Of a stretch of 64,000 nucleotides of DNA, positions 1 to 64,000 are shown piece by piece (positions within the stretch are counted from its first letter, which is position 1; the number at the start of each line of letters is the position of its first letter). This DNA comes from Pedobacter sp. PACM 27299 (GTDB lineage Bacteria > Bacteroidota > Bacteroidia > Sphingobacteriales > Sphingobacteriaceae): the NCBI RefSeq assembly GCF_001412655.1, contig NZ_CP012996.1:2294001-2358000 (forward strand), given 5' to 3'. Under the pieces are notes generated by a model that searched no databases, had not been told where the DNA came from, and saw only the letters and a list, made by a program, of their open reading frames with translations. Position numbers and translations under genes: made by a program.

Positions 1-900
1 TTGATGATCCCGAACCCAAACACTGTAGCCATAATCATCTAATCCAGGTGTTAAAAGCTGATCCAAAGTTTCTTTGTTTATCAGTTTAAAAGAAAACAGG
101 GCATTATTAAACTTAATCAGGTCGGAGGTACAAGAATACATGGCGCCTGCAGCAGAGAAATCTTCTACGTAAATAGGGATGTTGGGAATTAAATGGTCCA
201 GACTTTTATCCTTATAGTAAGGGGTAGCGAGATTTTTTATCAATTTATAATGAGAAAGCAGTCCTGAGTTCTGCATTCCTAATGGAATAAGGATCTGCTG
301 ATTTAAGATTTGCTCGTAGGGTAATTGATAGATTACCTCTAAAATCTGACCTAAAATCATGTATTCCCCGTTGTTGTAATCGAATTTAGTTCCTGGTTTA
401 GTCACCAAATCATTGGAACAAAAACGAGCAACAATTTCCTGTAAGGAATAGGGGGTATGATAAAAGCCAAGTCCATACTTTAAAAAGTTCTCATCTTTAG
501 CGGTATCCGTATTTTTCATTCCAGAAGTATGATTCAATAACTGATGAATCGTCACTTTTGAACCAGCTTCTCCTTTATAATCAGGTAAATAATCCAGTAT
601 CTTTTTATTCAAATCAATTTTCCCATGCTCTACTAATTGAAGAATCAGCACTGCTGTAAATGTTTTTGTGATGGAGCAAACCTGGTATTTGGTGTTGTTT
701 GTGATTGGAGAATTGAAGGCGCGCTCCGCTATGCCAAAGCTTTTGTGGTAGACTATTTTTGAATTCTTCTGCACCAATACAGTTCCGTTAAATTGGTGCT
801 GTTTGGCATAAATTTCCACCAAATCGTTAACTTTTTGTGTTTGGCCGAAAGCGTAGTGACTAATGATAAAAAGGAACAGGGTATTTAAAAAGATCTTCAT
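1..900 (-). CDS. serine hydrolase, beta-lactamase class C / PBP4* family (C-terminus off the window)
   Basis: Reading the minus strand from ATG at 900 gives 300 codons with no stop before the window edge, so the gene is cut at its 3' end. The first ~20 residues (MKIFLNTLFLFIISHYAFGQ) are a signal peptide, so the protein is exported. A CSITKTF segment near residue 75 carries the SxxK nucleophile and general-base pair, and a YNNGEY segment near residue 174 carries the YxN motif of the class C beta-lactamase / D-Ala-D-Ala carboxypeptidase fold. The third (KTG/HxG) motif would lie in the missing part. The family includes peptidases, esterases and beta-lactamases, so the substrate cannot be named. 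It diverges from the ABC-F gene. Confidence 0.85.
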   Translation of the reverse strand, partial: MKIFLNTLFLFIISHYAFGQTQKVNDLVEIYAKQHQFNGTVLVQKNSKIVYHKSFGIAERAFNSPITNNTKYQVCSITKTFTAVLILQLVEHGKIDLNKKILDYLPDYKGEAGSKVTIHQLLNHTSGMKNTDTAKDENFLKYGLGFYHTPYSLQEIVARFCSNDLVTKPGTKFDYNNGEYMILGQILEVIYQLPYEQILNQQILIPLGMQNSGLLSHYKLIKNLATPYYKDKSLDHLIPNIPIYVEDFSAAGAMYSCTSDLIKFNNALFSFKLINKETLDQLLTPGLDDYGYSVWVRDHQ

Positions 901-1005
901 TTCCAGGGTTTGTTTAATGAAGAGACACCGGTTAATTTGATAAGTTGCACGTAACTTAATGCCTCTGCCTTTTATTTCTCTTTCTATAATCCGATGTCTT
1001 TCTCT

Positions 1006-1013
1006 TACCTTTG
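1006..1013 (+). promoter_or_regulatory. Bacteroidota -7 promoter element of the ABC-F gene
   Basis: TACCTTTG matches the Bacteroidota -7 consensus TAnnTTTG exactly and lies 22 bases before the GTG start at 1036. No clear -33 TTTG is seen at the usual distance. Transcription starting just after this box would exclude the upstream ATG at 994, which decides the start of the next gene. Confidence 0.6.
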
Positions 1014-1035
1014 CAAATATTCAATATTCCATACT

Positions 1036-2670
1036 GTGATTAATGTAAACAACATCTCCGTTTCATTTGGCGGAACCACTCTTTTTAGCGACGTTACCTT
1101 TTCGATCAACGAGAACGATAAAATTGCCCTGATGGGTAAGAATGGTGCGGGCAAATCGACCATTTTAAAAATCATTGCCAATGCGTCAAAACCTACCTCT
1201 GGTAACGTAACCGGTCCTAAGGACGCGGTAATTGCGTATTTGCCACAGCATTTCCTGACCCAGGATAAGGCGACCGTTTTTGAAGAAACGATGAAAGCTT
1301 TTGAAGAGGTAAACCAGATGCAAAAAGAGCTTGAGGAGCTGAATGAGCAGCTGACGATTCGTACCGATTACGATAGTGACGATTACATGAAACTAATTGA
1401 ACGCGTTTCCGAACTGAGCGAGAAATTTTATTCGATTGAAGAGGTCAATTATGATGCAGAGGTCGAAAAGGTATTAAAAGGCTTAGGTTTCGAGCGTAAA
1501 GACTTTAGCCGCCAAACTTCTGAGTTTTCGGGCGGATGGAGGATGCGTATCGAGCTTGCTAAAATTCTGTTAAAGAAACCTGATTTGATCTTGTTGGATG
1601 AGCCTACCAACCACATGGATATCGAGAGTATCCAATGGCTGGAAGATTTCCTGATCAACTCTGCTAAAGCAGTAATGGTCATCTCCCATGACCGTGCCTT
1701 TGTAGATAACATTACCAATCGTACCATTGAGGTAACGATGGGCAGAATCTACGATTATAAAGCAAAATATAGTCATTACTTACAGTTGCGCGCAGATCGT
1801 CGTGTTCACCAAGTGAAAGCTTATGAGGAACAGCAGCGTTTTATCGCAGATAATCAGGAGTTCATAGACCGTTTTAGAGGGGTCTACTCGAAAACCTTGT
1901 CGGTACAGTCGCGAGTGAAGATGCTCGAAAAGCTCGAAGTGATCGAGATCGACGAAGTGGATACTTCAGCATTGCGCCTGAAATTCCCGCCATCGCCGCG
2001 TTCCGGTCAATATCCGGTAATCGTAGAGGAGCTTACTAAAACCTATGGAGATCATGTGGTGTTCGAAAAAGCATCGATGGTGATCAAACAGGGAGAAAAA
2101 GTTGCTTTTGTTGGTAAAAACGGTGAAGGTAAGTCAACCATGATCAAAGCCATCATGGGTGAGATCGATTTTGAAGGGGAATTAAAAGTAGGTCATAATG
2201 CAAAGATTGGATACTTTGCCCAAAATCAGGCTGCATTGCTTGATGAAAATATGACGGTATTTGAAACCATCAACCAGATTCCACTAAGCGATGGTTCCAT
2301 CAAAATTAAAGACCTTTTAGGTGCCTTTATGTTCAGTGGTGATGATACCACGAAGAAAGTTAAGGTGCTTTCCGGAGGAGAGAAAACCCGTTTAGCTATG
2401 ATCAAGTTACTGTTAGAGCCAGTAAATGTATTGATCCTCGATGAGCCAACCAACCATTTGGATATGAAGACTAAAGATATTATCAAGGATGCCCTTAGAG
2501 ATTTTGATGGTACAATTATTCTGGTCTCTCACGATCGGGATTTCCTGGATGGCTTGGCAGAAAAAGTATTTGAGTTTGGTAATAAGCGTGTTCGTGAGCA
2601 TTTTGAAGATATTAAAGGCTTCCTTGCTTATAAAAAGATGGACAATTTGAAAGAAATAGAACAAAACTAA
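1036..2670 (+). CDS. ABC-F family ATPase (ribosome-associated type)
   Basis: This soluble protein has two ABC ATPase domains and no membrane segments, the layout of ABC-F translation factors (EttA/Uup/YbiT group), which act at the ribosomal E site. Walker A motifs are GKNGAGKST (residues ~34-42) and GKNGEGKST (~360). The signature motifs are FSGGWRMR and LSGGEKTR, each followed by a Walker B ending LDEPTNHMD or LDEPTNHLD. The ~80-residue charged helical linker between the domains fits the P-site tRNA-interaction motif. I use GTG 1036 (protein starts (M)INVNNISVSFGG) rather than ATG 994, because the 14 extra residues do not resemble the family and the -7 promoter box lies inside them. Resistance-type and housekeeping ABC-F proteins cannot be separated here. 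Confidence 0.9.
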   Translation: MINVNNISVSFGGTTLFSDVTFSINENDKIALMGKNGAGKSTILKIIANASKPTSGNVTGPKDAVIAYLPQHFLTQDKATVFEETMKAFEEVNQMQKELEELNEQLTIRTDYDSDDYMKLIERVSELSEKFYSIEEVNYDAEVEKVLKGLGFERKDFSRQTSEFSGGWRMRIELAKILLKKPDLILLDEPTNHMDIESIQWLEDFLINSAKAVMVISHDRAFVDNITNRTIEVTMGRIYDYKAKYSHYLQLRADRRVHQVKAYEEQQRFIADNQEFIDRFRGVYSKTLSVQSRVKMLEKLEVIEIDEVDTSALRLKFPPSPRSGQYPVIVEELTKTYGDHVVFEKASMVIKQGEKVAFVGKNGEGKSTMIKAIMGEIDFEGELKVGHNAKIGYFAQNQAALLDENMTVFETINQIPLSDGSIKIKDLLGAFMFSGDDTTKKVKVLSGGEKTRLAMIKLLLEPVNVLILDEPTNHLDMKTKDIIKDALRDFDGTIILVSHDRDFLDGLAEKVFEFGNKRVREHFEDIKGFLAYKKMDNLKEIEQN

Positions 2671-2697
2671 AAGACATATACCTATAGAAGGTTACTT

Positions 2698-2730
2698 ACC
2701 GGGATTGAATCAACAATCCCGGTTTTTTAT
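2698..2730 (+). terminator. intrinsic terminator after the ABC-F gene
   Basis: A perfect 10-bp stem ACCGGGATTG / CAATCCCGGT with a 6-base loop is followed by TTTTTAT. It lies 27 bases after the ABC-F stop. A near copy lies at 21779. Confidence 0.9.
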
Positions 2731-2924
2731 GCATACTGTTTTTCAATCTTAAAGCAATCTAATAGGAAAATAAGAAAATAACAGGCCATAAATAAAATGA
2801 TGTAGTGCAAGTATTGGAATTAAAATATTAGCAGAATCAACCAGATAATTCGAGCTTTCCCAAATTATTTACATATTATTGGATTGAAATTTTAACTCAT
2901 ATTACTCCCGGAAGCTAATTATTA

Positions 2925-3503
2925 ATGGAAAACTACGCTAAGCGCTCCGACTTAGAATTGTTACAGCTCCTCCAGCTTGGTGACCGTTTAGCTTATACAG
3001 AAATATTCGAAAGGTATAAGTTTATTCTGCATCACCATGCGATAAAAAAACTCCCAAATAGAGAGGAGGTGAAGGATATTGTGCAGGAAGTGTTTACCAT
3101 GCTTTGGACAAAAAAAGAAGGTATAAATATCCATACCAACCTTTCGGGATACCTATATACCTCTTTAAGGCATAGCATTCTGGATCATTTTTCAAGACAG
3201 AAGGTCCGTGATAAGTATGTGGATTCTATGAAGAACTTTGTCGGCCAGGGAACCGTGTTACCTGATTACCGCATCAGGGAAAAGCAATTATCCGCAGCTA
3301 TAGAAGCAGAAATTAACCTGTTACCTGAAAAAATGAGAATTGTTTTTGAACTGAGCAGGAAAACTTACCTCAGTCATAGCGAGATCGCCACTCAATTAGG
3401 GATCTCTGAAAAAACAGTCAACAGGCAGATTTCTAATGCTTTAAAGATACTGAGGTCGAGGTTAGGCCTGTTCGCTTACCTGGCTTTTCTGATCAGGTAT
3501 TAA
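2925..3503 (+). CDS. ECF sigma-70 factor, FecI-like (Bacteroidota expansion family), locus 1
   Basis: The 192-residue protein has an ECF sigma region 2 (~25-90, with DIVQEVFTMLWTKKE) and a region 4 helix-turn-helix (~130-185, ending SEIATQLGISEKTVNRQISNALK). Regions 1 and 3 are absent, as in all ECF factors. It directs RNA polymerase to promoters of its own regulon. The fecR-like anti-sigma gene follows after 94 bases, then susC and susD, the standard cell-surface signalling arrangement. It is therefore expected to be held inactive by the FecR at 3598 until the SusC transducer binds its ligand. The start at 2925 has no better in-frame alternative. Confidence 0.93.
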   Translation: MENYAKRSDLELLQLLQLGDRLAYTEIFERYKFILHHHAIKKLPNREEVKDIVQEVFTMLWTKKEGINIHTNLSGYLYTSLRHSILDHFSRQKVRDKYVDSMKNFVGQGTVLPDYRIREKQLSAAIEAEINLLPEKMRIVFELSRKTYLSHSEIATQLGISEKTVNRQISNALKILRSRLGLFAYLAFLIRY

Positions 3504-3597
3504 ATAAAATAAAAAAAATATTCATTTCATCTGCATGTTCGGCTCGACTTAACCGTCTTGGTATTGGATTGGGGGGAAAAAACAATCTGAAATTAAT

Positions 3598-4755
3598 ATG
3601 CATGAAGCAGATTATGAAAAATTATTAGCTCAATATAAAGCAGGTAAATGCACTGAAGAAGAGATCGCTTTTATAGAAAGCTGGTACCTTGTTTATCAGG
3701 AGGGCACATTGTACGAGGATTTATCTTTAGGGGAAAGAACAGCTGATCTGGATATGGTAAGGGCCGAACTTGGTCTTGAATATCCAAATGCTCATGAATA
3801 TCCTGAGCCAAGAAAGGTTAGCCTTTGGCCTCGACTGGTTTCTGCTGCTGCGATCTTCATCGTAGTTGGGGCAGGCCTATATTTTTACCTAGATAAAAAC
3901 AGTCCGGCTGTTCCGGTCTACGCCAATGACATTCCTTCTAAAGGAAAAAAAACCGCTACGCTAACCCTGGCAAGTGGTGAAAAAATCGAATTGTCTGATG
4001 CGAAGGTTGGTAAATTGGCAGATCAGTCGGGGATTGAAATCTCTAAGACTAAAGACGGACAATTAATTTATGAAATAAAAGATCAGGCAAGTGCTGAGGC
4101 TAATCAATGGAATACACTTTCTACAGCCAAAAGTCAGACCTATGTGATACAGCTTCCTGACGGAACGAAAGTCTGGTTAAATGCAGCCTCTGTATTGAAG
4201 TACCCAGCTTCATTTGCAAAATTGAAAAACAGAGATGTGGAATTGAATGGGGAAGCCTATTTCGAGGTGGCCAAAGATCCGCTTCACCCATTTGTAGTCA
4301 AAACTGCTACACAGGAAGTTGAAGTATTGGGAACTCATTTTAATATCAATAGTTATACTGATGAAAATAGTACAAGAACTACACTCCTGGAAGGAGCGGT
4401 GAAGGTTAGTTTGGTAAATGGCATTCTTTCAAAGGTGATTAAACCTGGCGAGGAAGTACTGAATATACAGCAGCAGCTACAGGTAAGGCCAGCAAACCTC
4501 AAAGATGCGGTCGCCTGGAAAACAGGATACTTTAGATTCAATAATGAAAACCTGGAAAGCATCATGCGCCAGATCTCCAGATGGTACGACGTAGATGTAA
4601 TCTATTCGGGTAATCGCAGCGAGCTTGCTGCCCTTACTTTCTGGGGTATTGTTTCCAAAGAGAAAAATGTTTCTGAAGTGCTAAAGATGATCGAACGTGC
4701 AGAGAAAGTGAAGTTCAGTATTAATGGCCGCACCATAACGGTCATGTCCAATTAA
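3598..4755 (+). CDS. FecR-type anti-sigma factor, locus 1
   Basis: This 385-residue single-pass inner-membrane protein has a short cytoplasmic N-terminus (~1-79) that would bind the sigma factor, one membrane helix (~80-98, VSAAAIFIVVGAGLYFYL) and a periplasmic FecR domain. The FecR core is visible at ~180-235 as LPDGTKVWLNAAS and GEAYFEVAKD. The C-terminal ~75 residues (YFRFNNENLESIMRQISRWY) are the DUF4974 domain, which in the family contacts the STN domain of the partner transducer. It sits between sigma factor and susC and has the family's normal length. Confidence 0.93.
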   Translation: MHEADYEKLLAQYKAGKCTEEEIAFIESWYLVYQEGTLYEDLSLGERTADLDMVRAELGLEYPNAHEYPEPRKVSLWPRLVSAAAIFIVVGAGLYFYLDKNSPAVPVYANDIPSKGKKTATLTLASGEKIELSDAKVGKLADQSGIEISKTKDGQLIYEIKDQASAEANQWNTLSTAKSQTYVIQLPDGTKVWLNAASVLKYPASFAKLKNRDVELNGEAYFEVAKDPLHPFVVKTATQEVEVLGTHFNINSYTDENSTRTTLLEGAVKVSLVNGILSKVIKPGEEVLNIQQQLQVRPANLKDAVAWKTGYFRFNNENLESIMRQISRWYDVDVIYSGNRSELAALTFWGIVSKEKNVSEVLKMIERAEKVKFSINGRTITVMSN

Positions 4756-4799
4756 AATCTCCCACCCTTAATTATATAAACCTAAACCAAACCAACCAC

Positions 4800-4829
4800 A
4801 TGAAAAAGAGAAACCACCGCGACCCTTAG
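4800..4829 (+). CDS. nine-codon leader ORF between fecR and susC, locus 1
   Basis: ATG at 4800 encodes MKKRNHRDP and then TAG. The upstream context, AACCAACCAC just before the ATG, resembles a typical susC translation start in this group. An equivalent nine-codon ORF with the same MKK...DP-stop layout is present at locus 2 (23762). Length and start context are seen directly; translation and an attenuator or leader role are inference. Confidence 0.35.
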   Translation: MKKRNHRDP

Positions 4830-4849
4830 CCAGATTCAGATAAATCAGA

Positions 4850-4878
4850 AAACAGGAACGTTCGAACCGTTCCTGTTT
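4850..4878 (+). promoter_or_regulatory. RNA hairpin in the fecR-susC gap, locus 1
   Basis: A perfect 11-bp stem AAACAGGAACG / CGTTCCTGTTT with a 7-base loop lies 21 bases after the leader ORF and about 100 bases before susC. It has only a short T run (TTT then AA), so it may be an attenuator, a weak terminator that lowers susC expression, or a processing or stability site. Confidence 0.6.
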
Positions 4879-4980
4879 AATCCTGATTGGCACAAAATAA
4901 TGAATTAACAAATTTTATGATTACCGGATTGCCTGTAGCCTCTGAAAGCAGGGCATTTCCGGTACAGACCAACATGTCAA

Positions 4981-7900
4981 ATGTATACAAATTTTACAAA
5001 ATATTTTTGTGAGTCTTCGGGCTACAAGGATAATTTCCTAGAGTCAGCAGCGCCAGATCATTATCCGGCAACTGGCTATAGGTTATGGGGGATAAATACA
5101 ATTCTTGTGATGAAATTAATTACAGCGTTATTAATCCTGAGCCTGACTCAGGTGACTGCGGCTACTTTTGCACAGAAAATTACCATGAACAAAACCAACG
5201 CCACTATTGAAACCGTCCTTGAAGAAATAGGAAGGCAAAGTGGCTATGACGTTTTTGTTGGGGTGAAGACCTTAAACAGCGCAAAATCTGTCAGCATCAA
5301 TGTAAAAAATGCAGCAGTAGAAGAGGTGCTGAGACTTTGTCTGGAAGGACAGCAGCTTGATTTCTCTATTGAAAATAAAATCATTGTCATTAAACAGAAG
5401 CAACCTTCACTTCTGGATAAAGTAGCGGCCGTTTTTTCGGGCACTGAAATATTTGGGATTGTGCTGGACAATGATAACAATCTGCTGCCGGGAGCAACGG
5501 TGACCATTAAGGGAAGCAATCGAAGTACGACCACCAATGGGATGGGGCAGTTTAAATTAAAGGATGTTCCGGACGGTGCTATATTACAGATTTCTTTTAT
5601 GGGCTATGTGACCAAGGAAATTAAGGTAACGGAAAATCTATTGGGTGTGAAACTGGAATTGAGCACTTCTAAGCTAGATGAAGTACAGGTGATGGCTTAT
5701 GGAAAAACCAACAGAAGGATCTCTACTGGAAATATTGTAACGATCACTGCGAAGGAACTGGAAAAACAGCCGGTCACCAATCCCTTACTGGCGCTTTCAG
5801 GTAGGGTTGCAGGAATGATCGTGACGCCGACCAATGGTTATGCCGCGAGTCCTGTGAAAGTAGAAATCAGGGGAAGAAAAGCCATCAATCCAGGGTTTGT
5901 GTCTGACCCCCTGTATATCATAGATGGTGTTCCACTCAGTAGTATAGAACTTGGTGTTGGATCTGATTATAACAAAGGTTCGGCAGGTGTGGTGCAAAAT
6001 GGATTTTCTTATACAGGAGGCCAGAGTCCACTGTTTAATATCAGTACCAATGACATAGAAAGTATAGAAGTGTTGAAGGATGGTGATGCGACTGCCATCT
6101 ACGGTTCAAGAGGCGCAAATGGCGTAATTCTCATCACCACGAAAAAGGGAAAAGCTGGAGCAACTACACTTTCAGCGAATACTTCACAGGGACTCAGTTA
6201 TGTGACACAGCGTTACAATATGCTGAACACAGAACAATATCTACAGCTGAGAAGAGATGCATTTGCAAATGATAACATCGTACCAACGGTAGTCAATGCA
6301 CCAGATTTAACGCTTTATGATCCTGCTCGTTATACCGACTGGCAAAATAAACTGTGGGGTAATATGGGTAAAAAAACCAATGCTTCGCTGAGTCTAACCG
6401 GTGGAGATCAGGTAACACAATTCCTGTTCTCCGGTAATTATGCCCGGACGGAAGAGATTGTTTCCAATGGAGGAAACAATCAGAATGCTTCGATGGCACT
6501 TAATCTGACTCATAGTGCTATGGAGCAGAAATTCAGAATCAATGCAAATGTCCTTTATACTTATTCCGCAGTAAAAACCATTGGTACACCTGATGCGGTT
6601 ACTGTGGCACCTAACGGTCCTGATATTTATGCAGAAGATGGCAGTTTGAATTTTAAGGGCTGGGGTAGAGGTCCGGATGGCACCTACTTTCCTTTCGGTT
6701 CCCTGGAATCCGGCTATTTTTCCAATACGAATTTGATGAAAATGGGGGTGAATCTGCATTATCAGCTGGCAAATAACCTTTCTTTAGCTACCAATCTGGG
6801 CTATACGTTTACTTATAACACAAACCGTTTTTTCAACCCGATTTCCAGTATGGATCCACTTAGCAACCCAACTGGTACTGCATTTTCAGGAAACACCAAT
6901 AATTCCAACTGGATTATCGAACCGCAGCTAAATTATAATGTAAACTTATTTGGAGGTGAGTTCAGTGTGTTATTAGGCGCTAGTTTACAAAAAGACGGCA
7001 CTAAAACTGCGGGTATTTATGGTCTTGGTTATGAAACAGACGATTTTTTGGAGAACATTGCGCTGGCTCCTGTTAAATTAATTTATGACAACTCGGGCTA
7101 TTATAAATATGCAGCAATATTTGGCAGGGTCAGTTATAATCTAAAGGATAAATATATCCTGAATATTAATGGCAGAAGAGATGGATCTTCGCGATTTGGT
7201 CCCGGAAAACAGTTTGGTAATTTCGGATCTATCGGAGCAGCATGGATCCTATCAAATGAGAACTGGCTTAAGGATCGACTTCCTGCAATGATCAGTTTTA
7301 TTAAATTGAGAGGAAGCTACGGATTAACAGGCAGCGATGCTGTTGGGGACTATAAGTACCTTACTCAATGGGCAAGTAATACGCCAGGTTCAGTCCCACT
7401 CCCTAATTATAACGGCGTTTCGCCTTTGGTCAGCTTACTGGCAGTAAACCCAGACTACAGATGGCAGGTGGCAAAAAAACTGGAAGGTGCATTAAATTTA
7501 GGTTTTTGGGAAGACCGTGTCAATCTCCAGGTTTCCCGCTATCGTGAACGCATAGGCAATCAGCTAACGGAGTATCCAACCCCACTTTTTAGTGGCTTTA
7601 AAAGTGTAGTTGCCAACTGGCCGGCTTTACTTGAAAATAAAGGCTGGGAGTTTACAGCAGAGATCGAAGCCATCAAAACGGATAAAATAAGATGGAACTG
7701 GAATTTTAACGGCGGTCGGAATACCAATATACTGGCCAGCTACCCAGGAATAGAACTTACGCCCTATGTTAACCTTTTTAGAGTGGGATCATCCCTGAAT
7801 ACCTTGTACCTATTGCATTATACGGGCATAGATCCACAAACAGGGAAATACACATTCGAAGATTATAATAAAAATGGGAGTATTGCCTTCGACAATACCA

Positions 7901-8427
7901 AACAACCGGGTACTGGTGATGATGATCGTTTTGTGGCTCTTGACATGACGCCAAAGTTTTCCGGTGGTTTCGGGACTTCTTTTAGTTACGGGAATTTCAA
8001 TATCAGTACCTTTTTTGAATATAGACAGCAAATCGGTATTAATCCGGATTACAGCAGTTCAAGTTTGTTAGGGAGTATGCACAACCAATCTGCTGATGTA
8101 TTTGGTAACTATTGGAGGAACCCGGGCGATCAGGCCTTATATGCAAAACCAACTACAATATCAGGTGATGATAGTACCAACAGCTTTTTTGCTTCTGATG
8201 GTCAATATCAGGATGCTTCCTATCTGAGAATGAATAATATCTCCTTGGGCTACCAATTCGATAAGAAAATCTCTAAAAAACTGGGTGCAAAATCATTGAA
8301 TGTATACGCCAATGCACAAAATGTTTTTGTGCTGAGTAAAGGAAGGGGCTTGGATCCATCTGTTCAAAACTTTGGAGCGCTTCCACCGGCAAAAGCCATA
8401 GTATTTGGTCTTTCCGTACAATTTTAA
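4981..8427 (+). CDS. SusC/RagA-family TonB-dependent transducer with STN domain, locus 1
   Basis: This 1148-residue outer-membrane protein imports its ligand with TonB energy and signals its presence. In order: an N-terminal extension, an export signal around residues 41-64 (MKLITALLILSLTQVTA...FAQ), an STN signalling domain (~68-140), a carboxypeptidase-regulatory-like beta domain (~155-235), the plug starting after DEVQVMAYG (~240-360, with the SusC motif ATAIYGSRGANGVILITTKKG split over it), and a beta-barrel to the C-terminal FGLSVQF. The STN domain and the upstream sigma/anti-sigma genes mark it as a signalling transducer. Translation could start at ATG 5110 inside the annotated frame, which would shorten the leader. 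The ligand is unknown; the M16 protease downstream hints at a peptide or protein. Confidence 0.93.
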   Translation: MYTNFTKYFCESSGYKDNFLESAAPDHYPATGYRLWGINTILVMKLITALLILSLTQVTAATFAQKITMNKTNATIETVLEEIGRQSGYDVFVGVKTLNSAKSVSINVKNAAVEEVLRLCLEGQQLDFSIENKIIVIKQKQPSLLDKVAAVFSGTEIFGIVLDNDNNLLPGATVTIKGSNRSTTTNGMGQFKLKDVPDGAILQISFMGYVTKEIKVTENLLGVKLELSTSKLDEVQVMAYGKTNRRISTGNIVTITAKELEKQPVTNPLLALSGRVAGMIVTPTNGYAASPVKVEIRGRKAINPGFVSDPLYIIDGVPLSSIELGVGSDYNKGSAGVVQNGFSYTGGQSPLFNISTNDIESIEVLKDGDATAIYGSRGANGVILITTKKGKAGATTLSANTSQGLSYVTQRYNMLNTEQYLQLRRDAFANDNIVPTVVNAPDLTLYDPARYTDWQNKLWGNMGKKTNASLSLTGGDQVTQFLFSGNYARTEEIVSNGGNNQNASMALNLTHSAMEQKFRINANVLYTYSAVKTIGTPDAVTVAPNGPDIYAEDGSLNFKGWGRGPDGTYFPFGSLESGYFSNTNLMKMGVNLHYQLANNLSLATNLGYTFTYNTNRFFNPISSMDPLSNPTGTAFSGNTNNSNWIIEPQLNYNVNLFGGEFSVLLGASLQKDGTKTAGIYGLGYETDDFLENIALAPVKLIYDNSGYYKYAAIFGRVSYNLKDKYILNINGRRDGSSRFGPGKQFGNFGSIGAAWILSNENWLKDRLPAMISFIKLRGSYGLTGSDAVGDYKYLTQWASNTPGSVPLPNYNGVSPLVSLLAVNPDYRWQVAKKLEGALNLGFWEDRVNLQVSRYRERIGNQLTEYPTPLFSGFKSVVANWPALLENKGWEFTAEIEAIKTDKIRWNWNFNGGRNTNILASYPGIELTPYVNLFRVGSSLNTLYLLHYTGIDPQTGKYTFEDYNKNGSIAFDNTKQPGTGDDDRFVALDMTPKFSGGFGTSFSYGNFNISTFFEYRQQIGINPDYSSSSLLGSMHNQSADVFGNYWRNPGDQALYAKPTTISGDDSTNSFFASDGQYQDASYLRMNNISLGYQFDKKISKKLGAKSLNVYANAQNVFVLSKGRGLDPSVQNFGALPPAKAIVFGLSVQF

Positions 8428-8439
8428 TCTGATAATGAC

Positions 8440-9891
8440 ATGAAGATGAAAAGAAATCTAAAATTATATAGTGTAATTATGCTGACAGTGGCTTTGGCTT
8501 CCTGTAAAGACCTGGTCAGCATCCCGGAGCCGACAGGTTCTGTGACCACAAAAAAAGTATTTTCTACGGATGGACAGGCGAACTCTGCAATGGCTGGCGT
8601 CTATACCCGCATGATCAACAAAACTTATGAAGGAACCACAGGAATGCAGGGATTTGCAGCGGGGATGTCTACCATTTTTGGAGGGATGTCTGGTAATGAG
8701 TTGATTACGACCTCCACAGCAAATGCCTATTATGGCTTTAATACGAATAATCTGTTTACGAATGATGGCTCAGTAGCAATGATCTGGGGGACCGCTTATG
8801 ATGCCGTTTATGGTTGTAATGCCGTAATAGAAGGGATTGAAGCTTCAGTTTCCGACAAATTGCACGATAATGTCAGAAATAGACTGATTGGCGAAGCCAA
8901 ATTTGTCCGTGCATTTTCTTATTTCTACCTCCTGAATTTTTTTGGCGATGTGCCTATGGCACTGACGATAGATTTCAATAAAACCGCCACCATGAAAAGG
9001 ACGCCAAAAGCGGAGATTTACGCGCAGCTGATTAAAGATCTGCTGGATGCGAAAAACCGGTTGCCTGAAAATTTTTCTGGTACAGATGGCCAAAGGATTT
9101 TACCCACTAAATGGGCTGCAACGGCATTATTGGCCAGGGTCTATTTATATACAGGAGATTACTCAAATGCTGCAGCTCAGGCTACTGAATTGATCAGTCA
9201 ATCTGCATTATTCAAACTGCCGGAAGATTTGAACAGTGTTTTCTTAATCGATAGTGAGGAAGCCATCTGGCAATTGCAGCAAGGCGATCTTCCTGCAAAT
9301 GGTAAAGCGACTCCTGAAGGATTTACGCTGGTTGCCAACAAAGCTACCATTCTTAACGACCGTCCTTTTTTCCACATGACCGATGAATTAAAAAATGATT
9401 TTGAGGCAAATGATCAGCGTAAAATAGCCTGGACCTGGAATGAAACTACTGGAGGTAAAGAAATTTACTACCCTTACAAATATAAAGTCGGCACCTATAA
9501 TGCACGTACTGGTAATATGACCGAGTATTATGTGGTTTTAAGGTTGGCGGAGCAATACCTGATCCGTGCAGAAGCACAGGCACTTGCCAACATGCCATTA
9601 GGCTCGGCAATTGCCGATCTGAATGTGATCCGTCATAGAGCCGGCCTGGATGATCTGCCTGCCGGACTTTCTAAATCAGCAGTCATCCTGGCAATTGAAC
9701 ATGAAAGAGAGATCGAGCTTTTTGCAGAATGGGGACATCGTTTTTTTGACCTCAAGAGAACAGGACGTGCAGAAAATGTGCTTTCGATATTGCCAATTAA
9801 GCAGCCCTGGAGAAGTGACCAGTTAATTTATCCTATCCCAAAAACAGAAATTATTGCCAACCAAAACCTGACGCAGAATCCAGGTTACTAA
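8440..9891 (+). CDS. SusD/RagB-family outer-membrane lipoprotein, locus 1
   Basis: The 483-residue protein begins with a lipoprotein signal ending ALASC (Cys about residue 22), so it is lipid-anchored and expected on the cell surface as the lid over SusC. The SusD fold is recognisable from the TPR-like N-terminal half (RLIGEAKFVRAFSYFYLLNFFG) and from the C-terminal ERE-EL-FAEWGHRFFDLKRTG segment. It begins 12 bases after susC, so the two are co-transcribed and form one uptake complex. An alternative start is the second Met at 8446. Confidence 0.93.
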   Translation: MKMKRNLKLYSVIMLTVALASCKDLVSIPEPTGSVTTKKVFSTDGQANSAMAGVYTRMINKTYEGTTGMQGFAAGMSTIFGGMSGNELITTSTANAYYGFNTNNLFTNDGSVAMIWGTAYDAVYGCNAVIEGIEASVSDKLHDNVRNRLIGEAKFVRAFSYFYLLNFFGDVPMALTIDFNKTATMKRTPKAEIYAQLIKDLLDAKNRLPENFSGTDGQRILPTKWAATALLARVYLYTGDYSNAAAQATELISQSALFKLPEDLNSVFLIDSEEAIWQLQQGDLPANGKATPEGFTLVANKATILNDRPFFHMTDELKNDFEANDQRKIAWTWNETTGGKEIYYPYKYKVGTYNARTGNMTEYYVVLRLAEQYLIRAEAQALANMPLGSAIADLNVIRHRAGLDDLPAGLSKSAVILAIEHEREIELFAEWGHRFFDLKRTGRAENVLSILPIKQPWRSDQLIYPIPKTEIIANQNLTQNPGY

Positions 9892-9904
9892 TTTTTAACA
9901 TACC

Positions 9905-9983
9905 GCCGTCATCCCTGGTAAAATAGGGGGAATACCTGCAGTAAAACTGCGGAGCAGGAACCCCTTTGTCTCAAGATCACGGC
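9905..9983 (+). promoter_or_regulatory. branched RNA-structure candidate between susD and the ABC ATPase gene
   Basis: Several nested complementary segments lie in the only sizeable gap of the operon. An outer GCCGT (9905-9909) / ACGGC (9979-9983) pair encloses CCCT / AGGG and GGGG-(4)-CCTGC (9927-9939) / GCAGG-(2)-CCCC (9954-9964). A GCAGT-AAA-ACTGC hairpin (9938-9950) would compete with the CCTGC/GCAGG stem. It has no T run and resembles no riboswitch I recognise. It may tune expression of the downstream genes relative to susCD. Confidence 0.4.
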
Positions 9984-10021
9984 TGAACCAAAACAATAAC
10001 TTATCAAACTCAATAAAAACT

Positions 10022-10945
10022 ATGGAACCAATCGTTCGTATCAGCGGGCTTTCGCACCGTTATAGCACCAGCTGGGCTATACGTGACATCAATTTCGAAA
10101 TTCCAAAAAGTGGGATTGTTGGCCTTCTGGGCTCCAATGGTGCCGGTAAATCTACTACCATGAATATCCTTTGCGGGGTACTCACACCGACCACAGGAAA
10201 GGTGATCATCAATGGCATTGACCTGAGTAAGCAGCCGGAATTGGCCAAGCAGGAAATCGGCTTTTTGCCGCAAACTCCGCCATTGTACATGGACCTGACT
10301 GTGGATGAATACCTGAGGCATGCAGCGATTTTACGTTCAATAGAAGATAAACAATTAAAATCAGCACTGGAGGAGGTCAAGGAACGCTGCGGTCTAACAC
10401 ACATCAGCAAAAGACTGATCAAGAATCTATCTGGAGGTTATAAACAGCGGGTCGGCATCGCTCAGGCCATTGTCCATCAGCCGAAATTAGTAGTATTTGA
10501 TGAGCCTACAAATGGCCTGGATCCGAACCAGATTCTGGAAGTCCGTGGACTGATTAAAGACATTGCCACAGAACGTGCGGTTATTCTTTCTACCCACATC
10601 CTAACCGAAGTTCAATACCTCTGCAAAGACATCGTCATGATTGAAAGTGGAAGGATTGTATTTGCGGATACGATGGAAGCTTTCGACAATTATATCGCCC
10701 CGCACAGCATGCTACTGACCCTGGAAAATGCGCCTTCAGAAGCCGCATTGATGGCTATAGAAGGGCTGATCAGGATAGAATTCCTCACGGAAAAACAATT
10801 ACGGATCTATTTCAATGGCGACCGCAGTATTTCTGAAGCTGTGGTGCTGGAAAGTGCAAAACAGGGATGGCGCTTAAGGGAGCTCAATATGGAGAAAAAC
10901 TCTTTAGATGAAACTTTTGCCCAACTGTCCAAAATCTCTAAATAG
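10022..10945 (+). CDS. ABC transporter ATP-binding protein, GldA/CcmA-like
   Basis: The 307-residue protein has one ABC domain in the first ~215 residues: Walker A GSNGAGKST (~40), signature LSGGYKQR (~138), Walker B VVFDEPTNGLDP and the H-loop STHIL. The ~90-residue C-terminal extension ends LDETFAQLSK, as in ATPases that energise ABC-2 type permeases such as GldA/GldFG or drug exporters. The permease gene follows after 3 bases and a second permease lies at 18648. One ATPase for two permeases suggests a heterodimeric membrane part. Substrate and direction are unknown. Confidence 0.9.
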   Translation: MEPIVRISGLSHRYSTSWAIRDINFEIPKSGIVGLLGSNGAGKSTTMNILCGVLTPTTGKVIINGIDLSKQPELAKQEIGFLPQTPPLYMDLTVDEYLRHAAILRSIEDKQLKSALEEVKERCGLTHISKRLIKNLSGGYKQRVGIAQAIVHQPKLVVFDEPTNGLDPNQILEVRGLIKDIATERAVILSTHILTEVQYLCKDIVMIESGRIVFADTMEAFDNYIAPHSMLLTLENAPSEAALMAIEGLIRIEFLTEKQLRIYFNGDRSISEAVVLESAKQGWRLRELNMEKNSLDETFAQLSKISK

Positions 10946-10948
10946 CTT

Positions 10949-13219
10949 ATGAAAAAAATTATACAGATAGCCAGACTTGAACTCAGTCTGCTATTTTATT
11001 CCCCGATTGCCTGGCTGCTGATCCTGGTGTTATTTCTGCAGATGGCACTCGCATTTCTATCGTCAATTGCCGAAATACAGTACCTCCAGGAGTTTATCCC
11101 TGTGACAGGGATATCAGAAAGACTATTCACGACCATGATTGGGACGGACACGATTCCTGTAGGTATATTTCTGACGATGCTGGGCAGTTTATACCTGTAT
11201 ACACCGCTCATTACGATGGGAATCATCAGCCGGGAAATGAATACAGGAACGATTAAACTGCTTTATTCTTCACCGGTACAACTCAGCCAGGTGGTGTATG
11301 GAAAATTCCTGGCCATGCTAGGTTATAACCTGGTAGTGATGGTGCTCATGAGTCTTTTTGTGGTTGCTGGTGCTTCCACTGTGCAGCACTTTGATTATTC
11401 CCATATTTTGGTAGCGATGCTGGCTTCCTTCCTGTTGATGAACGCCTACTCGGCTATCGGCATCTTTATGTCGAGCTTAACTACCTATCAGGTGATCGCG
11501 GCGATTGGCACTTTTGCCGTACTGGCCTTCATGAATTATATTGGGAAATTCGGACGGGGGATAGATTTTGTTCGTGACCTGACCTATAGCCTTTCCATGC
11601 CAAGTCGCGCAGAGCGAATGGTAGGCGGTTTATTGACCAGCAGGGATGTGATTTATTACCTGGTAATCTGTGGTATTTTTCTTGGATTTACCATTGCCAA
11701 ACTAGAACTGGCCAGGACTTCAAGGTCTGTTGCAAAGCAGGTATCACGATATGCCCTTATTTTAATTCTTGGTTTAACAGTCGCTTATATCAGTTCCCGA
11801 CAGCCATTGATTGCTTATTACGATGCCACGGCAACCCAGTCCAATACGCTGGTAAAGGCTACTCAGGAAGTTCTGAAACAAATGGGTGATGAACCTATTG
11901 AAATGACAGAATACATCAACGTAATGGACGATAGTTATAACTATGGCGCTCCTGAAAATCGCATTTCAAGTATTGCCCGCTGGGAGCCTTATCTGCGGTT
12001 TAAATCCAATATTAAGTTAAACTGGGTTTACTATAACAGTAGTTTCGACCTTCAGGCTTTTACCGAAAGGGCAAAGTATTTGGAAGTAGATACTGCTGAT
12101 TTTCTGACACCGGAAGCCATCCGTAAACAGGTAGACCTAAGCGGAGAAGATAATCGTTTGGTGATACAGTTGAAATACAAAGGTAAAACCACTTTCTTAC
12201 GGACCTTTTTTGACGGTGGATTCTGGGCCAAAGAACCAGAAGTTGCAGCTGCATTAAAGAGACTGCTGCTGACCCCGCCGAAAATTGTTTTTGTGACTGA
12301 TGGTTATCAGCGTAGTGTAGCCAAGATTGGCGATCGCGATTACCAGCAGTTTTTCAATATTAAAACTTTCAGACCCGCTTTGATCAATCAAGGTTTTGAT
12401 ATCGACAGCCTTTCTTTAGAGAATTCTGAGATACCGGCTGGCATTGCCACATTGGTGATTGCTGATCCGAAAGTAGAGTTCAGCCAGAATGCATTGGCAA
12501 AGCTTCAAAAATATATTACAGCGGGTGGAAATCTGTTGGTGGCCGGAGAACCAGGGAAACAAGCGGTGATCAACCCAGTTCTTAGTATGCTGGGGCTAAA
12601 GATGAGTAACGGAACACTCGTTCAGCGCAGCAGAGATTACTCTTATGGTTTGGTGACGCCAAATTTAGGAGCAGCCGCCCTATCGATGAGCTCAGGATTA
12701 AAGACGCCGTATGAGGATAAAAAGGTAGTCGCTATGCCGGGCGTAGCCGCAATAAATATAGCCGATAAGGGCGTTTTTAAGGCCCAGCCTGTATTGATAA
12801 CCGATGATAAAAAGAGCTGGATCAAAGCCGGAACTTTTGTACTGGACTCAGCTGCCCTGGTATTTGAGGCGAAGAATGGCGACCAGAAAGGTGCATTCCC
12901 GACAGCGATGATGCTGACTAGAAAGTTGAACCAAAAGGAACAGCGGATTATGGTATCCGGAGATGCCGATTTCATGAGCAATAACGAAATGAATAGGGGA
13001 AATCTGGCCACTGTGAACAATGCTTTTGTACTCCATCTTTTTAAGTGGTTTTCTAATGATCAATTTCCCGTAGATATGACCAAAATCGAGTCTGTAGACA
13101 ATAAACTAGAGCTGAACGAGGCTGGGTTGAGAACGATACAGATCATGTATTATGGGGTGATTCCGGCTGCCATATTCATCCTGGGAATGATTTTGCTTAC
13201 CCGAAGAAAACGTAAATAA
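10949..13219 (+). CDS. ABC-2 permease fused to GldG-like extracytoplasmic domain, copy 1
   Basis: This 756-residue membrane protein joins two parts that are separate GldF and GldG in the gliding machinery. Residues ~1-260 are an ABC-2 permease with about six membrane helices (starting LLFYSPIAWLLILVLFLQM, with TGTIKLLYSSPV typical of the GldF type). Residues ~290-720 form a soluble GldG-like domain (FVTDGYQRS, AGGNLLVAGEPGKQ), followed by a last membrane helix (~735-750) and the basic tail RRKRK. It starts 3 bases after the ATPase gene. Its paralogue at 18648 shares most of the N-terminal region, even at DNA level, so the pair arose by duplication. A role in gliding itself is unlikely without other gld genes here. 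Confidence 0.85.
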   Translation: MKKIIQIARLELSLLFYSPIAWLLILVLFLQMALAFLSSIAEIQYLQEFIPVTGISERLFTTMIGTDTIPVGIFLTMLGSLYLYTPLITMGIISREMNTGTIKLLYSSPVQLSQVVYGKFLAMLGYNLVVMVLMSLFVVAGASTVQHFDYSHILVAMLASFLLMNAYSAIGIFMSSLTTYQVIAAIGTFAVLAFMNYIGKFGRGIDFVRDLTYSLSMPSRAERMVGGLLTSRDVIYYLVICGIFLGFTIAKLELARTSRSVAKQVSRYALILILGLTVAYISSRQPLIAYYDATATQSNTLVKATQEVLKQMGDEPIEMTEYINVMDDSYNYGAPENRISSIARWEPYLRFKSNIKLNWVYYNSSFDLQAFTERAKYLEVDTADFLTPEAIRKQVDLSGEDNRLVIQLKYKGKTTFLRTFFDGGFWAKEPEVAAALKRLLLTPPKIVFVTDGYQRSVAKIGDRDYQQFFNIKTFRPALINQGFDIDSLSLENSEIPAGIATLVIADPKVEFSQNALAKLQKYITAGGNLLVAGEPGKQAVINPVLSMLGLKMSNGTLVQRSRDYSYGLVTPNLGAAALSMSSGLKTPYEDKKVVAMPGVAAINIADKGVFKAQPVLITDDKKSWIKAGTFVLDSAALVFEAKNGDQKGAFPTAMMLTRKLNQKEQRIMVSGDADFMSNNEMNRGNLATVNNAFVLHLFKWFSNDQFPVDMTKIESVDNKLELNEAGLRTIQIMYYGVIPAAIFILGMILLTRRKRK

Positions 13220-13221
13220 TT

Positions 13222-15858
13222 ATGAGCTTTATAACCGATAAACAAACGATCGATGATCTGAATATCTTCGCCAAATCGGGGAGCGATTCGATCTATCATA
13301 TTTTTAATAAAACCTATACGCAGGGTGCTGCCGCCCTGCTCGATGAGCTGTTCAGGAACCCACTTTCAGATGAAAAACTGATCAATGAACGTGTAGCTAT
13401 ACTGCGGTATTTTCAGGAAAGTAAACTGGCTTTTCCTTTACAGGGGAATCGTTTTGAGGAGGCAGAAAGGTACCTTGCCAATACCGAGCCGCGAAGCCGA
13501 CTGTCTAATCAGGGTTTTAGCATGGCCGATTTCCAGGCTGCCGCACAAAGTGTAACGGCATTAGTGGAGATCTTGAAGGGACTGAAGGCATTTATGCAGG
13601 ACCTTCAGCCTAAAGTAGCGGGAAATCCTTATGGAGCAGCAGTAGAAAAGGTTTTGGACCTGCTCAGTTCAAGAGCGCTGGAACTCGTTTTTACCGACCA
13701 TGGGAAAGGCAAAATCTCTTCGGGGAAAATCGTAGAGTACGACAATATTTTAAGGTTCCAGCAGCATGACCTGCTGGAAAAAATACTCCAGCATATTTAT
13801 CACCTGGATGTGTATTGTTCTATCGCCAAAGTGGCAGAAGAACGTGGGTACAATTTTGCAACCGCCTTAAAAAGGGATGCCAATCGCTTAGATTTACAGG
13901 GACTATACCATCCTCTGCTGCACAAGCCAGTGGCGAATTCCTTAACGATGACACCGGATAGTAACATCGTTTTTCTAACCGGGGCCAATATGGGGGGGAA
14001 ATCTACCTTCATGAAGTCGCTGAGTATTGCCATGTATCTGGCACACCTGGGTTTTCCTATTGCGGCAAAAAATATGGAATTCTCTGTTTGCGATGGGATG
14101 TATACCACCATCAATTTACCGGATAATCTGGCCATGGGTGCCAGCCATTTTTATGCAGAAGTGCTCCGGGTAAAGAAGGTAGCGGTAGCCCTCGGCGAAG
14201 GGAAAAACCTGTTTGTCGTTTTTGATGAACTGTTTCGGGGAACTAATGTGAAGGATGCCTACGAAGGAACCATTGCCATCATGGAAGCCTTTGCCAGTAA
14301 ACCACATTCGCTGTTTGTGATCTCTACGCATATCATGGAAGCAGGGAAAGTATTACAGCAGAAATGCAGCAATATGATTTTCCGTTACCTGCCTACGCGT
14401 ATGGAAAATGGCAAACCTGTATATACCTATACCCTAAAAGAAGGGATTACTGACGACCGCCATGGGATGATCATCATTAATAATGAAGCCATTTTAGAAC
14501 TGATCAGCCATGAAAAACAAACCAGAAAAATACAAAGCAATTTTAATGCAGATAAACAAACGGCAGACGACTTAAACCTGCAGGGGAAATTCAAACAGCA
14601 ATCTATTTACAGTTTATTTAACCACCTGCAAACCAGAGGTGGCGAAAAGGAACTGGAAGGTATGTTTGCGCGACCATTAACTACTCCGGAGCTGATCAAT
14701 AAAAGAAGTTCGGTTTTTGCGTTCTTTCAGCAGCATCAGGTGATCTTTCCGGTAATCCGTTCACAGGTAGAATCCATGGAAGATTACTTGTCGGGCGGTG
14801 CAGGAGCAGCTTTACCAGCGGTAGCCTGGAGCATCTTTGCTAAAAAGCTCAAACAAGTCCTGTTTCATGATGCCGAATTGCTGCAATTACAGGCAGGGCA
14901 GTCAGTTACTATTGAGGTGCTGCAGTCTTTCCGGGATTTCTTTAAGGAATTGTCGGGGAAGGGGAATGTTTCCGTTTACCAAAAGGAACTGGATCACGCA
15001 GCGCAGATTTTTAAGGACAGGAGGCTGGAGGACATTTTAAATGCGCCGGATGAACAGCTTTCTTTAAAGCAGCTGATCCGCAATGACTATGTGATTCGCC
15101 ATGCGATGATGACACAGATGGAAATCCTGTTGAAATTAATTTATGAGCTGGATGTATTTGTTGGTATAGCTGCGGTTGCAGCTGAACAAGGTTTCGTGTA
15201 TGCGGAGGCTTTACCAGCGGAACAGATGCTGCTGGATATGGAAGGCTTCCGTCATCCGGGATTAAAAAATGGAATCAGCAACAGCCTGCATTTAACTGCT
15301 GATCGCAATGTCTTGTTCTTAACCGGTGCTAACATGGCCGGCAAATCCACCTTTATGAAATCTATGGGGATTGCGGTTTACCTGGCGCACATGGGTTTTC
15401 CTGTAGCGGCAAAAAGAATGAGGTTTTCCGTGAAGGATGGGCTGTTCTCTTCCATCAATGTTTCTGATAATCTGGACATGGGCTACAGCCATTTTTATGC
15501 GGAAGTACTGCGCACAAAAACGGTAGCACAGGCGGTCAACGAATCACTCAATTTATATGTGCTGTTTGATGAGCTTTTTAAAGGAACCAATGTAAAAGAT
15601 GCTTATGATGCCACGCTGGCAGTGACACAAGCTTTTGCGGAAAACAGGAACAGTTTCTTCGTGATCTCTACACACATCATTGAAGTAGGGGAAGCCTTAG
15701 GTAAAGCTTGTCAGAATGTGCAGTTCTCTTTCTTACCAACGGTGATGAAAGATGGCGTACCTACTTATCCATATACCCTGGCAGCTGGAATTACCAGTGA
15801 CAGACAGGGCATGATCATCATTGAAAATGAAAAAATTGTTGACCTCATTCGTAATTAA
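13222..15858 (+). CDS. tandem-duplicated MutS-like ATPase
   Basis: The 878-residue protein consists of two homologous halves (~1-435 and ~440-878). Each has a helical MutS core/lever region and a MutS ATPase domain. Walker A motifs are GANMGGKST (254-262) and GANMAGKST (702-710). Each is followed by the conserved segment SHFYAEVLR, a Walker B (FVVFDELFRGTNVKDAY; YVLFDELFKGTNVKDAY) and FVISTHI. The mismatch-recognition domain of MutS, the MutS2 Smr domain and the clamp are absent, so mismatch repair is unlikely. MutS ATPases work as dimers, and this chain may form the dimer within one molecule. It lies 2 bases after the permease gene, inside an uptake/transport operon, which is an unexpected place. 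The family call is firm; the function is unknown. Confidence 0.88.
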   Translation: MSFITDKQTIDDLNIFAKSGSDSIYHIFNKTYTQGAAALLDELFRNPLSDEKLINERVAILRYFQESKLAFPLQGNRFEEAERYLANTEPRSRLSNQGFSMADFQAAAQSVTALVEILKGLKAFMQDLQPKVAGNPYGAAVEKVLDLLSSRALELVFTDHGKGKISSGKIVEYDNILRFQQHDLLEKILQHIYHLDVYCSIAKVAEERGYNFATALKRDANRLDLQGLYHPLLHKPVANSLTMTPDSNIVFLTGANMGGKSTFMKSLSIAMYLAHLGFPIAAKNMEFSVCDGMYTTINLPDNLAMGASHFYAEVLRVKKVAVALGEGKNLFVVFDELFRGTNVKDAYEGTIAIMEAFASKPHSLFVISTHIMEAGKVLQQKCSNMIFRYLPTRMENGKPVYTYTLKEGITDDRHGMIIINNEAILELISHEKQTRKIQSNFNADKQTADDLNLQGKFKQQSIYSLFNHLQTRGGEKELEGMFARPLTTPELINKRSSVFAFFQQHQVIFPVIRSQVESMEDYLSGGAGAALPAVAWSIFAKKLKQVLFHDAELLQLQAGQSVTIEVLQSFRDFFKELSGKGNVSVYQKELDHAAQIFKDRRLEDILNAPDEQLSLKQLIRNDYVIRHAMMTQMEILLKLIYELDVFVGIAAVAAEQGFVYAEALPAEQMLLDMEGFRHPGLKNGISNSLHLTADRNVLFLTGANMAGKSTFMKSMGIAVYLAHMGFPVAAKRMRFSVKDGLFSSINVSDNLDMGYSHFYAEVLRTKTVAQAVNESLNLYVLFDELFKGTNVKDAYDATLAVTQAFAENRNSFFVISTHIIEVGEALGKACQNVQFSFLPTVMKDGVPTYPYTLAAGITSDRQGMIIIENEKIVDLIRN

Positions 15859-15859
15859 T

Positions 15860-18637
15860 ATGTTATTTAAATATAAACCTTTAAGCCTGCTTTTTATTGC
15901 AGGATTATGTATCCCATTCGCATGTAAAACGCAATTGGATACCCAGGCGCTGCCATTAGATCCGCAGCTGCGTACAGGAAAATTGTCAAACGGTTTTACC
16001 TATTATATCCGTAAAAATAAAACACCAGAAAAAAGGGTCATGATGTACCTTGCTGTTAAAGCAGGCTCTATCCTGGAGACGGATCAGCAAAGGGGAGTGG
16101 CTCATTTTATAGAGCACATGAGCTTTAACGGAACAAAGCATTTTCCTAAAAAAGCACTTTCTGAATATCTGGAGAAATCTGGTGTGCGGTTTGGTGCAGA
16201 TATCAATGCGACTACGCTTCCTGATGAAACCGTATATCAGCTGCCTTTGCCCTCAGATAATCCAGAACTGCTGAGCAATGGTTTACAGATGATGCGCGAT
16301 TGGGCGCAGGATGCCAACATAGAACCGGAAGATGTAGAACGTGAGCGTCATGTTATTCTGGAAGAAAGACGCGTTCGCCAGGGAATTACACAGCGTTTAC
16401 AGGAACAAACTATTTCGCTGTATACCAACCAGTCGCGTTATGGCTCCCGTTTGCCAATCGGTACGGAAGAAGTACTGCTAAAGGTAACACCAGAAGAAAT
16501 CCTCAGTTTTTATAAAGATTGGTATAGACCGAATCTGCAAGCCTTATTGGTGGTAGGGGATATTGATGTGGATCAGATGGAAAAAGAGATCAAGGCTAAA
16601 TTCTCTGACCTTAAAAACCCTGAAAAGGAAAAGGAACGTACCGTTTATCGCGCAGAACTTACAGGTAAAAACCAATATATGCAATTTATAGACCCGGAAT
16701 TGGGTGGTGTTTCCCTGGAAATAGTCATGAAACAAAGGGGAAATACAGTCATTACGGCAGCAGATTATCGGGCAGATCTATTAAAAAACCTATTCTCTCA
16801 AATGTTGGCTGCAAGGTTCAGGCAACTACCTCTTGTTGGGGTGGCACCAATCATGGGTGGACTGAATTCTTTTTATGTGAATATTACGACTAAACCAGCA
16901 GAAATGGAACCTGCTTTGAAGAGTGTATGGCTGGAACTCCGTAAAATAGAAGAACAAGGGTTTACAGAAGCTGAGCTGGACCGGATGAAGAAAAGTTATT
17001 TGCTGAAGCTGTCCGAAAGTCTACAGGAAAAAGATAAAACCGCTTCGGAAATCCTGATCAAACCTTATTTGCAAAATTTCCTGATTGGCAGTGCTGCAAC
17101 TGGCATCGCCAAAGAATATGAATTGACAAATGAGCTGCTCCCAGAGATCAGTTTAAAGGAGGTCAATGCAATGATGAAAGCTTACCTGAAGCAAACGGAT
17201 AGAGACATCGTTGTGAAGTCATCAGCGATTAATAAAGTGTTTTTGCCAACGGAAGCAGCCATCCAAACCTGGATTGAAGACGTTTACGCGCAAAATCTAC
17301 CGCCTTATGTGGATGATGTATTGAGCCTTCCGCTACTTAAAAAGGAACCTAAAGCGGGAAAAATCACCGCGATTGAAGACGTATCACAAGCTGGATTGCA
17401 AAAAATCACGTTGAGTAATGGGGTCAAGGTGATCCTGAAGAAAACAGATTTTCAGAATAATCAGGTGCTCTTTAAAGGGTTTTCTGAGGGTGGCGCATCC
17501 TTATCTTCTGATGAAGATTATCAAAATGCAGTAAGTGCGGCAAATATTATTGCTGCCGGTGGTGCCGGTAATTATGATGCTTTGCAGCTGGGAAAATTAT
17601 TCGCAGGAAAGCAGGTGCAGCTGATTCCATTTATTCTGGATAACTACCAGGGTTTTAGTGGCAGCACAACGAAAGAGGACTTGCCGGCAACGCTGGAATT
17701 GATGTATGCTTACTTTACAGAACCGCGTAAAAGTGAAGAAGCCTATCAAACATTGATCGGCAGAACCCGGGAAGCCTTCGCCAATAAAGCGAATGATCCC
17801 AATCAGGTATTTGCAGATACCGTAAACCTGGTGCTGGCCAGCAATCATGTGCGCAGAAGACCGCAAAGCATGGCAAAAATCGCTTCGATTAACCTCGATA
17901 AAGCTTTGAAGATTTATCACGAACGCTTTGCAGATGCCTCAGGTTTTACCTTCGTTTTTGTTGGAAATATAGAAGAAAAGACGATAAAACCATTGCTGGA
18001 GAAGTATCTGGGCAGCTTACCTGCTACAGGAAGGAAAGAAAAGGCCCGCGATCTGGGGATTAATATTCCTTCAGGCCATATTGCTAAAACAGTATACCAC
18101 GGCGCTACGCAAAAGGCAAGTGTAATGATGGTCTATGCTGGTGATTTTAATTATAATTTCGAAAATACCATCCAGATGAATGCCCTTGCTGATGCGCTGA
18201 ATATCAGCCTCAATAAGCGGCTTCGCGATCAGGAAGGCGGTACTTATACCCCCAATGTGCAGATGAGCATGACCAAGTACCTGAAAAACAGATTTAGCCT
18301 GACGGTCTCTTTTGATTGTGCCCCGCAGAATGTAGAAAAGCTCATTGCTTCGGCACAGGATGAGATCAATAAAATGAAAGTTAAGGGACCTTCAGCTGAA
18401 AACCTGCAAAAGTTTAAGGTCGCCCGTAAGCTTTCGCTGCAAACCGGATCTACTAACAATAATTTCTGGTTGGATTACCTTCTTGGTCAGGAGATGAATA
18501 AAGAACCTTTGACTGAGTTTTATAACTACGATGCAGTATTAAATAAAATTACGGTGAAATCTGTGCAGCAGGTTGCGGCAACTTTTATTCAGGATAAGAA
18601 TTACATCAGGCTAGTCTTGATGCCAGAAAAAAAATAA
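15860..18637 (+). CDS. M16-family (insulinase-like) zinc metallopeptidase
   Basis: Using ATG 15860, one base after the MutS-like stop, gives 925 residues beginning with a signal peptide that ends FAC at Cys21, a weak lipoprotein box. It is therefore exported and perhaps lipid-anchored. The inverted zinc motif HFIEH is at 82-86, and the third ligand is probably a Glu in ERERHVILEE (~160). Four M16 repeats fit the length, and the second half (~500 onward, LSNGVKVILKKTDFQNN) is the non-catalytic copy, as in pitrilysin-type enzymes. These enzymes cut peptides small enough to enter a closed chamber. Beside SusCD and an ABC system it probably trims imported or exported peptides. A start at 15821 would overlap the previous gene by 38 bases and is less likely. 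Confidence 0.92.
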   Translation: MLFKYKPLSLLFIAGLCIPFACKTQLDTQALPLDPQLRTGKLSNGFTYYIRKNKTPEKRVMMYLAVKAGSILETDQQRGVAHFIEHMSFNGTKHFPKKALSEYLEKSGVRFGADINATTLPDETVYQLPLPSDNPELLSNGLQMMRDWAQDANIEPEDVERERHVILEERRVRQGITQRLQEQTISLYTNQSRYGSRLPIGTEEVLLKVTPEEILSFYKDWYRPNLQALLVVGDIDVDQMEKEIKAKFSDLKNPEKEKERTVYRAELTGKNQYMQFIDPELGGVSLEIVMKQRGNTVITAADYRADLLKNLFSQMLAARFRQLPLVGVAPIMGGLNSFYVNITTKPAEMEPALKSVWLELRKIEEQGFTEAELDRMKKSYLLKLSESLQEKDKTASEILIKPYLQNFLIGSAATGIAKEYELTNELLPEISLKEVNAMMKAYLKQTDRDIVVKSSAINKVFLPTEAAIQTWIEDVYAQNLPPYVDDVLSLPLLKKEPKAGKITAIEDVSQAGLQKITLSNGVKVILKKTDFQNNQVLFKGFSEGGASLSSDEDYQNAVSAANIIAAGGAGNYDALQLGKLFAGKQVQLIPFILDNYQGFSGSTTKEDLPATLELMYAYFTEPRKSEEAYQTLIGRTREAFANKANDPNQVFADTVNLVLASNHVRRRPQSMAKIASINLDKALKIYHERFADASGFTFVFVGNIEEKTIKPLLEKYLGSLPATGRKEKARDLGINIPSGHIAKTVYHGATQKASVMMVYAGDFNYNFENTIQMNALADALNISLNKRLRDQEGGTYTPNVQMSMTKYLKNRFSLTVSFDCAPQNVEKLIASAQDEINKMKVKGPSAENLQKFKVARKLSLQTGSTNNNFWLDYLLGQEMNKEPLTEFYNYDAVLNKITVKSVQQVAATFIQDKNYIRLVLMPEKK

Positions 18638-18647
18638 CATTCAAGAC

Positions 18648-20933
18648 ATGAAGAAAATCATACAGATAGCCAGACTGGAACTCAGCCTGCTATTTTATTC
18701 CCCAATTGCATGGTTGCTGATGATCATACTCTTTGTACAGATGAGTGTCGATTTTACAGCAGCGCTCCCTCCTTTAGAAAAAGGAGGTAACTTCTCTTTT
18801 TTAACCAGGGATCTCTTTACGAATCCTAACGCGCTGGGACTGCTGAGCCGGATTTTAGATAGTTTATACCTGTACATCCCATTGATCACCATGGGCATCA
18901 TCAGCAGGGAAATCAGTTCTGGCAGTATCAAACTGCTCTATTCTTCTCCGGTAAAACTGAGCCAGGTGGTATATGGGAAGTTTGCAGCGATGCTGGTTTA
19001 TAACCTGGTCATTATAGGCGTAATGACCTTGTTCGTACTGGCTGGGATTACATTTATCCCTGCTTTTGACTATCCGCATATCCTGGTTGCTTTGTTTGCT
19101 GCATTTTTATTGCTCACTGCTTATGCCGCTATCGGGATTTTTGTATCGAGTTTAACCACTTACCAGGCCGTTGCAGCGATCAGTACTTTTGTACTGCTTG
19201 CCTTTATGAACTATATTGGAAAGGTAGGGCAGGAGTACGATGTGATCAGGGATTTAACGCATAGTCTTTCCATGCCGACTCGTGCAGCACGCATGATGGC
19301 CGGCCTGCTGAATAGCAGGGATGTGATTTATTATTTTGCAATTACTGGAATGTTCCTTGCTTTTACCATCACCAAGCTGAAGCTGGAAAGGAAATCAACA
19401 TCAGTTTTGCAGCAGGTATTCAGGTATACAGGGATTGTTGTGATTGGGTTAGCCATTACCTATGTCAGTTCAAGGCAGCCGATGATTGCGTATTATGATG
19501 CTACCGGGACTAAGGTGAATACCATTACCCGCGCCAGTCAGGAGATCTTGAAAAAGATGGGTGATGAGCCTGTTGAGCTGACTACTTACATCAATGGAAT
19601 GGATGGCTCTTACTGGGAGATTACTCCAGCAAAACGCATTTCAAATATTTCCCGCTGGGAGCCTTATTTACGGTTTAAACCCAACTTAAAGTTGAAATGG
19701 GTTTATTATTATGATAGCATTCCCGGGATGACTGCCTCGCTCAAAGAGTACAATAAGACTTTTGATGAAGCCGTTGTACAACTGGCAAAAATGCAGAAAT
19801 TAAATCTTCGGGATTTTAAGAGGCCGGAACAAATCAAGAAAGAAATAGACCTGGCAGGTGAAAATGCGCGTGCCGTGATGCAGTTGAAATATAAAGGTAA
19901 GACTACTTTTCTGCGTACCTTCCCTGATCCTCAATTCTGGCCAAATGAAGAAGAAACTGGTGCCGCATTAAAGAGGCTGATACAACCTATTCCCAAGATC
20001 GTTTTTGCAACTGATGGTTATCAGCGCAGTATTGATAAGTTAGGCGACAGGGATTATCAGATGCTCATTAACGATAAGCTGAATAGATCTTCCATGATCA
20101 ATCAGGGCTTTGATATAGATACCGTTGCGTTAGAAAAGTCAGCCATTCCTGCCGATATTGCTGCTTTGGTGATTGCGGATCCGAAAGTGACCTTTAGTGC
20201 TGCAGCAAAGGCTAGACTTCAACAATATATTGCCGCGGGAGGCAACCTGATGATCGTTGGCGAGCCAGGTAAACAGCAGGTGATCAATCCGCTGCTGGAA
20301 TCCCTTGGTGTTAAAATGGGGAACGGAATGCTTGTTCAGCACAGCAAAGATTTTTCGTATGATCTGGTGACGCCTGCATTAGCGCCAGGATCTGTGGCCA
20401 TGGATCCGAAACTACAGCACTTTTTTCAGCAAAGAGCCATTGTAGCCATGCCGAGTGCCGGTACTTTAAGCTACGAAGAAGGCGGGGCTTTTGCGATTCA
20501 TCCTTTATTGATGACCGATGCGCAAAGCAGCTGGGTCAAAAAGGGAAAGTTTGTGCTGGATTCTGCCGCCTTAACCGTTGATTCGAAATCAGGAGATGAA
20601 CAGGGCTCCTTTCCAACGGCATTAATGCTGACCAGACAGGTAAGCAGTAAAGAACAGCGCATCATCGTCGCCGCAGATGCGGATTTTTTCAGTAATGCAG
20701 AGGCAGGAAGACGCAACCTTGGAACGTTGAACAGCTATTTTGCCACGAGAATATTCAGCTGGTTCAGCTATGGGGAATTTCCTGTGGATGCAAGCCGTCC
20801 TTTTCCTAAAGATAACAGCACCACACTCACCAAAGGCAGTGTAAAAACAATGCAGGTATTGTATTATGGTATTATCCCAGGAATCATGTTCCTCTCCGGG
20901 ATGATGATTTTAATCCGAAGAAAACGTAAATAA
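18648..20933 (+). CDS. ABC-2 permease fused to GldG-like domain, copy 2
   Basis: The 761-residue paralogue of the protein at 10949 has the same order: an ABC-2 permease with about six helices (~1-255), a GldG-like extracytoplasmic domain (~290-720), a final helix and an RRKRK tail. The first ~25 codons are almost identical between copies (both begin MKKIIQIARLELSLLFYSPI). The copies diverge in the first extracytoplasmic loop (here PPLEKGGNFSFLTRD) and carry a longer insert near residue 370 here. Starting 10 bases after the M16 stop, it belongs to the same operon and could pair with copy 1 around the single ATPase. Confidence 0.85.
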   Translation: MKKIIQIARLELSLLFYSPIAWLLMIILFVQMSVDFTAALPPLEKGGNFSFLTRDLFTNPNALGLLSRILDSLYLYIPLITMGIISREISSGSIKLLYSSPVKLSQVVYGKFAAMLVYNLVIIGVMTLFVLAGITFIPAFDYPHILVALFAAFLLLTAYAAIGIFVSSLTTYQAVAAISTFVLLAFMNYIGKVGQEYDVIRDLTHSLSMPTRAARMMAGLLNSRDVIYYFAITGMFLAFTITKLKLERKSTSVLQQVFRYTGIVVIGLAITYVSSRQPMIAYYDATGTKVNTITRASQEILKKMGDEPVELTTYINGMDGSYWEITPAKRISNISRWEPYLRFKPNLKLKWVYYYDSIPGMTASLKEYNKTFDEAVVQLAKMQKLNLRDFKRPEQIKKEIDLAGENARAVMQLKYKGKTTFLRTFPDPQFWPNEEETGAALKRLIQPIPKIVFATDGYQRSIDKLGDRDYQMLINDKLNRSSMINQGFDIDTVALEKSAIPADIAALVIADPKVTFSAAAKARLQQYIAAGGNLMIVGEPGKQQVINPLLESLGVKMGNGMLVQHSKDFSYDLVTPALAPGSVAMDPKLQHFFQQRAIVAMPSAGTLSYEEGGAFAIHPLLMTDAQSSWVKKGKFVLDSAALTVDSKSGDEQGSFPTALMLTRQVSSKEQRIIVAADADFFSNAEAGRRNLGTLNSYFATRIFSWFSYGEFPVDASRPFPKDNSTTLTKGSVKTMQVLYYGIIPGIMFLSGMMILIRRKRK

Positions 20934-20934
20934 T

Positions 20935-21714
20935 ATGGACCATTTTTTAGAAAGTTTCAGCGTAGCATTTCTACTCACTATAGCCCGTTATTTTGTCATT
21001 GCAGGTATCTTTTTTTTAGTTTTTTACCTGCTCTTTCCTAAAAGCCTGCTGCGAAATAAAATTCAAAGCAGGCTGGCCGGCAAGCTCGATTTTATACGGG
21101 AAATTCTGCACTCTTCTGTATCCAGTGCAATGTTGGCTATTACCGCCATTATTGCTTTGTCCGATGGACTGCGGCCTTACACTTTAGTTTATACCGATAT
21201 TTATGAATATCCACTGATTTGGGTTCCGGTTAGCCTGTTGCTAAGCCTGCTCGTGCATGACGCTTATTTCTACTGGATGCACCGGATCCTGCACCATAAA
21301 AGTTTGTTTAAGCTGACGCATCTGGTGCACCACAAGAGTACCAACCCTTCTCCCTGGACTTCCTATTCTTTTCATTTTCTGGAAGCAATAGCAGAAGGAG
21401 GGGTGATGATTGTACTGGTTTTTGTGATGCCATTACATCCTTTAACCCTCGGATTGTTTGCCCTTTCCTCTTTTGTGATCAATGTATATGGCCATCTGGG
21501 CTACGAAATTATGCCGAAAGGATTCCGAAACTCCTTCCTGTTCGAGATCGTCAATACTTCCACCTTCCATAATTTCCACCATTTGAAATTTAAAGGTAAT
21601 TACGGACTGTACTTAAGGGTATGGGATCGATGGATGAAGACAGAGCATCCAGATTATGTGAAGGAATACGACAGGATTCAACAGCAGCGTTTTGGAGAAT
21701 CCAGGCCGCAATGA
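20935..21714 (+). CDS. fatty acid hydroxylase / sterol desaturase family membrane protein
   Basis: The 259-residue integral membrane protein has the histidine boxes of the di-iron hydroxylase superfamily: HDAYFYWMH (108-116), HH (120-121), HLVHH (129-133) and FHNFHH (~210). About four membrane helices surround them. The family hydroxylates or desaturates lipids, sterols or carotenoids at the membrane. It begins 1 base after the permease stop and is the last gene of the long operon, ahead of a terminator. Its link to the transport and protease genes is unclear; it might modify a membrane lipid or a lipidated product. Confidence 0.88.
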   Translation: MDHFLESFSVAFLLTIARYFVIAGIFFLVFYLLFPKSLLRNKIQSRLAGKLDFIREILHSSVSSAMLAITAIIALSDGLRPYTLVYTDIYEYPLIWVPVSLLLSLLVHDAYFYWMHRILHHKSLFKLTHLVHHKSTNPSPWTSYSFHFLEAIAEGGVMIVLVFVMPLHPLTLGLFALSSFVINVYGHLGYEIMPKGFRNSFLFEIVNTSTFHNFHHLKFKGNYGLYLRVWDRWMKTEHPDYVKEYDRIQQQRFGESRPQ

Positions 21715-21778
21715 TCATTTACTGATAATTACCCCTGAATGATGTTTACCTCCCCCTTAAATATCATCAATTGTACCG

Positions 21779-21813
21779 ACCGGGATTGATTTTTCAATCT
21801 CGGTTTTTTATGT
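21779..21813 (+). terminator. intrinsic terminator closing the first long operon
   Basis: An 11-bp stem ACCGGGATTGA / TCAATCTCGGT (one G-T wobble) with a short T-rich loop is followed by TTTTTTATG. Its sequence is nearly that of the terminator at 2698. Confidence 0.85.
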
Positions 21814-21963
21814 TCATCCCAAACTTCAGCATCCTCCATCATCAGGCGAATATCCTGCAAATGAGTAAAATTAAAGCATTTAGCAGGGAATAAAAAACGC
21901 CTGTTTTTTCTTACATCTGCGGAAAATATATTATTATTGTTACAAAAAAATGTAGGGGGATTT

Positions 21964-22524
21964 ATGAGTCAGTCATTAGTGTTAAGCGATGATGAACTTC
22001 TGACAGCATTTCAGTCAGGAGATCAGCAAGCTTATAGGCAAATATACGACCGCTACTGGCAGTTATTGTACCGTCATTCCTGTCACATGATGAAAAATGA
22101 TGAGGAAGCAAAAGATGTGGTACAGGAGGTTTTTACTACACTATGGACTAAGAAATCAGAGATCAAGCCCCCTGTAGCAGGTTTCTTGTATACTGCCTGC
22201 AGAAATAGGATTCTCAACCAATTGAAACACCTTAAAATAGAAGCCAAGTATGCCGAGCAACGTAAGATTGTGCTGGAAAATCCTGAAGTGACTTTGCCGG
22301 ACGAACTCGTGATTGAACGCGATTTCGAAAGGCTGATCGAAGCGAGCATTAAAAGCCTCCCGCCAAAAATGCGACAGATATTTGAGCTGAGCAGAAAAGA
22401 ATTCAAAACACACCGCGAAATTTCTGAAGAACTCAATATTTCTTCTTTAACTGTTAAACGTCAGGTTAGCAATGCTTTGAGTATCCTTAAGAATAAACTT
22501 CATATTTTTTTAACATTTCTTTAA
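21964..22524 (+). CDS. ECF sigma-70 factor, FecI-like, locus 2
   Basis: From ATG 21964 the protein is 186 residues and starts MSQSLVLSDDELLTAFQSGD. ECF region 2 (DVVQEVFTTLWTKKS, residues ~45-75) and the region 4 helix-turn-helix (HREISEELNISSLTVKRQVSNAL) are plain. A TTG start at 21937 is possible on paper, but a -7-like TATTATTG (21932-21939) overlaps it, so the shorter form is preferred. A FecR gene follows after 68 bases, then susC and susD. It is clearly a paralogue of the sigma factors at 2925 and 47643. Confidence 0.92.
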   Translation: MSQSLVLSDDELLTAFQSGDQQAYRQIYDRYWQLLYRHSCHMMKNDEEAKDVVQEVFTTLWTKKSEIKPPVAGFLYTACRNRILNQLKHLKIEAKYAEQRKIVLENPEVTLPDELVIERDFERLIEASIKSLPPKMRQIFELSRKEFKTHREISEELNISSLTVKRQVSNALSILKNKLHIFLTFL

Positions 22525-22592
22525 TTTTCATCTACATCCTCGGCCATCCTGAGTTGTTATACCAATAACCAACGCTAGATAACTGCTGACCG

Positions 22593-23738
22593 ATGGACCA
22601 ATCAGATAAAAAACAAGAAGAACTGCTTAAAAAATACCAGCAAGGCACCTGTAGCCCTGAAGAGATTGCTGCGGTTCATTATTTGTATAATTTAGCTGCA
22701 GCTTCTGCAGCTTCTGCAGCGGATGATTCGGTTGCAGAGATGGATCAGGGAATTGGAGAGGAAATCTGGAACAGGCTTCCGGCTGGCAGAAAAAATTATA
22801 AACTGCATCTATTCAGAAGATTGTCTTCGGCTGCCGCAGTGATACTGATGATTGGCGCGGGCTATTTTTGGTTCAGCAGCAAATCGAAGGAGGAAAAAGA
22901 GCAACAGGCCTATCATGACATCAGTCCGGGGAAAAATGCAGCAACGCTTACGTTGGCCAATGGCAAAAAGATCGTACTCAGCAGTGATGTGAAAGGCGAA
23001 CTGGCCACTGAGGCTGGGGTAAGTATTACAAAAACTGCCGATGGACAACTGATCTATGAATTAAAAGATCAGCAAAATGGAGATCCGAAAGCGGTCAACA
23101 AACTTGTTACTGCCAATGGTGAATCTTACCAGCTGCGTTTACCTGATGGCACCATGGTTTGGCTGAATGCGGCTTCTTCTATCACTTATCCGGTATCTTT
23201 TTCTAATACAGTATTGCGTGAAGTTGAACTGGCGGGAGAGGCTTATTTTGAAGTCGTTAAAGACAAGAAACGTCCCTTTGTAGTCAGTACAAATCATCAG
23301 CAGATCCGTGTTTTAGGGACTGAATTTAATGTAAATGCTTACCCTGATGAGCCTGAGCAAAGGACAACTTTGCTGGAAGGCAGTATAAAATTAAGCATGG
23401 AAGATGGTGCCCTTGCCCGGGTATTAAAACCAGGTGAGCAAGCCGTTTCTGCAGGAAAACAGCTTCAGGTATCTACAGTAGATGTAGACCAGGCGGTGGA
23501 TTGGAAGAATGGTGATTTTATATTCCAGTCGGAACCTTTAATCTCCTTAATGAGACGTGTTTCCAGGTGGTATAACGTGCAGGTAGTTTATGCGAGCGGT
23601 GTAGACAAGGAAGGCACATTTACCGGAAAAGTATCCAGAAGTAAAAACATTTCTGTATTGCTGAAAGCATTGCAGTCGGGCGGACTAAAATTTGACGTCC
23701 TTGGCAATAAGATCATAGTAAAAAATCAATCTACATAA
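22593..23738 (+). CDS. FecR-type anti-sigma factor, locus 2
   Basis: The 381-residue protein has an N-terminal cytoplasmic part with a low-complexity alanine/serine stretch (AAASAASAA, residues ~35-43) encoded by a short GCAGCTTCT DNA repeat. A membrane helix follows at ~78-94 (SAAAVILMIGAGYFWF). The periplasmic FecR core is seen as LPDGTMVWLNAASS and GEAYFEVVKD, and the C-terminal DUF4974 domain starts near DFIFQSEPLISLMRRVSRWY. It should hold the locus 2 sigma factor and receive the signal from the STN domain of the SusC at 23973. Confidence 0.92.
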   Translation: MDQSDKKQEELLKKYQQGTCSPEEIAAVHYLYNLAAASAASAADDSVAEMDQGIGEEIWNRLPAGRKNYKLHLFRRLSSAAAVILMIGAGYFWFSSKSKEEKEQQAYHDISPGKNAATLTLANGKKIVLSSDVKGELATEAGVSITKTADGQLIYELKDQQNGDPKAVNKLVTANGESYQLRLPDGTMVWLNAASSITYPVSFSNTVLREVELAGEAYFEVVKDKKRPFVVSTNHQQIRVLGTEFNVNAYPDEPEQRTTLLEGSIKLSMEDGALARVLKPGEQAVSAGKQLQVSTVDVDQAVDWKNGDFIFQSEPLISLMRRVSRWYNVQVVYASGVDKEGTFTGKVSRSKNISVLLKALQSGGLKFDVLGNKIIVKNQST

Positions 23739-23761
23739 ATTCAACTTAACCAACCAAACAA

Positions 23762-23791
23762 ATGAAAAAAAACTACAAACAAGATCCCTAA
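23762..23791 (+). CDS. nine-codon leader ORF between fecR and susC, locus 2
   Basis: ATG at 23762 encodes MKKNYKQDP and then TAA. It has the same length, MKK start and DP-stop end as the ORF at 4800, and a similar AACCAACCAAACAA leader. The -1 frame stays open from 23788 for 34 more codons to a stop at 23890-23892, with a protein-like composition (ESVPPLPAGVSAYLLAPG). It is either a leader peptide or a frameshifted remnant of a 43-residue ORF. Confidence 0.35.
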   Translation: MKKNYKQDP

Positions 23792-23816
23792 GTCTGGAAG
23801 ATATAAGTAAAATGAT

Positions 23817-23882
23817 GGCCGAAAGTGTACCACCACTTCCGGCCGGTGTTTCAGCTTATCTACTAGCCCCCGGAAAACCGGG
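23817..23882 (+). promoter_or_regulatory. two RNA hairpins in the fecR-susC gap, locus 2
   Basis: The first hairpin is GGCCGAAAGTG / CACTTCCGGCC with a 6-base loop and one mismatch (23817-23844). The second is CCCGG-AAAA-CCGGG (23869-23882). Neither has a T run. Their position matches the hairpins at 4850 and 49666 in the other two sets. Confidence 0.45.
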
Positions 23883-23972
23883 TAATTCATAACAATTATT
23901 AATGAACTGATGTAGGTTGCCCTGAAACTTTTGAGGTGCAGGCAACTAACTGATTAAACACGATGTAAATAT

Positions 23973-26900
23973 ATGATATTTTACACCAAAAGCCTATGCA
24001 GGCAAGGGACTGCTATTGCCAAAATTTCACTGCGGATGAATCCTGTTTTTAGCAGGCTCAGTGCGGTAAATCAAAATAAATGGATCATGAGAATTAAACT
24101 GATGGTCGTCTTGTTAACTTCTGCTATTCTACAGGTAAGTGCGAGTACTTATGGGCAGAATGTGACGCTTAAACACGAGCGGGTGAAGTTGGCGGCGGTA
24201 TTGAACGAGATTAGAAAACAGAGCGGCGTTGATTTCGTGTATAGCGATAAAATCATCGCCTTGTCTAAACCAGTGAGCATCAATGTAGAAAATGTGAGTC
24301 TTGAAGCGGCGCTGGAAGAGTGTTTTAGAAACCAGCCGGTTACCTTCACGATTGACCATAAGATGGTGACGATCATCAAGCGGCCAGCTGCTGTGCTGCG
24401 GATGGATCAGTTGATTATCGCGAGATTAAGCGGCGTAGTAAAAGATACTGATGGAAATCCTTTACCAGGCGCTTCGATTGCCATCAAAGGGACTACTAAG
24501 CACGTTATTACAGATGCAGAGGGTAGATTTGTATTGGATGGGGCACAGAAAGGCGATATTATTGTGGTTACCTATGTAGGTTTCGTTTCGCAGGAAGTAG
24601 TTTGGAATGGCGAGGGACAGTTGAATGTGAAACTCGCTAGCCAGGAGCAAGGGCTGGATGATGTGATTGTGGTAGCTTATGGCACTGCAAAAAAATCAAC
24701 CTTCACAGGATCTGTTGCGGTGATCAGCGGAGAGAAACTGGCAAAAGTTCCAGGTTCTAGTTTTACGGAATCTTTACAGGGAATGGGAAGCGGTGTCAAT
24801 GTAGTGAATAACGAAGGTAATCCTGGAGGAAATACCCGTATTCAGATCCGCGGGATCAGCTCTATGAGCGGTGCATCTAAACCATTATATGTACTGGATG
24901 GTATGCCTTACGATGGAGAATTGAATTCCATTTCACCGAGTGATATCGAGTCGATCTCTGTATTAAAAGATGCTGCGGCCTCCTCACTTTACGGTTCACG
25001 TGCCTCTGATGGGGTCGTGATGATCACCACAAAAAAAGGAAAATCAGACATTCCAAAAATCAATTTCCGCTCTGCCTGGGGAACCTCAGACAATGCGATT
25101 GGAAATCCGGTGAAGGCAGATCCAGCACAGCAATTGCTGTATACCTGGGAAGGAATGTACAACGATCAGTTTTATAAATACGGAATGACGAAGGCTGATG
25201 CTGGAAACTGGGCATCGAACAATGTACTGGGTAAAATCTTAAAAGCAGTGACCAATTCTGCCGGACAATCAAGCTATGTATCTCCTTTTAAGCACATCAA
25301 TGAAAACTATGTACTGCATGATGGCAATGGAAATCCATACCTGAACCCTAACCTGCAAATGGTATGGGATCCTTCAGATTATGATGTGAATGGGGCAGTA
25401 TATTCCCGTAAACTGCGTCAGGATTATGGTCTTGATGTGAGTGGAGCCAGCAGCAATGGGAAGACAAATTACCTGATTTCAGGTTCTTACCTTGATGATA
25501 AAGGTTATGCGAGCAACCAGTATTTCAAACGCTACACCTTTAGAACAAATGTGACCACACAGGCGACAGACTGGTTGCAGCTGGGTGGAAGTATCGCTTA
25601 CAGCAGTTCAAGACAGAATACTTCGGGTTCGATGCGTGCGCAGATTTTCACGACTACCATGTCTTCACCATGGTTGAGAAATATTGACAATACCGATTGG
25701 GTGTATTCTGAGAAAACCGGTAAAAGAATGTTCGATTATGGTTCTTATGTCAATAACTTCTTCGGTATCCACCCAATGAACAATGGCGGTGATTATTGGA
25801 ACAATCCAAATGATGAAGATTTCAATAACAATCAGGCTAGCCTGGTTTCCACCCGCTTTTTTGCAAATGTTAAACTTCCTTTTGACCTGAATTTTAAATC
25901 CAGTTTAGGGATCGACAATAGCAGTACCAAGTACTTTTTATATGGTTCTGCCGTTCATGGCTCGGGACAGATGGCGCCTTATGGACTAACCGTACTCACC
26001 TCTGGTGGTAATGCAACCAGAAGCAATGCTGACATTACTTCTTTAACCTGGAATAACATATTGACTTGGAATAAAAAGTTTGGCGATCATAGTTTCAGCG
26101 CTTTAGCCGGACAGGAATTGTACAATTACAATTACTTATACAACACTGCTTATGGAGAGGGGATCATGCAGATTGGTCAGTATGAGCTGAGCTCCACCAC
26201 TAGAAACTGGAGTAATGGTTCTCAAAAAGACCGTTATGGATTATTTTCATTCCTTGGTAAGGTAGATTATGACTTCCAGAACAAATATTACCTATCGTCC
26301 TCTATTAGAAGTGATGGTTCATCTCGTTTTCATCCTGACAACCGCTGGGGGTATTTCTACTCGGTAGGTGCTTCATGGAGAATGTCTAATGAAAACTTCA
26401 TTAAGGATACAGAATGGATCAATAACTTATCGCTTCGCGCTAGTTATGGTACCAATGGAAATGATAAATTGACCACCAGAAATGCAGATGGTAGTCCGGG
26501 TTCTGAAACACTGTACGCTTACGAAGGGGTATATGAAGATGATCCTATGTACGGAAACCCTGGATTACGTCCTTCAACCATAGCTACACCAGAACTAAGA
26601 TGGGAGAGCAATAAACTCCTGAATGTAGCCCTTGATTTCAATATCTTTAAAACCATTACCGGTACAGTAGAATATTATACCCGTAATTCATCGGGTTTGT
26701 TGTATCAGAAACCATTGCCACTATCTGCACAAGCAGGTGCTATCATAGGAAAAAACACCAATTTGGGCAATATTCGCAATAGTGGTTTTGAAGTAAGTCT
26801 GGGTGCGGAGCTGATCCGTAGCAAAGATTTCGGCTGGAGAATTGATGCCAATATCTCTACCCTGAAAAATGAAGTAACCTACCTTCCTGGCGGTGCATTT

Positions 26901-27614
26901 ACTTTCGCCAACCGTGCCGCAACTTATAAACTGGAAGAAGGACATTCTGTTTACGACTTCTTTATGGTGAAAAATGCAGGTGTGAATCCTGATAATGGAA
27001 ATATGCGTTACTTGGTTAAGGATGGTGCCGGAGGTTGGAAAACTACCGAGAACTATGCTGAAGTAACCACAGCTGATTATCAATATGGCGGATCGGCATT
27101 GCCTAAAGCTTATGGATCATTTACCAATAGCTTTGATTACGGTGGATTTGACCTGTCGATCATGTTCTACTACTCTCTGGGCGGTAAAATGTTCGATTAT
27201 GGTTATATAGAGCGTACCGCATTGCGTGGTGGAGTAGGTGTGATTCCAGACCTGGTAGCAGACAGGTGGAAAAATCCTGGTGATCAGGCGATGTTCCCAA
27301 AATGGTCTAACGACAATTATGCAGATACGCGCAGGGCTTCAGATTTTTATGTGTTCAACAATAGCTATTTACGTCTGAGGAACTTAACGCTAGGCTTTAC
27401 ATTACCTAAAGAACTCAGTAAAAAACTGGGTATGACCTCTGCCCGTATTTACCTGACTGGAAATAACCTGCTGACTTTCGGATCGGCTAAAAACCGTTAT
27501 TCAGATCCTGAAACAGGAGTATTGGGAAATAATTACAACGGTAATGCGGATACAGATAATGGTGTTCAGGGTTCCAGAAGAATCTATATGGGCGGTATCC
27601 AGGTTTCATTTTAA
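23973..27614 (+). CDS. SusC/RagA-family TonB-dependent transducer with STN domain, locus 2
   Basis: This 1213-residue outer-membrane transducer has a long N-terminal segment, then an export signal (~39-60, MRIKLMVVLLTSAILQVSAS), an STN domain (~65-135), a carboxypeptidase-regulatory-like domain (~150-225, LSGVVKDTDGNPLPGASI), a plug starting after DDVIVVAYGTAKK (~230-350) and a barrel ending YMGGIQVSF. ATG 24036 or 24087 are alternative starts; the first Met is kept because the leader MIFYTKSLCRQGTAIAKISL resembles other SusC leaders. The plug start VVAYG is closest to glycan-type SusC proteins, so its ligand probably differs from those of the other two sets. That is only a hint. Confidence 0.92.
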   Translation: MIFYTKSLCRQGTAIAKISLRMNPVFSRLSAVNQNKWIMRIKLMVVLLTSAILQVSASTYGQNVTLKHERVKLAAVLNEIRKQSGVDFVYSDKIIALSKPVSINVENVSLEAALEECFRNQPVTFTIDHKMVTIIKRPAAVLRMDQLIIARLSGVVKDTDGNPLPGASIAIKGTTKHVITDAEGRFVLDGAQKGDIIVVTYVGFVSQEVVWNGEGQLNVKLASQEQGLDDVIVVAYGTAKKSTFTGSVAVISGEKLAKVPGSSFTESLQGMGSGVNVVNNEGNPGGNTRIQIRGISSMSGASKPLYVLDGMPYDGELNSISPSDIESISVLKDAAASSLYGSRASDGVVMITTKKGKSDIPKINFRSAWGTSDNAIGNPVKADPAQQLLYTWEGMYNDQFYKYGMTKADAGNWASNNVLGKILKAVTNSAGQSSYVSPFKHINENYVLHDGNGNPYLNPNLQMVWDPSDYDVNGAVYSRKLRQDYGLDVSGASSNGKTNYLISGSYLDDKGYASNQYFKRYTFRTNVTTQATDWLQLGGSIAYSSSRQNTSGSMRAQIFTTTMSSPWLRNIDNTDWVYSEKTGKRMFDYGSYVNNFFGIHPMNNGGDYWNNPNDEDFNNNQASLVSTRFFANVKLPFDLNFKSSLGIDNSSTKYFLYGSAVHGSGQMAPYGLTVLTSGGNATRSNADITSLTWNNILTWNKKFGDHSFSALAGQELYNYNYLYNTAYGEGIMQIGQYELSSTTRNWSNGSQKDRYGLFSFLGKVDYDFQNKYYLSSSIRSDGSSRFHPDNRWGYFYSVGASWRMSNENFIKDTEWINNLSLRASYGTNGNDKLTTRNADGSPGSETLYAYEGVYEDDPMYGNPGLRPSTIATPELRWESNKLLNVALDFNIFKTITGTVEYYTRNSSGLLYQKPLPLSAQAGAIIGKNTNLGNIRNSGFEVSLGAELIRSKDFGWRIDANISTLKNEVTYLPGGAFTFANRAATYKLEEGHSVYDFFMVKNAGVNPDNGNMRYLVKDGAGGWKTTENYAEVTTADYQYGGSALPKAYGSFTNSFDYGGFDLSIMFYYSLGGKMFDYGYIERTALRGGVGVIPDLVADRWKNPGDQAMFPKWSNDNYADTRRASDFYVFNNSYLRLRNLTLGFTLPKELSKKLGMTSARIYLTGNNLLTFGSAKNRYSDPETGVLGNNYNGNADTDNGVQGSRRIYMGGIQVSF

Positions 27615-27635
27615 TAACAAATAGATACGACAACG

Positions 27636-29222
27636 ATGAAAACAATATATAAAACAGTCTTATTGCTGGCAGTACCCGTTTTAATGACAAGCTTCGCCGG
27701 CTGTAAAAAATTCCTGGACACAAAATCATCAACCGCTACCTCTGATGGGGCAGTGCTTAAAAATGTGACCCAGCTGAATATGGTGCTGACCTCAGCCTAT
27801 AAAAAACTGTATTTTAACAATGGCGGGGCCGATAGGGCTTATTCAGGTCTGGCAGGATTACAGATGTATGTAGATCTGGGCGGTGCTGATATCCTGAGCC
27901 ACACCAATATGGGTGGCAATCAGGTGATTTCCTATACTTATGAGCCTACCAGGACGCAGATTACCGGTAATTCAGATGCGATCTGGTCTATGATGTATAA
28001 AACCATTAACGAGGTCAATGCGATTATTACTGCCTTACCAACTGCAGATGGCGGTCCGGAATTGAAACAGCAGATTATGGGACAGGCAAAAGCCATTCGT
28101 GGCATCTGTTATTTCCACCTGATCCAAAACTATCAGCAAACGTATATGCTGGCAAAAAATAAACCAGGGGTGATCCTGAGGTTATCTTCTACCGATCCGG
28201 AAAGTATGCCGCGTTCTACTGTAGAAGCCTGCTACCAACAGATCCTGGCTGACTTGAAAGAGGCAAAAGGACTACTTGCCAATTATGAGCGTCCGAACAA
28301 ATGGACAATTGATAAAAATGTGATTTCAGGACAATTGGCCAGAGTGTATCTGGTGATGAACGATTGGCCAAATGCGCTTGCCGAAGCAACAACTGCTTAC
28401 AATGCTTACAGTCAGTTGATGACTCGTGATCAATATAGAAGTGGTTTCGATAAGGTGATCACCAATGGTTACCCAGAGATCATGTGGGCCATGAAATACA
28501 CGGATACGGATAATATTGGCGGAAGCACCCAGTTTAACTTCTGGTACAACCAGGATGAAAGCTATGGTGAAGGTTTTACAGATGGACCAATTTACGCCTT
28601 CCTGAGTTTTTTCGCAGACGGCAAGTATGAGCAGCTGTTTGAAAAGACAGAAGACAGGTACCAGTTCTGGAAGCGTACTAAGAATGCTTCTCAGGAATGG
28701 TCTACAAAATGGGCGTATAACAAATACAAACATTATGGCGATGCGAATGGTGCGGTACAGGGAAATACGCGTCCGGAAGTTTCCTTGATGAGAGGTTCTG
28801 AAATGCTGTTGATCATGGCGGAAGCTGCGGCTAATTCTGGTGGAGATGGTTTGACTTACTTAAACCGTTTGCAAAGAGCAAGAGGAGTGGTCAATGTGAC
28901 TACTGCCGCTGCTGGTCCAACATTACTGGAAGCCATTTATGTAGAAAGACGCAAGGAATTACTTTGTGAAGGGGTGACCGGTTTTTATGACCTGCTGCGC
29001 CTGCAGAAACCATTGCTTCGTTACCAGGAAACTGCCACTTATAAAGAAGGACATTATACCTGGGGTGTAAACCAATTGAATGGTTATGTGGCTTCAGCAA
29101 CAAACCCTACGGGTACATTGCCATCAAATGATTACCGCTTTATCTGTCAGATTCCACAATTGGAAATGGCCAATAATGAGGCACTTAAACCTGCTGATCA
29201 GAATCCTTATTCAGGACAATAG
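27636..29222 (+). CDS. SusD/RagB-family outer-membrane lipoprotein, locus 2
   Basis: The 528-residue protein has a lipoprotein signal ending SFAGC (Cys ~23), followed by KKFLDTKSSTAT, a common SusD start. The N-terminal helical repeats include QIMGQAKAIRGICYFHLIQNY. The C-terminal ERRKELLCEGVTGFYDLLRLQKP is the usual SusD ending with an unusual Cys. It lies 21 bases after susC and is the last gene before a terminator, so locus 2 carries no degradative enzyme of its own. Confidence 0.92.
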   Translation: MKTIYKTVLLLAVPVLMTSFAGCKKFLDTKSSTATSDGAVLKNVTQLNMVLTSAYKKLYFNNGGADRAYSGLAGLQMYVDLGGADILSHTNMGGNQVISYTYEPTRTQITGNSDAIWSMMYKTINEVNAIITALPTADGGPELKQQIMGQAKAIRGICYFHLIQNYQQTYMLAKNKPGVILRLSSTDPESMPRSTVEACYQQILADLKEAKGLLANYERPNKWTIDKNVISGQLARVYLVMNDWPNALAEATTAYNAYSQLMTRDQYRSGFDKVITNGYPEIMWAMKYTDTDNIGGSTQFNFWYNQDESYGEGFTDGPIYAFLSFFADGKYEQLFEKTEDRYQFWKRTKNASQEWSTKWAYNKYKHYGDANGAVQGNTRPEVSLMRGSEMLLIMAEAAANSGGDGLTYLNRLQRARGVVNVTTAAAGPTLLEAIYVERRKELLCEGVTGFYDLLRLQKPLLRYQETATYKEGHYTWGVNQLNGYVASATNPTGTLPSNDYRFICQIPQLEMANNEALKPADQNPYSGQ

Positions 29223-29242
29223 TAAGGGGATTAATAAAATAA

Positions 29243-29279
29243 AAAAAAGCTGCCTGGTTTATGATCAGGCAGCTTTTTT
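29243..29279. terminator. bidirectional intrinsic terminator
   Basis: A 14-bp stem AAAAAAGCTGCCTG / CAGGCAGCTTTTTT with a 9-base loop has A and T runs on both flanks. It serves the convergent susD (ending 29222) and amidohydrolase (ending 29306) genes. Confidence 0.93.
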
Positions 29280-29305
29280 TATTGAATAATTTTCTCTTAC
29301 CAGTA

Positions 29306-32300
29306 TTAATCGCAGTTTGGAATGGTATAAGTATAAGTTTCTGCAACTCCTGTTGGGAAGCTGTAAATCATTCCTTTTCCAGTCTCAAACCAGAACTTGC
29401 CGCGAAGCTTTTCTCTGGTACCGATCTCATTCATCGAAAGACTGTCGAAAATACGGCCGTTGATCATTACATATTTAATCTTTTCAGAGTTTCTGATGTC
29501 GTTCAAAGGATTGGCATCCATGATCACTAAATCCGCTAGTTTTCCTGGCTCCAGAGAACCGATTTCTTTATCCATACCTAAGTATGCTGCGCCGTTTAAA
29601 GTACCGCTTCGGATGGCTTGTAATGGCGACATTCCGCCTTGTACCAGCATCCACAGTTCCCAATGTGCACCTAGCCCTTGAATCTGACCGTGAGCACCCA
29701 GGTTTACTTTTACGCCTGCATCGGCAATTTGTTTAGTTGCCTTGGCCACTTCAATATGTCCGTAATCTCCATATTCAGAAGTTGTTCGTCTTCTGGCTCG
29801 TGCATCAATAATCGCACGTGGGGTGAAAGCCATCAATCGCTCATTTTCCCAAACATTGGTTCTATCGTACCAGTAGTTTTCTCCCCACTGACTACCGTAA
29901 CTTACGATCAGTGTTGGTGTATAACCAACTGCGGTATTGCCCCAGAAAGAAGTGACGTCTTTATAAACTGGTGCTACAGGAATGCTATGCTCAATTCCGG
30001 TATGACCATCAGCCACCATGTTCATATTGGTGAAAAACGTAGATCCACCTTCAGGCACCACTTCCATTTTCAATTGTCGGGCTGCTTCAAGTATCTGCTG
30101 ACGCTGATCTCTTCTTGGTTGATTGTAAGATTTTACTGAAAACGCACCCACTGCTTTTAATCTCTTCAGGTGAGATAGTGCATCATCAAGGCTGTTGATC
30201 ACGACTTTAAAATCGCCATCAGCACCGTATAAAATAGAACCTGTAGAGTATAAACGAGGACCAACCATTCTGCCTGCTTTCAACATTTCCGACTGGCTGA
30301 ATACCATTTCTGTATTGCTGGAAGGGTCATGAGAGGAAGTTACCCCGAAAGCAAGGTTGGCCATATAGGACCAATCCTGCTGCGGTGAAATCCCATCAGG
30401 ACTTGTTCTTAAGTGTGCATGTACATCCACGATCCCTGGCATAATCGTTTTGCCGGTCACATCAATTACCTTAGCATTCGCAGGAACGGCCATTTCCGAA
30501 GACTTACCAACTGCAATAATCTTGTTGTTTTCTACGAGAATGGTTCCTTCTTCAATTACTTCATCGCCTTTCATCGTGATGATTCTAGCACCTGTTAACG
30601 CCAGCAAACCATTAGGACGGTCGCTTTTCAATTTTAAGCCTAGAGGAAGACCAACAGTATCTGGTTTTTGAGCGACTTGTATACCTGCATCATCGAAGCT
30701 AAAAGCTGATTTGATATCTTTGCTGAAGTATCTATCGCCTAAGGTCCATATTAACTTTTGTGAGTCATTGCTCCAATGGATATACGTTCCGCCATCTTTA
30801 GTGATTTTGGTCAGTGGAATTGCTTTGTTTGTTGCAGAAAGTTCTAGTGGAGTACCTACAGTAACCATTGGTGTTACGTAAACATTAAACAACTCTGTGA
30901 AAGCCATCCATTTTCCATCCGGACTTGGGGTAAATTGTGTGACATAAGTAGAGGTGTAATGGGTTCTCTCATTTGCACCATTCAGGTCGATGCTTTTAAA
31001 CGCTTTTTTACCATTTTCATAACCCTGGAAATAAATACGGGTATCATCTGTATTGAACTGTGGCTTGATACCATTGTCGGAGATTAAGGTTTTTGTTCCG
31101 CCATTCGCCGACATGATGTAGATTCCTGTTCCTCTGCCATAAGCATATCCTAATACATCATTTCCTATTCCTTTTCTGAAAATAATGCGGTCTCCTTTGT
31201 TAGAGTAGGATGGAGAGTAGTAGAATCCTTTTTCATCCGTTAGGGTGATGGTTTTTCCTGATTTCAGGTCTGTTCTTTTGATCGCACCTTTTAACTCATC
31301 GTTCCAGGTGGTATAAATCACGTATTTTCCGTCGTTACTGATTTTGGGTTCAAACTCAAAATCAACACCATTCGTGACACGTTCAGGACTCCCATCAGGT
31401 AAGTCTTTTTTGTAGAGAAATCCTGCAGCATTGAAGATCACCATTTTTCCATCCGCAGAGGTGGTCAGCTGTCTGATCATTTTTACATCAAATTCATTGC
31501 TGTATACCTGATGCGGGAAATGTACCGCTTGCTGAACAGTCTGCTTACTATTCACCTGGAAAGGAATGTCGTTGCTAATTAAGGTGGACAGTTCGATTCT
31601 TTTGATTTTTCCTTTAGCGTAAAATACAATGTTTTTATTGTCTGGTGTCCAGGCAAAATTTGGATAGACTCCAAAGATCGCCCAGGTTTCCTGCTGGTCA
31701 TGAGAAAGATCTTCATATACCGGCCATTCTTCGGCGGTACGTAAATTCTGTACATATAAGACAGATTTTAGGCGAACGCGTTTTACATAAGCCATCATTT
31801 TTCCATCCGGAGAGATCTGCGGACGGGCAGCACCACCTTGCTGTGCCACAAGATTGCTGAGTTTGCCAGTCACCATATCTAATTGGCGGATGGCGTAAAT
31901 CATCCCGTTTGGATCTTTACTGTATTCAAAATTAGGTCCAGGAGCCATATCTTCAGAGAAGTATAAGTACCTGCCGTTCGGGCTGATATTTGGCTCACCG
32001 GCATCCTGCTGGTCGTTTTTTCTTTTGGTCAGTTGTACACCTTCACCACCATACATGCTGTACATCCACATTTCTCCTGCACCAAGAGAACGTGAGCCGG
32101 TAAAGTGTTTACGAGCCACCAGGTATTCACTGTTTGGTGTCCAGGTTGCATTATTCAGCAATCGGAAAGTTTCTTTGGTGACTTGTCTTTTTCCGGAACC
32201 ATCGCGGTTCATGATCCATATATTATCAGCTCCATTCTTATCACTGGTATAAGAAATGTATTTTCCGTTCGGACTAAAGCGTGGCTGAATGTCCCATGGC

Positions 32301-32548
32301 ACGCCTCCACTCAATAGGGTAGCATTTCCACCGCTGATAGGCATGCTGTAAATATCTCCCAACAGGTCAAAAACAATATCTTTACCATCGGCACTCACAT
32401 CCAGGTTCATCCAGGTTCCTTCATCGGTTTCAATATTGAAGGTTTTTGTTGGGCCCTGGTATTTTTCAATGTCCCATTTCTTTTCCTGGGAAAAGGCAGA
32501 CTGAAAGATGAATACCAAAGCTAATGGTAGTAAAGTTTTTTTCATCAT
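29306..32548 (-). CDS. secreted TolB-like beta-propeller / amidohydrolase fusion
   Basis: The 1080-residue protein has a signal peptide (MMKKTLLPLALVFIFQSAFSQ). Its first ~620 residues contain repeated PD40/TolB-like propeller strands (for example FSPNGKYISYTSDKNG and ISPDGKMMAYVKR). The last ~430 residues form a metal-dependent amidohydrolase: TGKTIMPGIVDVHAHL near residue 707 holds the HxH metal ligands, and the C-terminal GSLEPGKLADLVIMDANPL is typical of the imidazolonepropionase/dipeptidase group. Such fusions are common in Bacteroidota and are thought to act on peptides or cyclic amides in the periplasm or outside; the substrate is unknown. It is divergent from recQ. Confidence 0.9.
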   Translation of the reverse strand: MMKKTLLPLALVFIFQSAFSQEKKWDIEKYQGPTKTFNIETDEGTWMNLDVSADGKDIVFDLLGDIYSMPISGGNATLLSGGVPWDIQPRFSPNGKYISYTSDKNGADNIWIMNRDGSGKRQVTKETFRLLNNATWTPNSEYLVARKHFTGSRSLGAGEMWMYSMYGGEGVQLTKRKNDQQDAGEPNISPNGRYLYFSEDMAPGPNFEYSKDPNGMIYAIRQLDMVTGKLSNLVAQQGGAARPQISPDGKMMAYVKRVRLKSVLYVQNLRTAEEWPVYEDLSHDQQETWAIFGVYPNFAWTPDNKNIVFYAKGKIKRIELSTLISNDIPFQVNSKQTVQQAVHFPHQVYSNEFDVKMIRQLTTSADGKMVIFNAAGFLYKKDLPDGSPERVTNGVDFEFEPKISNDGKYVIYTTWNDELKGAIKRTDLKSGKTITLTDEKGFYYSPSYSNKGDRIIFRKGIGNDVLGYAYGRGTGIYIMSANGGTKTLISDNGIKPQFNTDDTRIYFQGYENGKKAFKSIDLNGANERTHYTSTYVTQFTPSPDGKWMAFTELFNVYVTPMVTVGTPLELSATNKAIPLTKITKDGGTYIHWSNDSQKLIWTLGDRYFSKDIKSAFSFDDAGIQVAQKPDTVGLPLGLKLKSDRPNGLLALTGARIITMKGDEVIEEGTILVENNKIIAVGKSSEMAVPANAKVIDVTGKTIMPGIVDVHAHLRTSPDGISPQQDWSYMANLAFGVTSSHDPSSNTEMVFSQSEMLKAGRMVGPRLYSTGSILYGADGDFKVVINSLDDALSHLKRLKAVGAFSVKSYNQPRRDQRQQILEAARQLKMEVVPEGGSTFFTNMNMVADGHTGIEHSIPVAPVYKDVTSFWGNTAVGYTPTLIVSYGSQWGENYWYDRTNVWENERLMAFTPRAIIDARARRRTTSEYGDYGHIEVAKATKQIADAGVKVNLGAHGQIQGLGAHWELWMLVQGGMSPLQAIRSGTLNGAAYLGMDKEIGSLEPGKLADLVIMDANPLNDIRNSEKIKYVMINGRIFDSLSMNEIGTREKLRGKFWFETGKGMIYSFPTGVAETYTYTIPNCD

Positions 32549-32598
32549 GTAGATCGGTGTAAATAAGCCTGCAATTTAATAATATCAGTTCATTTTTA

Positions 32599-32606
32599 TA
32601 GTTTTG
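32599..32606 (+). promoter_or_regulatory. -7 promoter element of recQ
   Basis: TAGTTTTG matches TAnnTTTG and ends 14 bases before the recQ ATG, which predicts a very short 5' leader. No clear -33 element is seen. Confidence 0.5.
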
Positions 32607-32620
32607 ATGTTAACCTTTTT

Positions 32621-34513
32621 ATGAGCGAAGCCGAGATACTTAAAAAATACTGGGGGTTTGAGACTTTCAGACCACTCCAATCAGACATCATCAGTTCCGT
32701 TTTAAATGGCCATGATACTTTAGCGTTGTTGCCAACCGGCGGAGGTAAGTCCCTTTGCTTTCAGATACCTGCATTGGCCAGGGAAGGGATTTGTATTGTC
32801 ATTTCGCCCCTCATTGCTTTGATGAAAGATCAGGTGGAAAACCTGAAAGCCAAAGGTATTGAGGCGGTCGCGATCTATGCAGGGATGGGAAAAAGAGAAA
32901 TCGATATCCTGCTCGACAATTGTATTTATGGTAAGATTAAGTTTTTATACTTGTCGCCGGAAAGATTATTATCAGAAATTGTACGCATTCGTATTGCTTA
33001 CATGAATGTGAATTTAATTGCGGTAGATGAAGCGCATTGTATTTCCCAATGGGGATATGATTTTCGGCCACCCTATCAGCAGATCGCTGAAATCCGTGAT
33101 ATCCATCCTAAAGTACCGATTCTGGCCTTAACTGCTACTGCTACGCAGTTTGTGCGGGCAGATATTGTCGATAAACTAAAATTTAAAGACAGCAAAATCT
33201 ATGTGCAGAGTTTTGAGCGTAAGAACCTGAGCTATGTGGTGATGGACAAAGAGGATAAATATGGAAAACTCCTGGATATCGTGAAAAACGTGAAGGGGAG
33301 TGGTTTGGTATATGTTAGGAATAGAAGAGAGACTGTTGAAGTCGCTTCTTTTTTAACGAGACATCATTTAGCGGCAGATTTTTACCATGCAGGAATTGAG
33401 AAGGCCGACCGCTTCCGCAAGCAGGACGAGTGGAAAAAAAATAAAATAAGGGTGATGGTGGCAACCAATGCTTTTGGGATGGGGATCGATAAGCCGGATG
33501 TGCGCTTTGTGGTACACCTGGATCTACCGGAAAGTCTGGAAGCTTATTATCAGGAAGCCGGCAGGGCAGGGCGTGATGAGCAAAAAGCCTACGCGGTATT
33601 GCTGGCCAATAAATCCGACCAGGCTTCATTAAAAGCCAAATATGCAGATCATTTTCCCAGTGTAGAGGATATCAAAAAGACTTACCATTATCTTGGAAAT
33701 TATTTCCAGCTCGCCTTTGGTGCTGGAGAAGGACTGACTTTTAATTTTGATCTTGCTGATTTCTGCAAGCGTTTTAATGTAGGCGTGATCAAGACCATGG
33801 CCGCACTTAAGTTTCTGGAGCATGATGGTTACCTGACGCTTTCTGAAAACATCTTTTTGCCTTCCAGGGTGTTGTTTACTGCTGCTCATGAAGATGTTTA
33901 TCGTTTTCAAATAGAAAATGCAGGATATGATCCGCTGATCAAAGCGATCCTGCGTTCTTATGGGGGCGCCTTTGATCAGTATGTGAGAATTGAAGAAAAT
34001 GAGCTGGCTAAGAAAGTTGGACTCTCTTACAGCACGGCAAAGAAGATGATCAGTAACCTGGAAGAACAGGGTTTATTGTCTTATCTGCCACAATCGGATC
34101 AGCCTCAGCTCCAATATATCCGCCCAAGAGTAGATTTTGTGCACATGGATATTGATGTGAAATACATCAAACTGAGAAAGAAAATCCAGCTGGATCAGAT
34201 CAATTCAGTATTGGCTTATACCGATACTAAGGAATGCAGGAGTGTGCAGCTGCTGCGTTATTTTGATGAGCCAGATGCCGATAAATGCGGTGTTTGCGAC
34301 GTTTGTCTGGAAGAAAAAAAAGCAGATGATCAGGATTTACGCTTCGACCGGATTGATTTTGAACTGGTCACTTTACTGCAAACGAAAGCACAGTCTATTG
34401 AGGATCTGGTGACCGGCATCAAAACCGGCAATGAAAATGATCGGTTAGGACGTATCCGTGAATTGCTGGATGCCGGAAAAATTAAAACAGATGGTAAAAA
34501 CTATTATTTGTAA
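32621..34513 (+). CDS. recQ: RecQ-family ATP-dependent DNA helicase
   Basis: The 630-residue protein unwinds DNA 3' to 5' in recombination and repair. Motifs are Walker A LLPTGGGKSLCFQ (~40), DEAH box (~136), LTATAT (motif III), GMGIDKPDVRFVVH (motif V) and QEAGRAGRDEQ (motif VI). The RecQ-C-terminal zinc module is complete: CRSVQLLRYF, then CGVCDVC near residues 555-565. A winged-helix segment precedes it. The protein ends with a short helical tail and lacks a clear HRDC domain, so it is the short RecQ type that Bacteroidota often carry beside a longer one. It starts 22 bases ahead of a co-directional GIN-lipoprotein gene cluster. Confidence 0.93.
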   Translation: MSEAEILKKYWGFETFRPLQSDIISSVLNGHDTLALLPTGGGKSLCFQIPALAREGICIVISPLIALMKDQVENLKAKGIEAVAIYAGMGKREIDILLDNCIYGKIKFLYLSPERLLSEIVRIRIAYMNVNLIAVDEAHCISQWGYDFRPPYQQIAEIRDIHPKVPILALTATATQFVRADIVDKLKFKDSKIYVQSFERKNLSYVVMDKEDKYGKLLDIVKNVKGSGLVYVRNRRETVEVASFLTRHHLAADFYHAGIEKADRFRKQDEWKKNKIRVMVATNAFGMGIDKPDVRFVVHLDLPESLEAYYQEAGRAGRDEQKAYAVLLANKSDQASLKAKYADHFPSVEDIKKTYHYLGNYFQLAFGAGEGLTFNFDLADFCKRFNVGVIKTMAALKFLEHDGYLTLSENIFLPSRVLFTAAHEDVYRFQIENAGYDPLIKAILRSYGGAFDQYVRIEENELAKKVGLSYSTAKKMISNLEEQGLLSYLPQSDQPQLQYIRPRVDFVHMDIDVKYIKLRKKIQLDQINSVLAYTDTKECRSVQLLRYFDEPDADKCGVCDVCLEEKKADDQDLRFDRIDFELVTLLQTKAQSIEDLVTGIKTGNENDRLGRIRELLDAGKIKTDGKNYYL

Positions 34514-34534
34514 ATTGCAATAAAATTATTCCCT

Positions 34535-35245
34535 ATGAAGAAATTACAACTTATCGCTTTTGCTATTCCTGTACTTTTAGCAGGATGTACTTCAAAATGT
34601 ATTGAAGATTCAGGAATCCAGATCACTAAAGTAGTGGAACTGAAAAGTTATGATAAAATCAAGGTGAGCGGTACGATTAAATTGGTTTTGACGCAGGACA
34701 GTACTTATAACGTGAAGATCCAGGCGGATTCTAATATAGTACCACTGATCAGATCAAGGCTGAGTGGCAGCGAACTGGAACTTAAATTAGAGAACGGAAA
34801 ATACTGTGGTACGGACTCTGTGGTGATTTATGCAGGAATTGGTGAGCTGAAAGAGTTGGAAACCAATGGCATGGTGCGTGTGGTAGGAACGGGGCCTATC
34901 TATGTGAAAGACCTGGACCTTGATCTGCAAGGCAGTTCTGATGTGAATCTGAACATCAATGCGAGTAAGCTGAGCTCGAAAATTGATGGCGTAGGAAAAC
35001 TAACTTTAACCGGCCAAACAGGTACTCATGTGTTAAAAACAAGCGGCAATGCAAAATTAGAAGCATTTGATTTTGTAGCAGGGATCTATGATATCAATAT
35101 TGATGGTACTGGAAAAGCCAATATCAATGTACTGAATGACTTAAAAGTAAAGACTTCTGGTGCAAGTGAGATTTATTATAAAGGGAATCCAAAAAATGTA
35201 AGCGAGAAAAAATCAGGAGCAGCGAAACTGGAGAAAGTTAATTAG
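34535..35245 (+). CDS. GIN-domain (DUF2807) lipoprotein
   Basis: The 236-residue protein has a lipoprotein signal ending LLAGC (Cys ~18). Residues ~38-225 form the repetitive beta-helix GIN domain: short strands such as YDKIKVSGTIKLVLTQ, VRVVGTGPIYVKDLDLDLQG and NINIDGTGKANINV, with many Gly, Ser and Asn. The function of these cell-envelope proteins is not established; an adhesin-like role has been proposed from fold only. It lies 21 bases after recQ and may be co-transcribed, without an obvious functional link. Confidence 0.85.
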   Translation: MKKLQLIAFAIPVLLAGCTSKCIEDSGIQITKVVELKSYDKIKVSGTIKLVLTQDSTYNVKIQADSNIVPLIRSRLSGSELELKLENGKYCGTDSVVIYAGIGELKELETNGMVRVVGTGPIYVKDLDLDLQGSSDVNLNINASKLSSKIDGVGKLTLTGQTGTHVLKTSGNAKLEAFDFVAGIYDINIDGTGKANINVLNDLKVKTSGASEIYYKGNPKNVSEKKSGAAKLEKVN

Positions 35246-35289
35246 CCTGATTATTGTTTTTTAGCTATTTTAGCGGCCTTATTTGATAC

Positions 35290-36594
35290 ATGGAACAAAA
35301 AAACGACAAGAAAGTCATCCGGTCATGGGCTTTTTTTGATTGGGCAAATTCTGCTTATAATTTAGTTATTACTTCAACAATTTTTCCCGCTTATTATACG
35401 ATTATCACTACGACTGCTGAGCATGGCGATCAGGTAAAGTTTTTCGGATATACTTTTACGAATACAGCTTTATCTAATTATGCACTTTCGGCTGCATATT
35501 TAGTGATGGTGATTTTAATGCCCCTGCTTTCCGCCACTGCGGATTATCGCGGAAACAAGAAAATATTCATGAAGATCTTTACCTATATCGGAAGTTTTGC
35601 CTGTATGGGTTTGTTTTTCTTTAAACTGGAAAGCCTGGAATTGGGCATTATCCTTTTTGCCATTGCGGCCATGGGGTATATCGGTGGGGTATTGTTTAAC
35701 AACTCTTATCTTCCGGAAATCGCCACTAAGGACCAGCAAGATCGGGTGAGTGCACAGGGTTTTGCTTATGGTTATGTAGGGAGCGTGATTCTGCAGGTCA
35801 TTTGTTTCGTATTTGTACTAAAACCAGAGCTTTTTGGCATTACTGATGGTTCTTTGCCGGCAAGACTGTCTTTTTTACTGGTAGGGATTTGGTGGGTCGC
35901 TTTTGCACAGATACCTTTTCGTAAATTGCCGGCTGGAAGTCCAAATTATACGGCTATAAATAAGAGCCTCGTGCATAATGGCTTTGGTGAACTGCGTAAA
36001 GTCTGGCAGCAATTAAAGCAGATGAATTTTTTAAAACACTATTTGATTGCTTTTTTCTTTTACTCGATGGGGGTGCAGACGGTGATGCTGGCAGCGGCTG
36101 GTTTTGGAGAGAAAACCTTGCATTTGGGAACTTCTAAATTAATTGCTGTAATTTTAATCATGCAGCTAGTGGCCATCTGGGGTGCCATGTGGATGTCTAG
36201 GTTTGCCAAAAAGATTGGAAATATAAATGTGCTGATTCTGGTGGTTATGGTATGGGTGGGGGCTTGCGTTGCTGCTTATTACACTACTAATGAATTTGAA
36301 TTTTATGGCTTGGCAGCAGTAGTTGGCCTGATTATGGGTGGGATTCAGTCATTATCGAGGTCTACGTACTCTAAGTTTTTACCTGAAAATACACCAGATA
36401 CGGCTTCCTTTTTCAGTTTCTATGATGTAACAGAAAAACTGGCGGTAGTGATAGGGCTTTTTAGTTTTGCTTATATTGAGGAGCAAACCGGCAGCATCAG
36501 AAATTCTGTGCTGGCATTGGTCTCCTTTTTTGTAATAGGTTTGATATTTTTACTGCTGTTAAAAAAGGCAGAACCAAAATTGGTTAAAGGTTAA
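35290..36594 (+). CDS. MFS transporter, UMF1 type
   Basis: The 434-residue inner-membrane protein has about 12 hydrophobic helices. The N-terminal RSWAFFDWANSAYNLVITST (from residue ~11) is the hallmark of the UMF1 / Atg22-like branch of the major facilitator superfamily. A second family feature is GGIQSLSRSTYSKFLPENTP in the C-terminal half. Relatives are proposed to export amino acids or other small metabolites, but bacterial members are mostly uncharacterised. It lies 44 bases after the GIN-domain gene and 32 bases before the LutA-like gene. Confidence 0.88.
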   Translation: MEQKNDKKVIRSWAFFDWANSAYNLVITSTIFPAYYTIITTTAEHGDQVKFFGYTFTNTALSNYALSAAYLVMVILMPLLSATADYRGNKKIFMKIFTYIGSFACMGLFFFKLESLELGIILFAIAAMGYIGGVLFNNSYLPEIATKDQQDRVSAQGFAYGYVGSVILQVICFVFVLKPELFGITDGSLPARLSFLLVGIWWVAFAQIPFRKLPAGSPNYTAINKSLVHNGFGELRKVWQQLKQMNFLKHYLIAFFFYSMGVQTVMLAAAGFGEKTLHLGTSKLIAVILIMQLVAIWGAMWMSRFAKKIGNINVLILVVMVWVGACVAAYYTTNEFEFYGLAAVVGLIMGGIQSLSRSTYSKFLPENTPDTASFFSFYDVTEKLAVVIGLFSFAYIEEQTGSIRNSVLALVSFFVIGLIFLLLLKKAEPKLVKG

Positions 36595-36626
36595 CCATGA
36601 TAGATTTTAATAAGAATTAGATACCC

Positions 36627-37364
36627 ATGAAGATAGAATTGTTTGTTCCTTGTTTTGTTGACCAGTTATATCCTGAGACTGCATTTAATACGATAAAGCT
36701 ATTGGAGAAGGCGGGTTGTGAGGTGTTTTATAATTCTGCACAGACCTGCTGCGGTCAGCCGGCTTATAACTCCGGATATTGGGAGCAGGCGAAAGAGACA
36801 GGAACGAAGTTTTTAAGTGATTTTTCCGGTACAGATTATATTGTGGCGCCTTCTGCATCCTGCGTTGGCATGGTGAAGAGTGGTTATAGTGATTTGTTTA
36901 CCAATACCAATCTTCATAATAAATGCCGCAGCATTCAGCAGCATGTATATGAGCTTTCTGATTTCCTGGTGAACGTGTTGAAAAGAGATTATTTTGGTGC
37001 GGAACTGGATGGAAAAGCAGTTTATCATGATTCCTGCAGTGGATTGAGAGAGTGTAAGATTAAGGAAGAACCGCGTCAGCTGCTGTCTAAAGTACATGGG
37101 CTGGAGATGGTCGAAATGAAGGATACGGATATGTGCTGCGGATTTGGCGGTACGTTTTCTGTGAAGTTTGATGCGATTTCTTCAGCTATGGCTGAGCAAA
37201 AAGTAAATAATGCCCTGGAAATGGGCGCTGAATATGTGATCTCGACCGATTTATCCTGTCTGATGCACTTGCAGGGATATATCGATAAAAACAACATTCC
37301 TTTGAAAACAATGCATTTGGCAGATGTTTTAGCGAATGGCTGGTTAGAAAGTACAGAGTATTAA
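36627..37364 (+). CDS. LutA/YkgE-like CCG-domain Fe-S protein
   Basis: The 245-residue cytoplasmic protein has two CCG domains: CFVDQLYP with QTCCGQPAYNSGY in the first ~60 residues, and CSGLREC with DMCCGFGGTFSVKF at ~135-185. These cysteines bind an iron-sulfur cluster, as in LutA of the LutABC L-lactate oxidation complex. Neither lutB nor lutC lies next to it here, so either they are elsewhere or the protein works with another partner. The gene follows the MFS gene by 32 bases; lactate export or import by that carrier is a possible but unproven link. Confidence 0.88.
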   Translation: MKIELFVPCFVDQLYPETAFNTIKLLEKAGCEVFYNSAQTCCGQPAYNSGYWEQAKETGTKFLSDFSGTDYIVAPSASCVGMVKSGYSDLFTNTNLHNKCRSIQQHVYELSDFLVNVLKRDYFGAELDGKAVYHDSCSGLRECKIKEEPRQLLSKVHGLEMVEMKDTDMCCGFGGTFSVKFDAISSAMAEQKVNNALEMGAEYVISTDLSCLMHLQGYIDKNNIPLKTMHLADVLANGWLESTEY

Positions 37365-37413
37365 TTTTTTTATAAAAAGGATAAAAAGACCTGTTTGTGG
37401 TCGGGTAGTGTTC

Positions 37414-37544
37414 GGGAAGAGAAGGGCCTTATAATAGGGGCCGGAGGGGGTTCGGTTAGGGTTCGGTTAGGGTTGGCTTAGTCTCTGCTATCTGAACCCT
37501 AACCGAACCCCTTCCTGCAGCTAAAGAAATGCAGGTCTCTTCCC
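37414..37544. repeat. multi-armed palindromic element (cloverleaf-like) between lutA-like gene and thrS
   Basis: An outer 9-bp stem GGGAAGAGA (37414-37422) / TCTCTTCCC (37536-37544) encloses three arms laid end to end. Arm 1 is GGCC...GGCC (37425-37442). Arm 2 is a perfect 18-bp stem GGGGTTCGGTTAGGGTTC (37447-37464) / GAACCCTAACCGAACCCC (37494-37511). Arm 3 is CCTGCA / TGCAGG (37514-37535). Weaker pairing (GTCGG / CCGAC) extends the base outward. Arm 2 contains three tandem copies of an 11-base unit (37449-37481). It has no coding capacity and no T run; it resembles a REP/MITE-type mobile palindrome or a structured RNA. The rest of the 37365-37751 gap holds only the thrS promoter region. Confidence 0.75.
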
Positions 37545-37630
37545 AAGTACATTCCGACTGCCTTATGGCGACTATCGTAATTTATAAAAATGATTGCTTG
37601 AACAAGGCTATATTTTCGGACTTGAATTGT

Positions 37631-37638
37631 TATATTTG
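37631..37638 (+). promoter_or_regulatory. -7 promoter element of the thrS operon
   Basis: TATATTTG matches TAnnTTTG. It lies 113 bases before the thrS ATG, which predicts a leader of about 105 bases. Confidence 0.6.
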
Positions 37639-37642
37639 TACC

Positions 37643-37667
37643 AGTGACAGGTGAAAAAACTGTCATT
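37643..37667 (+). promoter_or_regulatory. hairpin at the 5' end of the thrS leader
   Basis: AGTGACAG / CTGTCATT pairs around a 9-base loop just after the predicted transcription start. It may stabilise the mRNA or take part in thrS or ribosomal-protein autoregulation; it does not look like a T-box. Confidence 0.4.
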
Positions 37668-37751
37668 GTTTAGGTAATGTTTTATTACACGTAGAATAAG
37701 AGTTGTCTAAATTACTTAAAATCAATTAATTAACTTAAATCATAGTTGTAG

Positions 37752-39677
37752 ATGATTAATATTACACTGCCTGATGGTTCTAGCCGTCAGTATGAAAAGG
37801 GTATAACAGCCCATCAGATTGCACTCTCTATTTCAGAGGGATTAGCGCGCAACGTATTAGCTGCGGAAGTAAACGGTGAAATTTGGGATTCTTCCAGGGC
37901 AATTGAAAGCGATTCAACTGTAAAGTTGCTGACCTGGAATGATGCTGCTGGTAAGGCTACATTCTGGCATTCTTCTGCCCACCTTATGGCGGAAGCATTA
38001 GAGGCTTTATATCCGGGTACAAAATTCGGTATTGGTCCTGCTATTGAAACTGGATTTTACTATGATGTAGATTTCGGCGACAGGGAGTTTTCTTCGGATG
38101 ATTTCAAAGCGATTGAAGCGAAGATGATTGAGCTTGCTAAGCAAAAACAAGTTTTTGTAAGGGAGAGCGTTTCTAAAGCGGATGCAATTAAATATTTTAC
38201 AGAAAAAGGTGATGAGTACAAACTGGACCTGTTAGAAGGACTGGAAGATGGAAAGATCACATTCTATAACCAAGGTGAGTTTACAGATCTTTGTCGTGGG
38301 CCGCACATTCCAAATACCGGTTTTGTTAAAGCGGTAAAATTGATGAATGTTGCAGGTGCTTACTGGCGCGGTGATGAAACTAAAAAACAATTAACCCGTA
38401 TTTATGGGGTAACTTTCCCTAAAGCGTCTGAGCTGACTGAGTACCTTCACATGATTGAAGAGGCGAAGAAAAGAGATCATCGTAAGTTGGGTAAAGAACT
38501 GGAATTATTTGCTTTCTCTGAGAAAGTAGGTATGGGATTACCATTGTGGCTGCCAAAAGGTGCTGCTTTGCGTGAGCGTCTGGTTCAGTTTTTAACGAAA
38601 GCACAGGCAAAATCAGGATATGAGCAGGTAGTTACGCCTCATATTGGCCATAAGAATTTATACATTACTTCTGGTCACTACGAGAAGTATGGTAAAGATG
38701 CTTTTCAACCAATTAAAACCCCACAAGAAGGGGAGGAGTTTTTCCTTAAACCGATGAACTGCCCTCACCACTGTGAGATTTATAAAGTAAAACCTCGTTC
38801 TTACAAGGACCTTCCTTTGCGTTTTGCAGAGTTTGGAACGGTATACCGTTACGAGCAGAGTGGTGAGCTTCATGGCTTAACCAGGGTTCGTGGCTTTACT
38901 CAGGATGATGCGCATTTGTTTTGTCGCCCGGATCAGGTAAAAGAAGAATTCAAAAAAGTAATTGACCTGGTATTGTATGTATTTAAGTCTCTTGGATTTA
39001 ACGACTACACTGCACAGATTTCTTTGAGAGATCCTGAAAATAAAACGAAGTACATTGGTACTGATGAAAACTGGGCTTTGGCGGAATCGGCGATCATTGA
39101 GGCTGCTGCGGAAAAAGAATTACCTACTGTAGTAGAATACGGTGAGGCTGCATTCTATGGTCCGAAGTTAGACTTTATGGTGAAAGATGCACTGGGCAGA
39201 AAATGGCAGTTGGGAACAATCCAGGTAGATTATAACTTACCTGAGCGTTTTGAATTGGAATATACTGGCAGTGACAACTTAAAGCACCGTCCGGTGATGA
39301 TCCATAGGGCACCATTCGGTTCTTTAGAGCGTTTTATCGCGGTATTGATCGAGCATTGCGCTGGTAATTTCCCATTATGGCTTTCTCCGGAGCAATTTAT
39401 TATCCTTCCGATCTCAGAAAAGTATGAAGATTATGCAAAAAAAGTTTCAGATGAGCTAAATAATTCCGATATTCGCGGTTTGATTGACTTCCGGGACGAG
39501 AAAATTGGAAGGAAAATCAGAGACGCTGAGGTGAAAAAAATCCCTTATATGCTGATCATCGGAGAGAAGGAAATGGCGGAAGGAAAGGTTTCAGTAAGGA
39601 AACACGGCACAGGAGATTTAGGTGAAATGACTCAGCAAGAGTTTAGTGAATTATTAATTAAAGAAATAACAATTTAA
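37752..39677 (+). CDS. thrS: threonine-tRNA ligase
   Basis: The 641-residue cytoplasmic enzyme charges tRNA-Thr. Domains in order: TGS (~1-61), the editing domain with [11 protein letters not shown] (~75) and the zinc-site neighbour [10 protein letters not shown] (~177), a class II catalytic core (~245-535) with [36 protein letters not shown] split by the motif 2 loop, and [13 protein letters not shown] (motif 3), then an anticodon-binding domain (~540-641). Length and order match bacterial ThrRS. It opens the conserved thrS-infC-rpmI-rplT operon; infC starts 13 bases after its stop. Confidence 0.97.
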
Positions 39678-39690
39678 ATAGTATATAAAT

Positions 39691-40260
39691 TTGGCATTAG
39701 GCAGACCAGGATTTAACAGGGGACCACGTCCTCCTTTTAAGAAAAAAGAAGCAGAACATAATATTAATCAGTTTATCAGAGCTCAGGAGGTTAGATTAGC
39801 TGGAGATAATGTTGAACCGGGGATCTATCCTTTGGCAAAAGCTTTAGCCCTTGCCGACGAATTGGAATTGGATCTTGTTGAGATTTCTCCAAATGCAGTG
39901 CCTCCGGTATGTCGGATCATTGATTACAGTAAGTTTGTTTACGAGCAGAAGAAAAAGCAGAAGGAGATTAAAGCAAACGCAAAACAGACTGTCATTAAGG
40001 AGATCCGTTTTGGTCCTAACACAAATGATCATGATTTTCAATTTAAGTTGAAACACGCGATCAGTTTCCTTGAAAACGGAGAGAAAGTTAGGGCTTACGT
40101 GCACTTTAAAGGTAGAGCGATTGTTTACAAAGAGCAGGGAGAGATTCTATTGCTTAAGTTTGCACAAGCGCTTGAAGATATCGGTAAAGTTGAGCTATTA
40201 CCTAAGTTAGAGGGTAAGCGTATGTTTTTAACGCTGGCTCCAAAAGTTGCTAAGAAATAA
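39691..40260 (+). CDS. infC: translation initiation factor IF-3 with TTG start
   Basis: The 189-residue IF-3 binds the 30S subunit and checks start codon-anticodon pairing. The N-domain begins near [17 protein letters not shown] (~25-41) and the C-domain holds [17 protein letters not shown] (~110). An in-frame TAG at 39679-39681 limits the start, and the first ATG lies far inside the conserved region, so TTG 39691 is the best start. IF-3 discriminates against non-ATG starts, and in E. coli it represses its own AUU-started gene; the TTG start here could serve the same control. The N-terminus, with [20 protein letters not shown], is the extended form seen in Bacteroidota. Confidence 0.95.
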
Positions 40261-40288
40261 ATAAATTACATATTAATAAACACAGGTT

Positions 40289-40489
40289 ATGCCAAAAATG
40301 AAAACCAATTCCAGTGCTAAAAAGCGTTTTAAGCTTACTGGAACAGGTAAAATTGCAAGGAAGAATGCCTACAAAAGCCACATCTTAACTAAGATGTCGA
40401 CTAAACGTAAGCGTAATTTGGGTCACACTTCAATGGTGTCCGCAGCTGATATGGGCAACGTTAAGCGTATGCTTGCCATCGGTAAATAA
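40289..40489 (+). CDS. rpmI: 50S ribosomal protein L35
   Basis: The 66-residue basic protein starts [20 protein letters not shown] and contains KRKRNLGH, both diagnostic of bL35, a structural protein of the large ribosomal subunit. It lies 28 bases after infC and ahead of rplT, the usual order. Length is normal. Confidence 0.96.
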
Positions 40490-40563
40490 TTAAATTTTTA
40501 ACCAGGTACCCGGTAGTAAGTTTGCTGTAATACGCAACACCGTTTATCAAAAAACAACACACT

Positions 40564-40908
40564 ATGCCACGTTCGGTAAACGCAGTAGCTTCGAGAAGAA
40601 GAAGGAAAAAAGTCCTAAATATGGCCAAAGGCTATTGGGGATCAAGAAGTAAGGTTTTCACAATCGCTAAAAATACGGTAGAAAAAGGTTTGCAATATGC
40701 ATACCGTGACCGTAAAGTTAAGAAAAGAGAATTCCGTGGATTATGGATTCAACGTATCAACGCTGGAGCTCGTCAACATGGTATTTCTTACTCTCAATTG
40801 ATCGGTAAATTAGCGACTGCAAACATCGGTTTAAACCGTAAAGTTTTAGCTGATTTAGCAATGAACCATCCAGCAGCTTTCAAAGCAGTTATTGATGCAG
40901 TAAAATAG
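40564..40908 (+). CDS. rplT: 50S ribosomal protein L20
   Basis: The 114-residue basic protein starts [20 protein letters not shown] and contains [20 protein letters not shown], diagnostic of bL20, an assembly protein of the large subunit. In other bacteria L20 represses the operon by binding upstream of rpmI. The 74-base rpmI-rplT gap and the 28-base infC-rpmI gap show no strong hairpin that I could assign to that control. It ends the operon just before a bidirectional terminator. Confidence 0.96.
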
Positions 40909-40931
40909 ATCTAACGATCATTTTAATCATA

Positions 40932-40960
40932 AAAAAAGGGAGCTTCTAGCTCCCTTTTTT
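40932..40960. terminator. bidirectional terminator between rplT and bioD
   Basis: A 13-bp stem AAAAAAGGGAGCT / AGCTCCCTTTTTT with a 3-base loop has A and T runs on both sides. It serves the convergent rplT and bioD genes. Confidence 0.93.
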
Positions 40961-40974
40961 ATTGGCTCTTATTT

Positions 40975-41586
40975 TTAAAGCTGGATGAATTTTCCGGCTT
41001 CCGCAATGGATTCCTTGTTTAAGCTTGCTAATTTTGGGATATGCCCAAGGATGGTGATGCCAGTATAGTTGGCAATATAACTTTCAGATTCTTTATTTGC
41101 CCCTCCATTGAAGATGATTCCTTCCACCTGAATATTTCTTGATTTCAATACTTCCAGCGTTAGCAGGGTATGATTGATGCTGCCCAGATAATTCTGTGAA
41201 ACGATGATCAGTTTTGCATTTAATACTGGGATGAGGTCCAGGATCAATTCTTTCTCGTTAATTGGTACCATTAGTCCGCCAGCACCTTCAATGATTAAAT
41301 GGTTGTTGGTTACAGGCAGTTTTAGGTCTTGAGCCTTGATTTCAATGCCGTCCAATCTGGCAGATAAATGCGGTGACAGGGGCTGACTTAATCTATATTG
41401 CTCCGGATGGATTACTGTTTTTGTACTGCTGATCAGATCTTTGATAGACAAGCTGTCGCTTTGGTCTAGATCTCCGGATTGTATGGGTTTCCAGTAATCT
41501 GATTCAAGTTTTTGGGTCAGGATGGCGCTAACGATCGTTTTTCCGATGCCTGTACCGATTCCTGTAATGAAATACGTATTGTTCAT
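40975..41586 (-). CDS. bioD: dethiobiotin synthetase
   Basis: The 203-residue enzyme closes the ureido ring of dethiobiotin from 7,8-diaminopelargonate, CO2 and ATP, the step before BioB. The P-loop GIGTGIGKT (residues ~9-17) is the BioD signature. EGAGGLMVPI (~100) and the tail with GHIPKL also fit. The ATG follows the bioF stop by one base, so the two are translationally coupled. bioA, bioB and bioC are not in the window. Confidence 0.94.
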   Translation of the reverse strand: MNNTYFITGIGTGIGKTIVSAILTQKLESDYWKPIQSGDLDQSDSLSIKDLISSTKTVIHPEQYRLSQPLSPHLSARLDGIEIKAQDLKLPVTNNHLIIEGAGGLMVPINEKELILDLIPVLNAKLIIVSQNYLGSINHTLLTLEVLKSRNIQVEGIIFNGGANKESESYIANYTGITILGHIPKLASLNKESIAEAGKFIQL

Positions 41587-41587
41587 G

Positions 41588-42712
41588 TTATTTTAATAAA
41601 ACCAATGATTGGATCAAGGCGTTAATTTCTTCTTCTGTATTGTAGGTATGCAGGCAAATCCGTAATCTTTCTGTCCCAATAGGAACGGTAGGGCTCACAA
41701 TTGCACGGATGTCAAATCCCTTTTGCTGTAAGCTTGCTGCTGCGTTTTTCGCGGAAGTATTGCTCTGGTACCGAATGGTTTGAATGGTGCTTTGGCTGGT
41801 AAGCCCCCGATAGCCTGCTGATTTCAGTGCATTGCTGTATTGCTGGATGGTTTGCTGGATCCATGGTGTATGGTCTGCTGAAGCCAGCAGCTGATAGGCG
41901 CAGTTGATGCTCGCGATGCTGTGGAGCGGTGCAGCAGTCGTATAAATAAAGGATCGGGCATAATTGAGCAGGTATTCTCTTAAAGGTGCATTTCCTAAAA
42001 CAATTGCCCCGTGACAGCCGAGTGCTTTTCCGAAAGTGACCACGCGTGCAAATACTTCTTTTTCCAGGCCAAGTTCCTGCACTCGTCCCTTTCCATAAAC
42101 CCCGAATATGCCTATGGCATGCGCTTCGTCTACGATCAGATTGGCTTCATATTTCTTACAGCAAGCATTGATTTCCTGCAGGGGGGCAAGGTCGCCATCC
42201 ATGGAATAAACGCTTTCTACCAGGACATATATGTTTCCTGTGGCCAGTTTTAGTTTGGCTTCCAGGGCTTCTATATTATTGTGCTTAAAGGTATATCGGT
42301 TGGCGTGACTGAGCCGCGCACCATCAATCAGACTGGCATGGATCAATTCATCGGATATGATGGTATCTCCACGCTGTGCCAGGCTGGAAATCAAACCAAC
42401 ATTGGCATCATAGCCGGAGTTAAAGATCAAGCCGCTTTCTGCCTGGTGAAAATCTGAGATCAACTCTTCGGTTTCCTCCGTGTAGGCGTGGTTGCCGCTG
42501 AGTAACCTCGAGCCGCCAGAACCAATAGCCGAATGTGGGATTTGGCTGAGGGTATCGGAGATATTTTGCTGCAGTTCTGCTGATCTGGAAAAGCCCAGGT
42601 AATCGTTTGAGCAAAAGTCGATGGGATAGGGATTGCTGGACAATTTTCTCAATGATCCTTTTTCCTTTCTATCCTGTAACTTGTGTAGTATAAACTGCCA
42701 GGTCTTATTCAT
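41588..42712 (-). CDS. bioF: 8-amino-7-oxononanoate synthase
   Basis: The 374-residue PLP enzyme condenses pimeloyl thioester and alanine. Visible motifs are FCSNDYLGFSR (~30), GSGGSRLLSGNHAYTEELE-like GNHAYTEETEEL (~73), DEAHAIGIFG (~195) and TFGKALGCHGA with the PLP lysine near residue 228. Length is normal for the alpha-oxoamine synthase family. Because the -7 promoter box (42718-42725) ends only five bases before the ATG, its mRNA may have no leader. A neighbouring member of the same family, KBL, is excluded mainly by the coupling to bioD. Confidence 0.92.
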   Translation of the reverse strand: MNKTWQFILHKLQDRKEKGSLRKLSSNPYPIDFCSNDYLGFSRSAELQQNISDTLSQIPHSAIGSGGSRLLSGNHAYTEETEELISDFHQAESGLIFNSGYDANVGLISSLAQRGDTIISDELIHASLIDGARLSHANRYTFKHNNIEALEAKLKLATGNIYVLVESVYSMDGDLAPLQEINACCKKYEANLIVDEAHAIGIFGVYGKGRVQELGLEKEVFARVVTFGKALGCHGAIVLGNAPLREYLLNYARSFIYTTAAPLHSIASINCAYQLLASADHTPWIQQTIQQYSNALKSAGYRGLTSQSTIQTIRYQSNTSAKNAAASLQQKGFDIRAIVSPTVPIGTERLRICLHTYNTEEEINALIQSLVLLK

Positions 42713-42717
42713 TGTTC

Positions 42718-42725
42718 CAAAAATA
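42718..42725 (-). promoter_or_regulatory. -7 promoter element of bioF, inside a terminator
   Basis: On the minus strand the sequence reads TATTTTTG, a full TAnnTTTG match, made from the T run and stem foot of the terminator at 42721-42757. The transcription start would fall at or within a few bases of the bioF ATG (42712). Confidence 0.55.
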
Positions 42726-42757
42726 AAGAAAGCAGGAAGAACCTGCTTTCTTTATTT
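42721..42757 (-). terminator. terminator of the XRE/S24 repressor gene
   Basis: A perfect 16-bp stem AAATAAAGAAAGCAGG / CCTGCTTTCTTTATTT with a 5-base loop lies 30 bases after the repressor stop and is followed on the minus strand by TTGG after a T-rich stem foot. Confidence 0.85.
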
Positions 42758-42787
42758 TTAATTTATGCCAATGTTTTGTGCTTTTTT

Positions 42788-43564
42788 TTAGTTTTTATTG
42801 AGCTGAGAGATTGATTTCTGCATTTGTGCCATCATGCTGCTCAGTGTTTCGATACTTGGTTCTGGTGTTGGATCTGGAAGTGTAGAAGAGATAAAGGCTT
42901 TTGCTTTCCATATTTCCAGGATGTCATCTGAGGAGATGGTATAAGGATCGTAGAGTTTATTGTCGGAAACGAGTTTCAATTCTTTGTTCTCTTTGAATTT
43001 ATTACCCGCTCTTTTATAGACTACGCCTTCATTTTTACTGATGACAATATAGGTTTCTCCAATTTTAACATCATTCCAGTTGTCAAGGTATTCGGCTAGG
43101 ATGATACTTCCGGATTGGATAGGCAGCATAGAATCTCCCAAAATTTCGAAAGCTCTGAATGTCCCTTGTTTTAGGAAGGGGAGTGGCAGTTGAAACTTCG
43201 GTAAGTCTTTGATGTATTCTGGGTCAGAGAATCCGTTCAGGTAGCCTGCACTTGCTTTTACCGGCACCATTTCAATGTTCTCTTTATCGTCTTTATCTAC
43301 CGAAATACTGAGTATTCTTAGGTTAGATCCCTGGCTTTTTAGCTTCGGTTTCCAGCTATCGCTGATACTTTCATTGATAAACTCATCAATAGTGAGGTCA
43401 AAGAATTCTGCTATTTTTTTTAGCAAATCGTATTTTGGTTCTGCGCGGTCTTCTTCGTAGGCACCAATAAGCGATCTCTTAATCCCCATAGCATCAGCGA
43501 ATTGTTGCTGTGTGAGGCCTTTTTTCTTTCTTAGATACTTTAGGTTAGGGGAGATATTTGACAT
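42788..43564 (-). CDS. XRE-family repressor with S24 (LexA/CI-like) peptidase domain
   Basis: The 258-residue protein has an N-terminal helix-turn-helix (~5-62, LTQQQFADAMGIKRSLIGAYEE) and a C-terminal S24 domain (~110-225). The catalytic serine lies in ILGDSMLPIQSG (~144) and the lysine in VVYKRAG (~183), the spacing used for self-cleavage in LexA and phage CI. The last ~30 residues, with SSMMAQMQKSISQL, look like a short helical tail. It lies divergent to the GIY-YIG-like gene across a gap holding repeated TTAGTA operators, so it probably represses itself and that gene and may respond to DNA damage. No phage genes surround it. Confidence 0.88.
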   Translation of the reverse strand: MSNISPNLKYLRKKKGLTQQQFADAMGIKRSLIGAYEEDRAEPKYDLLKKIAEFFDLTIDEFINESISDSWKPKLKSQGSNLRILSISVDKDDKENIEMVPVKASAGYLNGFSDPEYIKDLPKFQLPLPFLKQGTFRAFEILGDSMLPIQSGSIILAEYLDNWNDVKIGETYIVISKNEGVVYKRAGNKFKENKELKLVSDNKLYDPYTISSDDILEIWKAKAFISSTLPDPTPEPSIETLSSMMAQMQKSISQLNKN

Positions 43565-43593
43565 AAAATAAAAGTTTAGTATTTATTTGTTTT

Positions 43594-43610
43594 TACTAAT
43601 ATAGTTAGTA
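43594..43610. promoter_or_regulatory. operator 1 for the XRE/S24 repressor
   Basis: TACTAA-TATAG-TTAGTA is a perfect 6-5-6 inverted repeat 30 bases before the repressor ATG. Single TTAGTA half-sites lie at 43576-43581 and 43628-43633. Confidence 0.6.
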
Positions 43611-43659
43611 TTATTGTACCAATAAAGTTAGTAATTATAATTCGAATACCAAATAGGTA

Positions 43660-43676
43660 TACTAACTTAATTAGTT
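43660..43676. promoter_or_regulatory. operator 2 for the XRE/S24 repressor
   Basis: TACTAA-CTTAA-TTAGTT repeats operator 1 with one mismatch. It overlaps a -7-like TTAGTTTG (43671-43678) before the GIY-YIG-like gene, which fits repression of that promoter. Confidence 0.58.
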
Positions 43677-43698
43677 TGTATCATTTAAACCTACAGTC

Positions 43699-44049
43699 AT
43701 GAAGAAATTTGTATATATCGTAACCGATAGAAACCGCAAGAGTTTACATGTTGGAATGAGCTCTGATCTAATTAAAACGCTTGACTTTTACAAGCAGATG
43801 CCGAATCTGTTTTTTGATTGTGGGCAGCAGCTCACCAGATTGGTATATTTCGAAGAATTCAAGACTGAGGCCCAGGCATTGGGTAGGTTTAAGGTGATCA
43901 GTCGTTTTACAAGGATACAGAAGGAGCGGATGGTGAGGTCTTGCAATCCAAATTGGATTGACCTGACGATAGGGCTGGATTTTGAACATATCCTCAGCAG
44001 TAAGCCCCTGGTAAATCAGGTAGCACTGCCATTTAACATCATGTCTTAA
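43699..44049 (+). CDS. GIY-YIG-fold protein lacking the catalytic glutamate
   Basis: The 116-residue protein aligns by eye with the small YhbQ-like GIY-YIG family: KKFVYIVTD replaces the GIY strand, LHVGMSSDL the YIG strand, and LVYFEEF then LGRFKVISRFTRIQKERM and NPNWIDL follow in order. In active relatives the third motif reads AREKQIK with the metal-binding Glu; here the equivalent is GRFKVIS, so the Glu is missing and the general-base tyrosine contexts are altered. It may bind DNA without cutting. It is controlled from the shared operator region with the S24 repressor, so a role in a damage response is plausible. Confidence 0.72.
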   Translation: MKKFVYIVTDRNRKSLHVGMSSDLIKTLDFYKQMPNLFFDCGQQLTRLVYFEEFKTEAQALGRFKVISRFTRIQKERMVRSCNPNWIDLTIGLDFEHILSSKPLVNQVALPFNIMS

Positions 44050-44087
44050 GAAGTTACGGTGGGAATGATAAATCCATTTTATATAAA

Positions 44088-44136
44088 AATGTCCTATAAA
44101 ATAGGCCGGTGTGCAGGCTATATTTTATAGGACATT
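44088..44136. terminator. terminator between convergent genes (strong on the minus strand)
   Basis: A perfect 16-bp AT-rich stem AATGTCCTATAAAATA / TATTTTATAGGACATT encloses a small GCC/GGC inner stem. On the minus strand it is followed by TTTTATAT, which suits the penicillin-binding protein gene; the plus-strand side has no T run. Confidence 0.75.
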
Positions 44137-44165
44137 GCTTAAATACTGAATTCTATCGAATAGCT

Positions 44166-46637
44166 TTATTTAGCGGGCTTATTTTTTTCCTGTTCTTTCT
44201 TTATGCGCTCTTTCTCTTTTTCCTCTTCACGTTCTTTCTTCCTCTGGTCTCTTTTTTCTTTTCTGGTCAAAGGAACTTCGGCAGCGGGTTGTTTTACAGG
44301 TTCTGGAGTCTTTTTATCCTCTGTTTTGATAATGTCTTCTTCTTTTACTACCGGCTGCTGATCATCAGTTAGGGGTGCATCAAAATTAGTAGAATCTACG
44401 GCCAGACTATCTGTAGTTGTGGTATCTACTTTGATTCTTGGACTCGGACAATCAATTGTTCTGGTAATTTTCACTTTAGCTTTCGGGAAAGGACCGTAGG
44501 TATATCCTGTACTAGGATCATGGTATACTTTTTCCATGAACTTGGCAAAGATGGGTAAGGCCGTTCTTGAACCTTCTCCGGTTGCACCATTGTTAAAGTG
44601 TGCGGTACGTTCATCACATCCTACCCAAACACCTGTTACCAGGTCTTTAGTAACGCCCATATACCAGGCATCTACATAGTCAGAAGAAGTACCTGTTTTT
44701 CCACCAATCTGATTTCCTTTTTTCCAAAGATCCCATTCCCAAAGTGCCTGAGATGTTCCGCCTGGTTCTTCCATACCTCCACGGAGCATGTATAGCATCA
44801 GCCATGCAATCTCTTCAGAAAGCACTCTTTTTGTTTTCGCTTTAAAGTCTTCAATAATATTGTCGTCTTGGTCGGTAATTTTCTCTACTAAAATAGGATC
44901 TGTTCTTACTCCTTCATTCAGGAAAGTACTGTATGCCCTTACCATTTCATATACAGAAACGTCATTTGGGCCAAGGCTCACAGATGGTACTGCTTGCAGC
45001 GGACTTTCAATACCACATTCTTTAGCCCATTTCACTACATTATCTGCACCTACTGCTTCAGTAACCTGTGCCGTAATGGTATTTACAGATTTACCCAAGG
45101 CCCAGCGCAGCGACATTTCTCGGTAGCTATAGTTCCAATCGGCATTTTTAGGTTCCCAATATTCTGTTTTACCTTTTTCCTGGTAAGCGATTTTTACGGG
45201 CTTATCAGTGAATTTATCACAAGGACTCATTCCTGCTTCCAATGCGGCGAGGTAGGCAAAGGGTTTGAAGGTTGATCCTGCTTGTCTTTTACTTTGGTTA
45301 ACGTGATCGTATTTGAAAAACTTATGGTCGATACCACCTACCCAGACTTTGATCTTTCCACTGAATGGATCCATAGTCATCATTCCGGCATTCATGATCT
45401 TTCCGTAGTAACGGATAGAATCCATGGTAGAGAACAAGGTGTCACGATCGCCTTTCCAGGTAAAGATTTTCATCTTCTTCTTTTTATTGAAGTAGGCTTT
45501 TACAGAATCTGGGCTGTTGCTGTATTTCTTTTCTAATAAGGCATAGATTGGAAGTTTGCGCATGGCACGATCCGGATAGTCTACTTTTTTCTTTTCAGAA
45601 TCCTGCCAAGGGTCTTCATTACCCCAGACGCTATAGAATCTTTTCTGAATGATCTTCATTTGATCGGCTACGGCTTCTTCTGCATATTTTTGCAGTTTTG
45701 AATCGATGGTGGTGTAGATCTTTAAGCCATCTTCGTAAAGGTCATAGTCATTGTCGTCTGCCCATTTTTCAAGGTATTTGTCGACTGCCGCACGTAAATA
45801 AGAATCTCCATCGCCGCCTTCTTCAATGCTGCCTTCTTTAAGTTTGATCGGCGTATTTTTAAAGGTATCTAATTGTTGCTTGTTGATGTAATTGTACTTG
45901 TTCATCTGAGCAAGTACCACATTTCTGCGTTCCAGTGCCTTATCTGGATTTCTCAAAGGATTGTAAATGGAAGTTCCTTTTAGCATTCCTACCAGCAATG
46001 CAGATTCCGGTACCTGAAGCTCATTTGGCCCTTTGTCAAAATATACTCTGGAGGCAGTTTTTATTCCGAAAGCATTGTTACCAAAGGAGACCGTGTTGAG
46101 ATACATCGTGATGATGTCATTTTTAGAATAGTTGGATTCCAGTTTTACGGCAGTCATCCATTCTTTTAATTTGGAAACAATGGTACGAACTACAGGAATG
46201 TGTTTAATCACACCTTGTGATTTATTATACCTGGTGCGGTAAAGGTTTTTTGCCAGCTGCTGTGTAATGGTACTTGCCCCACGCTTGTCGCCGGTAGCAG
46301 TAGAAATCCCACTGGATAACAACGAGCGGAAATCTATACCCATGTGGCTATAAAAACGAACATCTTCCGTAGCGATTAGCGCTTCAATAACGCTGGGCGA
46401 GATCTCTTTAAAGCTCACCGGTGTACGGTTTTCCTTATAATAACGGCCGATCAATTTCCCATCGGCAGTATAAAGTTCAGAGCCTACACTTTGAGTGGGT
46501 GCTTTGATGTCTTTATAAGATGGGGAGTAGCCAAATAGCCACAAGAAGTTGAGCTGCAGGGCGCAGAAGAATATGATGATGCAATATAGGAATATGCTGA
46601 TGTAGCGAATATACTTATTGCGGATTTCTTTAAACAT
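44166..46637 (-). CDS. class A penicillin-binding protein (PBP1A-type)
   Basis: The 823-residue bifunctional cell-wall enzyme is anchored by an N-terminal helix (~13-35, ISIFLYCIIIFFCALQLNF). The glycosyltransferase domain (~60-240) shows ALIATEDVRFYSHMGID with the catalytic Glu, and GASTITQQLAKNL. The transpeptidase domain has GSTFKPF (SxxK, ~455), SVNT (SxN, ~525) and GGKTGTS (KTG, ~670). The C-terminal ~90 residues are low-complexity and highly charged (RKEKRDQRKKEREEEKEKER), in the periplasm, perhaps binding wall polymer or partner proteins. The gene stands alone. Confidence 0.95.
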   Translation of the reverse strand: MFKEIRNKYIRYISIFLYCIIIFFCALQLNFLWLFGYSPSYKDIKAPTQSVGSELYTADGKLIGRYYKENRTPVSFKEISPSVIEALIATEDVRFYSHMGIDFRSLLSSGISTATGDKRGASTITQQLAKNLYRTRYNKSQGVIKHIPVVRTIVSKLKEWMTAVKLESNYSKNDIITMYLNTVSFGNNAFGIKTASRVYFDKGPNELQVPESALLVGMLKGTSIYNPLRNPDKALERRNVVLAQMNKYNYINKQQLDTFKNTPIKLKEGSIEEGGDGDSYLRAAVDKYLEKWADDNDYDLYEDGLKIYTTIDSKLQKYAEEAVADQMKIIQKRFYSVWGNEDPWQDSEKKKVDYPDRAMRKLPIYALLEKKYSNSPDSVKAYFNKKKKMKIFTWKGDRDTLFSTMDSIRYYGKIMNAGMMTMDPFSGKIKVWVGGIDHKFFKYDHVNQSKRQAGSTFKPFAYLAALEAGMSPCDKFTDKPVKIAYQEKGKTEYWEPKNADWNYSYREMSLRWALGKSVNTITAQVTEAVGADNVVKWAKECGIESPLQAVPSVSLGPNDVSVYEMVRAYSTFLNEGVRTDPILVEKITDQDDNIIEDFKAKTKRVLSEEIAWLMLYMLRGGMEEPGGTSQALWEWDLWKKGNQIGGKTGTSSDYVDAWYMGVTKDLVTGVWVGCDERTAHFNNGATGEGSRTALPIFAKFMEKVYHDPSTGYTYGPFPKAKVKITRTIDCPSPRIKVDTTTTDSLAVDSTNFDAPLTDDQQPVVKEEDIIKTEDKKTPEPVKQPAAEVPLTRKEKRDQRKKEREEEKEKERIKKEQEKNKPAK

Positions 46638-47642
46638 GGACGTAAAGATGAAAAAAAAACGTAAAATAGTTCGTGTTAAATAGTGTTAAAACTTGTAACG
46701 CAAATTAACATAAAAAAATTGCGAATGCACTTATTTGTTGTTCAAAAGGCCCTCGTATGTATATCTCTATATAAAAGAGGCCTTAGGATGTTAAAATATC
46801 GTTTATACAATTTACAGGTAAAAAACGCTTTCTGCCTTATTTTAAGATTAAATTTATTGTGGTGATGATTTGATATTTTAATTAGATAATTGTTTTGTTT
46901 ATTGTGTTATTATTGTTATATTAGTTTACGTTACCAATATGGGTCCATCTGATATATACTAAGTATCATGCAGATCCCTCCGGCAGTAATTATTCAATGG
47001 CAATTGTTTTGTCGGCCAGTCATCAATATCTATTCAGTAAGATTTTAATTCGCTTTAATTTTCAATCCGTTGTCTGTCAGTTCAGCAAGATTAATCGGGT
47101 TGCAGTATTCTATTTGCCTTAAATTTCAATTACTCAGCAATACCCAGTTTTAGCATCCTTTAAGGAATTCCCTTTTAGGTTGCTTTAGAATTGAGTGTCA
47201 TTTTTAACCTGATTATTATAAGAATGAATAACCTTTAAACTGTCAATTATGTATAAAAATATGATAATGCCCACAATTCTCACTAAATCTATGAATCCTC
47301 ATTTTGGAAGTTCACAAATTACGTGTTTCTCACTCCTGAAAGCGTTAATGTGCTGTTGTATTGAGTTTTATGTTGATTTTTTTATCGAAATAATTACATT
47401 AATCGAAAACTTTTGGGATTTGAGTTTCGTACGTACCGAAAATAGGAAGCATCCTTATTTTTAGAGCTATTAGCGCTTTTTTTGGATTATAGCTGGTTAT
47501 TCTGGCCTAAAAAAATAAAAAAAAGAGCGGAAAAATAGCACGTTAGGGATAACGGTTTTATAAATAATTCCTGAATGCTATAAAAGTATAAAAAATATAT
47601 AATTATTATAAGGCTCAAACTTGATATTTTAAGTTGGAATAT
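46638..47642. other. 1-kb gene-poor AT-rich gap before locus 3
   Basis: The two longest frames here (60 codons from 46683 and 71 codons from 47249) have no recognisable features and biased composition, so I do not call them genes. A -7-like element for the upstream penicillin-binding protein may be present (CAAATTAA, 46701-46708, minus strand, one mismatch). I see no tRNA, repeat array or insertion sequence. Confidence 0.5.
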
Positions 47643-48224
47643 ATGAGATCACTTGCTGACTATAAAGATTATTCGGACGCTCAACTTGTAGATTTACTGA
47701 GGGCAGATGACCATTCCGCTTTTGATGAAATTCTAAAAAGGTATAGTGCTATCCTAATCAACTTTACTTATAGGAGGGTCGCTGATCTGCCACTGGCAGA
47801 AGACCTGGTGAATGATGTATGGGTTGACCTATGGTCGAAGCGCAGTCAGTATGCTTACGCGAATGGCTTCGAGGCTTTTATCTTTACAGCGATGAGAAAT
47901 AGGGTTCTACTTCATTTTAGAAGAGGAAAGATTACTCAACGTTATATTGATCACTTTAAAGCGACCTATTGTGAGGAACACGAATCCTCAGATTTACTGA
48001 TTCGATCAAATGACCTCTCCGCACTGATAGAAAAGGAAATTGCTGCGCTTCCCATTAAAATGCGGGAAGTTTTTGAATTGAGCAGAAAGACGGCTATGAG
48101 CCGCAAAGAGATCGCGGAATATCTGAAAGTTCCTGAAAACACGGTGAAAACCAATATGCATAGGGCCTTAAAAACCTTAAAAACTAAGCTGGGGCCAGTC
48201 ATGGTGTTTGTTTTTATGATCTAA
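47643..48224 (+). CDS. ECF sigma-70 factor, FecI-like, locus 3
   Basis: From ATG 47643 the protein is 193 residues. ECF region 2 (AEDLVNDVWVDLWSKRS, residues ~50-66) and a region 4 helix-turn-helix (SRKEIAEYLKVPENTVKTNMHRALK) are present. A TTG nine bases upstream is a possible but less likely start. The region 2 sequence, with NDVWVDLW, differs from loci 1 and 2 (QEVFTMLW and QEVFTTLW), which suggests a different promoter set. fecR, susC, susD and a thioredoxin gene follow. Confidence 0.92.
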   Translation: MRSLADYKDYSDAQLVDLLRADDHSAFDEILKRYSAILINFTYRRVADLPLAEDLVNDVWVDLWSKRSQYAYANGFEAFIFTAMRNRVLLHFRRGKITQRYIDHFKATYCEEHESSDLLIRSNDLSALIEKEIAALPIKMREVFELSRKTAMSRKEIAEYLKVPENTVKTNMHRALKTLKTKLGPVMVFVFMI

Positions 48225-48388
48225 TTCACAGTTACTTAACATTTTTTTAATATTTATTGAACCCTAACTTAACAGCAGTGTACTGTAGTTGTATAAGACA
48301 TGAAAAGGAATGTAGTTCAATTGATAAACTAATTCTGGTCGTATAAAAGAATATATACTACGATAAAACCATATCAAATAGATAAGAA

Positions 48389-49501
48389 ATGGAAAAGCTA
48401 AACATAGCGGACTTACTGGAAAAATATAATGAAGGTAACTGCAGTCCCGAAGAATTAGCTTTTGTTGAAAATCTACTCCTGGAGCAGAATCCAACAGCAG
48501 TGGAGCTGACGGATATAGAATTGAATGCAGCAGAAGAACGCAGTATTCTTAGAGGACAGGAAATACCTGCTGTAGGAGCCAAAAAAATAAACTGGTCTCT
48601 AGGTACTTTCTTAATTGCGGCTTCGATAGCACTTGTTTGTGGAGTATGGACTATTTTCTTTGCAAGAGAGCCTACTCCAGGCAATTATGTAACGGATATT
48701 AATCCAGGTGGTAATAAAGCGTTATTGACGCTTGAAAGTGGAAAAAAGATTCAATTGAGTGATACAAAAACAGGTGTTGTAATTGATGCCTCGAAATTGT
48801 CCTATAATGATGGGACTTTGATTAACAATGAAGCATCGAAAACATTTACAATTTCAACACCGCGTGGTGGAACATACCAGGTGCGTTTGCCAGATGGATC
48901 TATGGTATGGCTAAATGCGGCTTCAAGTTTAACTTACAGGACGGCTTTAAAAGAAGATGGGGGGATCCGTCGTGTAAAGCTTACTGGAGAGGCTTATTTT
49001 GAAGTAGCAAAAGATAAAGAACATCCATTTGTGGTCAGTACTGATAAACAGAATGTGACTGTTTTGGGGACACATTTTAATATCAATAGCTATACGGATG
49101 AGGCTTCGGTAAGAACTACTCTTTTTGAAGGGAGTGTTCGAGTCGCACCTTTATCAAGCTCAGGAAATCCTCTGCTTGAAAATGCAAAGATCCTTAAACC
49201 TGGAACACAGGCCATTAACTCTGGAAATGTCATTGAAATAGCACCTGCAGATGCTGATTTGGCGATATCCTGGAAGAACGGTGAGTTTGCCTTTAAGAAT
49301 GAGACCCTGGAAGAAATCATGAAAAAAGTATCCAGATGGTATGATGTAGAAGTTGTTTTTGAAGATCCGAAAGTAAAAAGAAAAATATTTGGAGGTTCTA
49401 TCTCCAAGTTTGAAAAAGTATCAAAAGTACTCGGTATGCTGGAGCTTACCGGAGATGTGAAATTTAAAATTGATGATAAAAAGATCCTAGTTACCCAATA
49501 A
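48389..49501 (+). CDS. FecR-type anti-sigma factor, locus 3
   Basis: The 370-residue protein has a cytoplasmic N-terminus with NEGNCSPEELAFVENLL, a membrane helix at ~71-91 (LGTFLIAASIALVCGVWTIFF) and a periplasmic FecR domain (LPDGSMVWLNAASS, GEAYFEVAKDKEHPFVVS). The DUF4974 domain starts near EFAFKNETLEEIMKKVSRWY. It should inhibit the locus 3 sigma factor until the SusC at 49822 is occupied. The 164-base gap to the sigma gene is wider than in loci 1 and 2. Confidence 0.92.
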   Translation: MEKLNIADLLEKYNEGNCSPEELAFVENLLLEQNPTAVELTDIELNAAEERSILRGQEIPAVGAKKINWSLGTFLIAASIALVCGVWTIFFAREPTPGNYVTDINPGGNKALLTLESGKKIQLSDTKTGVVIDASKLSYNDGTLINNEASKTFTISTPRGGTYQVRLPDGSMVWLNAASSLTYRTALKEDGGIRRVKLTGEAYFEVAKDKEHPFVVSTDKQNVTVLGTHFNINSYTDEASVRTTLFEGSVRVAPLSSSGNPLLENAKILKPGTQAINSGNVIEIAPADADLAISWKNGEFAFKNETLEEIMKKVSRWYDVEVVFEDPKVKRKIFGGSISKFEKVSKVLGMLELTGDVKFKIDDKKILVTQ

Positions 49502-49606
49502 CGTTCCAATCTGGTTAACGCTCTCATTTTTGTTTCAACTGTTCCGCAATTTGGTACAGATGGACTATATAATTAACTGAATAACCTCAACCTAAACCTG
49601 ATTGAA

Positions 49607-49639
49607 ATGATGAAACGCATCAAAAGAAATTCAACATAA
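49607..49639 (+). CDS. ten-codon leader ORF between fecR and susC, locus 3
   Basis: ATG 49607 encodes MMKRIKRNST and then TAA, after the context AACCTCAACCTAAACC. It is basic like the leader ORFs at 4800 and 23762 but does not end in DP. The remaining 49640-49821 stretch holds the hairpin below and nothing else that I can name. Confidence 0.3.
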   Translation: MMKRIKRNST

Positions 49640-49665
49640 ATCCCCCCCAGGGACTAGGCAGAAAA

Positions 49666-49695
49666 GGCCAGGGGTGCTCGATACACATCCTGGCC
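49666..49695 (+). promoter_or_regulatory. RNA hairpin in the fecR-susC gap, locus 3
   Basis: GGCCAGG / CCTGGCC form a perfect 7-bp stem around a 16-base loop, 27 bases after the leader ORF. No T run follows, so attenuation or processing is more likely than termination. Confidence 0.5.
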
Positions 49696-49821
49696 AAATG
49701 CCGAAATTACAGATAATAGAGTGACTATCAACTTAAAACCAGGCAAGCAAACTTAGGAAAATTTAGCTTATGAGCAAAATTATGATTTCGCCTACCCCTA
49801 AGTCTTGTCGTACCAGATGAA

Positions 49822-52800
49822 ATGGACAGAATATGCTATAAACCCGACGAACTTAAATGTTCTGTCTTTAAAATCCTGCGGATAATGCGCTTAACCACCG
49901 TTATACTTATCGCCACTCTAATGCAGGTCAGCGCTTCAGGCTTCAGCCAAAGGAAGGTGACTTATGTAAAGAAAAAAACTAATCTATGGGACCTTTTTGT
50001 TGCGATTAAAGCACAAACTGGTTATAAAGTTTTATGGTCAGATGAAGTGATCAAAACATCCGAAGCTATAGATGCTAATTTTAAAAATGCAACGGTTCAG
50101 GAAGTGATGGATAAAGTCCTTACCGGAAAACCAGTAACGTATGTATTGCAAGATGAAATGATAGTGATTAGGAGAGAGGAGCCTTCCTTTCGTGAACCTA
50201 TTGTTAGGAATACTGCTCCAATTGATGTTACTGGCCGTGTGCTTGATGAGAATAATGTACCATTGGTGGGAGCCACTGTAAAAGTTAAAGGTACTTCCAG
50301 GACTGCGTTGACGAATAATAAGGGGGAGTTTTCTTTGAAAAATGTAGATGATAAAGAGGTGCTTGTGATTTCATTTTTGGGGTTTGAAACTATAGAGGTA
50401 AAGGCTGCTGAAGCTTCTAATTCTATAAAGTTATTGGCCAGTAGTGATAAGCTGGATGAAGTACAAATTGTAAGTACGGGGTATCAGAATATTCCTAAGG
50501 ATAGGGCTACGGGTTCATTTACAATTATAGATAATAAGTTATTAAATAGAGCGGTTAGTCCGAATTTACTTGACAGATTAAAAGGGGTGACCAATGGTTT
50601 GTTAATTGATCCTCTTGTTGGCAATCCAACTGGGATCAGTATTCGCGGAAGAAGTACGATATTCTCCAATACTACCCCATTAATTGTGATTGATAATTTT
50701 CCTTTTGAAGGGGATCTTAACTCTATAAATCCAAATGATATAGAAAATGTGACGGTGTTAAAAGATGCAGCTGCAGCTTCGATTTGGGGAGTTAGGGCTG
50801 GAAATGGAGTAATTGTGATTACCACAAAGAAAGGAAGTTTTAATAAGAAGACTGAAATTACCTTAAATTCCAATGTAACCTTAACTGATAAACCTAATTT
50901 ATATTACCAACCTCAACTGAGTTCTGCTGAATGGATTGATATTGAAAAAAAATTATTTGCAGAAGGTAAATATACTCCTGAGCTTAGTAATAATTGGCAG
51001 AGTATTTCACCGGTGATTGAGTTGCTTTCAAAAAAAACAGCTGTTAATTCGGTATCAATAGACGCTCAGGTAGAAGCCTTAAAACAGTATGATATACGCG
51101 ATCAAATTGATAAGTATTTCTACCGAAAGGGAGTACAGCAACAATATTTCTTGAATTTAAATGGTGGAGGCAGTAATAATAACTATAATTATTCTGTAGG
51201 TTATGATCGTAATGACCCTATTGATGTGGGAATTTCGAAAAATAGATACACAGTTAGGGGTGCTAATACTTATGGTTTTTTAAATAATAAACTACAAATT
51301 ACAGCTGAATTTATACTAAATCGGTTGTCATTTGCAAATGATGCTGCAGGGCGATTAAATACAGCAAAGTTCCCTTATGAACAACTGGCCACTGATGATG
51401 GAAATCCTTTACCAGTGTTAATTGGAGATTTAAGGGCATCTTATACTGATGTAGCCGGAAATGGTAAACTTTTAGATTGGAAATATAGACCACTAGATGA
51501 ACTTAGATCGAAAGCTAATATAGTAACTTCGGAATCAACTGATATTCGTTTCAATACCGGTATTAACTATAGGTTTTTAAAGCCACTTTTGATTTCAGCA
51601 AATTATCAATACTTTAAATCTGTTGGTTCCAGCAATCAAATGGCTGATCTAAACTCCTACGAGACAAGAAATAGTATAAACACATTTACTCAGATTAATA
51701 AGACTACAGGAGAAATTACTTACCCGTGGCCGAAGGGAAATACATATAGTGAAGCCAATAGCCTAATGAATACAAATTATGGTCGTATTCAATTAGACTT
51801 TCAAAAGCAATTTTTAACTAAACATAATATTAGTGCAATTGCGGGATATGAAATTCGTTCAGAAAAAGGAGAAAATTTGAGTGTTATCTTATATGGATAC
51901 GATCCTTCAACAAAAATGTCTCGGACTCGTGATAATATAACATATTTTCCTTATTTCTATAATTCGAATAGTATGCGATTTAGTAGTAATGGAATCGGAC
52001 AATCAGGAACAATCAACAACTATATTTCCTATTATGCAAGCGGAACTTACACATTTGATGATCGCTATATTTTGTCAGGAAGTTTTCGTAAAGATGAATC
52101 AAATCTTTTTGGTGTTAATACTAATCAGAAGGGGGTACCCTTATGGTCAATGGGTATTGCATGGAATGTAAATAAAGAATCTTTTTATCATTTTGATTTC
52201 CTCCAACAATTGCAACTGAAAGGAAGTTTTGGCTATAATGGTAACGTAAATAAATCAATTTCAGCTTATACAACCGCTATTCCCATTTCAGCAAACCGTT
52301 TTAATTCCCCTTATTTATCTATAATAAATCCACCAAATCCTTCTTTACGTTGGGAACGTGTACAAAATATAAATCTAGGCGTATACTTTGGACTTAAAAG
52401 AAATATAGTCACTGGAAGCCTGGAGTTCTATCTCAAAAAAGGAATGGATTTAATTGGTACTTCGCCGATAGCCCCGCAAAGTGGTGTTGTTCAATATACA
52501 GGGAATGTTGCAAATACAAAAACTAAAGGAATGGATCTTCAGTTAAATTCCCAAAATATTGACAAAGTATTTAAGTGGTATAGCAATTTTATACTAAATA
52601 TTTCAAAGGATAAAATAACATCTTACATGCCAAATACGGGAACAAATCGTGATATAATAACAAATACATCTTTTACTCCAAATGTAGGTTATCCAATTAA
52701 TTCAATTTTTAGTTATAAATCAACAGTTCTTGATCAAAGTGGGAATCCGCAGGGTTATTTGAATTCAGGCGTTAGTACTGACTACACAAAAATCACTGGA

Positions 52801-53322
52801 GAAAGTAATATTTCTGCGCTAGTTTTTCATGGTTCTATTGTTCCTACGGTCTTTGGCGGAATTAGGAATACCTTCATTTACAGAGAAATAGAATTGTCGA
52901 TTAATATTATCTATAAGATGGGGTATTATTTTAGAAGAGCGGTATTGCAAAATGGCTCCTTGTTTTCTGGAGTATATGTTAATCCTGAATATGATCAGAG
53001 GTGGCAAAATCCAGGAGATGAGAATTTTACTCGTGTCCCTTCTTTGTTATACCCAGTTAATGGCCTTAGGGATGAATTTTATAGATATTCAGATTTTAGC
53101 GTCGTAAAAGGGGATCATATTAGGCTCGGAGATATTAAAATTAGCTATTCTTTACCTAATAAAATACTTAAACGGGTGGGATTACAATCGCTTCAGTTTT
53201 ATGGTTATGCGAACAATTTGGGCATCATATGGGCAGCCAATAATATGAAACTAGACCCTGATATAAATTCTGGATTTCCGACGCCGAAAAGTATTTCTCT
53301 TGGTATTAAAACAAATCTTTAA
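49822..53322 (+). CDS. SusC/RagA-family TonB-dependent transducer with STN domain, locus 3
   Basis: The 1166-residue protein has an export signal around residues 22-43 (MRLTTVILIATLMQVSASGF), an STN domain (~50-115), a carboxypeptidase-regulatory-like domain (~128-205) and a plug starting STGYQNIPKDRATGSF (~215). A barrel runs to the C-terminal LGIKTNL. The STGYQ...P.(D/E)RATGSF form of the plug start marks a SusC branch distinct from the VAYG type of locus 2. The genes after it encode a SusD and a TlpA-like thioredoxin, with small Cys-containing proteins opposite. The coding sequence is visibly richer in A and T than loci 1 and 2. Confidence 0.92.
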   Translation: MDRICYKPDELKCSVFKILRIMRLTTVILIATLMQVSASGFSQRKVTYVKKKTNLWDLFVAIKAQTGYKVLWSDEVIKTSEAIDANFKNATVQEVMDKVLTGKPVTYVLQDEMIVIRREEPSFREPIVRNTAPIDVTGRVLDENNVPLVGATVKVKGTSRTALTNNKGEFSLKNVDDKEVLVISFLGFETIEVKAAEASNSIKLLASSDKLDEVQIVSTGYQNIPKDRATGSFTIIDNKLLNRAVSPNLLDRLKGVTNGLLIDPLVGNPTGISIRGRSTIFSNTTPLIVIDNFPFEGDLNSINPNDIENVTVLKDAAAASIWGVRAGNGVIVITTKKGSFNKKTEITLNSNVTLTDKPNLYYQPQLSSAEWIDIEKKLFAEGKYTPELSNNWQSISPVIELLSKKTAVNSVSIDAQVEALKQYDIRDQIDKYFYRKGVQQQYFLNLNGGGSNNNYNYSVGYDRNDPIDVGISKNRYTVRGANTYGFLNNKLQITAEFILNRLSFANDAAGRLNTAKFPYEQLATDDGNPLPVLIGDLRASYTDVAGNGKLLDWKYRPLDELRSKANIVTSESTDIRFNTGINYRFLKPLLISANYQYFKSVGSSNQMADLNSYETRNSINTFTQINKTTGEITYPWPKGNTYSEANSLMNTNYGRIQLDFQKQFLTKHNISAIAGYEIRSEKGENLSVILYGYDPSTKMSRTRDNITYFPYFYNSNSMRFSSNGIGQSGTINNYISYYASGTYTFDDRYILSGSFRKDESNLFGVNTNQKGVPLWSMGIAWNVNKESFYHFDFLQQLQLKGSFGYNGNVNKSISAYTTAIPISANRFNSPYLSIINPPNPSLRWERVQNINLGVYFGLKRNIVTGSLEFYLKKGMDLIGTSPIAPQSGVVQYTGNVANTKTKGMDLQLNSQNIDKVFKWYSNFILNISKDKITSYMPNTGTNRDIITNTSFTPNVGYPINSIFSYKSTVLDQSGNPQGYLNSGVSTDYTKITGESNISALVFHGSIVPTVFGGIRNTFIYREIELSINIIYKMGYYFRRAVLQNGSLFSGVYVNPEYDQRWQNPGDENFTRVPSLLYPVNGLRDEFYRYSDFSVVKGDHIRLGDIKISYSLPNKILKRVGLQSLQFYGYANNLGIIWAANNMKLDPDINSGFPTPKSISLGIKTNL

Positions 53323-53328
53323 TTAAAT

Positions 53329-54723
53329 ATGAAAAATATTTTAAGATCAGCAGTGTCTATTTGGTTTATATTCACACTGTCAGTAGTTAGTTGTAAAAAA
53401 GATTTCCTTAATAAAAAACCTTCTACAGGGATTGTCCAGCCAGTTACATTAGATGACATGGTAGGTATAATGGATAATGGACTATTCTTTTTCTGTAGCC
53501 CTTCATTGTCAATTGCTTCCTCAGATGAATATCAATATAAGGATTACAATACTTATAAAGCACTTCCCGATGAGGTAGGTAGAAACACTTATATATGGGC
53601 CTTGGATCTATATGGAAGTCAGTCTGATATGAGAGATTGGTCTGCGCCTTATGAAGCAATATTTTATGCTAATAGTGCAATAGTTGGGTTAGAGAAAATC
53701 CCATTAAATCAAAGCAATGCCGAGTTGTATAAATTTACAAAAGGGTGGGCACATTTTAATAGGGCATATAGCTTTTATGCTCTTGCCTCAAATTTTTGTA
53801 AGAGCTACGATTCAAGAACAGCTTCAAGTGATTTGGGCTTACCTTTAAAAATCTCTCCTGATATTGATGTAATTATGCAACGTTCAACCATTAAAGAAAC
53901 TTATGAGCAAATTCTTCAAGATTTAAGTATAGCGAGTGAATTACTAGAAGGGAAGCGGTTGCCAACTGAGAAGAAGAATCGACCTTCTCTTACTGCAGTG
54001 TATGCTTTTCAAGCTAGGATGTACTTAAACATGAGAGAATACGGAAAAGCTGAACTCGCGGCAGATAATTGCTTGAATCTTTATCCGAATTTAATTGATT
54101 ATAACAGTGTTAAATTGCCTAGCGCAACACCATTTCTAAATACAAATGATGAAGTGATATATGCTGGATCAACGGTCGGTTCTGTTGTAGGAATAATTAC
54201 AACCGTTAGAAATGTATATAGCATAATTGATAAATCATTGTTAGATCTATATGAGCCAGACGACTTAAGATTTAAAACTTATTTTTTAAGTGTGAGCGGC
54301 GGATATGTTATGAATAGAAGTTATAATGGGGCAGGAACTTATTCATTTTCCGGACTAGCTACTGATGAGATTTATCTAATTAAGGCAGAATGTGCTGCTA
54401 GAAGAGGTAATTTTAATGAAAGCATGACAATTCTCAATAAACTTTTAACAAATAGATTCCCTCCTTCAAAATTTATACCTAAACAGGCAACTAATGCAAA
54501 ACAAGCGCTTGATATTGTGCTCTCTGAGCGTAGAAAAGAATTAGTTTGGAGAGGTTCAAGATGGGAAGATTTAAAAAGATTAAATAAAGAAGGGGCAAAT
54601 ATTACGCTTACTAGATTGGTAAATGGAGTTACTTATTCTCTTTTGCCAAACGATCCAAAGTACGTATTTCCAATACCTTCTGGAGAAATAGGATTAAGTG
54701 GGATAGCTCAAAACTTGCGATAA
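53329..54723 (+). CDS. SusD/RagB-family outer-membrane lipoprotein, locus 3
   Basis: The 464-residue protein has a lipoprotein signal ending SVVSC (Cys ~22), followed by KKDFLNKKPSTGI. The SusD helical repeats (FTKGWAHFNRAYSFYALASNF) and C-terminal SERRKELVWRGSRWEDLKRLN are present. It begins 6 bases after susC. The DDMVGIMDNGLFF segment near residue 42 suggests the same SusD branch that accompanies STGYQ-type SusC proteins. It would hold ligand on the cell surface for the locus 3 channel. Confidence 0.9.
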   Translation: MKNILRSAVSIWFIFTLSVVSCKKDFLNKKPSTGIVQPVTLDDMVGIMDNGLFFFCSPSLSIASSDEYQYKDYNTYKALPDEVGRNTYIWALDLYGSQSDMRDWSAPYEAIFYANSAIVGLEKIPLNQSNAELYKFTKGWAHFNRAYSFYALASNFCKSYDSRTASSDLGLPLKISPDIDVIMQRSTIKETYEQILQDLSIASELLEGKRLPTEKKNRPSLTAVYAFQARMYLNMREYGKAELAADNCLNLYPNLIDYNSVKLPSATPFLNTNDEVIYAGSTVGSVVGIITTVRNVYSIIDKSLLDLYEPDDLRFKTYFLSVSGGYVMNRSYNGAGTYSFSGLATDEIYLIKAECAARRGNFNESMTILNKLLTNRFPPSKFIPKQATNAKQALDIVLSERRKELVWRGSRWEDLKRLNKEGANITLTRLVNGVTYSLLPNDPKYVFPIPSGEIGLSGIAQNLR

Positions 54724-54738
54724 GTAATTTGTAAAGAC

Positions 54739-56259
54739 ATGGAAAAAAGCATGATTATTATTTGTTTACTTTTTCTTTCTTATCAGTTAGGATTTTCAAG
54801 AAGTAACAAAAAGTATAATGAAACAATTATAAATGTAAAAATAATTGACAAGAATCTGGATAAAACGAAAGTCCCAGTGATAATCCTCCAAACCTCTGAA
54901 TGTGCATTTGGAGGTGTAGAGTTCATTAAAAGTATGAATTCAAACTATGAACAGGTAGCGGTAAAGGAAGGAAATGTGTTTAGTATATCTTCCTCTTCTG
55001 ATGTTTTTTATATGCGTATTTACTATGCAGGTCAGAAGGTTCCAGGAGGATCATATTATTGGATAGACAATATTTATATTATAAAATCGGGAAGCGATTT
55101 ATCTATTTATCTTGATAATGCAAATGTTAGGTTTTCAGGTGAAGCTTCAGTAATTCCTAATATACAAAGTCAAATCATAAAATATAGCTATAAGACTTCT
55201 GAATCGCAGAGAAAACTGTTAAATGATAAGGAATACTTACCCTATTTTCAAGAATTAGATAAAAGTCTAGATTCGGCACTTCAATTACAGCTAGGAGTGA
55301 TTGAAAGTAATAAGACTATTTTAGGTGATTATTACGTAAAGCTTTTAACAGCTAATTGTTATGGTTATCGATATTACTCACAATTGAGAGCGTATAACTT
55401 TGAATTGATGCAAAATGAACTTTATTTTAAAACGTTTAAAAAGTATTATAATGAAAAAATAAAGGTTAGAATAATACCTGAGTTTACTAATGACCTATTG
55501 GACGCCTCTCCAATGTTTACAAATTTTCTTATTGAAGAGTTTCTTATTGTCGATAGAATAGGGCATGAAGAATACGGTCCGATGCTTCCTGATTCCTGTA
55601 TTAGAAATATACTCAAAAAAATCAACACTAACCACAGTGGAATTTTAAGAGATAAATTATTAACGCTTTTTGCACTTCATACAAACAGAAATGAGAACGC
55701 TCTACCATTTTTTGATGAAATTTTATTTAATGTGAAGAATAAAAAATATAATAATTTATTGATAAATAAAATAGATGTAAAAAGAAATAATATTCCCTTT
55801 AAGGATTTTAATTTGGAGAATGAAACTGGAGAGATTTATACACTAAGTAGTTTTAATAAAAAAGTCATTGTATTGGATTTTTGGTTTACAGGATGTGAAA
55901 ACTGTGCCGTTTTAAATGAAGCGATGAAACCTATTGTAAAGTACTTTAGTTCCAATCCGCAAATTCAATTTGTGAGTGTTTCTATTGATAAAAGTAAAAA
56001 ACAGTGGCTTAAATCTGTTCATTTGGGTAATTATACACATAGTGAAGGTATAAATTTATATACAAATGGCGAAGGCTCTAATCACGATTTAATTAATTAT
56101 TATAATATTACAAACTATCCAACAGTTTTTGTAATAAAAGATGGAGCGATGTATTCTTCATTACCCCCTAGGCCTTCTCCAAATACTAAGCCTGGTCAAG
56201 AGCTTTCTGAAAATGCATTAAGATTAATTGAATTGTTAGAAAAAGCCATGAAATTTTAA
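54739..56259 (+). CDS. exported TlpA-like thioredoxin-fold protein
   Basis: The 506-residue protein has a signal peptide (MIIICLLFLSYQLGFS) and a long unassigned N-terminal region (~25-355) with short beta strands and then helices. Its C-terminal thioredoxin domain (~360-500) contains VIVLDFWFTGCENCAVLNEA, with the CxxC active site near residue 388 and a cis-Pro segment NYPTVFVI. The domain order fits the TlpA/AhpC-TSA proteins often linked to SusCD pairs, which reduce or shuffle disulfides outside the inner membrane. It begins 15 bases after susD and ends the operon. Its natural partners may be the Cys-containing small proteins on the opposite strand. Confidence 0.85.
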   Translation: MEKSMIIICLLFLSYQLGFSRSNKKYNETIINVKIIDKNLDKTKVPVIILQTSECAFGGVEFIKSMNSNYEQVAVKEGNVFSISSSSDVFYMRIYYAGQKVPGGSYYWIDNIYIIKSGSDLSIYLDNANVRFSGEASVIPNIQSQIIKYSYKTSESQRKLLNDKEYLPYFQELDKSLDSALQLQLGVIESNKTILGDYYVKLLTANCYGYRYYSQLRAYNFELMQNELYFKTFKKYYNEKIKVRIIPEFTNDLLDASPMFTNFLIEEFLIVDRIGHEEYGPMLPDSCIRNILKKINTNHSGILRDKLLTLFALHTNRNENALPFFDEILFNVKNKKYNNLLINKIDVKRNNIPFKDFNLENETGEIYTLSSFNKKVIVLDFWFTGCENCAVLNEAMKPIVKYFSSNPQIQFVSVSIDKSKKQWLKSVHLGNYTHSEGINLYTNGEGSNHDLINYYNITNYPTVFVIKDGAMYSSLPPRPSPNTKPGQELSENALRLIELLEKAMKF

Positions 56260-56260
56260 T

Positions 56261-56305
56261 TTATTGTAGAGGATAAAAGCTATTCTCTACAATAAATTTT
56301 TTTTA
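56261..56305. terminator. bidirectional terminator after the TlpA-like gene
   Basis: An 11-bp stem TTATTGTAGAG / CTCTACAATAA with a 13-base loop is followed by ATTTTTTTTT on the plus strand. It lies just past the convergent small gene ending at 56310. Confidence 0.85.
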
Positions 56306-56309
56306 AAAA

Positions 56310-56630
56310 TTATGGAGCGTCATAAATGCCTTTAGTTGGTCCAGATACATCGGTTACATAATTTAGGCTTTTAAAATTAATCATCTGTGCTGCAGTATAT
56401 GAGCTTGCAGTAACAGTAGTTCTTCCTAGTTCAGTAACTTGGTAGGCACATAATGTTTCTGTAGACAGGCTAAGACACTCGGCAGGGTTATAATTTTCGG
56501 TAATTCTTGGTGTATAATCATCACCTGTGTTTCCATAAACTTTAAGTGGGTCGGTCAGTTTAGCATTTGTAAATGCGCTTCCACCAATTGCAATTATCAC
56601 TGCAAATAGTGCAAAAAATACTTTTTTCAT
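56310..56630 (-). CDS. small secreted two-cysteine protein (DUF6520-like), copy 1
   Basis: The 106-residue protein has a signal peptide (MKKVFFALFAVIIAIGGSAF, cleavage near residue 23). The mature part has ENYNPAECLSLSTETLCAY, with two cysteines nine positions apart and no others. The start resembles the small DUF6520 proteins of Bacteroidota, whose role is unknown; that assignment is from memory of the N-terminus and is tentative. The two Cys could form a disulfide handled by the MauE-like and TlpA-like proteins next to it. It is the last of three minus-strand genes starting at 57559. Confidence 0.75.
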   Translation of the reverse strand: MKKVFFALFAVIIAIGGSAFTNAKLTDPLKVYGNTGDDYTPRITENYNPAECLSLSTETLCAYQVTELGRTTVTASSYTAAQMINFKSLNYVTDVSGPTKGIYDAP

Positions 56631-56675
56631 AATTATAAGAATTAATTTTTGTTTAAGCTTTTATTGTATTTCTTT

Positions 56676-56700
56676 ATACAGGGTACAATCTTACCTGTAT
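56676..56700 (-). promoter_or_regulatory. hairpin between the two small secreted-protein genes
   Basis: ATACAGG / CCTGTAT form a 7-bp stem with an 11-base loop, between the gene ending at 56755 and the one starting at 56630. It could reduce or separate expression of the two genes. Confidence 0.4.
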
Positions 56701-56754
56701 CGCGCGCACGAATGTTTTTTATATGATTAAGATTGTTTTTTAGAAATCGTATTA

Positions 56755-57078
56755 TTACCATTCATTTACACCAATATATACTCCCTTATTGTATGATATT
56801 GGTCTTAGATATCCACTGTCAATCCAGTATTGAATGTCATATCTGGATATAGAATATGGAAAAACGGCCCACACACCAGGGATTATTCCATAACCACAAA
56901 TACCCTCATAATTGAATTGTACACAGTTTGAAGCATCGTAATTTTCATAAATTCTTTTATAGATTCCGTTATCCGTTAATCCGTAAAAATAGTCCGAATC
57001 AGTTTTATTGGCACTAACATAAGTTGCGCTTAAGCATGCAATCATTGCAATGAATAAGCTGAAAATTATCTTTTTCAT
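56755..57078 (-). CDS. small secreted two-cysteine protein, copy 2
   Basis: The 107-residue protein has a signal peptide (MKKIIFSLFIAMIACLSATY, cleavage near residue 24; its single Cys is lost with the signal). The mature part contains YENYDASNCVQFNYEGICGY, with the same ENY...C-x(8)-C-(A/G)-Y pattern as copy 1. The rest is rich in Tyr, Trp and Ile (FPYSISRYDIQYWIDSGYL) and differs from copy 1. The two are distant paralogues. It starts 28 bases after the MauE-like gene, so the three are probably co-transcribed. Confidence 0.72.
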   Translation of the reverse strand: MKKIIFSLFIAMIACLSATYVSANKTDSDYFYGLTDNGIYKRIYENYDASNCVQFNYEGICGYGIIPGVWAVFPYSISRYDIQYWIDSGYLRPISYNKGVYIGVNEW

Positions 57079-57106
57079 GATCTATAAGATTTTGAAAAAT
57101 TAGCTA

Positions 57107-57559
57107 TTATTTTCTCCTAATAAACATTAGGGCAATACCCGCTAAAAATATAAATGAGATGTTAAACCAGATGTGCTGGACCCAGGTAAGCGATTGAATT
57201 ACCCCACCACATCCACAGGTTTTAGGTCCACCATAGCTGATCATGTATATTAAGTAACTTGTAAACGCGATCATGATCAGCAGAGAGGAAACCAATCCAT
57301 ATCTTCTCGTTTTAGGAATAATTAGCAGCATACTGATCAATATTTCAACTGCTGGAATTAACCAGGCCAACATAACAGAGTATGGCTTTAGCAATACAGA
57401 ATGGCTCAATCCTCTTTGAAAAACAGCGTAATCTTGCAGCTTACTACTCGCTGTATAGACAAACAGAATTATAAACGCATAGCAAATGCAATCGACAATA
57501 ATCTCCTTAGTCTTTTCTGATAAATACAATCTTGGTTGCTTTCTCAATGTTGTTTCCAT
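57107..57559 (-). CDS. MauE/DoxX-like membrane redox protein
   Basis: The 150-residue inner-membrane protein has four hydrophobic helices (IIVDCICYAFIILFVYTASS; PYSVMLAWLIPAVEILISML; YGLVSSLLIMIAFTSYLIYM; IWFNISFIFLAGIALMFI). A TCGCGG motif lies in the loop before helix 4. MauE-type proteins of this shape supply or maintain disulfide chemistry in the periplasm, often beside TlpA/thioredoxin proteins. The cluster with two secreted Cys-pair proteins and the TlpA-like gene across the terminator supports a redox role. The family label covers quinone-linked DoxX proteins too, so the exact reaction is open. Confidence 0.8.
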   Translation of the reverse strand: METTLRKQPRLYLSEKTKEIIVDCICYAFIILFVYTASSKLQDYAVFQRGLSHSVLLKPYSVMLAWLIPAVEILISMLLIIPKTRRYGLVSSLLIMIAFTSYLIYMISYGGPKTCGCGGVIQSLTWVQHIWFNISFIFLAGIALMFIRRK

Positions 57560-57778
57560 ATTAACTGTTTTTGAGCATAGTCAATTAATTCCTTTAATTT
57601 TGATATTTGCAATCGGTATAGAGCTGATACACATGCGATAAATCATCTGTGCCATGGAACCTGCTTAAGTTTAGCGTGACCAGGACTTGGTAAGGTGGTG
57701 TTCGACAGGATCATGCTCTATACGCTCTTGCTACATCTATATTGATATTCCCCAGCCATTAGCTGTAATGTTTTTCGA

Positions 57779-57818
57779 TAAAAAAGACCGGAGCTAACTC
57801 GTCTATCAGCCCTCGGCC
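57779..57818 (-). terminator. terminator after the 136-residue unknown gene
   Basis: On the minus strand GGCCGAG (57812-57818) pairs with CTCCGGTC (57786-57793) with one bulged base, followed by TTTTTT. It lies 16 bases after the stop of the gene at 57834. Confidence 0.5.
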
Positions 57819-57833
57819 CTTCCAGATTAAAAT

Positions 57834-58244
57834 TTATGTGTTTGTTCGGTTTTTTCTTTTGAATTTAGATTGCTGTATCAGGTGTCTCTCCCAGGCCAAG
57901 TCCCACTCTCCGGTTACAACTGCCTCATTCCTTATTTCAATTACTTTTCTTAATGCTTCTTCTTCACTGTCTGCAAAGACCTTAGAAATCAATAACCCAT
58001 GCTGACGATCTGGTCCGCCATAAAAGCAGATGTTATGTTCTTCATTTTTTGTGTGTTGTAATTCGCAATTCAGATCGCATATAAAAATATCTCTGGGTGC
58101 ATCATTCGTAAGTTCAAGAGAGATATAGTAAGCGCTTTTTTGTTCGAGACAAGTATCATCTTTAAACCCACCAATGAATTGCTGAGCAATTTCTATATTG
58201 TCAAAGGCAGTATAGGTCTCATGGATTCTTTTCTCGGTGTTCAT
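57834..58244 (-). CDS. unknown 136-residue protein
   Basis: I do not recognise a family. The protein is soluble and acidic in its first two thirds. It has four cysteines (DTCLEQ, FICDLNCELQ, HNICFYGG), too irregular for a standard zinc finger. It then has a helical EEEALRKVIEIRNE segment (~95-110), which resembles a domain swapped into many small cytoplasmic proteins, and a basic tail (KFKRKNRTNT). A full -7 box and a Crp/FNR-type palindrome lie upstream, so the Crp-like gene at 58343 probably controls it. It is separated from the MauE-like gene by a terminator. Confidence 0.6.
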   Translation of the reverse strand: MNTEKRIHETYTAFDNIEIAQQFIGGFKDDTCLEQKSAYYISLELTNDAPRDIFICDLNCELQHTKNEEHNICFYGGPDRQHGLLISKVFADSEEEALRKVIEIRNEAVVTGEWDLAWERHLIQQSKFKRKNRTNT

Positions 58245-58272
58245 GGTTTTGAGTATTAGCGTTTTGTTATAT

Positions 58273-58280
58273 CAAATGTA
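58273..58280 (-). promoter_or_regulatory. -7 promoter element of the unknown 136-residue gene
   Basis: On the minus strand TACATTTG matches TAnnTTTG exactly, 28 bases before the ATG at 58244. Confidence 0.6.
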
Positions 58281-58323
58281 GGGGCTCCCTGACTATGTTT
58301 TTGTTTCATTTGCAACAAACGTG

Positions 58324-58339
58324 TGTTACATAAGTAACA
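58324..58339. promoter_or_regulatory. Crp/FNR-type operator
   Basis: TGTTAC-ATAA-GTAACA is a perfect 16-base palindrome of Crp/FNR layout. Its centre lies about 60 bases upstream of the start predicted from the -7 box at 58273, close to the class I activator position. The Crp-like gene ends 4 bases away. Confidence 0.6.
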
Positions 58340-58342
58340 AAA

Positions 58343-58984
58343 TCAGCTGTTTCTGTTTTGCTTGTATATAGCGTATGCTGTACTTAGCCTAGATCTAGAG
58401 ACATTTAGGTGCTGTGCAATACAATCTTTATTGATTCTGTTAATAATAGTTGGGTTGTGCTTTAAGAATAGAACAAGTCTTTCTTCTACAGATGATTTAA
58501 GCAGCTGCTGATAAAACTTATTATAAGTTTCCCTTTCTATCTGTAAATGTGTAGAGAGCGTGAGCAGCTGCGGAGATTTGTTGAGTAAGTTTTTTAAGGG
58601 GAAATGGCCTATAGAGATGACTTCGCCGTCTTCCAGCATTTGGATATTCTCTAATCTGTCTTCACAGTTTACGAAACTTTTTACATCAAATAGGATGTCA
58701 TCTTTTTTCCAAAGACGTGTGACAAATGTTTTGTCGGTTTCATCATCATAATAAAAGCTATGCGCTATTCCGCTGTAAATATAGTGTAGATGACCAGCGT
58801 CATAACTTCCGCTTTCTTCCAGGTACTGATCTTTATTTACCTGTTTAATCCGACAATTTAAAATAATGTATTCTCTACATTCTTCAGTTAAGGGACCGAC
58901 CAACAATTCCATTTTTGGAATTATTTCTTTGCTCATGATCAGTCTCAATCTGGATTTATTTAATTCGGTTCCAAGTACTTTCAT
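58343..58984 (-). CDS. Crp/Fnr-family transcription regulator
   Basis: The 213-residue protein has a cyclic-nucleotide-binding-type beta barrel in residues ~35-130 (YIYSGIAHSFYYDD, LWKKDDILFDVKSF) and a C-terminal helix-turn-helix (~170-205, NKDCIAQHLNVSRSRLSTAY). The phosphate-binding cassette of true cAMP receptors is not visible, as is usual in Bacteroidota members, so the signal is unknown. ATG 58936 (MSKEIIPKMELL) is an equally likely start, 16 codons later. It lies next to the palindrome at 58324 and so probably regulates the gene at 57834. Confidence 0.85.
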   Translation of the reverse strand: MKVLGTELNKSRLRLIMSKEIIPKMELLVGPLTEECREYIILNCRIKQVNKDQYLEESGSYDAGHLHYIYSGIAHSFYYDDETDKTFVTRLWKKDDILFDVKSFVNCEDRLENIQMLEDGEVISIGHFPLKNLLNKSPQLLTLSTHLQIERETYNKFYQQLLKSSVEERLVLFLKHNPTIINRINKDCIAQHLNVSRSRLSTAYAIYKQNRNS

Positions 58985-59181
58985 CGCAGTTGATTAAAAA
59001 ATTGACAACAAATACGGATAATGAATAAGGTTTTGAGGGCGTAATTCATTTGGAGAGGTGGCTTGTAATTCCTTTATTACCATAAAGTTAGGGGTTGGTT
59101 CTTTCTCTTCAAACGGATTTTTCTTGCAAAATGCATCGTTTTACCCCTGTAGGTTGTGGAGGAAAAGTCCACCCGACCTAG

Positions 59182-60162
59182 TTAAAGAATACTGATTCTA
59201 ATTTCAGTAGGTGGAAGTCCAAATTTCTTTTTAAATGCGCGACTAAAATATTTGGGATCGTCGTAGCCTACACTTGCAGAGATTTCCTGAATGGTTTTTT
59301 GAGTAGTTAACAGTAATTTCAACCCTTGGTGCATGCGCAATTCAATGACGTGATTGTGTAATGGTCTATCGAAAGCAAGTTTCGCTAGCCTAATCAGCAT
59401 CGTGGTGGATATCATAAATCGTTCAGCTAATTCCGTTTCATCACCAACAATCTTGCTTGCATAATTTTTTCTGACAAATTCAGCAATTTCTTTTGCCTTA
59501 TCCTGCTGATATTTGACAGTGACCATTCCTTGCCTTAACTTCAGGAGATATCTGCTAATACAGTCATTTAAAAAGATATGTAGGTCAATCTCTACATCTC
59601 TATGTTCATATAGGTTACCTAATTTTTTAAGACTGTTGAATATTTGTTGGGTGATATTAAAACTGGGTAATCTGAAATTCAGGAGTTCATTGCTTTTAAA
59701 GCTAGCAATGAACTCCTTTAACTCTTCCATCTTACCGTATTTGGAAATGAACCAATCAGGTTTTATACTGAGCAACAGAATCTGATGGTTTCCGGTCGTA
59801 ATGCTTCGTTGATATTTTCCTGCTTTAAGATAAGAAAGCATACAGCTGTTACCCAGTATTTCAAAGATGCCCTCATTGTCGTCCTCATGGATTACAGGAG
59901 AATCATCCTGCATGGCCATCATAAAAAATAAATCTATAGTAGCCTCGAAATCTACAACGAAATCTGCCGCCACCCGGTAATCATATAGTTGAATGTCAAC
60001 AAGGTGATGGCTGATCGATTGTACTAATAGATCACCATCAGCCAAAGTTATATAGGTGGCTTCTGCCAATTTTAAAGGAATTGAAGTCAAACCAACTCTT
60101 TGATCGAAAGAGGGATGAATGATTTTGTCTGGTTTGAGAAGTAATTTAACGTGAGAGCGCAT
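59182..60162 (-). CDS. AraC-family transcription regulator
   Basis: The 326-residue protein has an N-terminal effector-type region (~1-215) without a recognisable cupin and a C-terminal AraC double helix-turn-helix (~225-326). The latter shows LAERFMISTTMLIRLAKLAF and ISASVGYDDPKYFSRAFKKKFGLPPTEIR, the standard second-helix signature. It belongs to the type common in Bacteroidota. A full -7 box and an inverted repeat lie upstream. It follows the Crp-AraC fusion gene on the same strand but with its own promoter, so it is probably transcribed alone. Confidence 0.88.
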   Translation of the reverse strand: MRSHVKLLLKPDKIIHPSFDQRVGLTSIPLKLAEATYITLADGDLLVQSISHHLVDIQLYDYRVAADFVVDFEATIDLFFMMAMQDDSPVIHEDDNEGIFEILGNSCMLSYLKAGKYQRSITTGNHQILLLSIKPDWFISKYGKMEELKEFIASFKSNELLNFRLPSFNITQQIFNSLKKLGNLYEHRDVEIDLHIFLNDCISRYLLKLRQGMVTVKYQQDKAKEIAEFVRKNYASKIVGDETELAERFMISTTMLIRLAKLAFDRPLHNHVIELRMHQGLKLLLTTQKTIQEISASVGYDDPKYFSRAFKKKFGLPPTEIRISIL

Positions 60163-60179
60163 AAATTTGTTTTTTTAAT

Positions 60180-60187
60180 CAAATTTA
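60180..60187 (-). promoter_or_regulatory. -7 promoter element of the AraC gene
   Basis: On the minus strand TAAATTTG matches TAnnTTTG, 17 bases before the ATG at 60162. Confidence 0.55.
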
Positions 60188-60219
60188 GACTCTTTATTTA
60201 TGCATGAAAATAGATAAAA

Positions 60220-60246
60220 TTGACAATTTTCGCCTTAATTTGTCAA
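60220..60246. promoter_or_regulatory. inverted repeat upstream of the AraC gene
   Basis: TTGACAA (60220-60226) and TTGTCAA (60240-60246) are perfect inverted repeats with a 13-base spacer, centred about 58 bases above the predicted transcription start. It is a candidate regulator site. Confidence 0.4.
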
Positions 60247-60274
60247 ATTAATGTATAAAAAGTATAAATAACCA

Positions 60275-61219
60275 CTATTGGGAATGTTTTCGTTGTTTGT
60301 CTTGCTTTGGAGGATAACCATAATAGCTTTTGAAAACTTTGCTAAAATGAAATATGTTTTTGTAGCCAACGGCTAATGCCACTTTCCCTACCGTAAGCAT
60401 TTCGTTTTTTAAGAGCTTTTCCGCATTGGTCATTCTTTGTTTGGTAATAAACTTATGTACGGTAAAACCAAAGGTTTTAGTAAATAACCTGTTTAAAGTT
60501 ACGCTGGTCATGTTAAACATGGCTGCGATTTTTTTGGTATCTCCAATTTCAGGCTCAGCATAATTGGAGATTAGGTAGCCCATTATTTTATAGGCAATAC
60601 TCTTTGTGTGCTCAGGTATAGCATCAGATGCTTTTGTTTTGATCTGGTTGGAAGAGGCGAGATGCCGTACCTGTGTTAAGTAATTATTCAATGATAGGTT
60701 GAGAAAAGAGGCGCCATAATGTGCTGGTAAATCACTCACGGGGTAGTTTTCTAAGAAAAATTTGACACGATCTTCTTCCGGAAGACGAAGCATTTGGAGG
60801 GTTTCTTCTGTGCTTTTCTTCTCAACGAAAGCAATATGTTGGATGAGTTTAATGGTTTCTGGGAACTGTTCTAGCTTCATTACACCTGACCTTTTGATTT
60901 CAAGGACAGTAACCTCTCCAACTGCCCTGAACTTAAAACGTACAGGAACCAGTTCGAAAAAGCTTTCCAGGTCTGTTACAATGTCATTGGGATAATAAAT
61001 CCTTTCTACAATTTCTTCACCATCTGAATCTGTCCGGATGGTTAAAATAAAACCGGTTATCAAATGCCATGCTTTATTGGCTATTTGCCCGGGTTCTAGA
61101 AATAAATAACCCGTTTTTTTGTGTCTCTCGGTCATTAATGGCTGTATTTCATTCCAGAATCCAGCCGAAAGCGGAGTCATGTTATTTAAGTCATTCAATA
61201 AACGAGCAATATTTTTCAT
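60275..61219 (-). CDS. regulator with Crp-like N-terminus fused to AraC DNA-binding domain
   Basis: The 314-residue protein joins two regulator types. Residues ~20-135 form a Crp-like ligand barrel (GYLFLEPGQIANKAWHLITG, YYPNDIVTDLESFF), and ~145-195 a Crp-like helical segment (LPEEDRVKFFLENYPVSDLP) with a degenerate second DNA-reading helix. Residues ~205-310 are a full AraC double helix-turn-helix (IAAMFNMTSVTLNRLFTKTF; VALAVGYKNIFHFSKVFKSYYGYPP). The AraC part is expected to bind DNA. The combination is unusual, and the ligand is unknown. Confidence 0.82.
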   Translation of the reverse strand: MKNIARLLNDLNNMTPLSAGFWNEIQPLMTERHKKTGYLFLEPGQIANKAWHLITGFILTIRTDSDGEEIVERIYYPNDIVTDLESFFELVPVRFKFRAVGEVTVLEIKRSGVMKLEQFPETIKLIQHIAFVEKKSTEETLQMLRLPEEDRVKFFLENYPVSDLPAHYGASFLNLSLNNYLTQVRHLASSNQIKTKASDAIPEHTKSIAYKIMGYLISNYAEPEIGDTKKIAAMFNMTSVTLNRLFTKTFGFTVHKFITKQRMTNAEKLLKNEMLTVGKVALAVGYKNIFHFSKVFKSYYGYPPKQDKQRKHSQ

Positions 61220-61560
61220 GGAGGAAAGATATTCGTTAATTAAGAGCGAACAATTTAAAATTGTTTATGTAAACTTAAAAAAATTAAATATAATAGGCAA
61301 ATTTTTACGAATATTATCTTGTCCTTTTTTTTACCAGCATTATTTACCTTATTTCATAATTGAAAAGGCTATTTTGTTAAGTCCTTAGGAATAAATAAAA
61401 TAGCTTCACTTGGTCGAAATCCCTTAATCGAGAACATTATTGCTGATATAACAGTATATGAAGTCAAGTTGAATTTGTAATTTCCAGAGATAGAAACAGA
61501 TTGTTTAAAAAAGTAAATTTATAGCAATAGAAAAATTGAATATGGTTGTTGTTGTTTCCC
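61220..61560. other. 341-base AT-rich gap between the fusion regulator and the HTH gene
   Basis: I see no gene, terminator or tRNA here. A short inverted repeat GTTTA-TG-TAAAC near 61261 could be a regulator site for the fusion protein gene; it is too short to be sure. Confidence 0.4.
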
Positions 61561-61968
61561 TTATCGATGATTACTGAAATTTTCAGAAATCCCTGCCTTC
61601 AGTTGGATGGAATTTGTTTTTGAATCCGGATAGTTGAGCTCTAGGAGCAAGTCATTGTATTGTTCCAACAGACTCACGTATTTGTTAATCCAATAATCTA
61701 CATTTTTCGAACCATCATTATTTTCTGTTGGAGTAATGCCTAAATCTGCGGTTGAGTGCTGCGCATTAGCAAATTCCTCTGGAAATTCTTTTGTGAAATC
61801 ATGGTCTATAGCCTGGCCAATCTTGCAAATTGTGTCCAGATTAATCTGGCCATATTCAAACCAGTTGTAGATGGCTGTTCTACTCACTTGAAGCTTCCTG
61901 GAAAGCTCACTAATGCCGATCTTTTTACGTACTACACGCTCGATCACATCTCCTTTATTAGGTGTCAT
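61561..61968 (-). CDS. small HTH (XRE-like) regulator with C-terminal helix
   Basis: The 135-residue protein has an N-terminal helix-turn-helix (~17-45, ISELSRKLQVSRTAIYNWFE), a low-complexity linker (~65-85) and a C-terminal amphipathic helix (YWINKYVSLLEQYNDLLLEL, ~91-110) likely to dimerise it. Stand-alone HTH proteins of this kind occur beside capsule or surface-polysaccharide genes in Bacteroidota; the sugar dehydrogenase at 62667 is divergent to it, and the gap between them holds perfect inverted repeats. Targets are not known. Confidence 0.72.
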   Translation of the reverse strand: MTPNKGDVIERVVRKKIGISELSRKLQVSRTAIYNWFEYGQINLDTICKIGQAIDHDFTKEFPEEFANAQHSTADLGITPTENNDGSKNVDYWINKYVSLLEQYNDLLLELNYPDSKTNSIQLKAGISENFSNHR

Positions 61969-62666
61969 AATTTATTGAGAATTTAAATTAAACAAAACCC
62001 TATATGAAAACTTACAAGATCAGTAGGATTGCTGATCGTATCAATACCTACGAAAAAATTATACCAATTCAGTAAAATTTAAGTTTGTAGTCCAATTAAT
62101 ATTCACTGGTTTGAAAATAATTAATGAATTATTCACTTTGAGCCATTTTAATGAAGATAATTGAAAGGTGTTTATTGTGCTGATCTGCTTTATCTTAAAG
62201 AAGATTTTAAGTAGCCTATCATTGGGATTGTGTAAGTATGGGGAATTGTTTGTGCAGTCATTGTGTTTGATTTTTATCAGAGTGTAAAGTAGATTGTATA
62301 ATTTATACAATCCATTTACAACTTTTACAATCGTAATGATTTCTCAAATATTATTGTCTAGCTTTAATCTATGAAATCACCTGTTTAAGAAGTGTTTTTC
62401 ATAGAACAGCTATTTTTTAAGATGAATAGATCCAGACAATAGGCTGAACAGTTTCTAAATGAGTGGGGGTGAGATTTCTTGGATGTTTTAATTCAAAATC
62501 AGCTGCTGTAACTGATGTAGCGAAGCTATAAGTGCCCCTGATGATTTGAATTCCACATTAAACTGTATTAACATCAAACGATTACCTCATCAATTTTTGT
62601 GATGCTTTCTTGCCAGCATCAATTCCAAAATGATATTCTGATTCATTCATTATTTAAACCATCAAC
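61969..62666. other. 698-base gap with palindromes upstream of the sugar dehydrogenase
   Basis: The gap carries GATCAG-N8-CTGATC (62018-62037) and the near-perfect palindrome GATTGTATA-ATT-TATACAATC (62292-62312). A second TACAATC half-copy follows at ~62325. A CATCA-N7-TGATG pair lies at 62588-62604. The 83-codon minus-strand frame at 62059-62310 lacks any protein-like feature and is not called. No JUMPstart-like element is seen. Confidence 0.5.
62292..62312. promoter_or_regulatory. 21-base palindrome, candidate operator
   Basis: GATTGTATA and TATACAATC are perfect inverted repeats of 9 bases with a 3-base centre. Nearby TTTACAAC and TTTACAATC resemble half-sites. It is a candidate site for the HTH protein at 61561. 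Confidence 0.45.
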
Positions 62667-63959
62667 ATGCTAGATTCGCGTACTAAAATTGGTATTATCG
62701 GCCTCGGATATGTGGGGCTTCCCTTGGCAGTGGAATTCGCTAAGCAATATAAAGTATTGGGTTTCGATATAAATGAAGAGCGCATTTCCGAACTCAAGTC
62801 AGGATATGATCATACACTTGAAATAGATACTGATTTATTGAATCAGGTGCTGACCAATACCTGTACTTCTGAAAAGGGCTTATTCTGTACTAATGACGCT
62901 GAACTTCTAAAAAATTGTACCATTTTTATTGTTACCGTACCTACACCGGTAGATAAGAATAATCGCCCTAATCTGATGCCTTTAATTAATGCAAGTATCA
63001 CTGTCGGCGGCGTTCTTAAAGCAGGGGATATCGTTATTTATGAATCAACAGTTTATCCCGGCGTTACAGAAGATGAATGTGTACCGGTGCTGGCTAAAAT
63101 CTCTGGCCTTAAGTTTAATATTGATTTTTATGCAGGCTACTCTCCAGAACGGATTAATCCTGGCGACAAAAAGCATACAGTAGCAAATATTCTTAAAATA
63201 ACTTCAGGTTCCACCCCTGAAATTGCAGAAATTGTGGACCAATTGTATAAATCGATCATTACAGCAGGCACTCATAAGGCTTCCTGTATTAAGGTTGCTG
63301 AAGCGGCTAAAATTATTGAAAATGCACAGCGTGATATTAATATTGCTTTTGTGAATGAATTGGCTATGATTTTTAATCGCTTAGGCATTAATACAAATGA
63401 AGTATTAGATGCTGCCAGCACCAAATGGAACTTTTTAAATTTCAGACCAGGTCTAGTTGGGGGGCATTGCATTGGTGTAGATCCTTATTACCTGGCGCAG
63501 AAAGCTCAGGAAGTAGGATATCATCCAGAAATTATCTTAGCTGGAAGAAGGGTAAATGATGGTATGGGCGCTTACGTAGCCGATCAGCTGGTGAAACAAA
63601 TGATTCAAAAAGATACCCATATTGTTGGTGCAAAAGTGCTGGTATTGGGCTTCACATTTAAAGAGAACTGTCCGGATGTAAGAAATACTAAAGTTATTGA
63701 CATCATCAACAGGTTAAAAGAATATAATGTAGAAGTAACTGTTCATGATCCATGGGCCAATGTGGTGCATGCAAAACATGAATATGGTATTATATGTGAA
63801 AATGGGGAGTCTAAAACCAGAAAATACGATGGGATACTAGTTGCGGTCGCCCATCAGGAGTTTAAAAGTATTGAGTTGGGTAGATTATGTAAAAAGAATA
63901 CAGTGGTATATGATATTAAATCATTGCTCCCTAATGCATCAGTTGATTTCCGATTATAA
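62667..63959 (+). CDS. tviB: nucleotide-sugar dehydrogenase, TviB/WbpO type
   Basis: The 430-residue NAD enzyme oxidises the C6 hydroxyl of a UDP-sugar to a uronate in two steps. The Rossmann motif [13 protein letters not shown] (residues ~9-21), the central [20 protein letters not shown] (~212) and the catalytic cysteine in [13 protein letters not shown] (~268) are clear. The [16 protein letters not shown] segment and overall sequence look like the UDP-GlcNAc/UDP-GalNAc dehydrogenases TviB/WbpO rather than UDP-glucose dehydrogenase. Such genes usually open a capsule or O-antigen locus, and more of it probably lies past the window edge. The remaining 41 bases hold nothing callable. Confidence 0.9.
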
Positions 63960-64000
63960 AGGTAATGGATCTACAGGGGAAAACAGTTTATGGTGTGCTT

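Follow-up and report, generated by a model that had tools for sequence, protein, structure and literature searches.

The ten genes described here belong to a real, recurring and modular uptake system, in which a SusCD outer-membrane importer stands together with an ABC transporter of the ABCA/NosF/GldA class. At somewhat less than even odds (roughly 45%), we read it as TonB-dependent and ligand-sensed, a system that would take up a polypeptide or a polypeptide-borne ligand in a Fus-like manner; its cargo, the direction of its pump and the role of its MutS-like ATPase are what we infer.

Layout and boundaries of the ten-gene operon

Positions 2925-21714 on the + strand of the window, by which we mean the whole 64-kb stretch of DNA that was analysed, hold ten co-directional ORFs. 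From gene 1 to gene 10 they are separated by 94, 225, 12, 130, 3, 2, 1, 10 and 1 bases, counted with the M16 gene beginning at ATG 15860; its longest ORF begins at TTG 15821, overlapping the preceding MutS-like gene (MutSL), and the start was reset. The Pfam order is ECF sigma-70, FecR, SusC, SusD, ABC_tran, GldFG fusion, MutSL, M16, GldFG fusion 2 and FA_hydroxylase. The first-pass annotation had proposed a co-directional ten-gene run with small gaps as well as this order of families, and the ORF coordinates (gaps of 1-225 bases) and the Pfam and NCBIfam assignments bear it out on both counts. The features are as follows:

2698-2723, +, terminator-like hairpin 5' of the operon (10 pairs, 6 of them G-C, T tract)
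2925-3503, +, ECF sigma-70 factor (TIGR02985, 133.2 bits, cut-off 126.4)
3598-4755, +, FecR-type anti-sigma/sensor (PF04773, PF16344)
4800-4829, +, 9-codon mini-ORF MKKRNHRDP in the fecR-susC gap, predicted only, from sequence
4850-4878, strand unassigned, inverted repeat in the fecR-susC gap (11 pairs, called on the - strand; close-relative alignment)
4981-8427, +, SusC-type TonB-dependent transporter with STN signalling domain (Pfam; TIGR04056, 638.9 bits, cut-off 368.25)
8440-9891, +, SusD-type lipoprotein (PF14322, PF07980)
10022-10945, +, ABC ATPase of the GldA/NosF/ABCA class (Pfam; GldA 273 bits, below the equivalog cut-off of 402.6)
10949-13219, +, GldFG-like fusion 1, ABC-2 permease block joined to a GldG-like domain (PF12679 and PF09822; hydrophobicity)
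13222-15858, +, MutSL, tandem MutS-like ATPase, each of its two units having MutS domains III and V (Pfam; conserved nucleotide motifs)
15860-18637, +, M16 metalloprotease of the PqqL/FusC type, predicted lipoprotein (Pfam, matches to solved relatives, HxxEH)
18648-20933, +, GldFG-like fusion 2, 58% identical to fusion 1 (Pfam ABC2 and auxiliary domain)
20935-21714, +, fatty-acid hydroxylase (FAH) family membrane protein, optional (Pfam FA_hydroxylase)
21778-21805, +, terminator-like hairpin 3' of the operon (12 pairs, T tract)

The two hairpins, which immediately flank the operon, are the sole + strand matches with at least 10 pairs in a window scan that used the consensus only and found 29 candidates where shuffling predicts 17.5. 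Sigma-70-like matches number 31, fewer than the 42.3 expected, and the one at 9895-9924, 5' of the ABC gene, was therefore given no weight. The Bacteroidota promoter pattern, in the form known to us, occurs nowhere inside the operon and five times in the window against 3.87 expected. From its sequence, the inverted repeat at 4850-4878 is a possible attenuator.

SusC carries STN, carboxypeptidase-like and plug domains in Pfam and is adjacent to SusD, and together with the sigma factor and FecR genes this STN-bearing SusC gives the operon the make-up of a SusCD uptake operon. Judged by these domains, the STN domain of SusC would signal to the ECF sigma factor by way of FecR, and SusCD, as in its family, would move the ligand into the periplasm.

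The gene set recurs with SusCD across Bacteroidota

A second complete version of the operon lies on the opposite strand of the same chromosome. The two versions are 39% identical in the sigma factor, 41% in FecR, 51% in SusC and 55% in SusD, and 86% in the ABC ATPase, 84% in MutSL, 68% in M16 and 83% in FAH. The second copy has one extra 255-aa lipoprotein-like ORF 3' of SusD, two relatives of which match DUF4397. Since the set recurs at this second chromosomal site and in other genera, it goes beyond chance.

Among 99 genomes of near relatives, at least 28 loci carry a MutSL pair (a broken-MutSL locus, L200, was excluded), and GldFG within 9 kb as well as SusC and SusD are present at 28/28. 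All 13 genomes with MutSL pairs fall within the 16 GldFG genomes of the 99 (Fisher p 9e-14, relatedness ignored). Copy numbers from whole-genome searches are lower bounds, with up to 9-10 candidates scored per genome in this set and 2 in a set of 395 genomes.

A wider scan with a 20-row MutSL alignment and one genome per species gave 78 named Bacteroidota loci from the best 80 of at least 590 confirmed, a set that favours relatives close to the window MutSL, Pedobacter above all. Among the matches listed are Pedobacter, Sphingobacterium, Mucilaginibacter, Chitinophaga, Pseudoflavitalea, Niastella, Confluentibacter, Flavivirga, Aestuariibaculum, Robertkochia and Ancylomarina, as well as Odoribacteraceae, Dysgonamonadaceae, Prevotella and other Bacteroidales MAGs. 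At the 64 loci with at least 9 kb upstream (best 80 of at least 590), GldFG was found in 62, ABC in 61, SusD in 60 and SusC in 59, and 58 show the invariant order SusC-SusD-(lipoproteins)-ABC-GldFG-MutSL; gene labels come from blastp to reference proteins, which remote SusC or SusD may escape. Median gaps in the best 80 of at least 590 are 5.5 bases between GldFG and MutSL and 11 between ABC and GldFG. The exceptions among the 64 are L110 and L157 (none of the four genes), L115 and L122 (SusCD unrecognised), L117 (no ABC) and L133 (no SusC in the run). At L158, one of the 58, the genes are split into several ORFs. The 14 of the 78 loci with less than 9 kb upstream were left out of these counts: all four genes are present at L107, L149 and L164, and GldFG alone at L109, L125 and L146; L127 and L131 have ABC-GldFG without SusCD, and L106, L116, L118, L124, L137 and L154 have none.

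A chance neighbourhood, or the hitch-hiking of unrelated genes, is very improbable as an explanation. SusCD pairs are indeed common, with 77 SusD-like_3 matches in the 6.15 Mb of this genome, but a random site lies at most 4.5 kb downstream of such a match on the same strand in about 3% of cases, compared with 58/64 loci (best 80 of at least 590). Lone single-unit MutSL relatives (30-40% identical), taken as a control, have co-directional SusCD in only 1/15 cases (L084), and the conservation of gene order contradicts chance as well. At the control locus L075, SusC lies nearby on the other strand.

Loci without MutSL reveal a smaller core

The search was also run in reverse, from GldFG. Of the 99 genomes, 16 carry GldFG fusions, and 45 of at least 56 copies adjoin MutSL; the other 11 comprise ten copies spread over nine loci (L174-L182), all with SusC and SusD, and one fragment that is a relic (L183). 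Across the phylum, 395 genomes yielded GldFG in at least 11, MutSL pairs in at least 3 and single units only in 13, with nine further MutSL-free GldFG loci (L187-L194, L197) that all have SusC. Overall, MutSL-free ABC-GldFG loci have SusC in 18/18 and a recognised SusD in 17/18, not counting L183, L195 (which bears MutSL) and L196 (sigma-ABC-GldFG truncated where the contig stops). L197 contains a 496-aa ORF that looks SusD-like by eye and was missed by the blastp labelling.

Gene order at these loci varies. In one genus of another family, 6/6 loci in five genomes read sigma-FecR-SusC-SusD-ABC-GldFG-M16, while ABC-GldFG stands between sigma and FecR at L175, L176, L180, L181 and L194; three of these sigma-ABC-GldFG-FecR loci (L194, and L175 and L181, extended as L198 and L199) have M16 after SusD. 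At L185, GldFG and a MutSL pair lie upstream of FecR-SusC-SusD. Because SusC is present at 18/18 MutSL-free loci and the 6/6 loci of the one genus lack MutSL, the core is SusCD plus ABC-GldFG, often with M16, and MutSL is a frequent accessory.

The first-pass annotation had treated all ten genes as a single system and had held that this would fail if the downstream genes mostly occurred without SusCD. Tested by co-occurrence, they occur with it (58/64 loci from the best 80 of at least 590, 28/28 pair loci, 18/18 MutSL-free loci), so that their link to SusCD stands. That the ten genes are one obligate unit does not: besides the MutSL-free versions, among the 78 loci (best 80 of at least 590) M16 lies at most two genes 3' of MutSL in 33 and was unseen at 45, some of which end at a contig edge, a second GldFG follows M16 in 19, a Pedobacter/Sphingobacterium subgroup, and FAH lies within four genes downstream in 11. 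MutSL and M16 are hence separable and FAH is an optional member.

The ABC ATPase and the GldFG-like fusions

The ABC ATPase matches NosF (120 bits over 196 residues) and ABCA1/ABCA4 (188 bits) in addition to GldA. In the GldFG hydrophobicity profile the permease block gives way to an extended hydrophilic stretch and, at the C terminus, a hydrophobic segment, and a weak IFT52 profile match was obtained (E 1.9e-5, 62 positions). With GldA/GldF/GldG the operon shares an ABC ATPase, a GldF-like permease and a GldG-like domain, but F and G are fused here and score below the equivalog cut-offs (GldF 73 and 68 bits against 288.5; GldG, in fusion 2 only, 22.4 bits against 389.85). With GldA below its cut-off too, the gliding-motility GldAFG system was rejected. 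A separate GldF-like match lies at G000:C1:1214287-1214844. The ATPase resembles the NosF/ABCA class, but the permease bears a GldG-like domain and the operon has no NosD.

In the uptake reading, the ABC ATPase and the two fusion permeases, whose GldG-like domains should extend into the periplasm, would take over the product of the periplasmic step at the inner membrane. ABC-2 transporters are exporters for the most part, and import by GldFG is therefore uncertain. This export habit favours a detoxification device, in which SusCD admits an antimicrobial or some other toxic ligand, M16 destroys it, ABC-GldFG expels the toxin or its product and sigma/FecR senses it, and the placement of ABC-GldFG between sigma and fecR at the five loci named above would suit such a near-sensing role. 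SusCD is, however, an acquisition machine, and matches to defence families are limited to partial ATPase matches (PADLOC; resistance families via Pfam and NCBIfam), so we consider detoxification unlikely. Anti-phage defence was rejected: PADLOC, run on six of the ten proteins, returned partial ATPase matches for ABC and MutSL and none for the other four.

The same five loci, with their order sigma-ABC-GldFG-FecR-SusC-SusD, would also agree with ABC-GldFG (together with MutSL) being a signalling or mechanical device that senses the traffic through SusCD, or powers processing in the periplasm, and moves no cargo across the inner membrane. The large GldG-like domain outside the permease block points the same way, as does the fact that, to our knowledge, the cargo of GldFG is not known. 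ABC-GldFG nevertheless mostly follows SusD, away from the regulators (best 80 of at least 590), and we assign this device a rather low probability.

The M16 metalloprotease and the hydroxylase

M16 has near-full-length matches to 9ldy (454 bits), PqqL 6ofs (241) and FusC 6b03 (165). In the best 80 of at least 590, HxxEH is intact in 33/33 loci and the window, and a Cys ends the signal sequence in 19/19 of the M16 proteins followed by GldFG; from its sequence, M16 is probably a periplasm-facing lipoprotein. It stands beside SusCD/ABC-GldFG at 9/18 MutSL-free loci, including 6/6 from the one genus, and was unseen at the other 9/18. M16 relatives also occur elsewhere: in the 99 genomes, 47 of at least 66 lie away from any ABC-GldFG found there, and at G000:C1:307854, the sole one whose surroundings were read, no SusCD was recognised. 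Under the uptake reading, and going by its family and intact zinc motif, M16 would cut the ligand in the periplasm, as FusC does ferredoxin.

FAH relatives gave at least 27 matches in 22/99 genomes, 18 of them outside the operon at 41-66% identity. The hydroxylase may be an optional lipid-modifying add-on.

MutSL is a pair of distinct MutS-like units

MutSL matches MutS_III twice and MutS_V twice; at E <= 0.001 Pfam recognises no mismatch-recognition (I), connector (II) or clamp (IV) domain in it. Two weak generic AAA matches were seen at the same threshold. Nucleotide motifs are intact in 73/74 N-type and 73/74 C-type units (73 of the 78 loci plus the window; best 80 of at least 590), the sole pair without full motifs being that of L157. 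MutSL thus shares domains III and V and intact nucleotide motifs with MutS, MutS2 and KamC, but it is a tandem lacking matches to the remaining domains and falls below the curated MutS-family cut-offs of NCBIfam, with a KamC score of 207.7 bits against an equivalog threshold of 300. The closest MutS-like proteins among the matches listed, 97% identical, are from Pedobacter gandavensis and P. polysacchareus (L114).

In a midpoint-rooted tree of 155 units, which omits L144, L151, L154, L158 and L160, one branch with 95% SH-aLRT separates the C-type, whose 73 rows are C halves of fused proteins or second split genes; fused and split forms are intermingled on either side, and the L157 pair lies outside. 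By this tree MutSL is made of two anciently distinct units, and the separate C-type branch with fused and split forms on both sides suggests that they form an obligate unequal pair.

Mismatch repair as the default role was rejected because MutSL has domains III and V only and the operon holds no other DNA-processing gene; a role on DNA may still apply. MutSL occurs without ABC-GldFG at L110 and L157, and at L116 and L118 on short contigs; L200 (G025) has a broken MutSL remnant, with ABC, GldFG and SusCD all absent nearby. MutSL is tied to the transporter, as far as sequence goes, solely via linkage and co-divergence. Within the uptake reading it would be a cytosolic ATP-driven clamp or switch whose target is the transporter or its cargo, not mismatched DNA. 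A wider proposal is possible, if tentative and on the doubtful side: a MutS-type ATPase heterodimer, drawn away from DNA to serve a membrane transporter as such a clamp or switch, in an ABC-GldFG-MutSL module that has been plugged onto many SusCD pairs and would serve Bacteroidota as a general energy or gating module for unusual cargo.

Outer importer and inner module evolve partly independently

Across 49 loci (best 80 of at least 590), identity matrices correlate at 0.72 for SusC-SusD and at 0.66 to 0.82 within ABC-GldFG-MutSL (ABC-GldFG 0.82, ABC-MutSL 0.71), compared with 0.44 for SusC-MutSL and 0.52 for SusC-ABC; mean pairwise identity is 0.30 for SusC against 0.52 for MutSL. On a SusC tree (FastTree only; SusC below 900 aa omitted, 12/61 loci), which also includes 14 other and 10 GldFG-only SusC, the MutSL-locus SusC need 10 changes, a figure that is perhaps too high, as the 'other' SusC at L125, L137 and L154 lie 3' of a MutSL and may be module members. 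SusC-SusD and ABC-GldFG-MutSL are two partly independent evolutionary units, and the outer importer and the inner module seem to have recombined.

The accessory outer lipoproteins vary too, with DUF4397 at 20/64, DUF4843 at 10/64 and PKD at 10/64 of the loci with at least 9 kb upstream (best 80 of at least 590). Because the SusC partners are diverse and these lipoproteins differ, the cargo may vary. Both points, together with the scatter of SusC on its tree, the many loci where M16 is unseen and the only partial classification of unmatched locus ORFs, would suit a ligand other than a peptide (glycan, chelated metal or lipid), with M16 and the other proteases as auxiliaries of envelope turnover. 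We find this quite improbable, since M16 recurs and Met-zincin and TlpA-type thioredoxins are present at some loci.

Relation to known systems

The closest working analogue, by analogy of parts, is the Fus system. The Fus operon of Pectobacterium encodes the TonB-dependent transporter FusA, the TonB-like FusB, the M16 protease FusC and the putative ABC protein FusD (PMC7593965, PMC6071955), and FusC cuts ferredoxin in the periplasm (PMC7593965, PMC6071955, PMC11658791). The two systems share a single-operon arrangement of TonB-dependent transporter, ABC gene and M16 protease, the protease being homologous along its length. The operon described here differs in having SusC/SusD in place of a FusA-type receptor (TIGR04056), a GldFG-type ABC-2 transporter, sigma/FecR control and MutSL, and Pfam and NCBIfam recognise no TonB family member among the ten genes, whereas the Fus operon has FusB. 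Although its M16 is of the FusC/PqqL type, it is not a Fus system proper, because its receptor is of another kind and the operon has no TonB gene.

With sigma/FecR-controlled SusCD operons it shares the sigma factor, FecR, STN-bearing SusC and SusD in canonical order, but differs from SusCD nutrient operons in its inner-membrane and cytosolic half, which is ABC-GldFG-MutSL-M16; Pfam recognises no glycoside hydrolase among the ten genes. Among the matches listed in the open-licence full-text literature, no title or abstract opening describes this gene set, and in the main text of a study on an iron stimulon (PMC10434189) M16, insulinase, zinc protease, MutS and gliding are all absent. Within the literature covered, the operon is new as a combination, with parts of known kinds.

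The gene set offers a repeated, testable basis for the steps after SusCD import. It carries the concept of TonB-dependent uptake combined with M16 processing towards the Bacteroidota, and it suggests that a conserved MutS-like ATPase pair has a function other than repair.

MutS-like modules and remnants of the operon in other Bacteroidota

The module built around the tandem or paired MutS-like ATPase (MutSL) can be present several times in one genome, as in Pseudoflavitalea rhizosphaerae, which carries at least five copies (loci L130, L132, L134, L142 and L151), with an additional MutSL pair on the opposite strand at L132. Among metagenome-assembled genomes (MAGs) of the Odoribacteraceae, the ABC ATPase gene and the GldFG-like permease fusion precede MutSL at L115 and L127, and at L110, L116 and L118 MutSL lacks this adjoining ABC-GldFG unit. 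In a Prevotella MAG (L157), two MutS-like genes (37% identical) form a pair outside the main MutSL clades; they deviate in their Walker A pattern, and no SusCD genes were recognised near them.

Two further loci are degraded. At L183 (G026:C18), a GldFG fragment comprising some 230 C-terminal residues adjoins an intact gene of the fatty-acid hydroxylase family, and neither MutSL nor the M16 protease was recognised adjoining these two; this locus is a decayed operon copy that has retained the hydroxylase gene. L200 (G025:C12) is a broken MutSL remnant of two fragments (44% and 52%), around which no ABC, GldFG or SusCD gene was recognised in the 20 kb read.

Related genes on the Pedobacter chromosome and short reading frames ahead of SusC

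The chromosome bearing the window has a third gene for the operon's type of M16 protease (41%), which is separate from SusCD (L184, G000:C1:307854-310595). Within the window, an additional sigma-FecR-SusC-SusD set at 47634-56259 is followed by a 506-aa protein whose C-terminal part, read by eye, appears thioredoxin-like.

All three FecR-SusC junctions read within the window contain a predicted 9-codon mini-ORF ahead of SusC:

4800-4829, + strand, MKKRNHRDP
23762-23791, MKKNYKQDP
49610-49639, MKRIKRNST

When 50 junctions were searched with a loose pattern (the three from the window, that of the second operon of the same genome and those of 46 loci), MK- or MR-type mini-ORFs were found in 17, at least four of which are doubtful; the junction of the second operon gave none in this search. 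The mini-ORF ahead of SusC is possibly a leader peptide or an attenuator.
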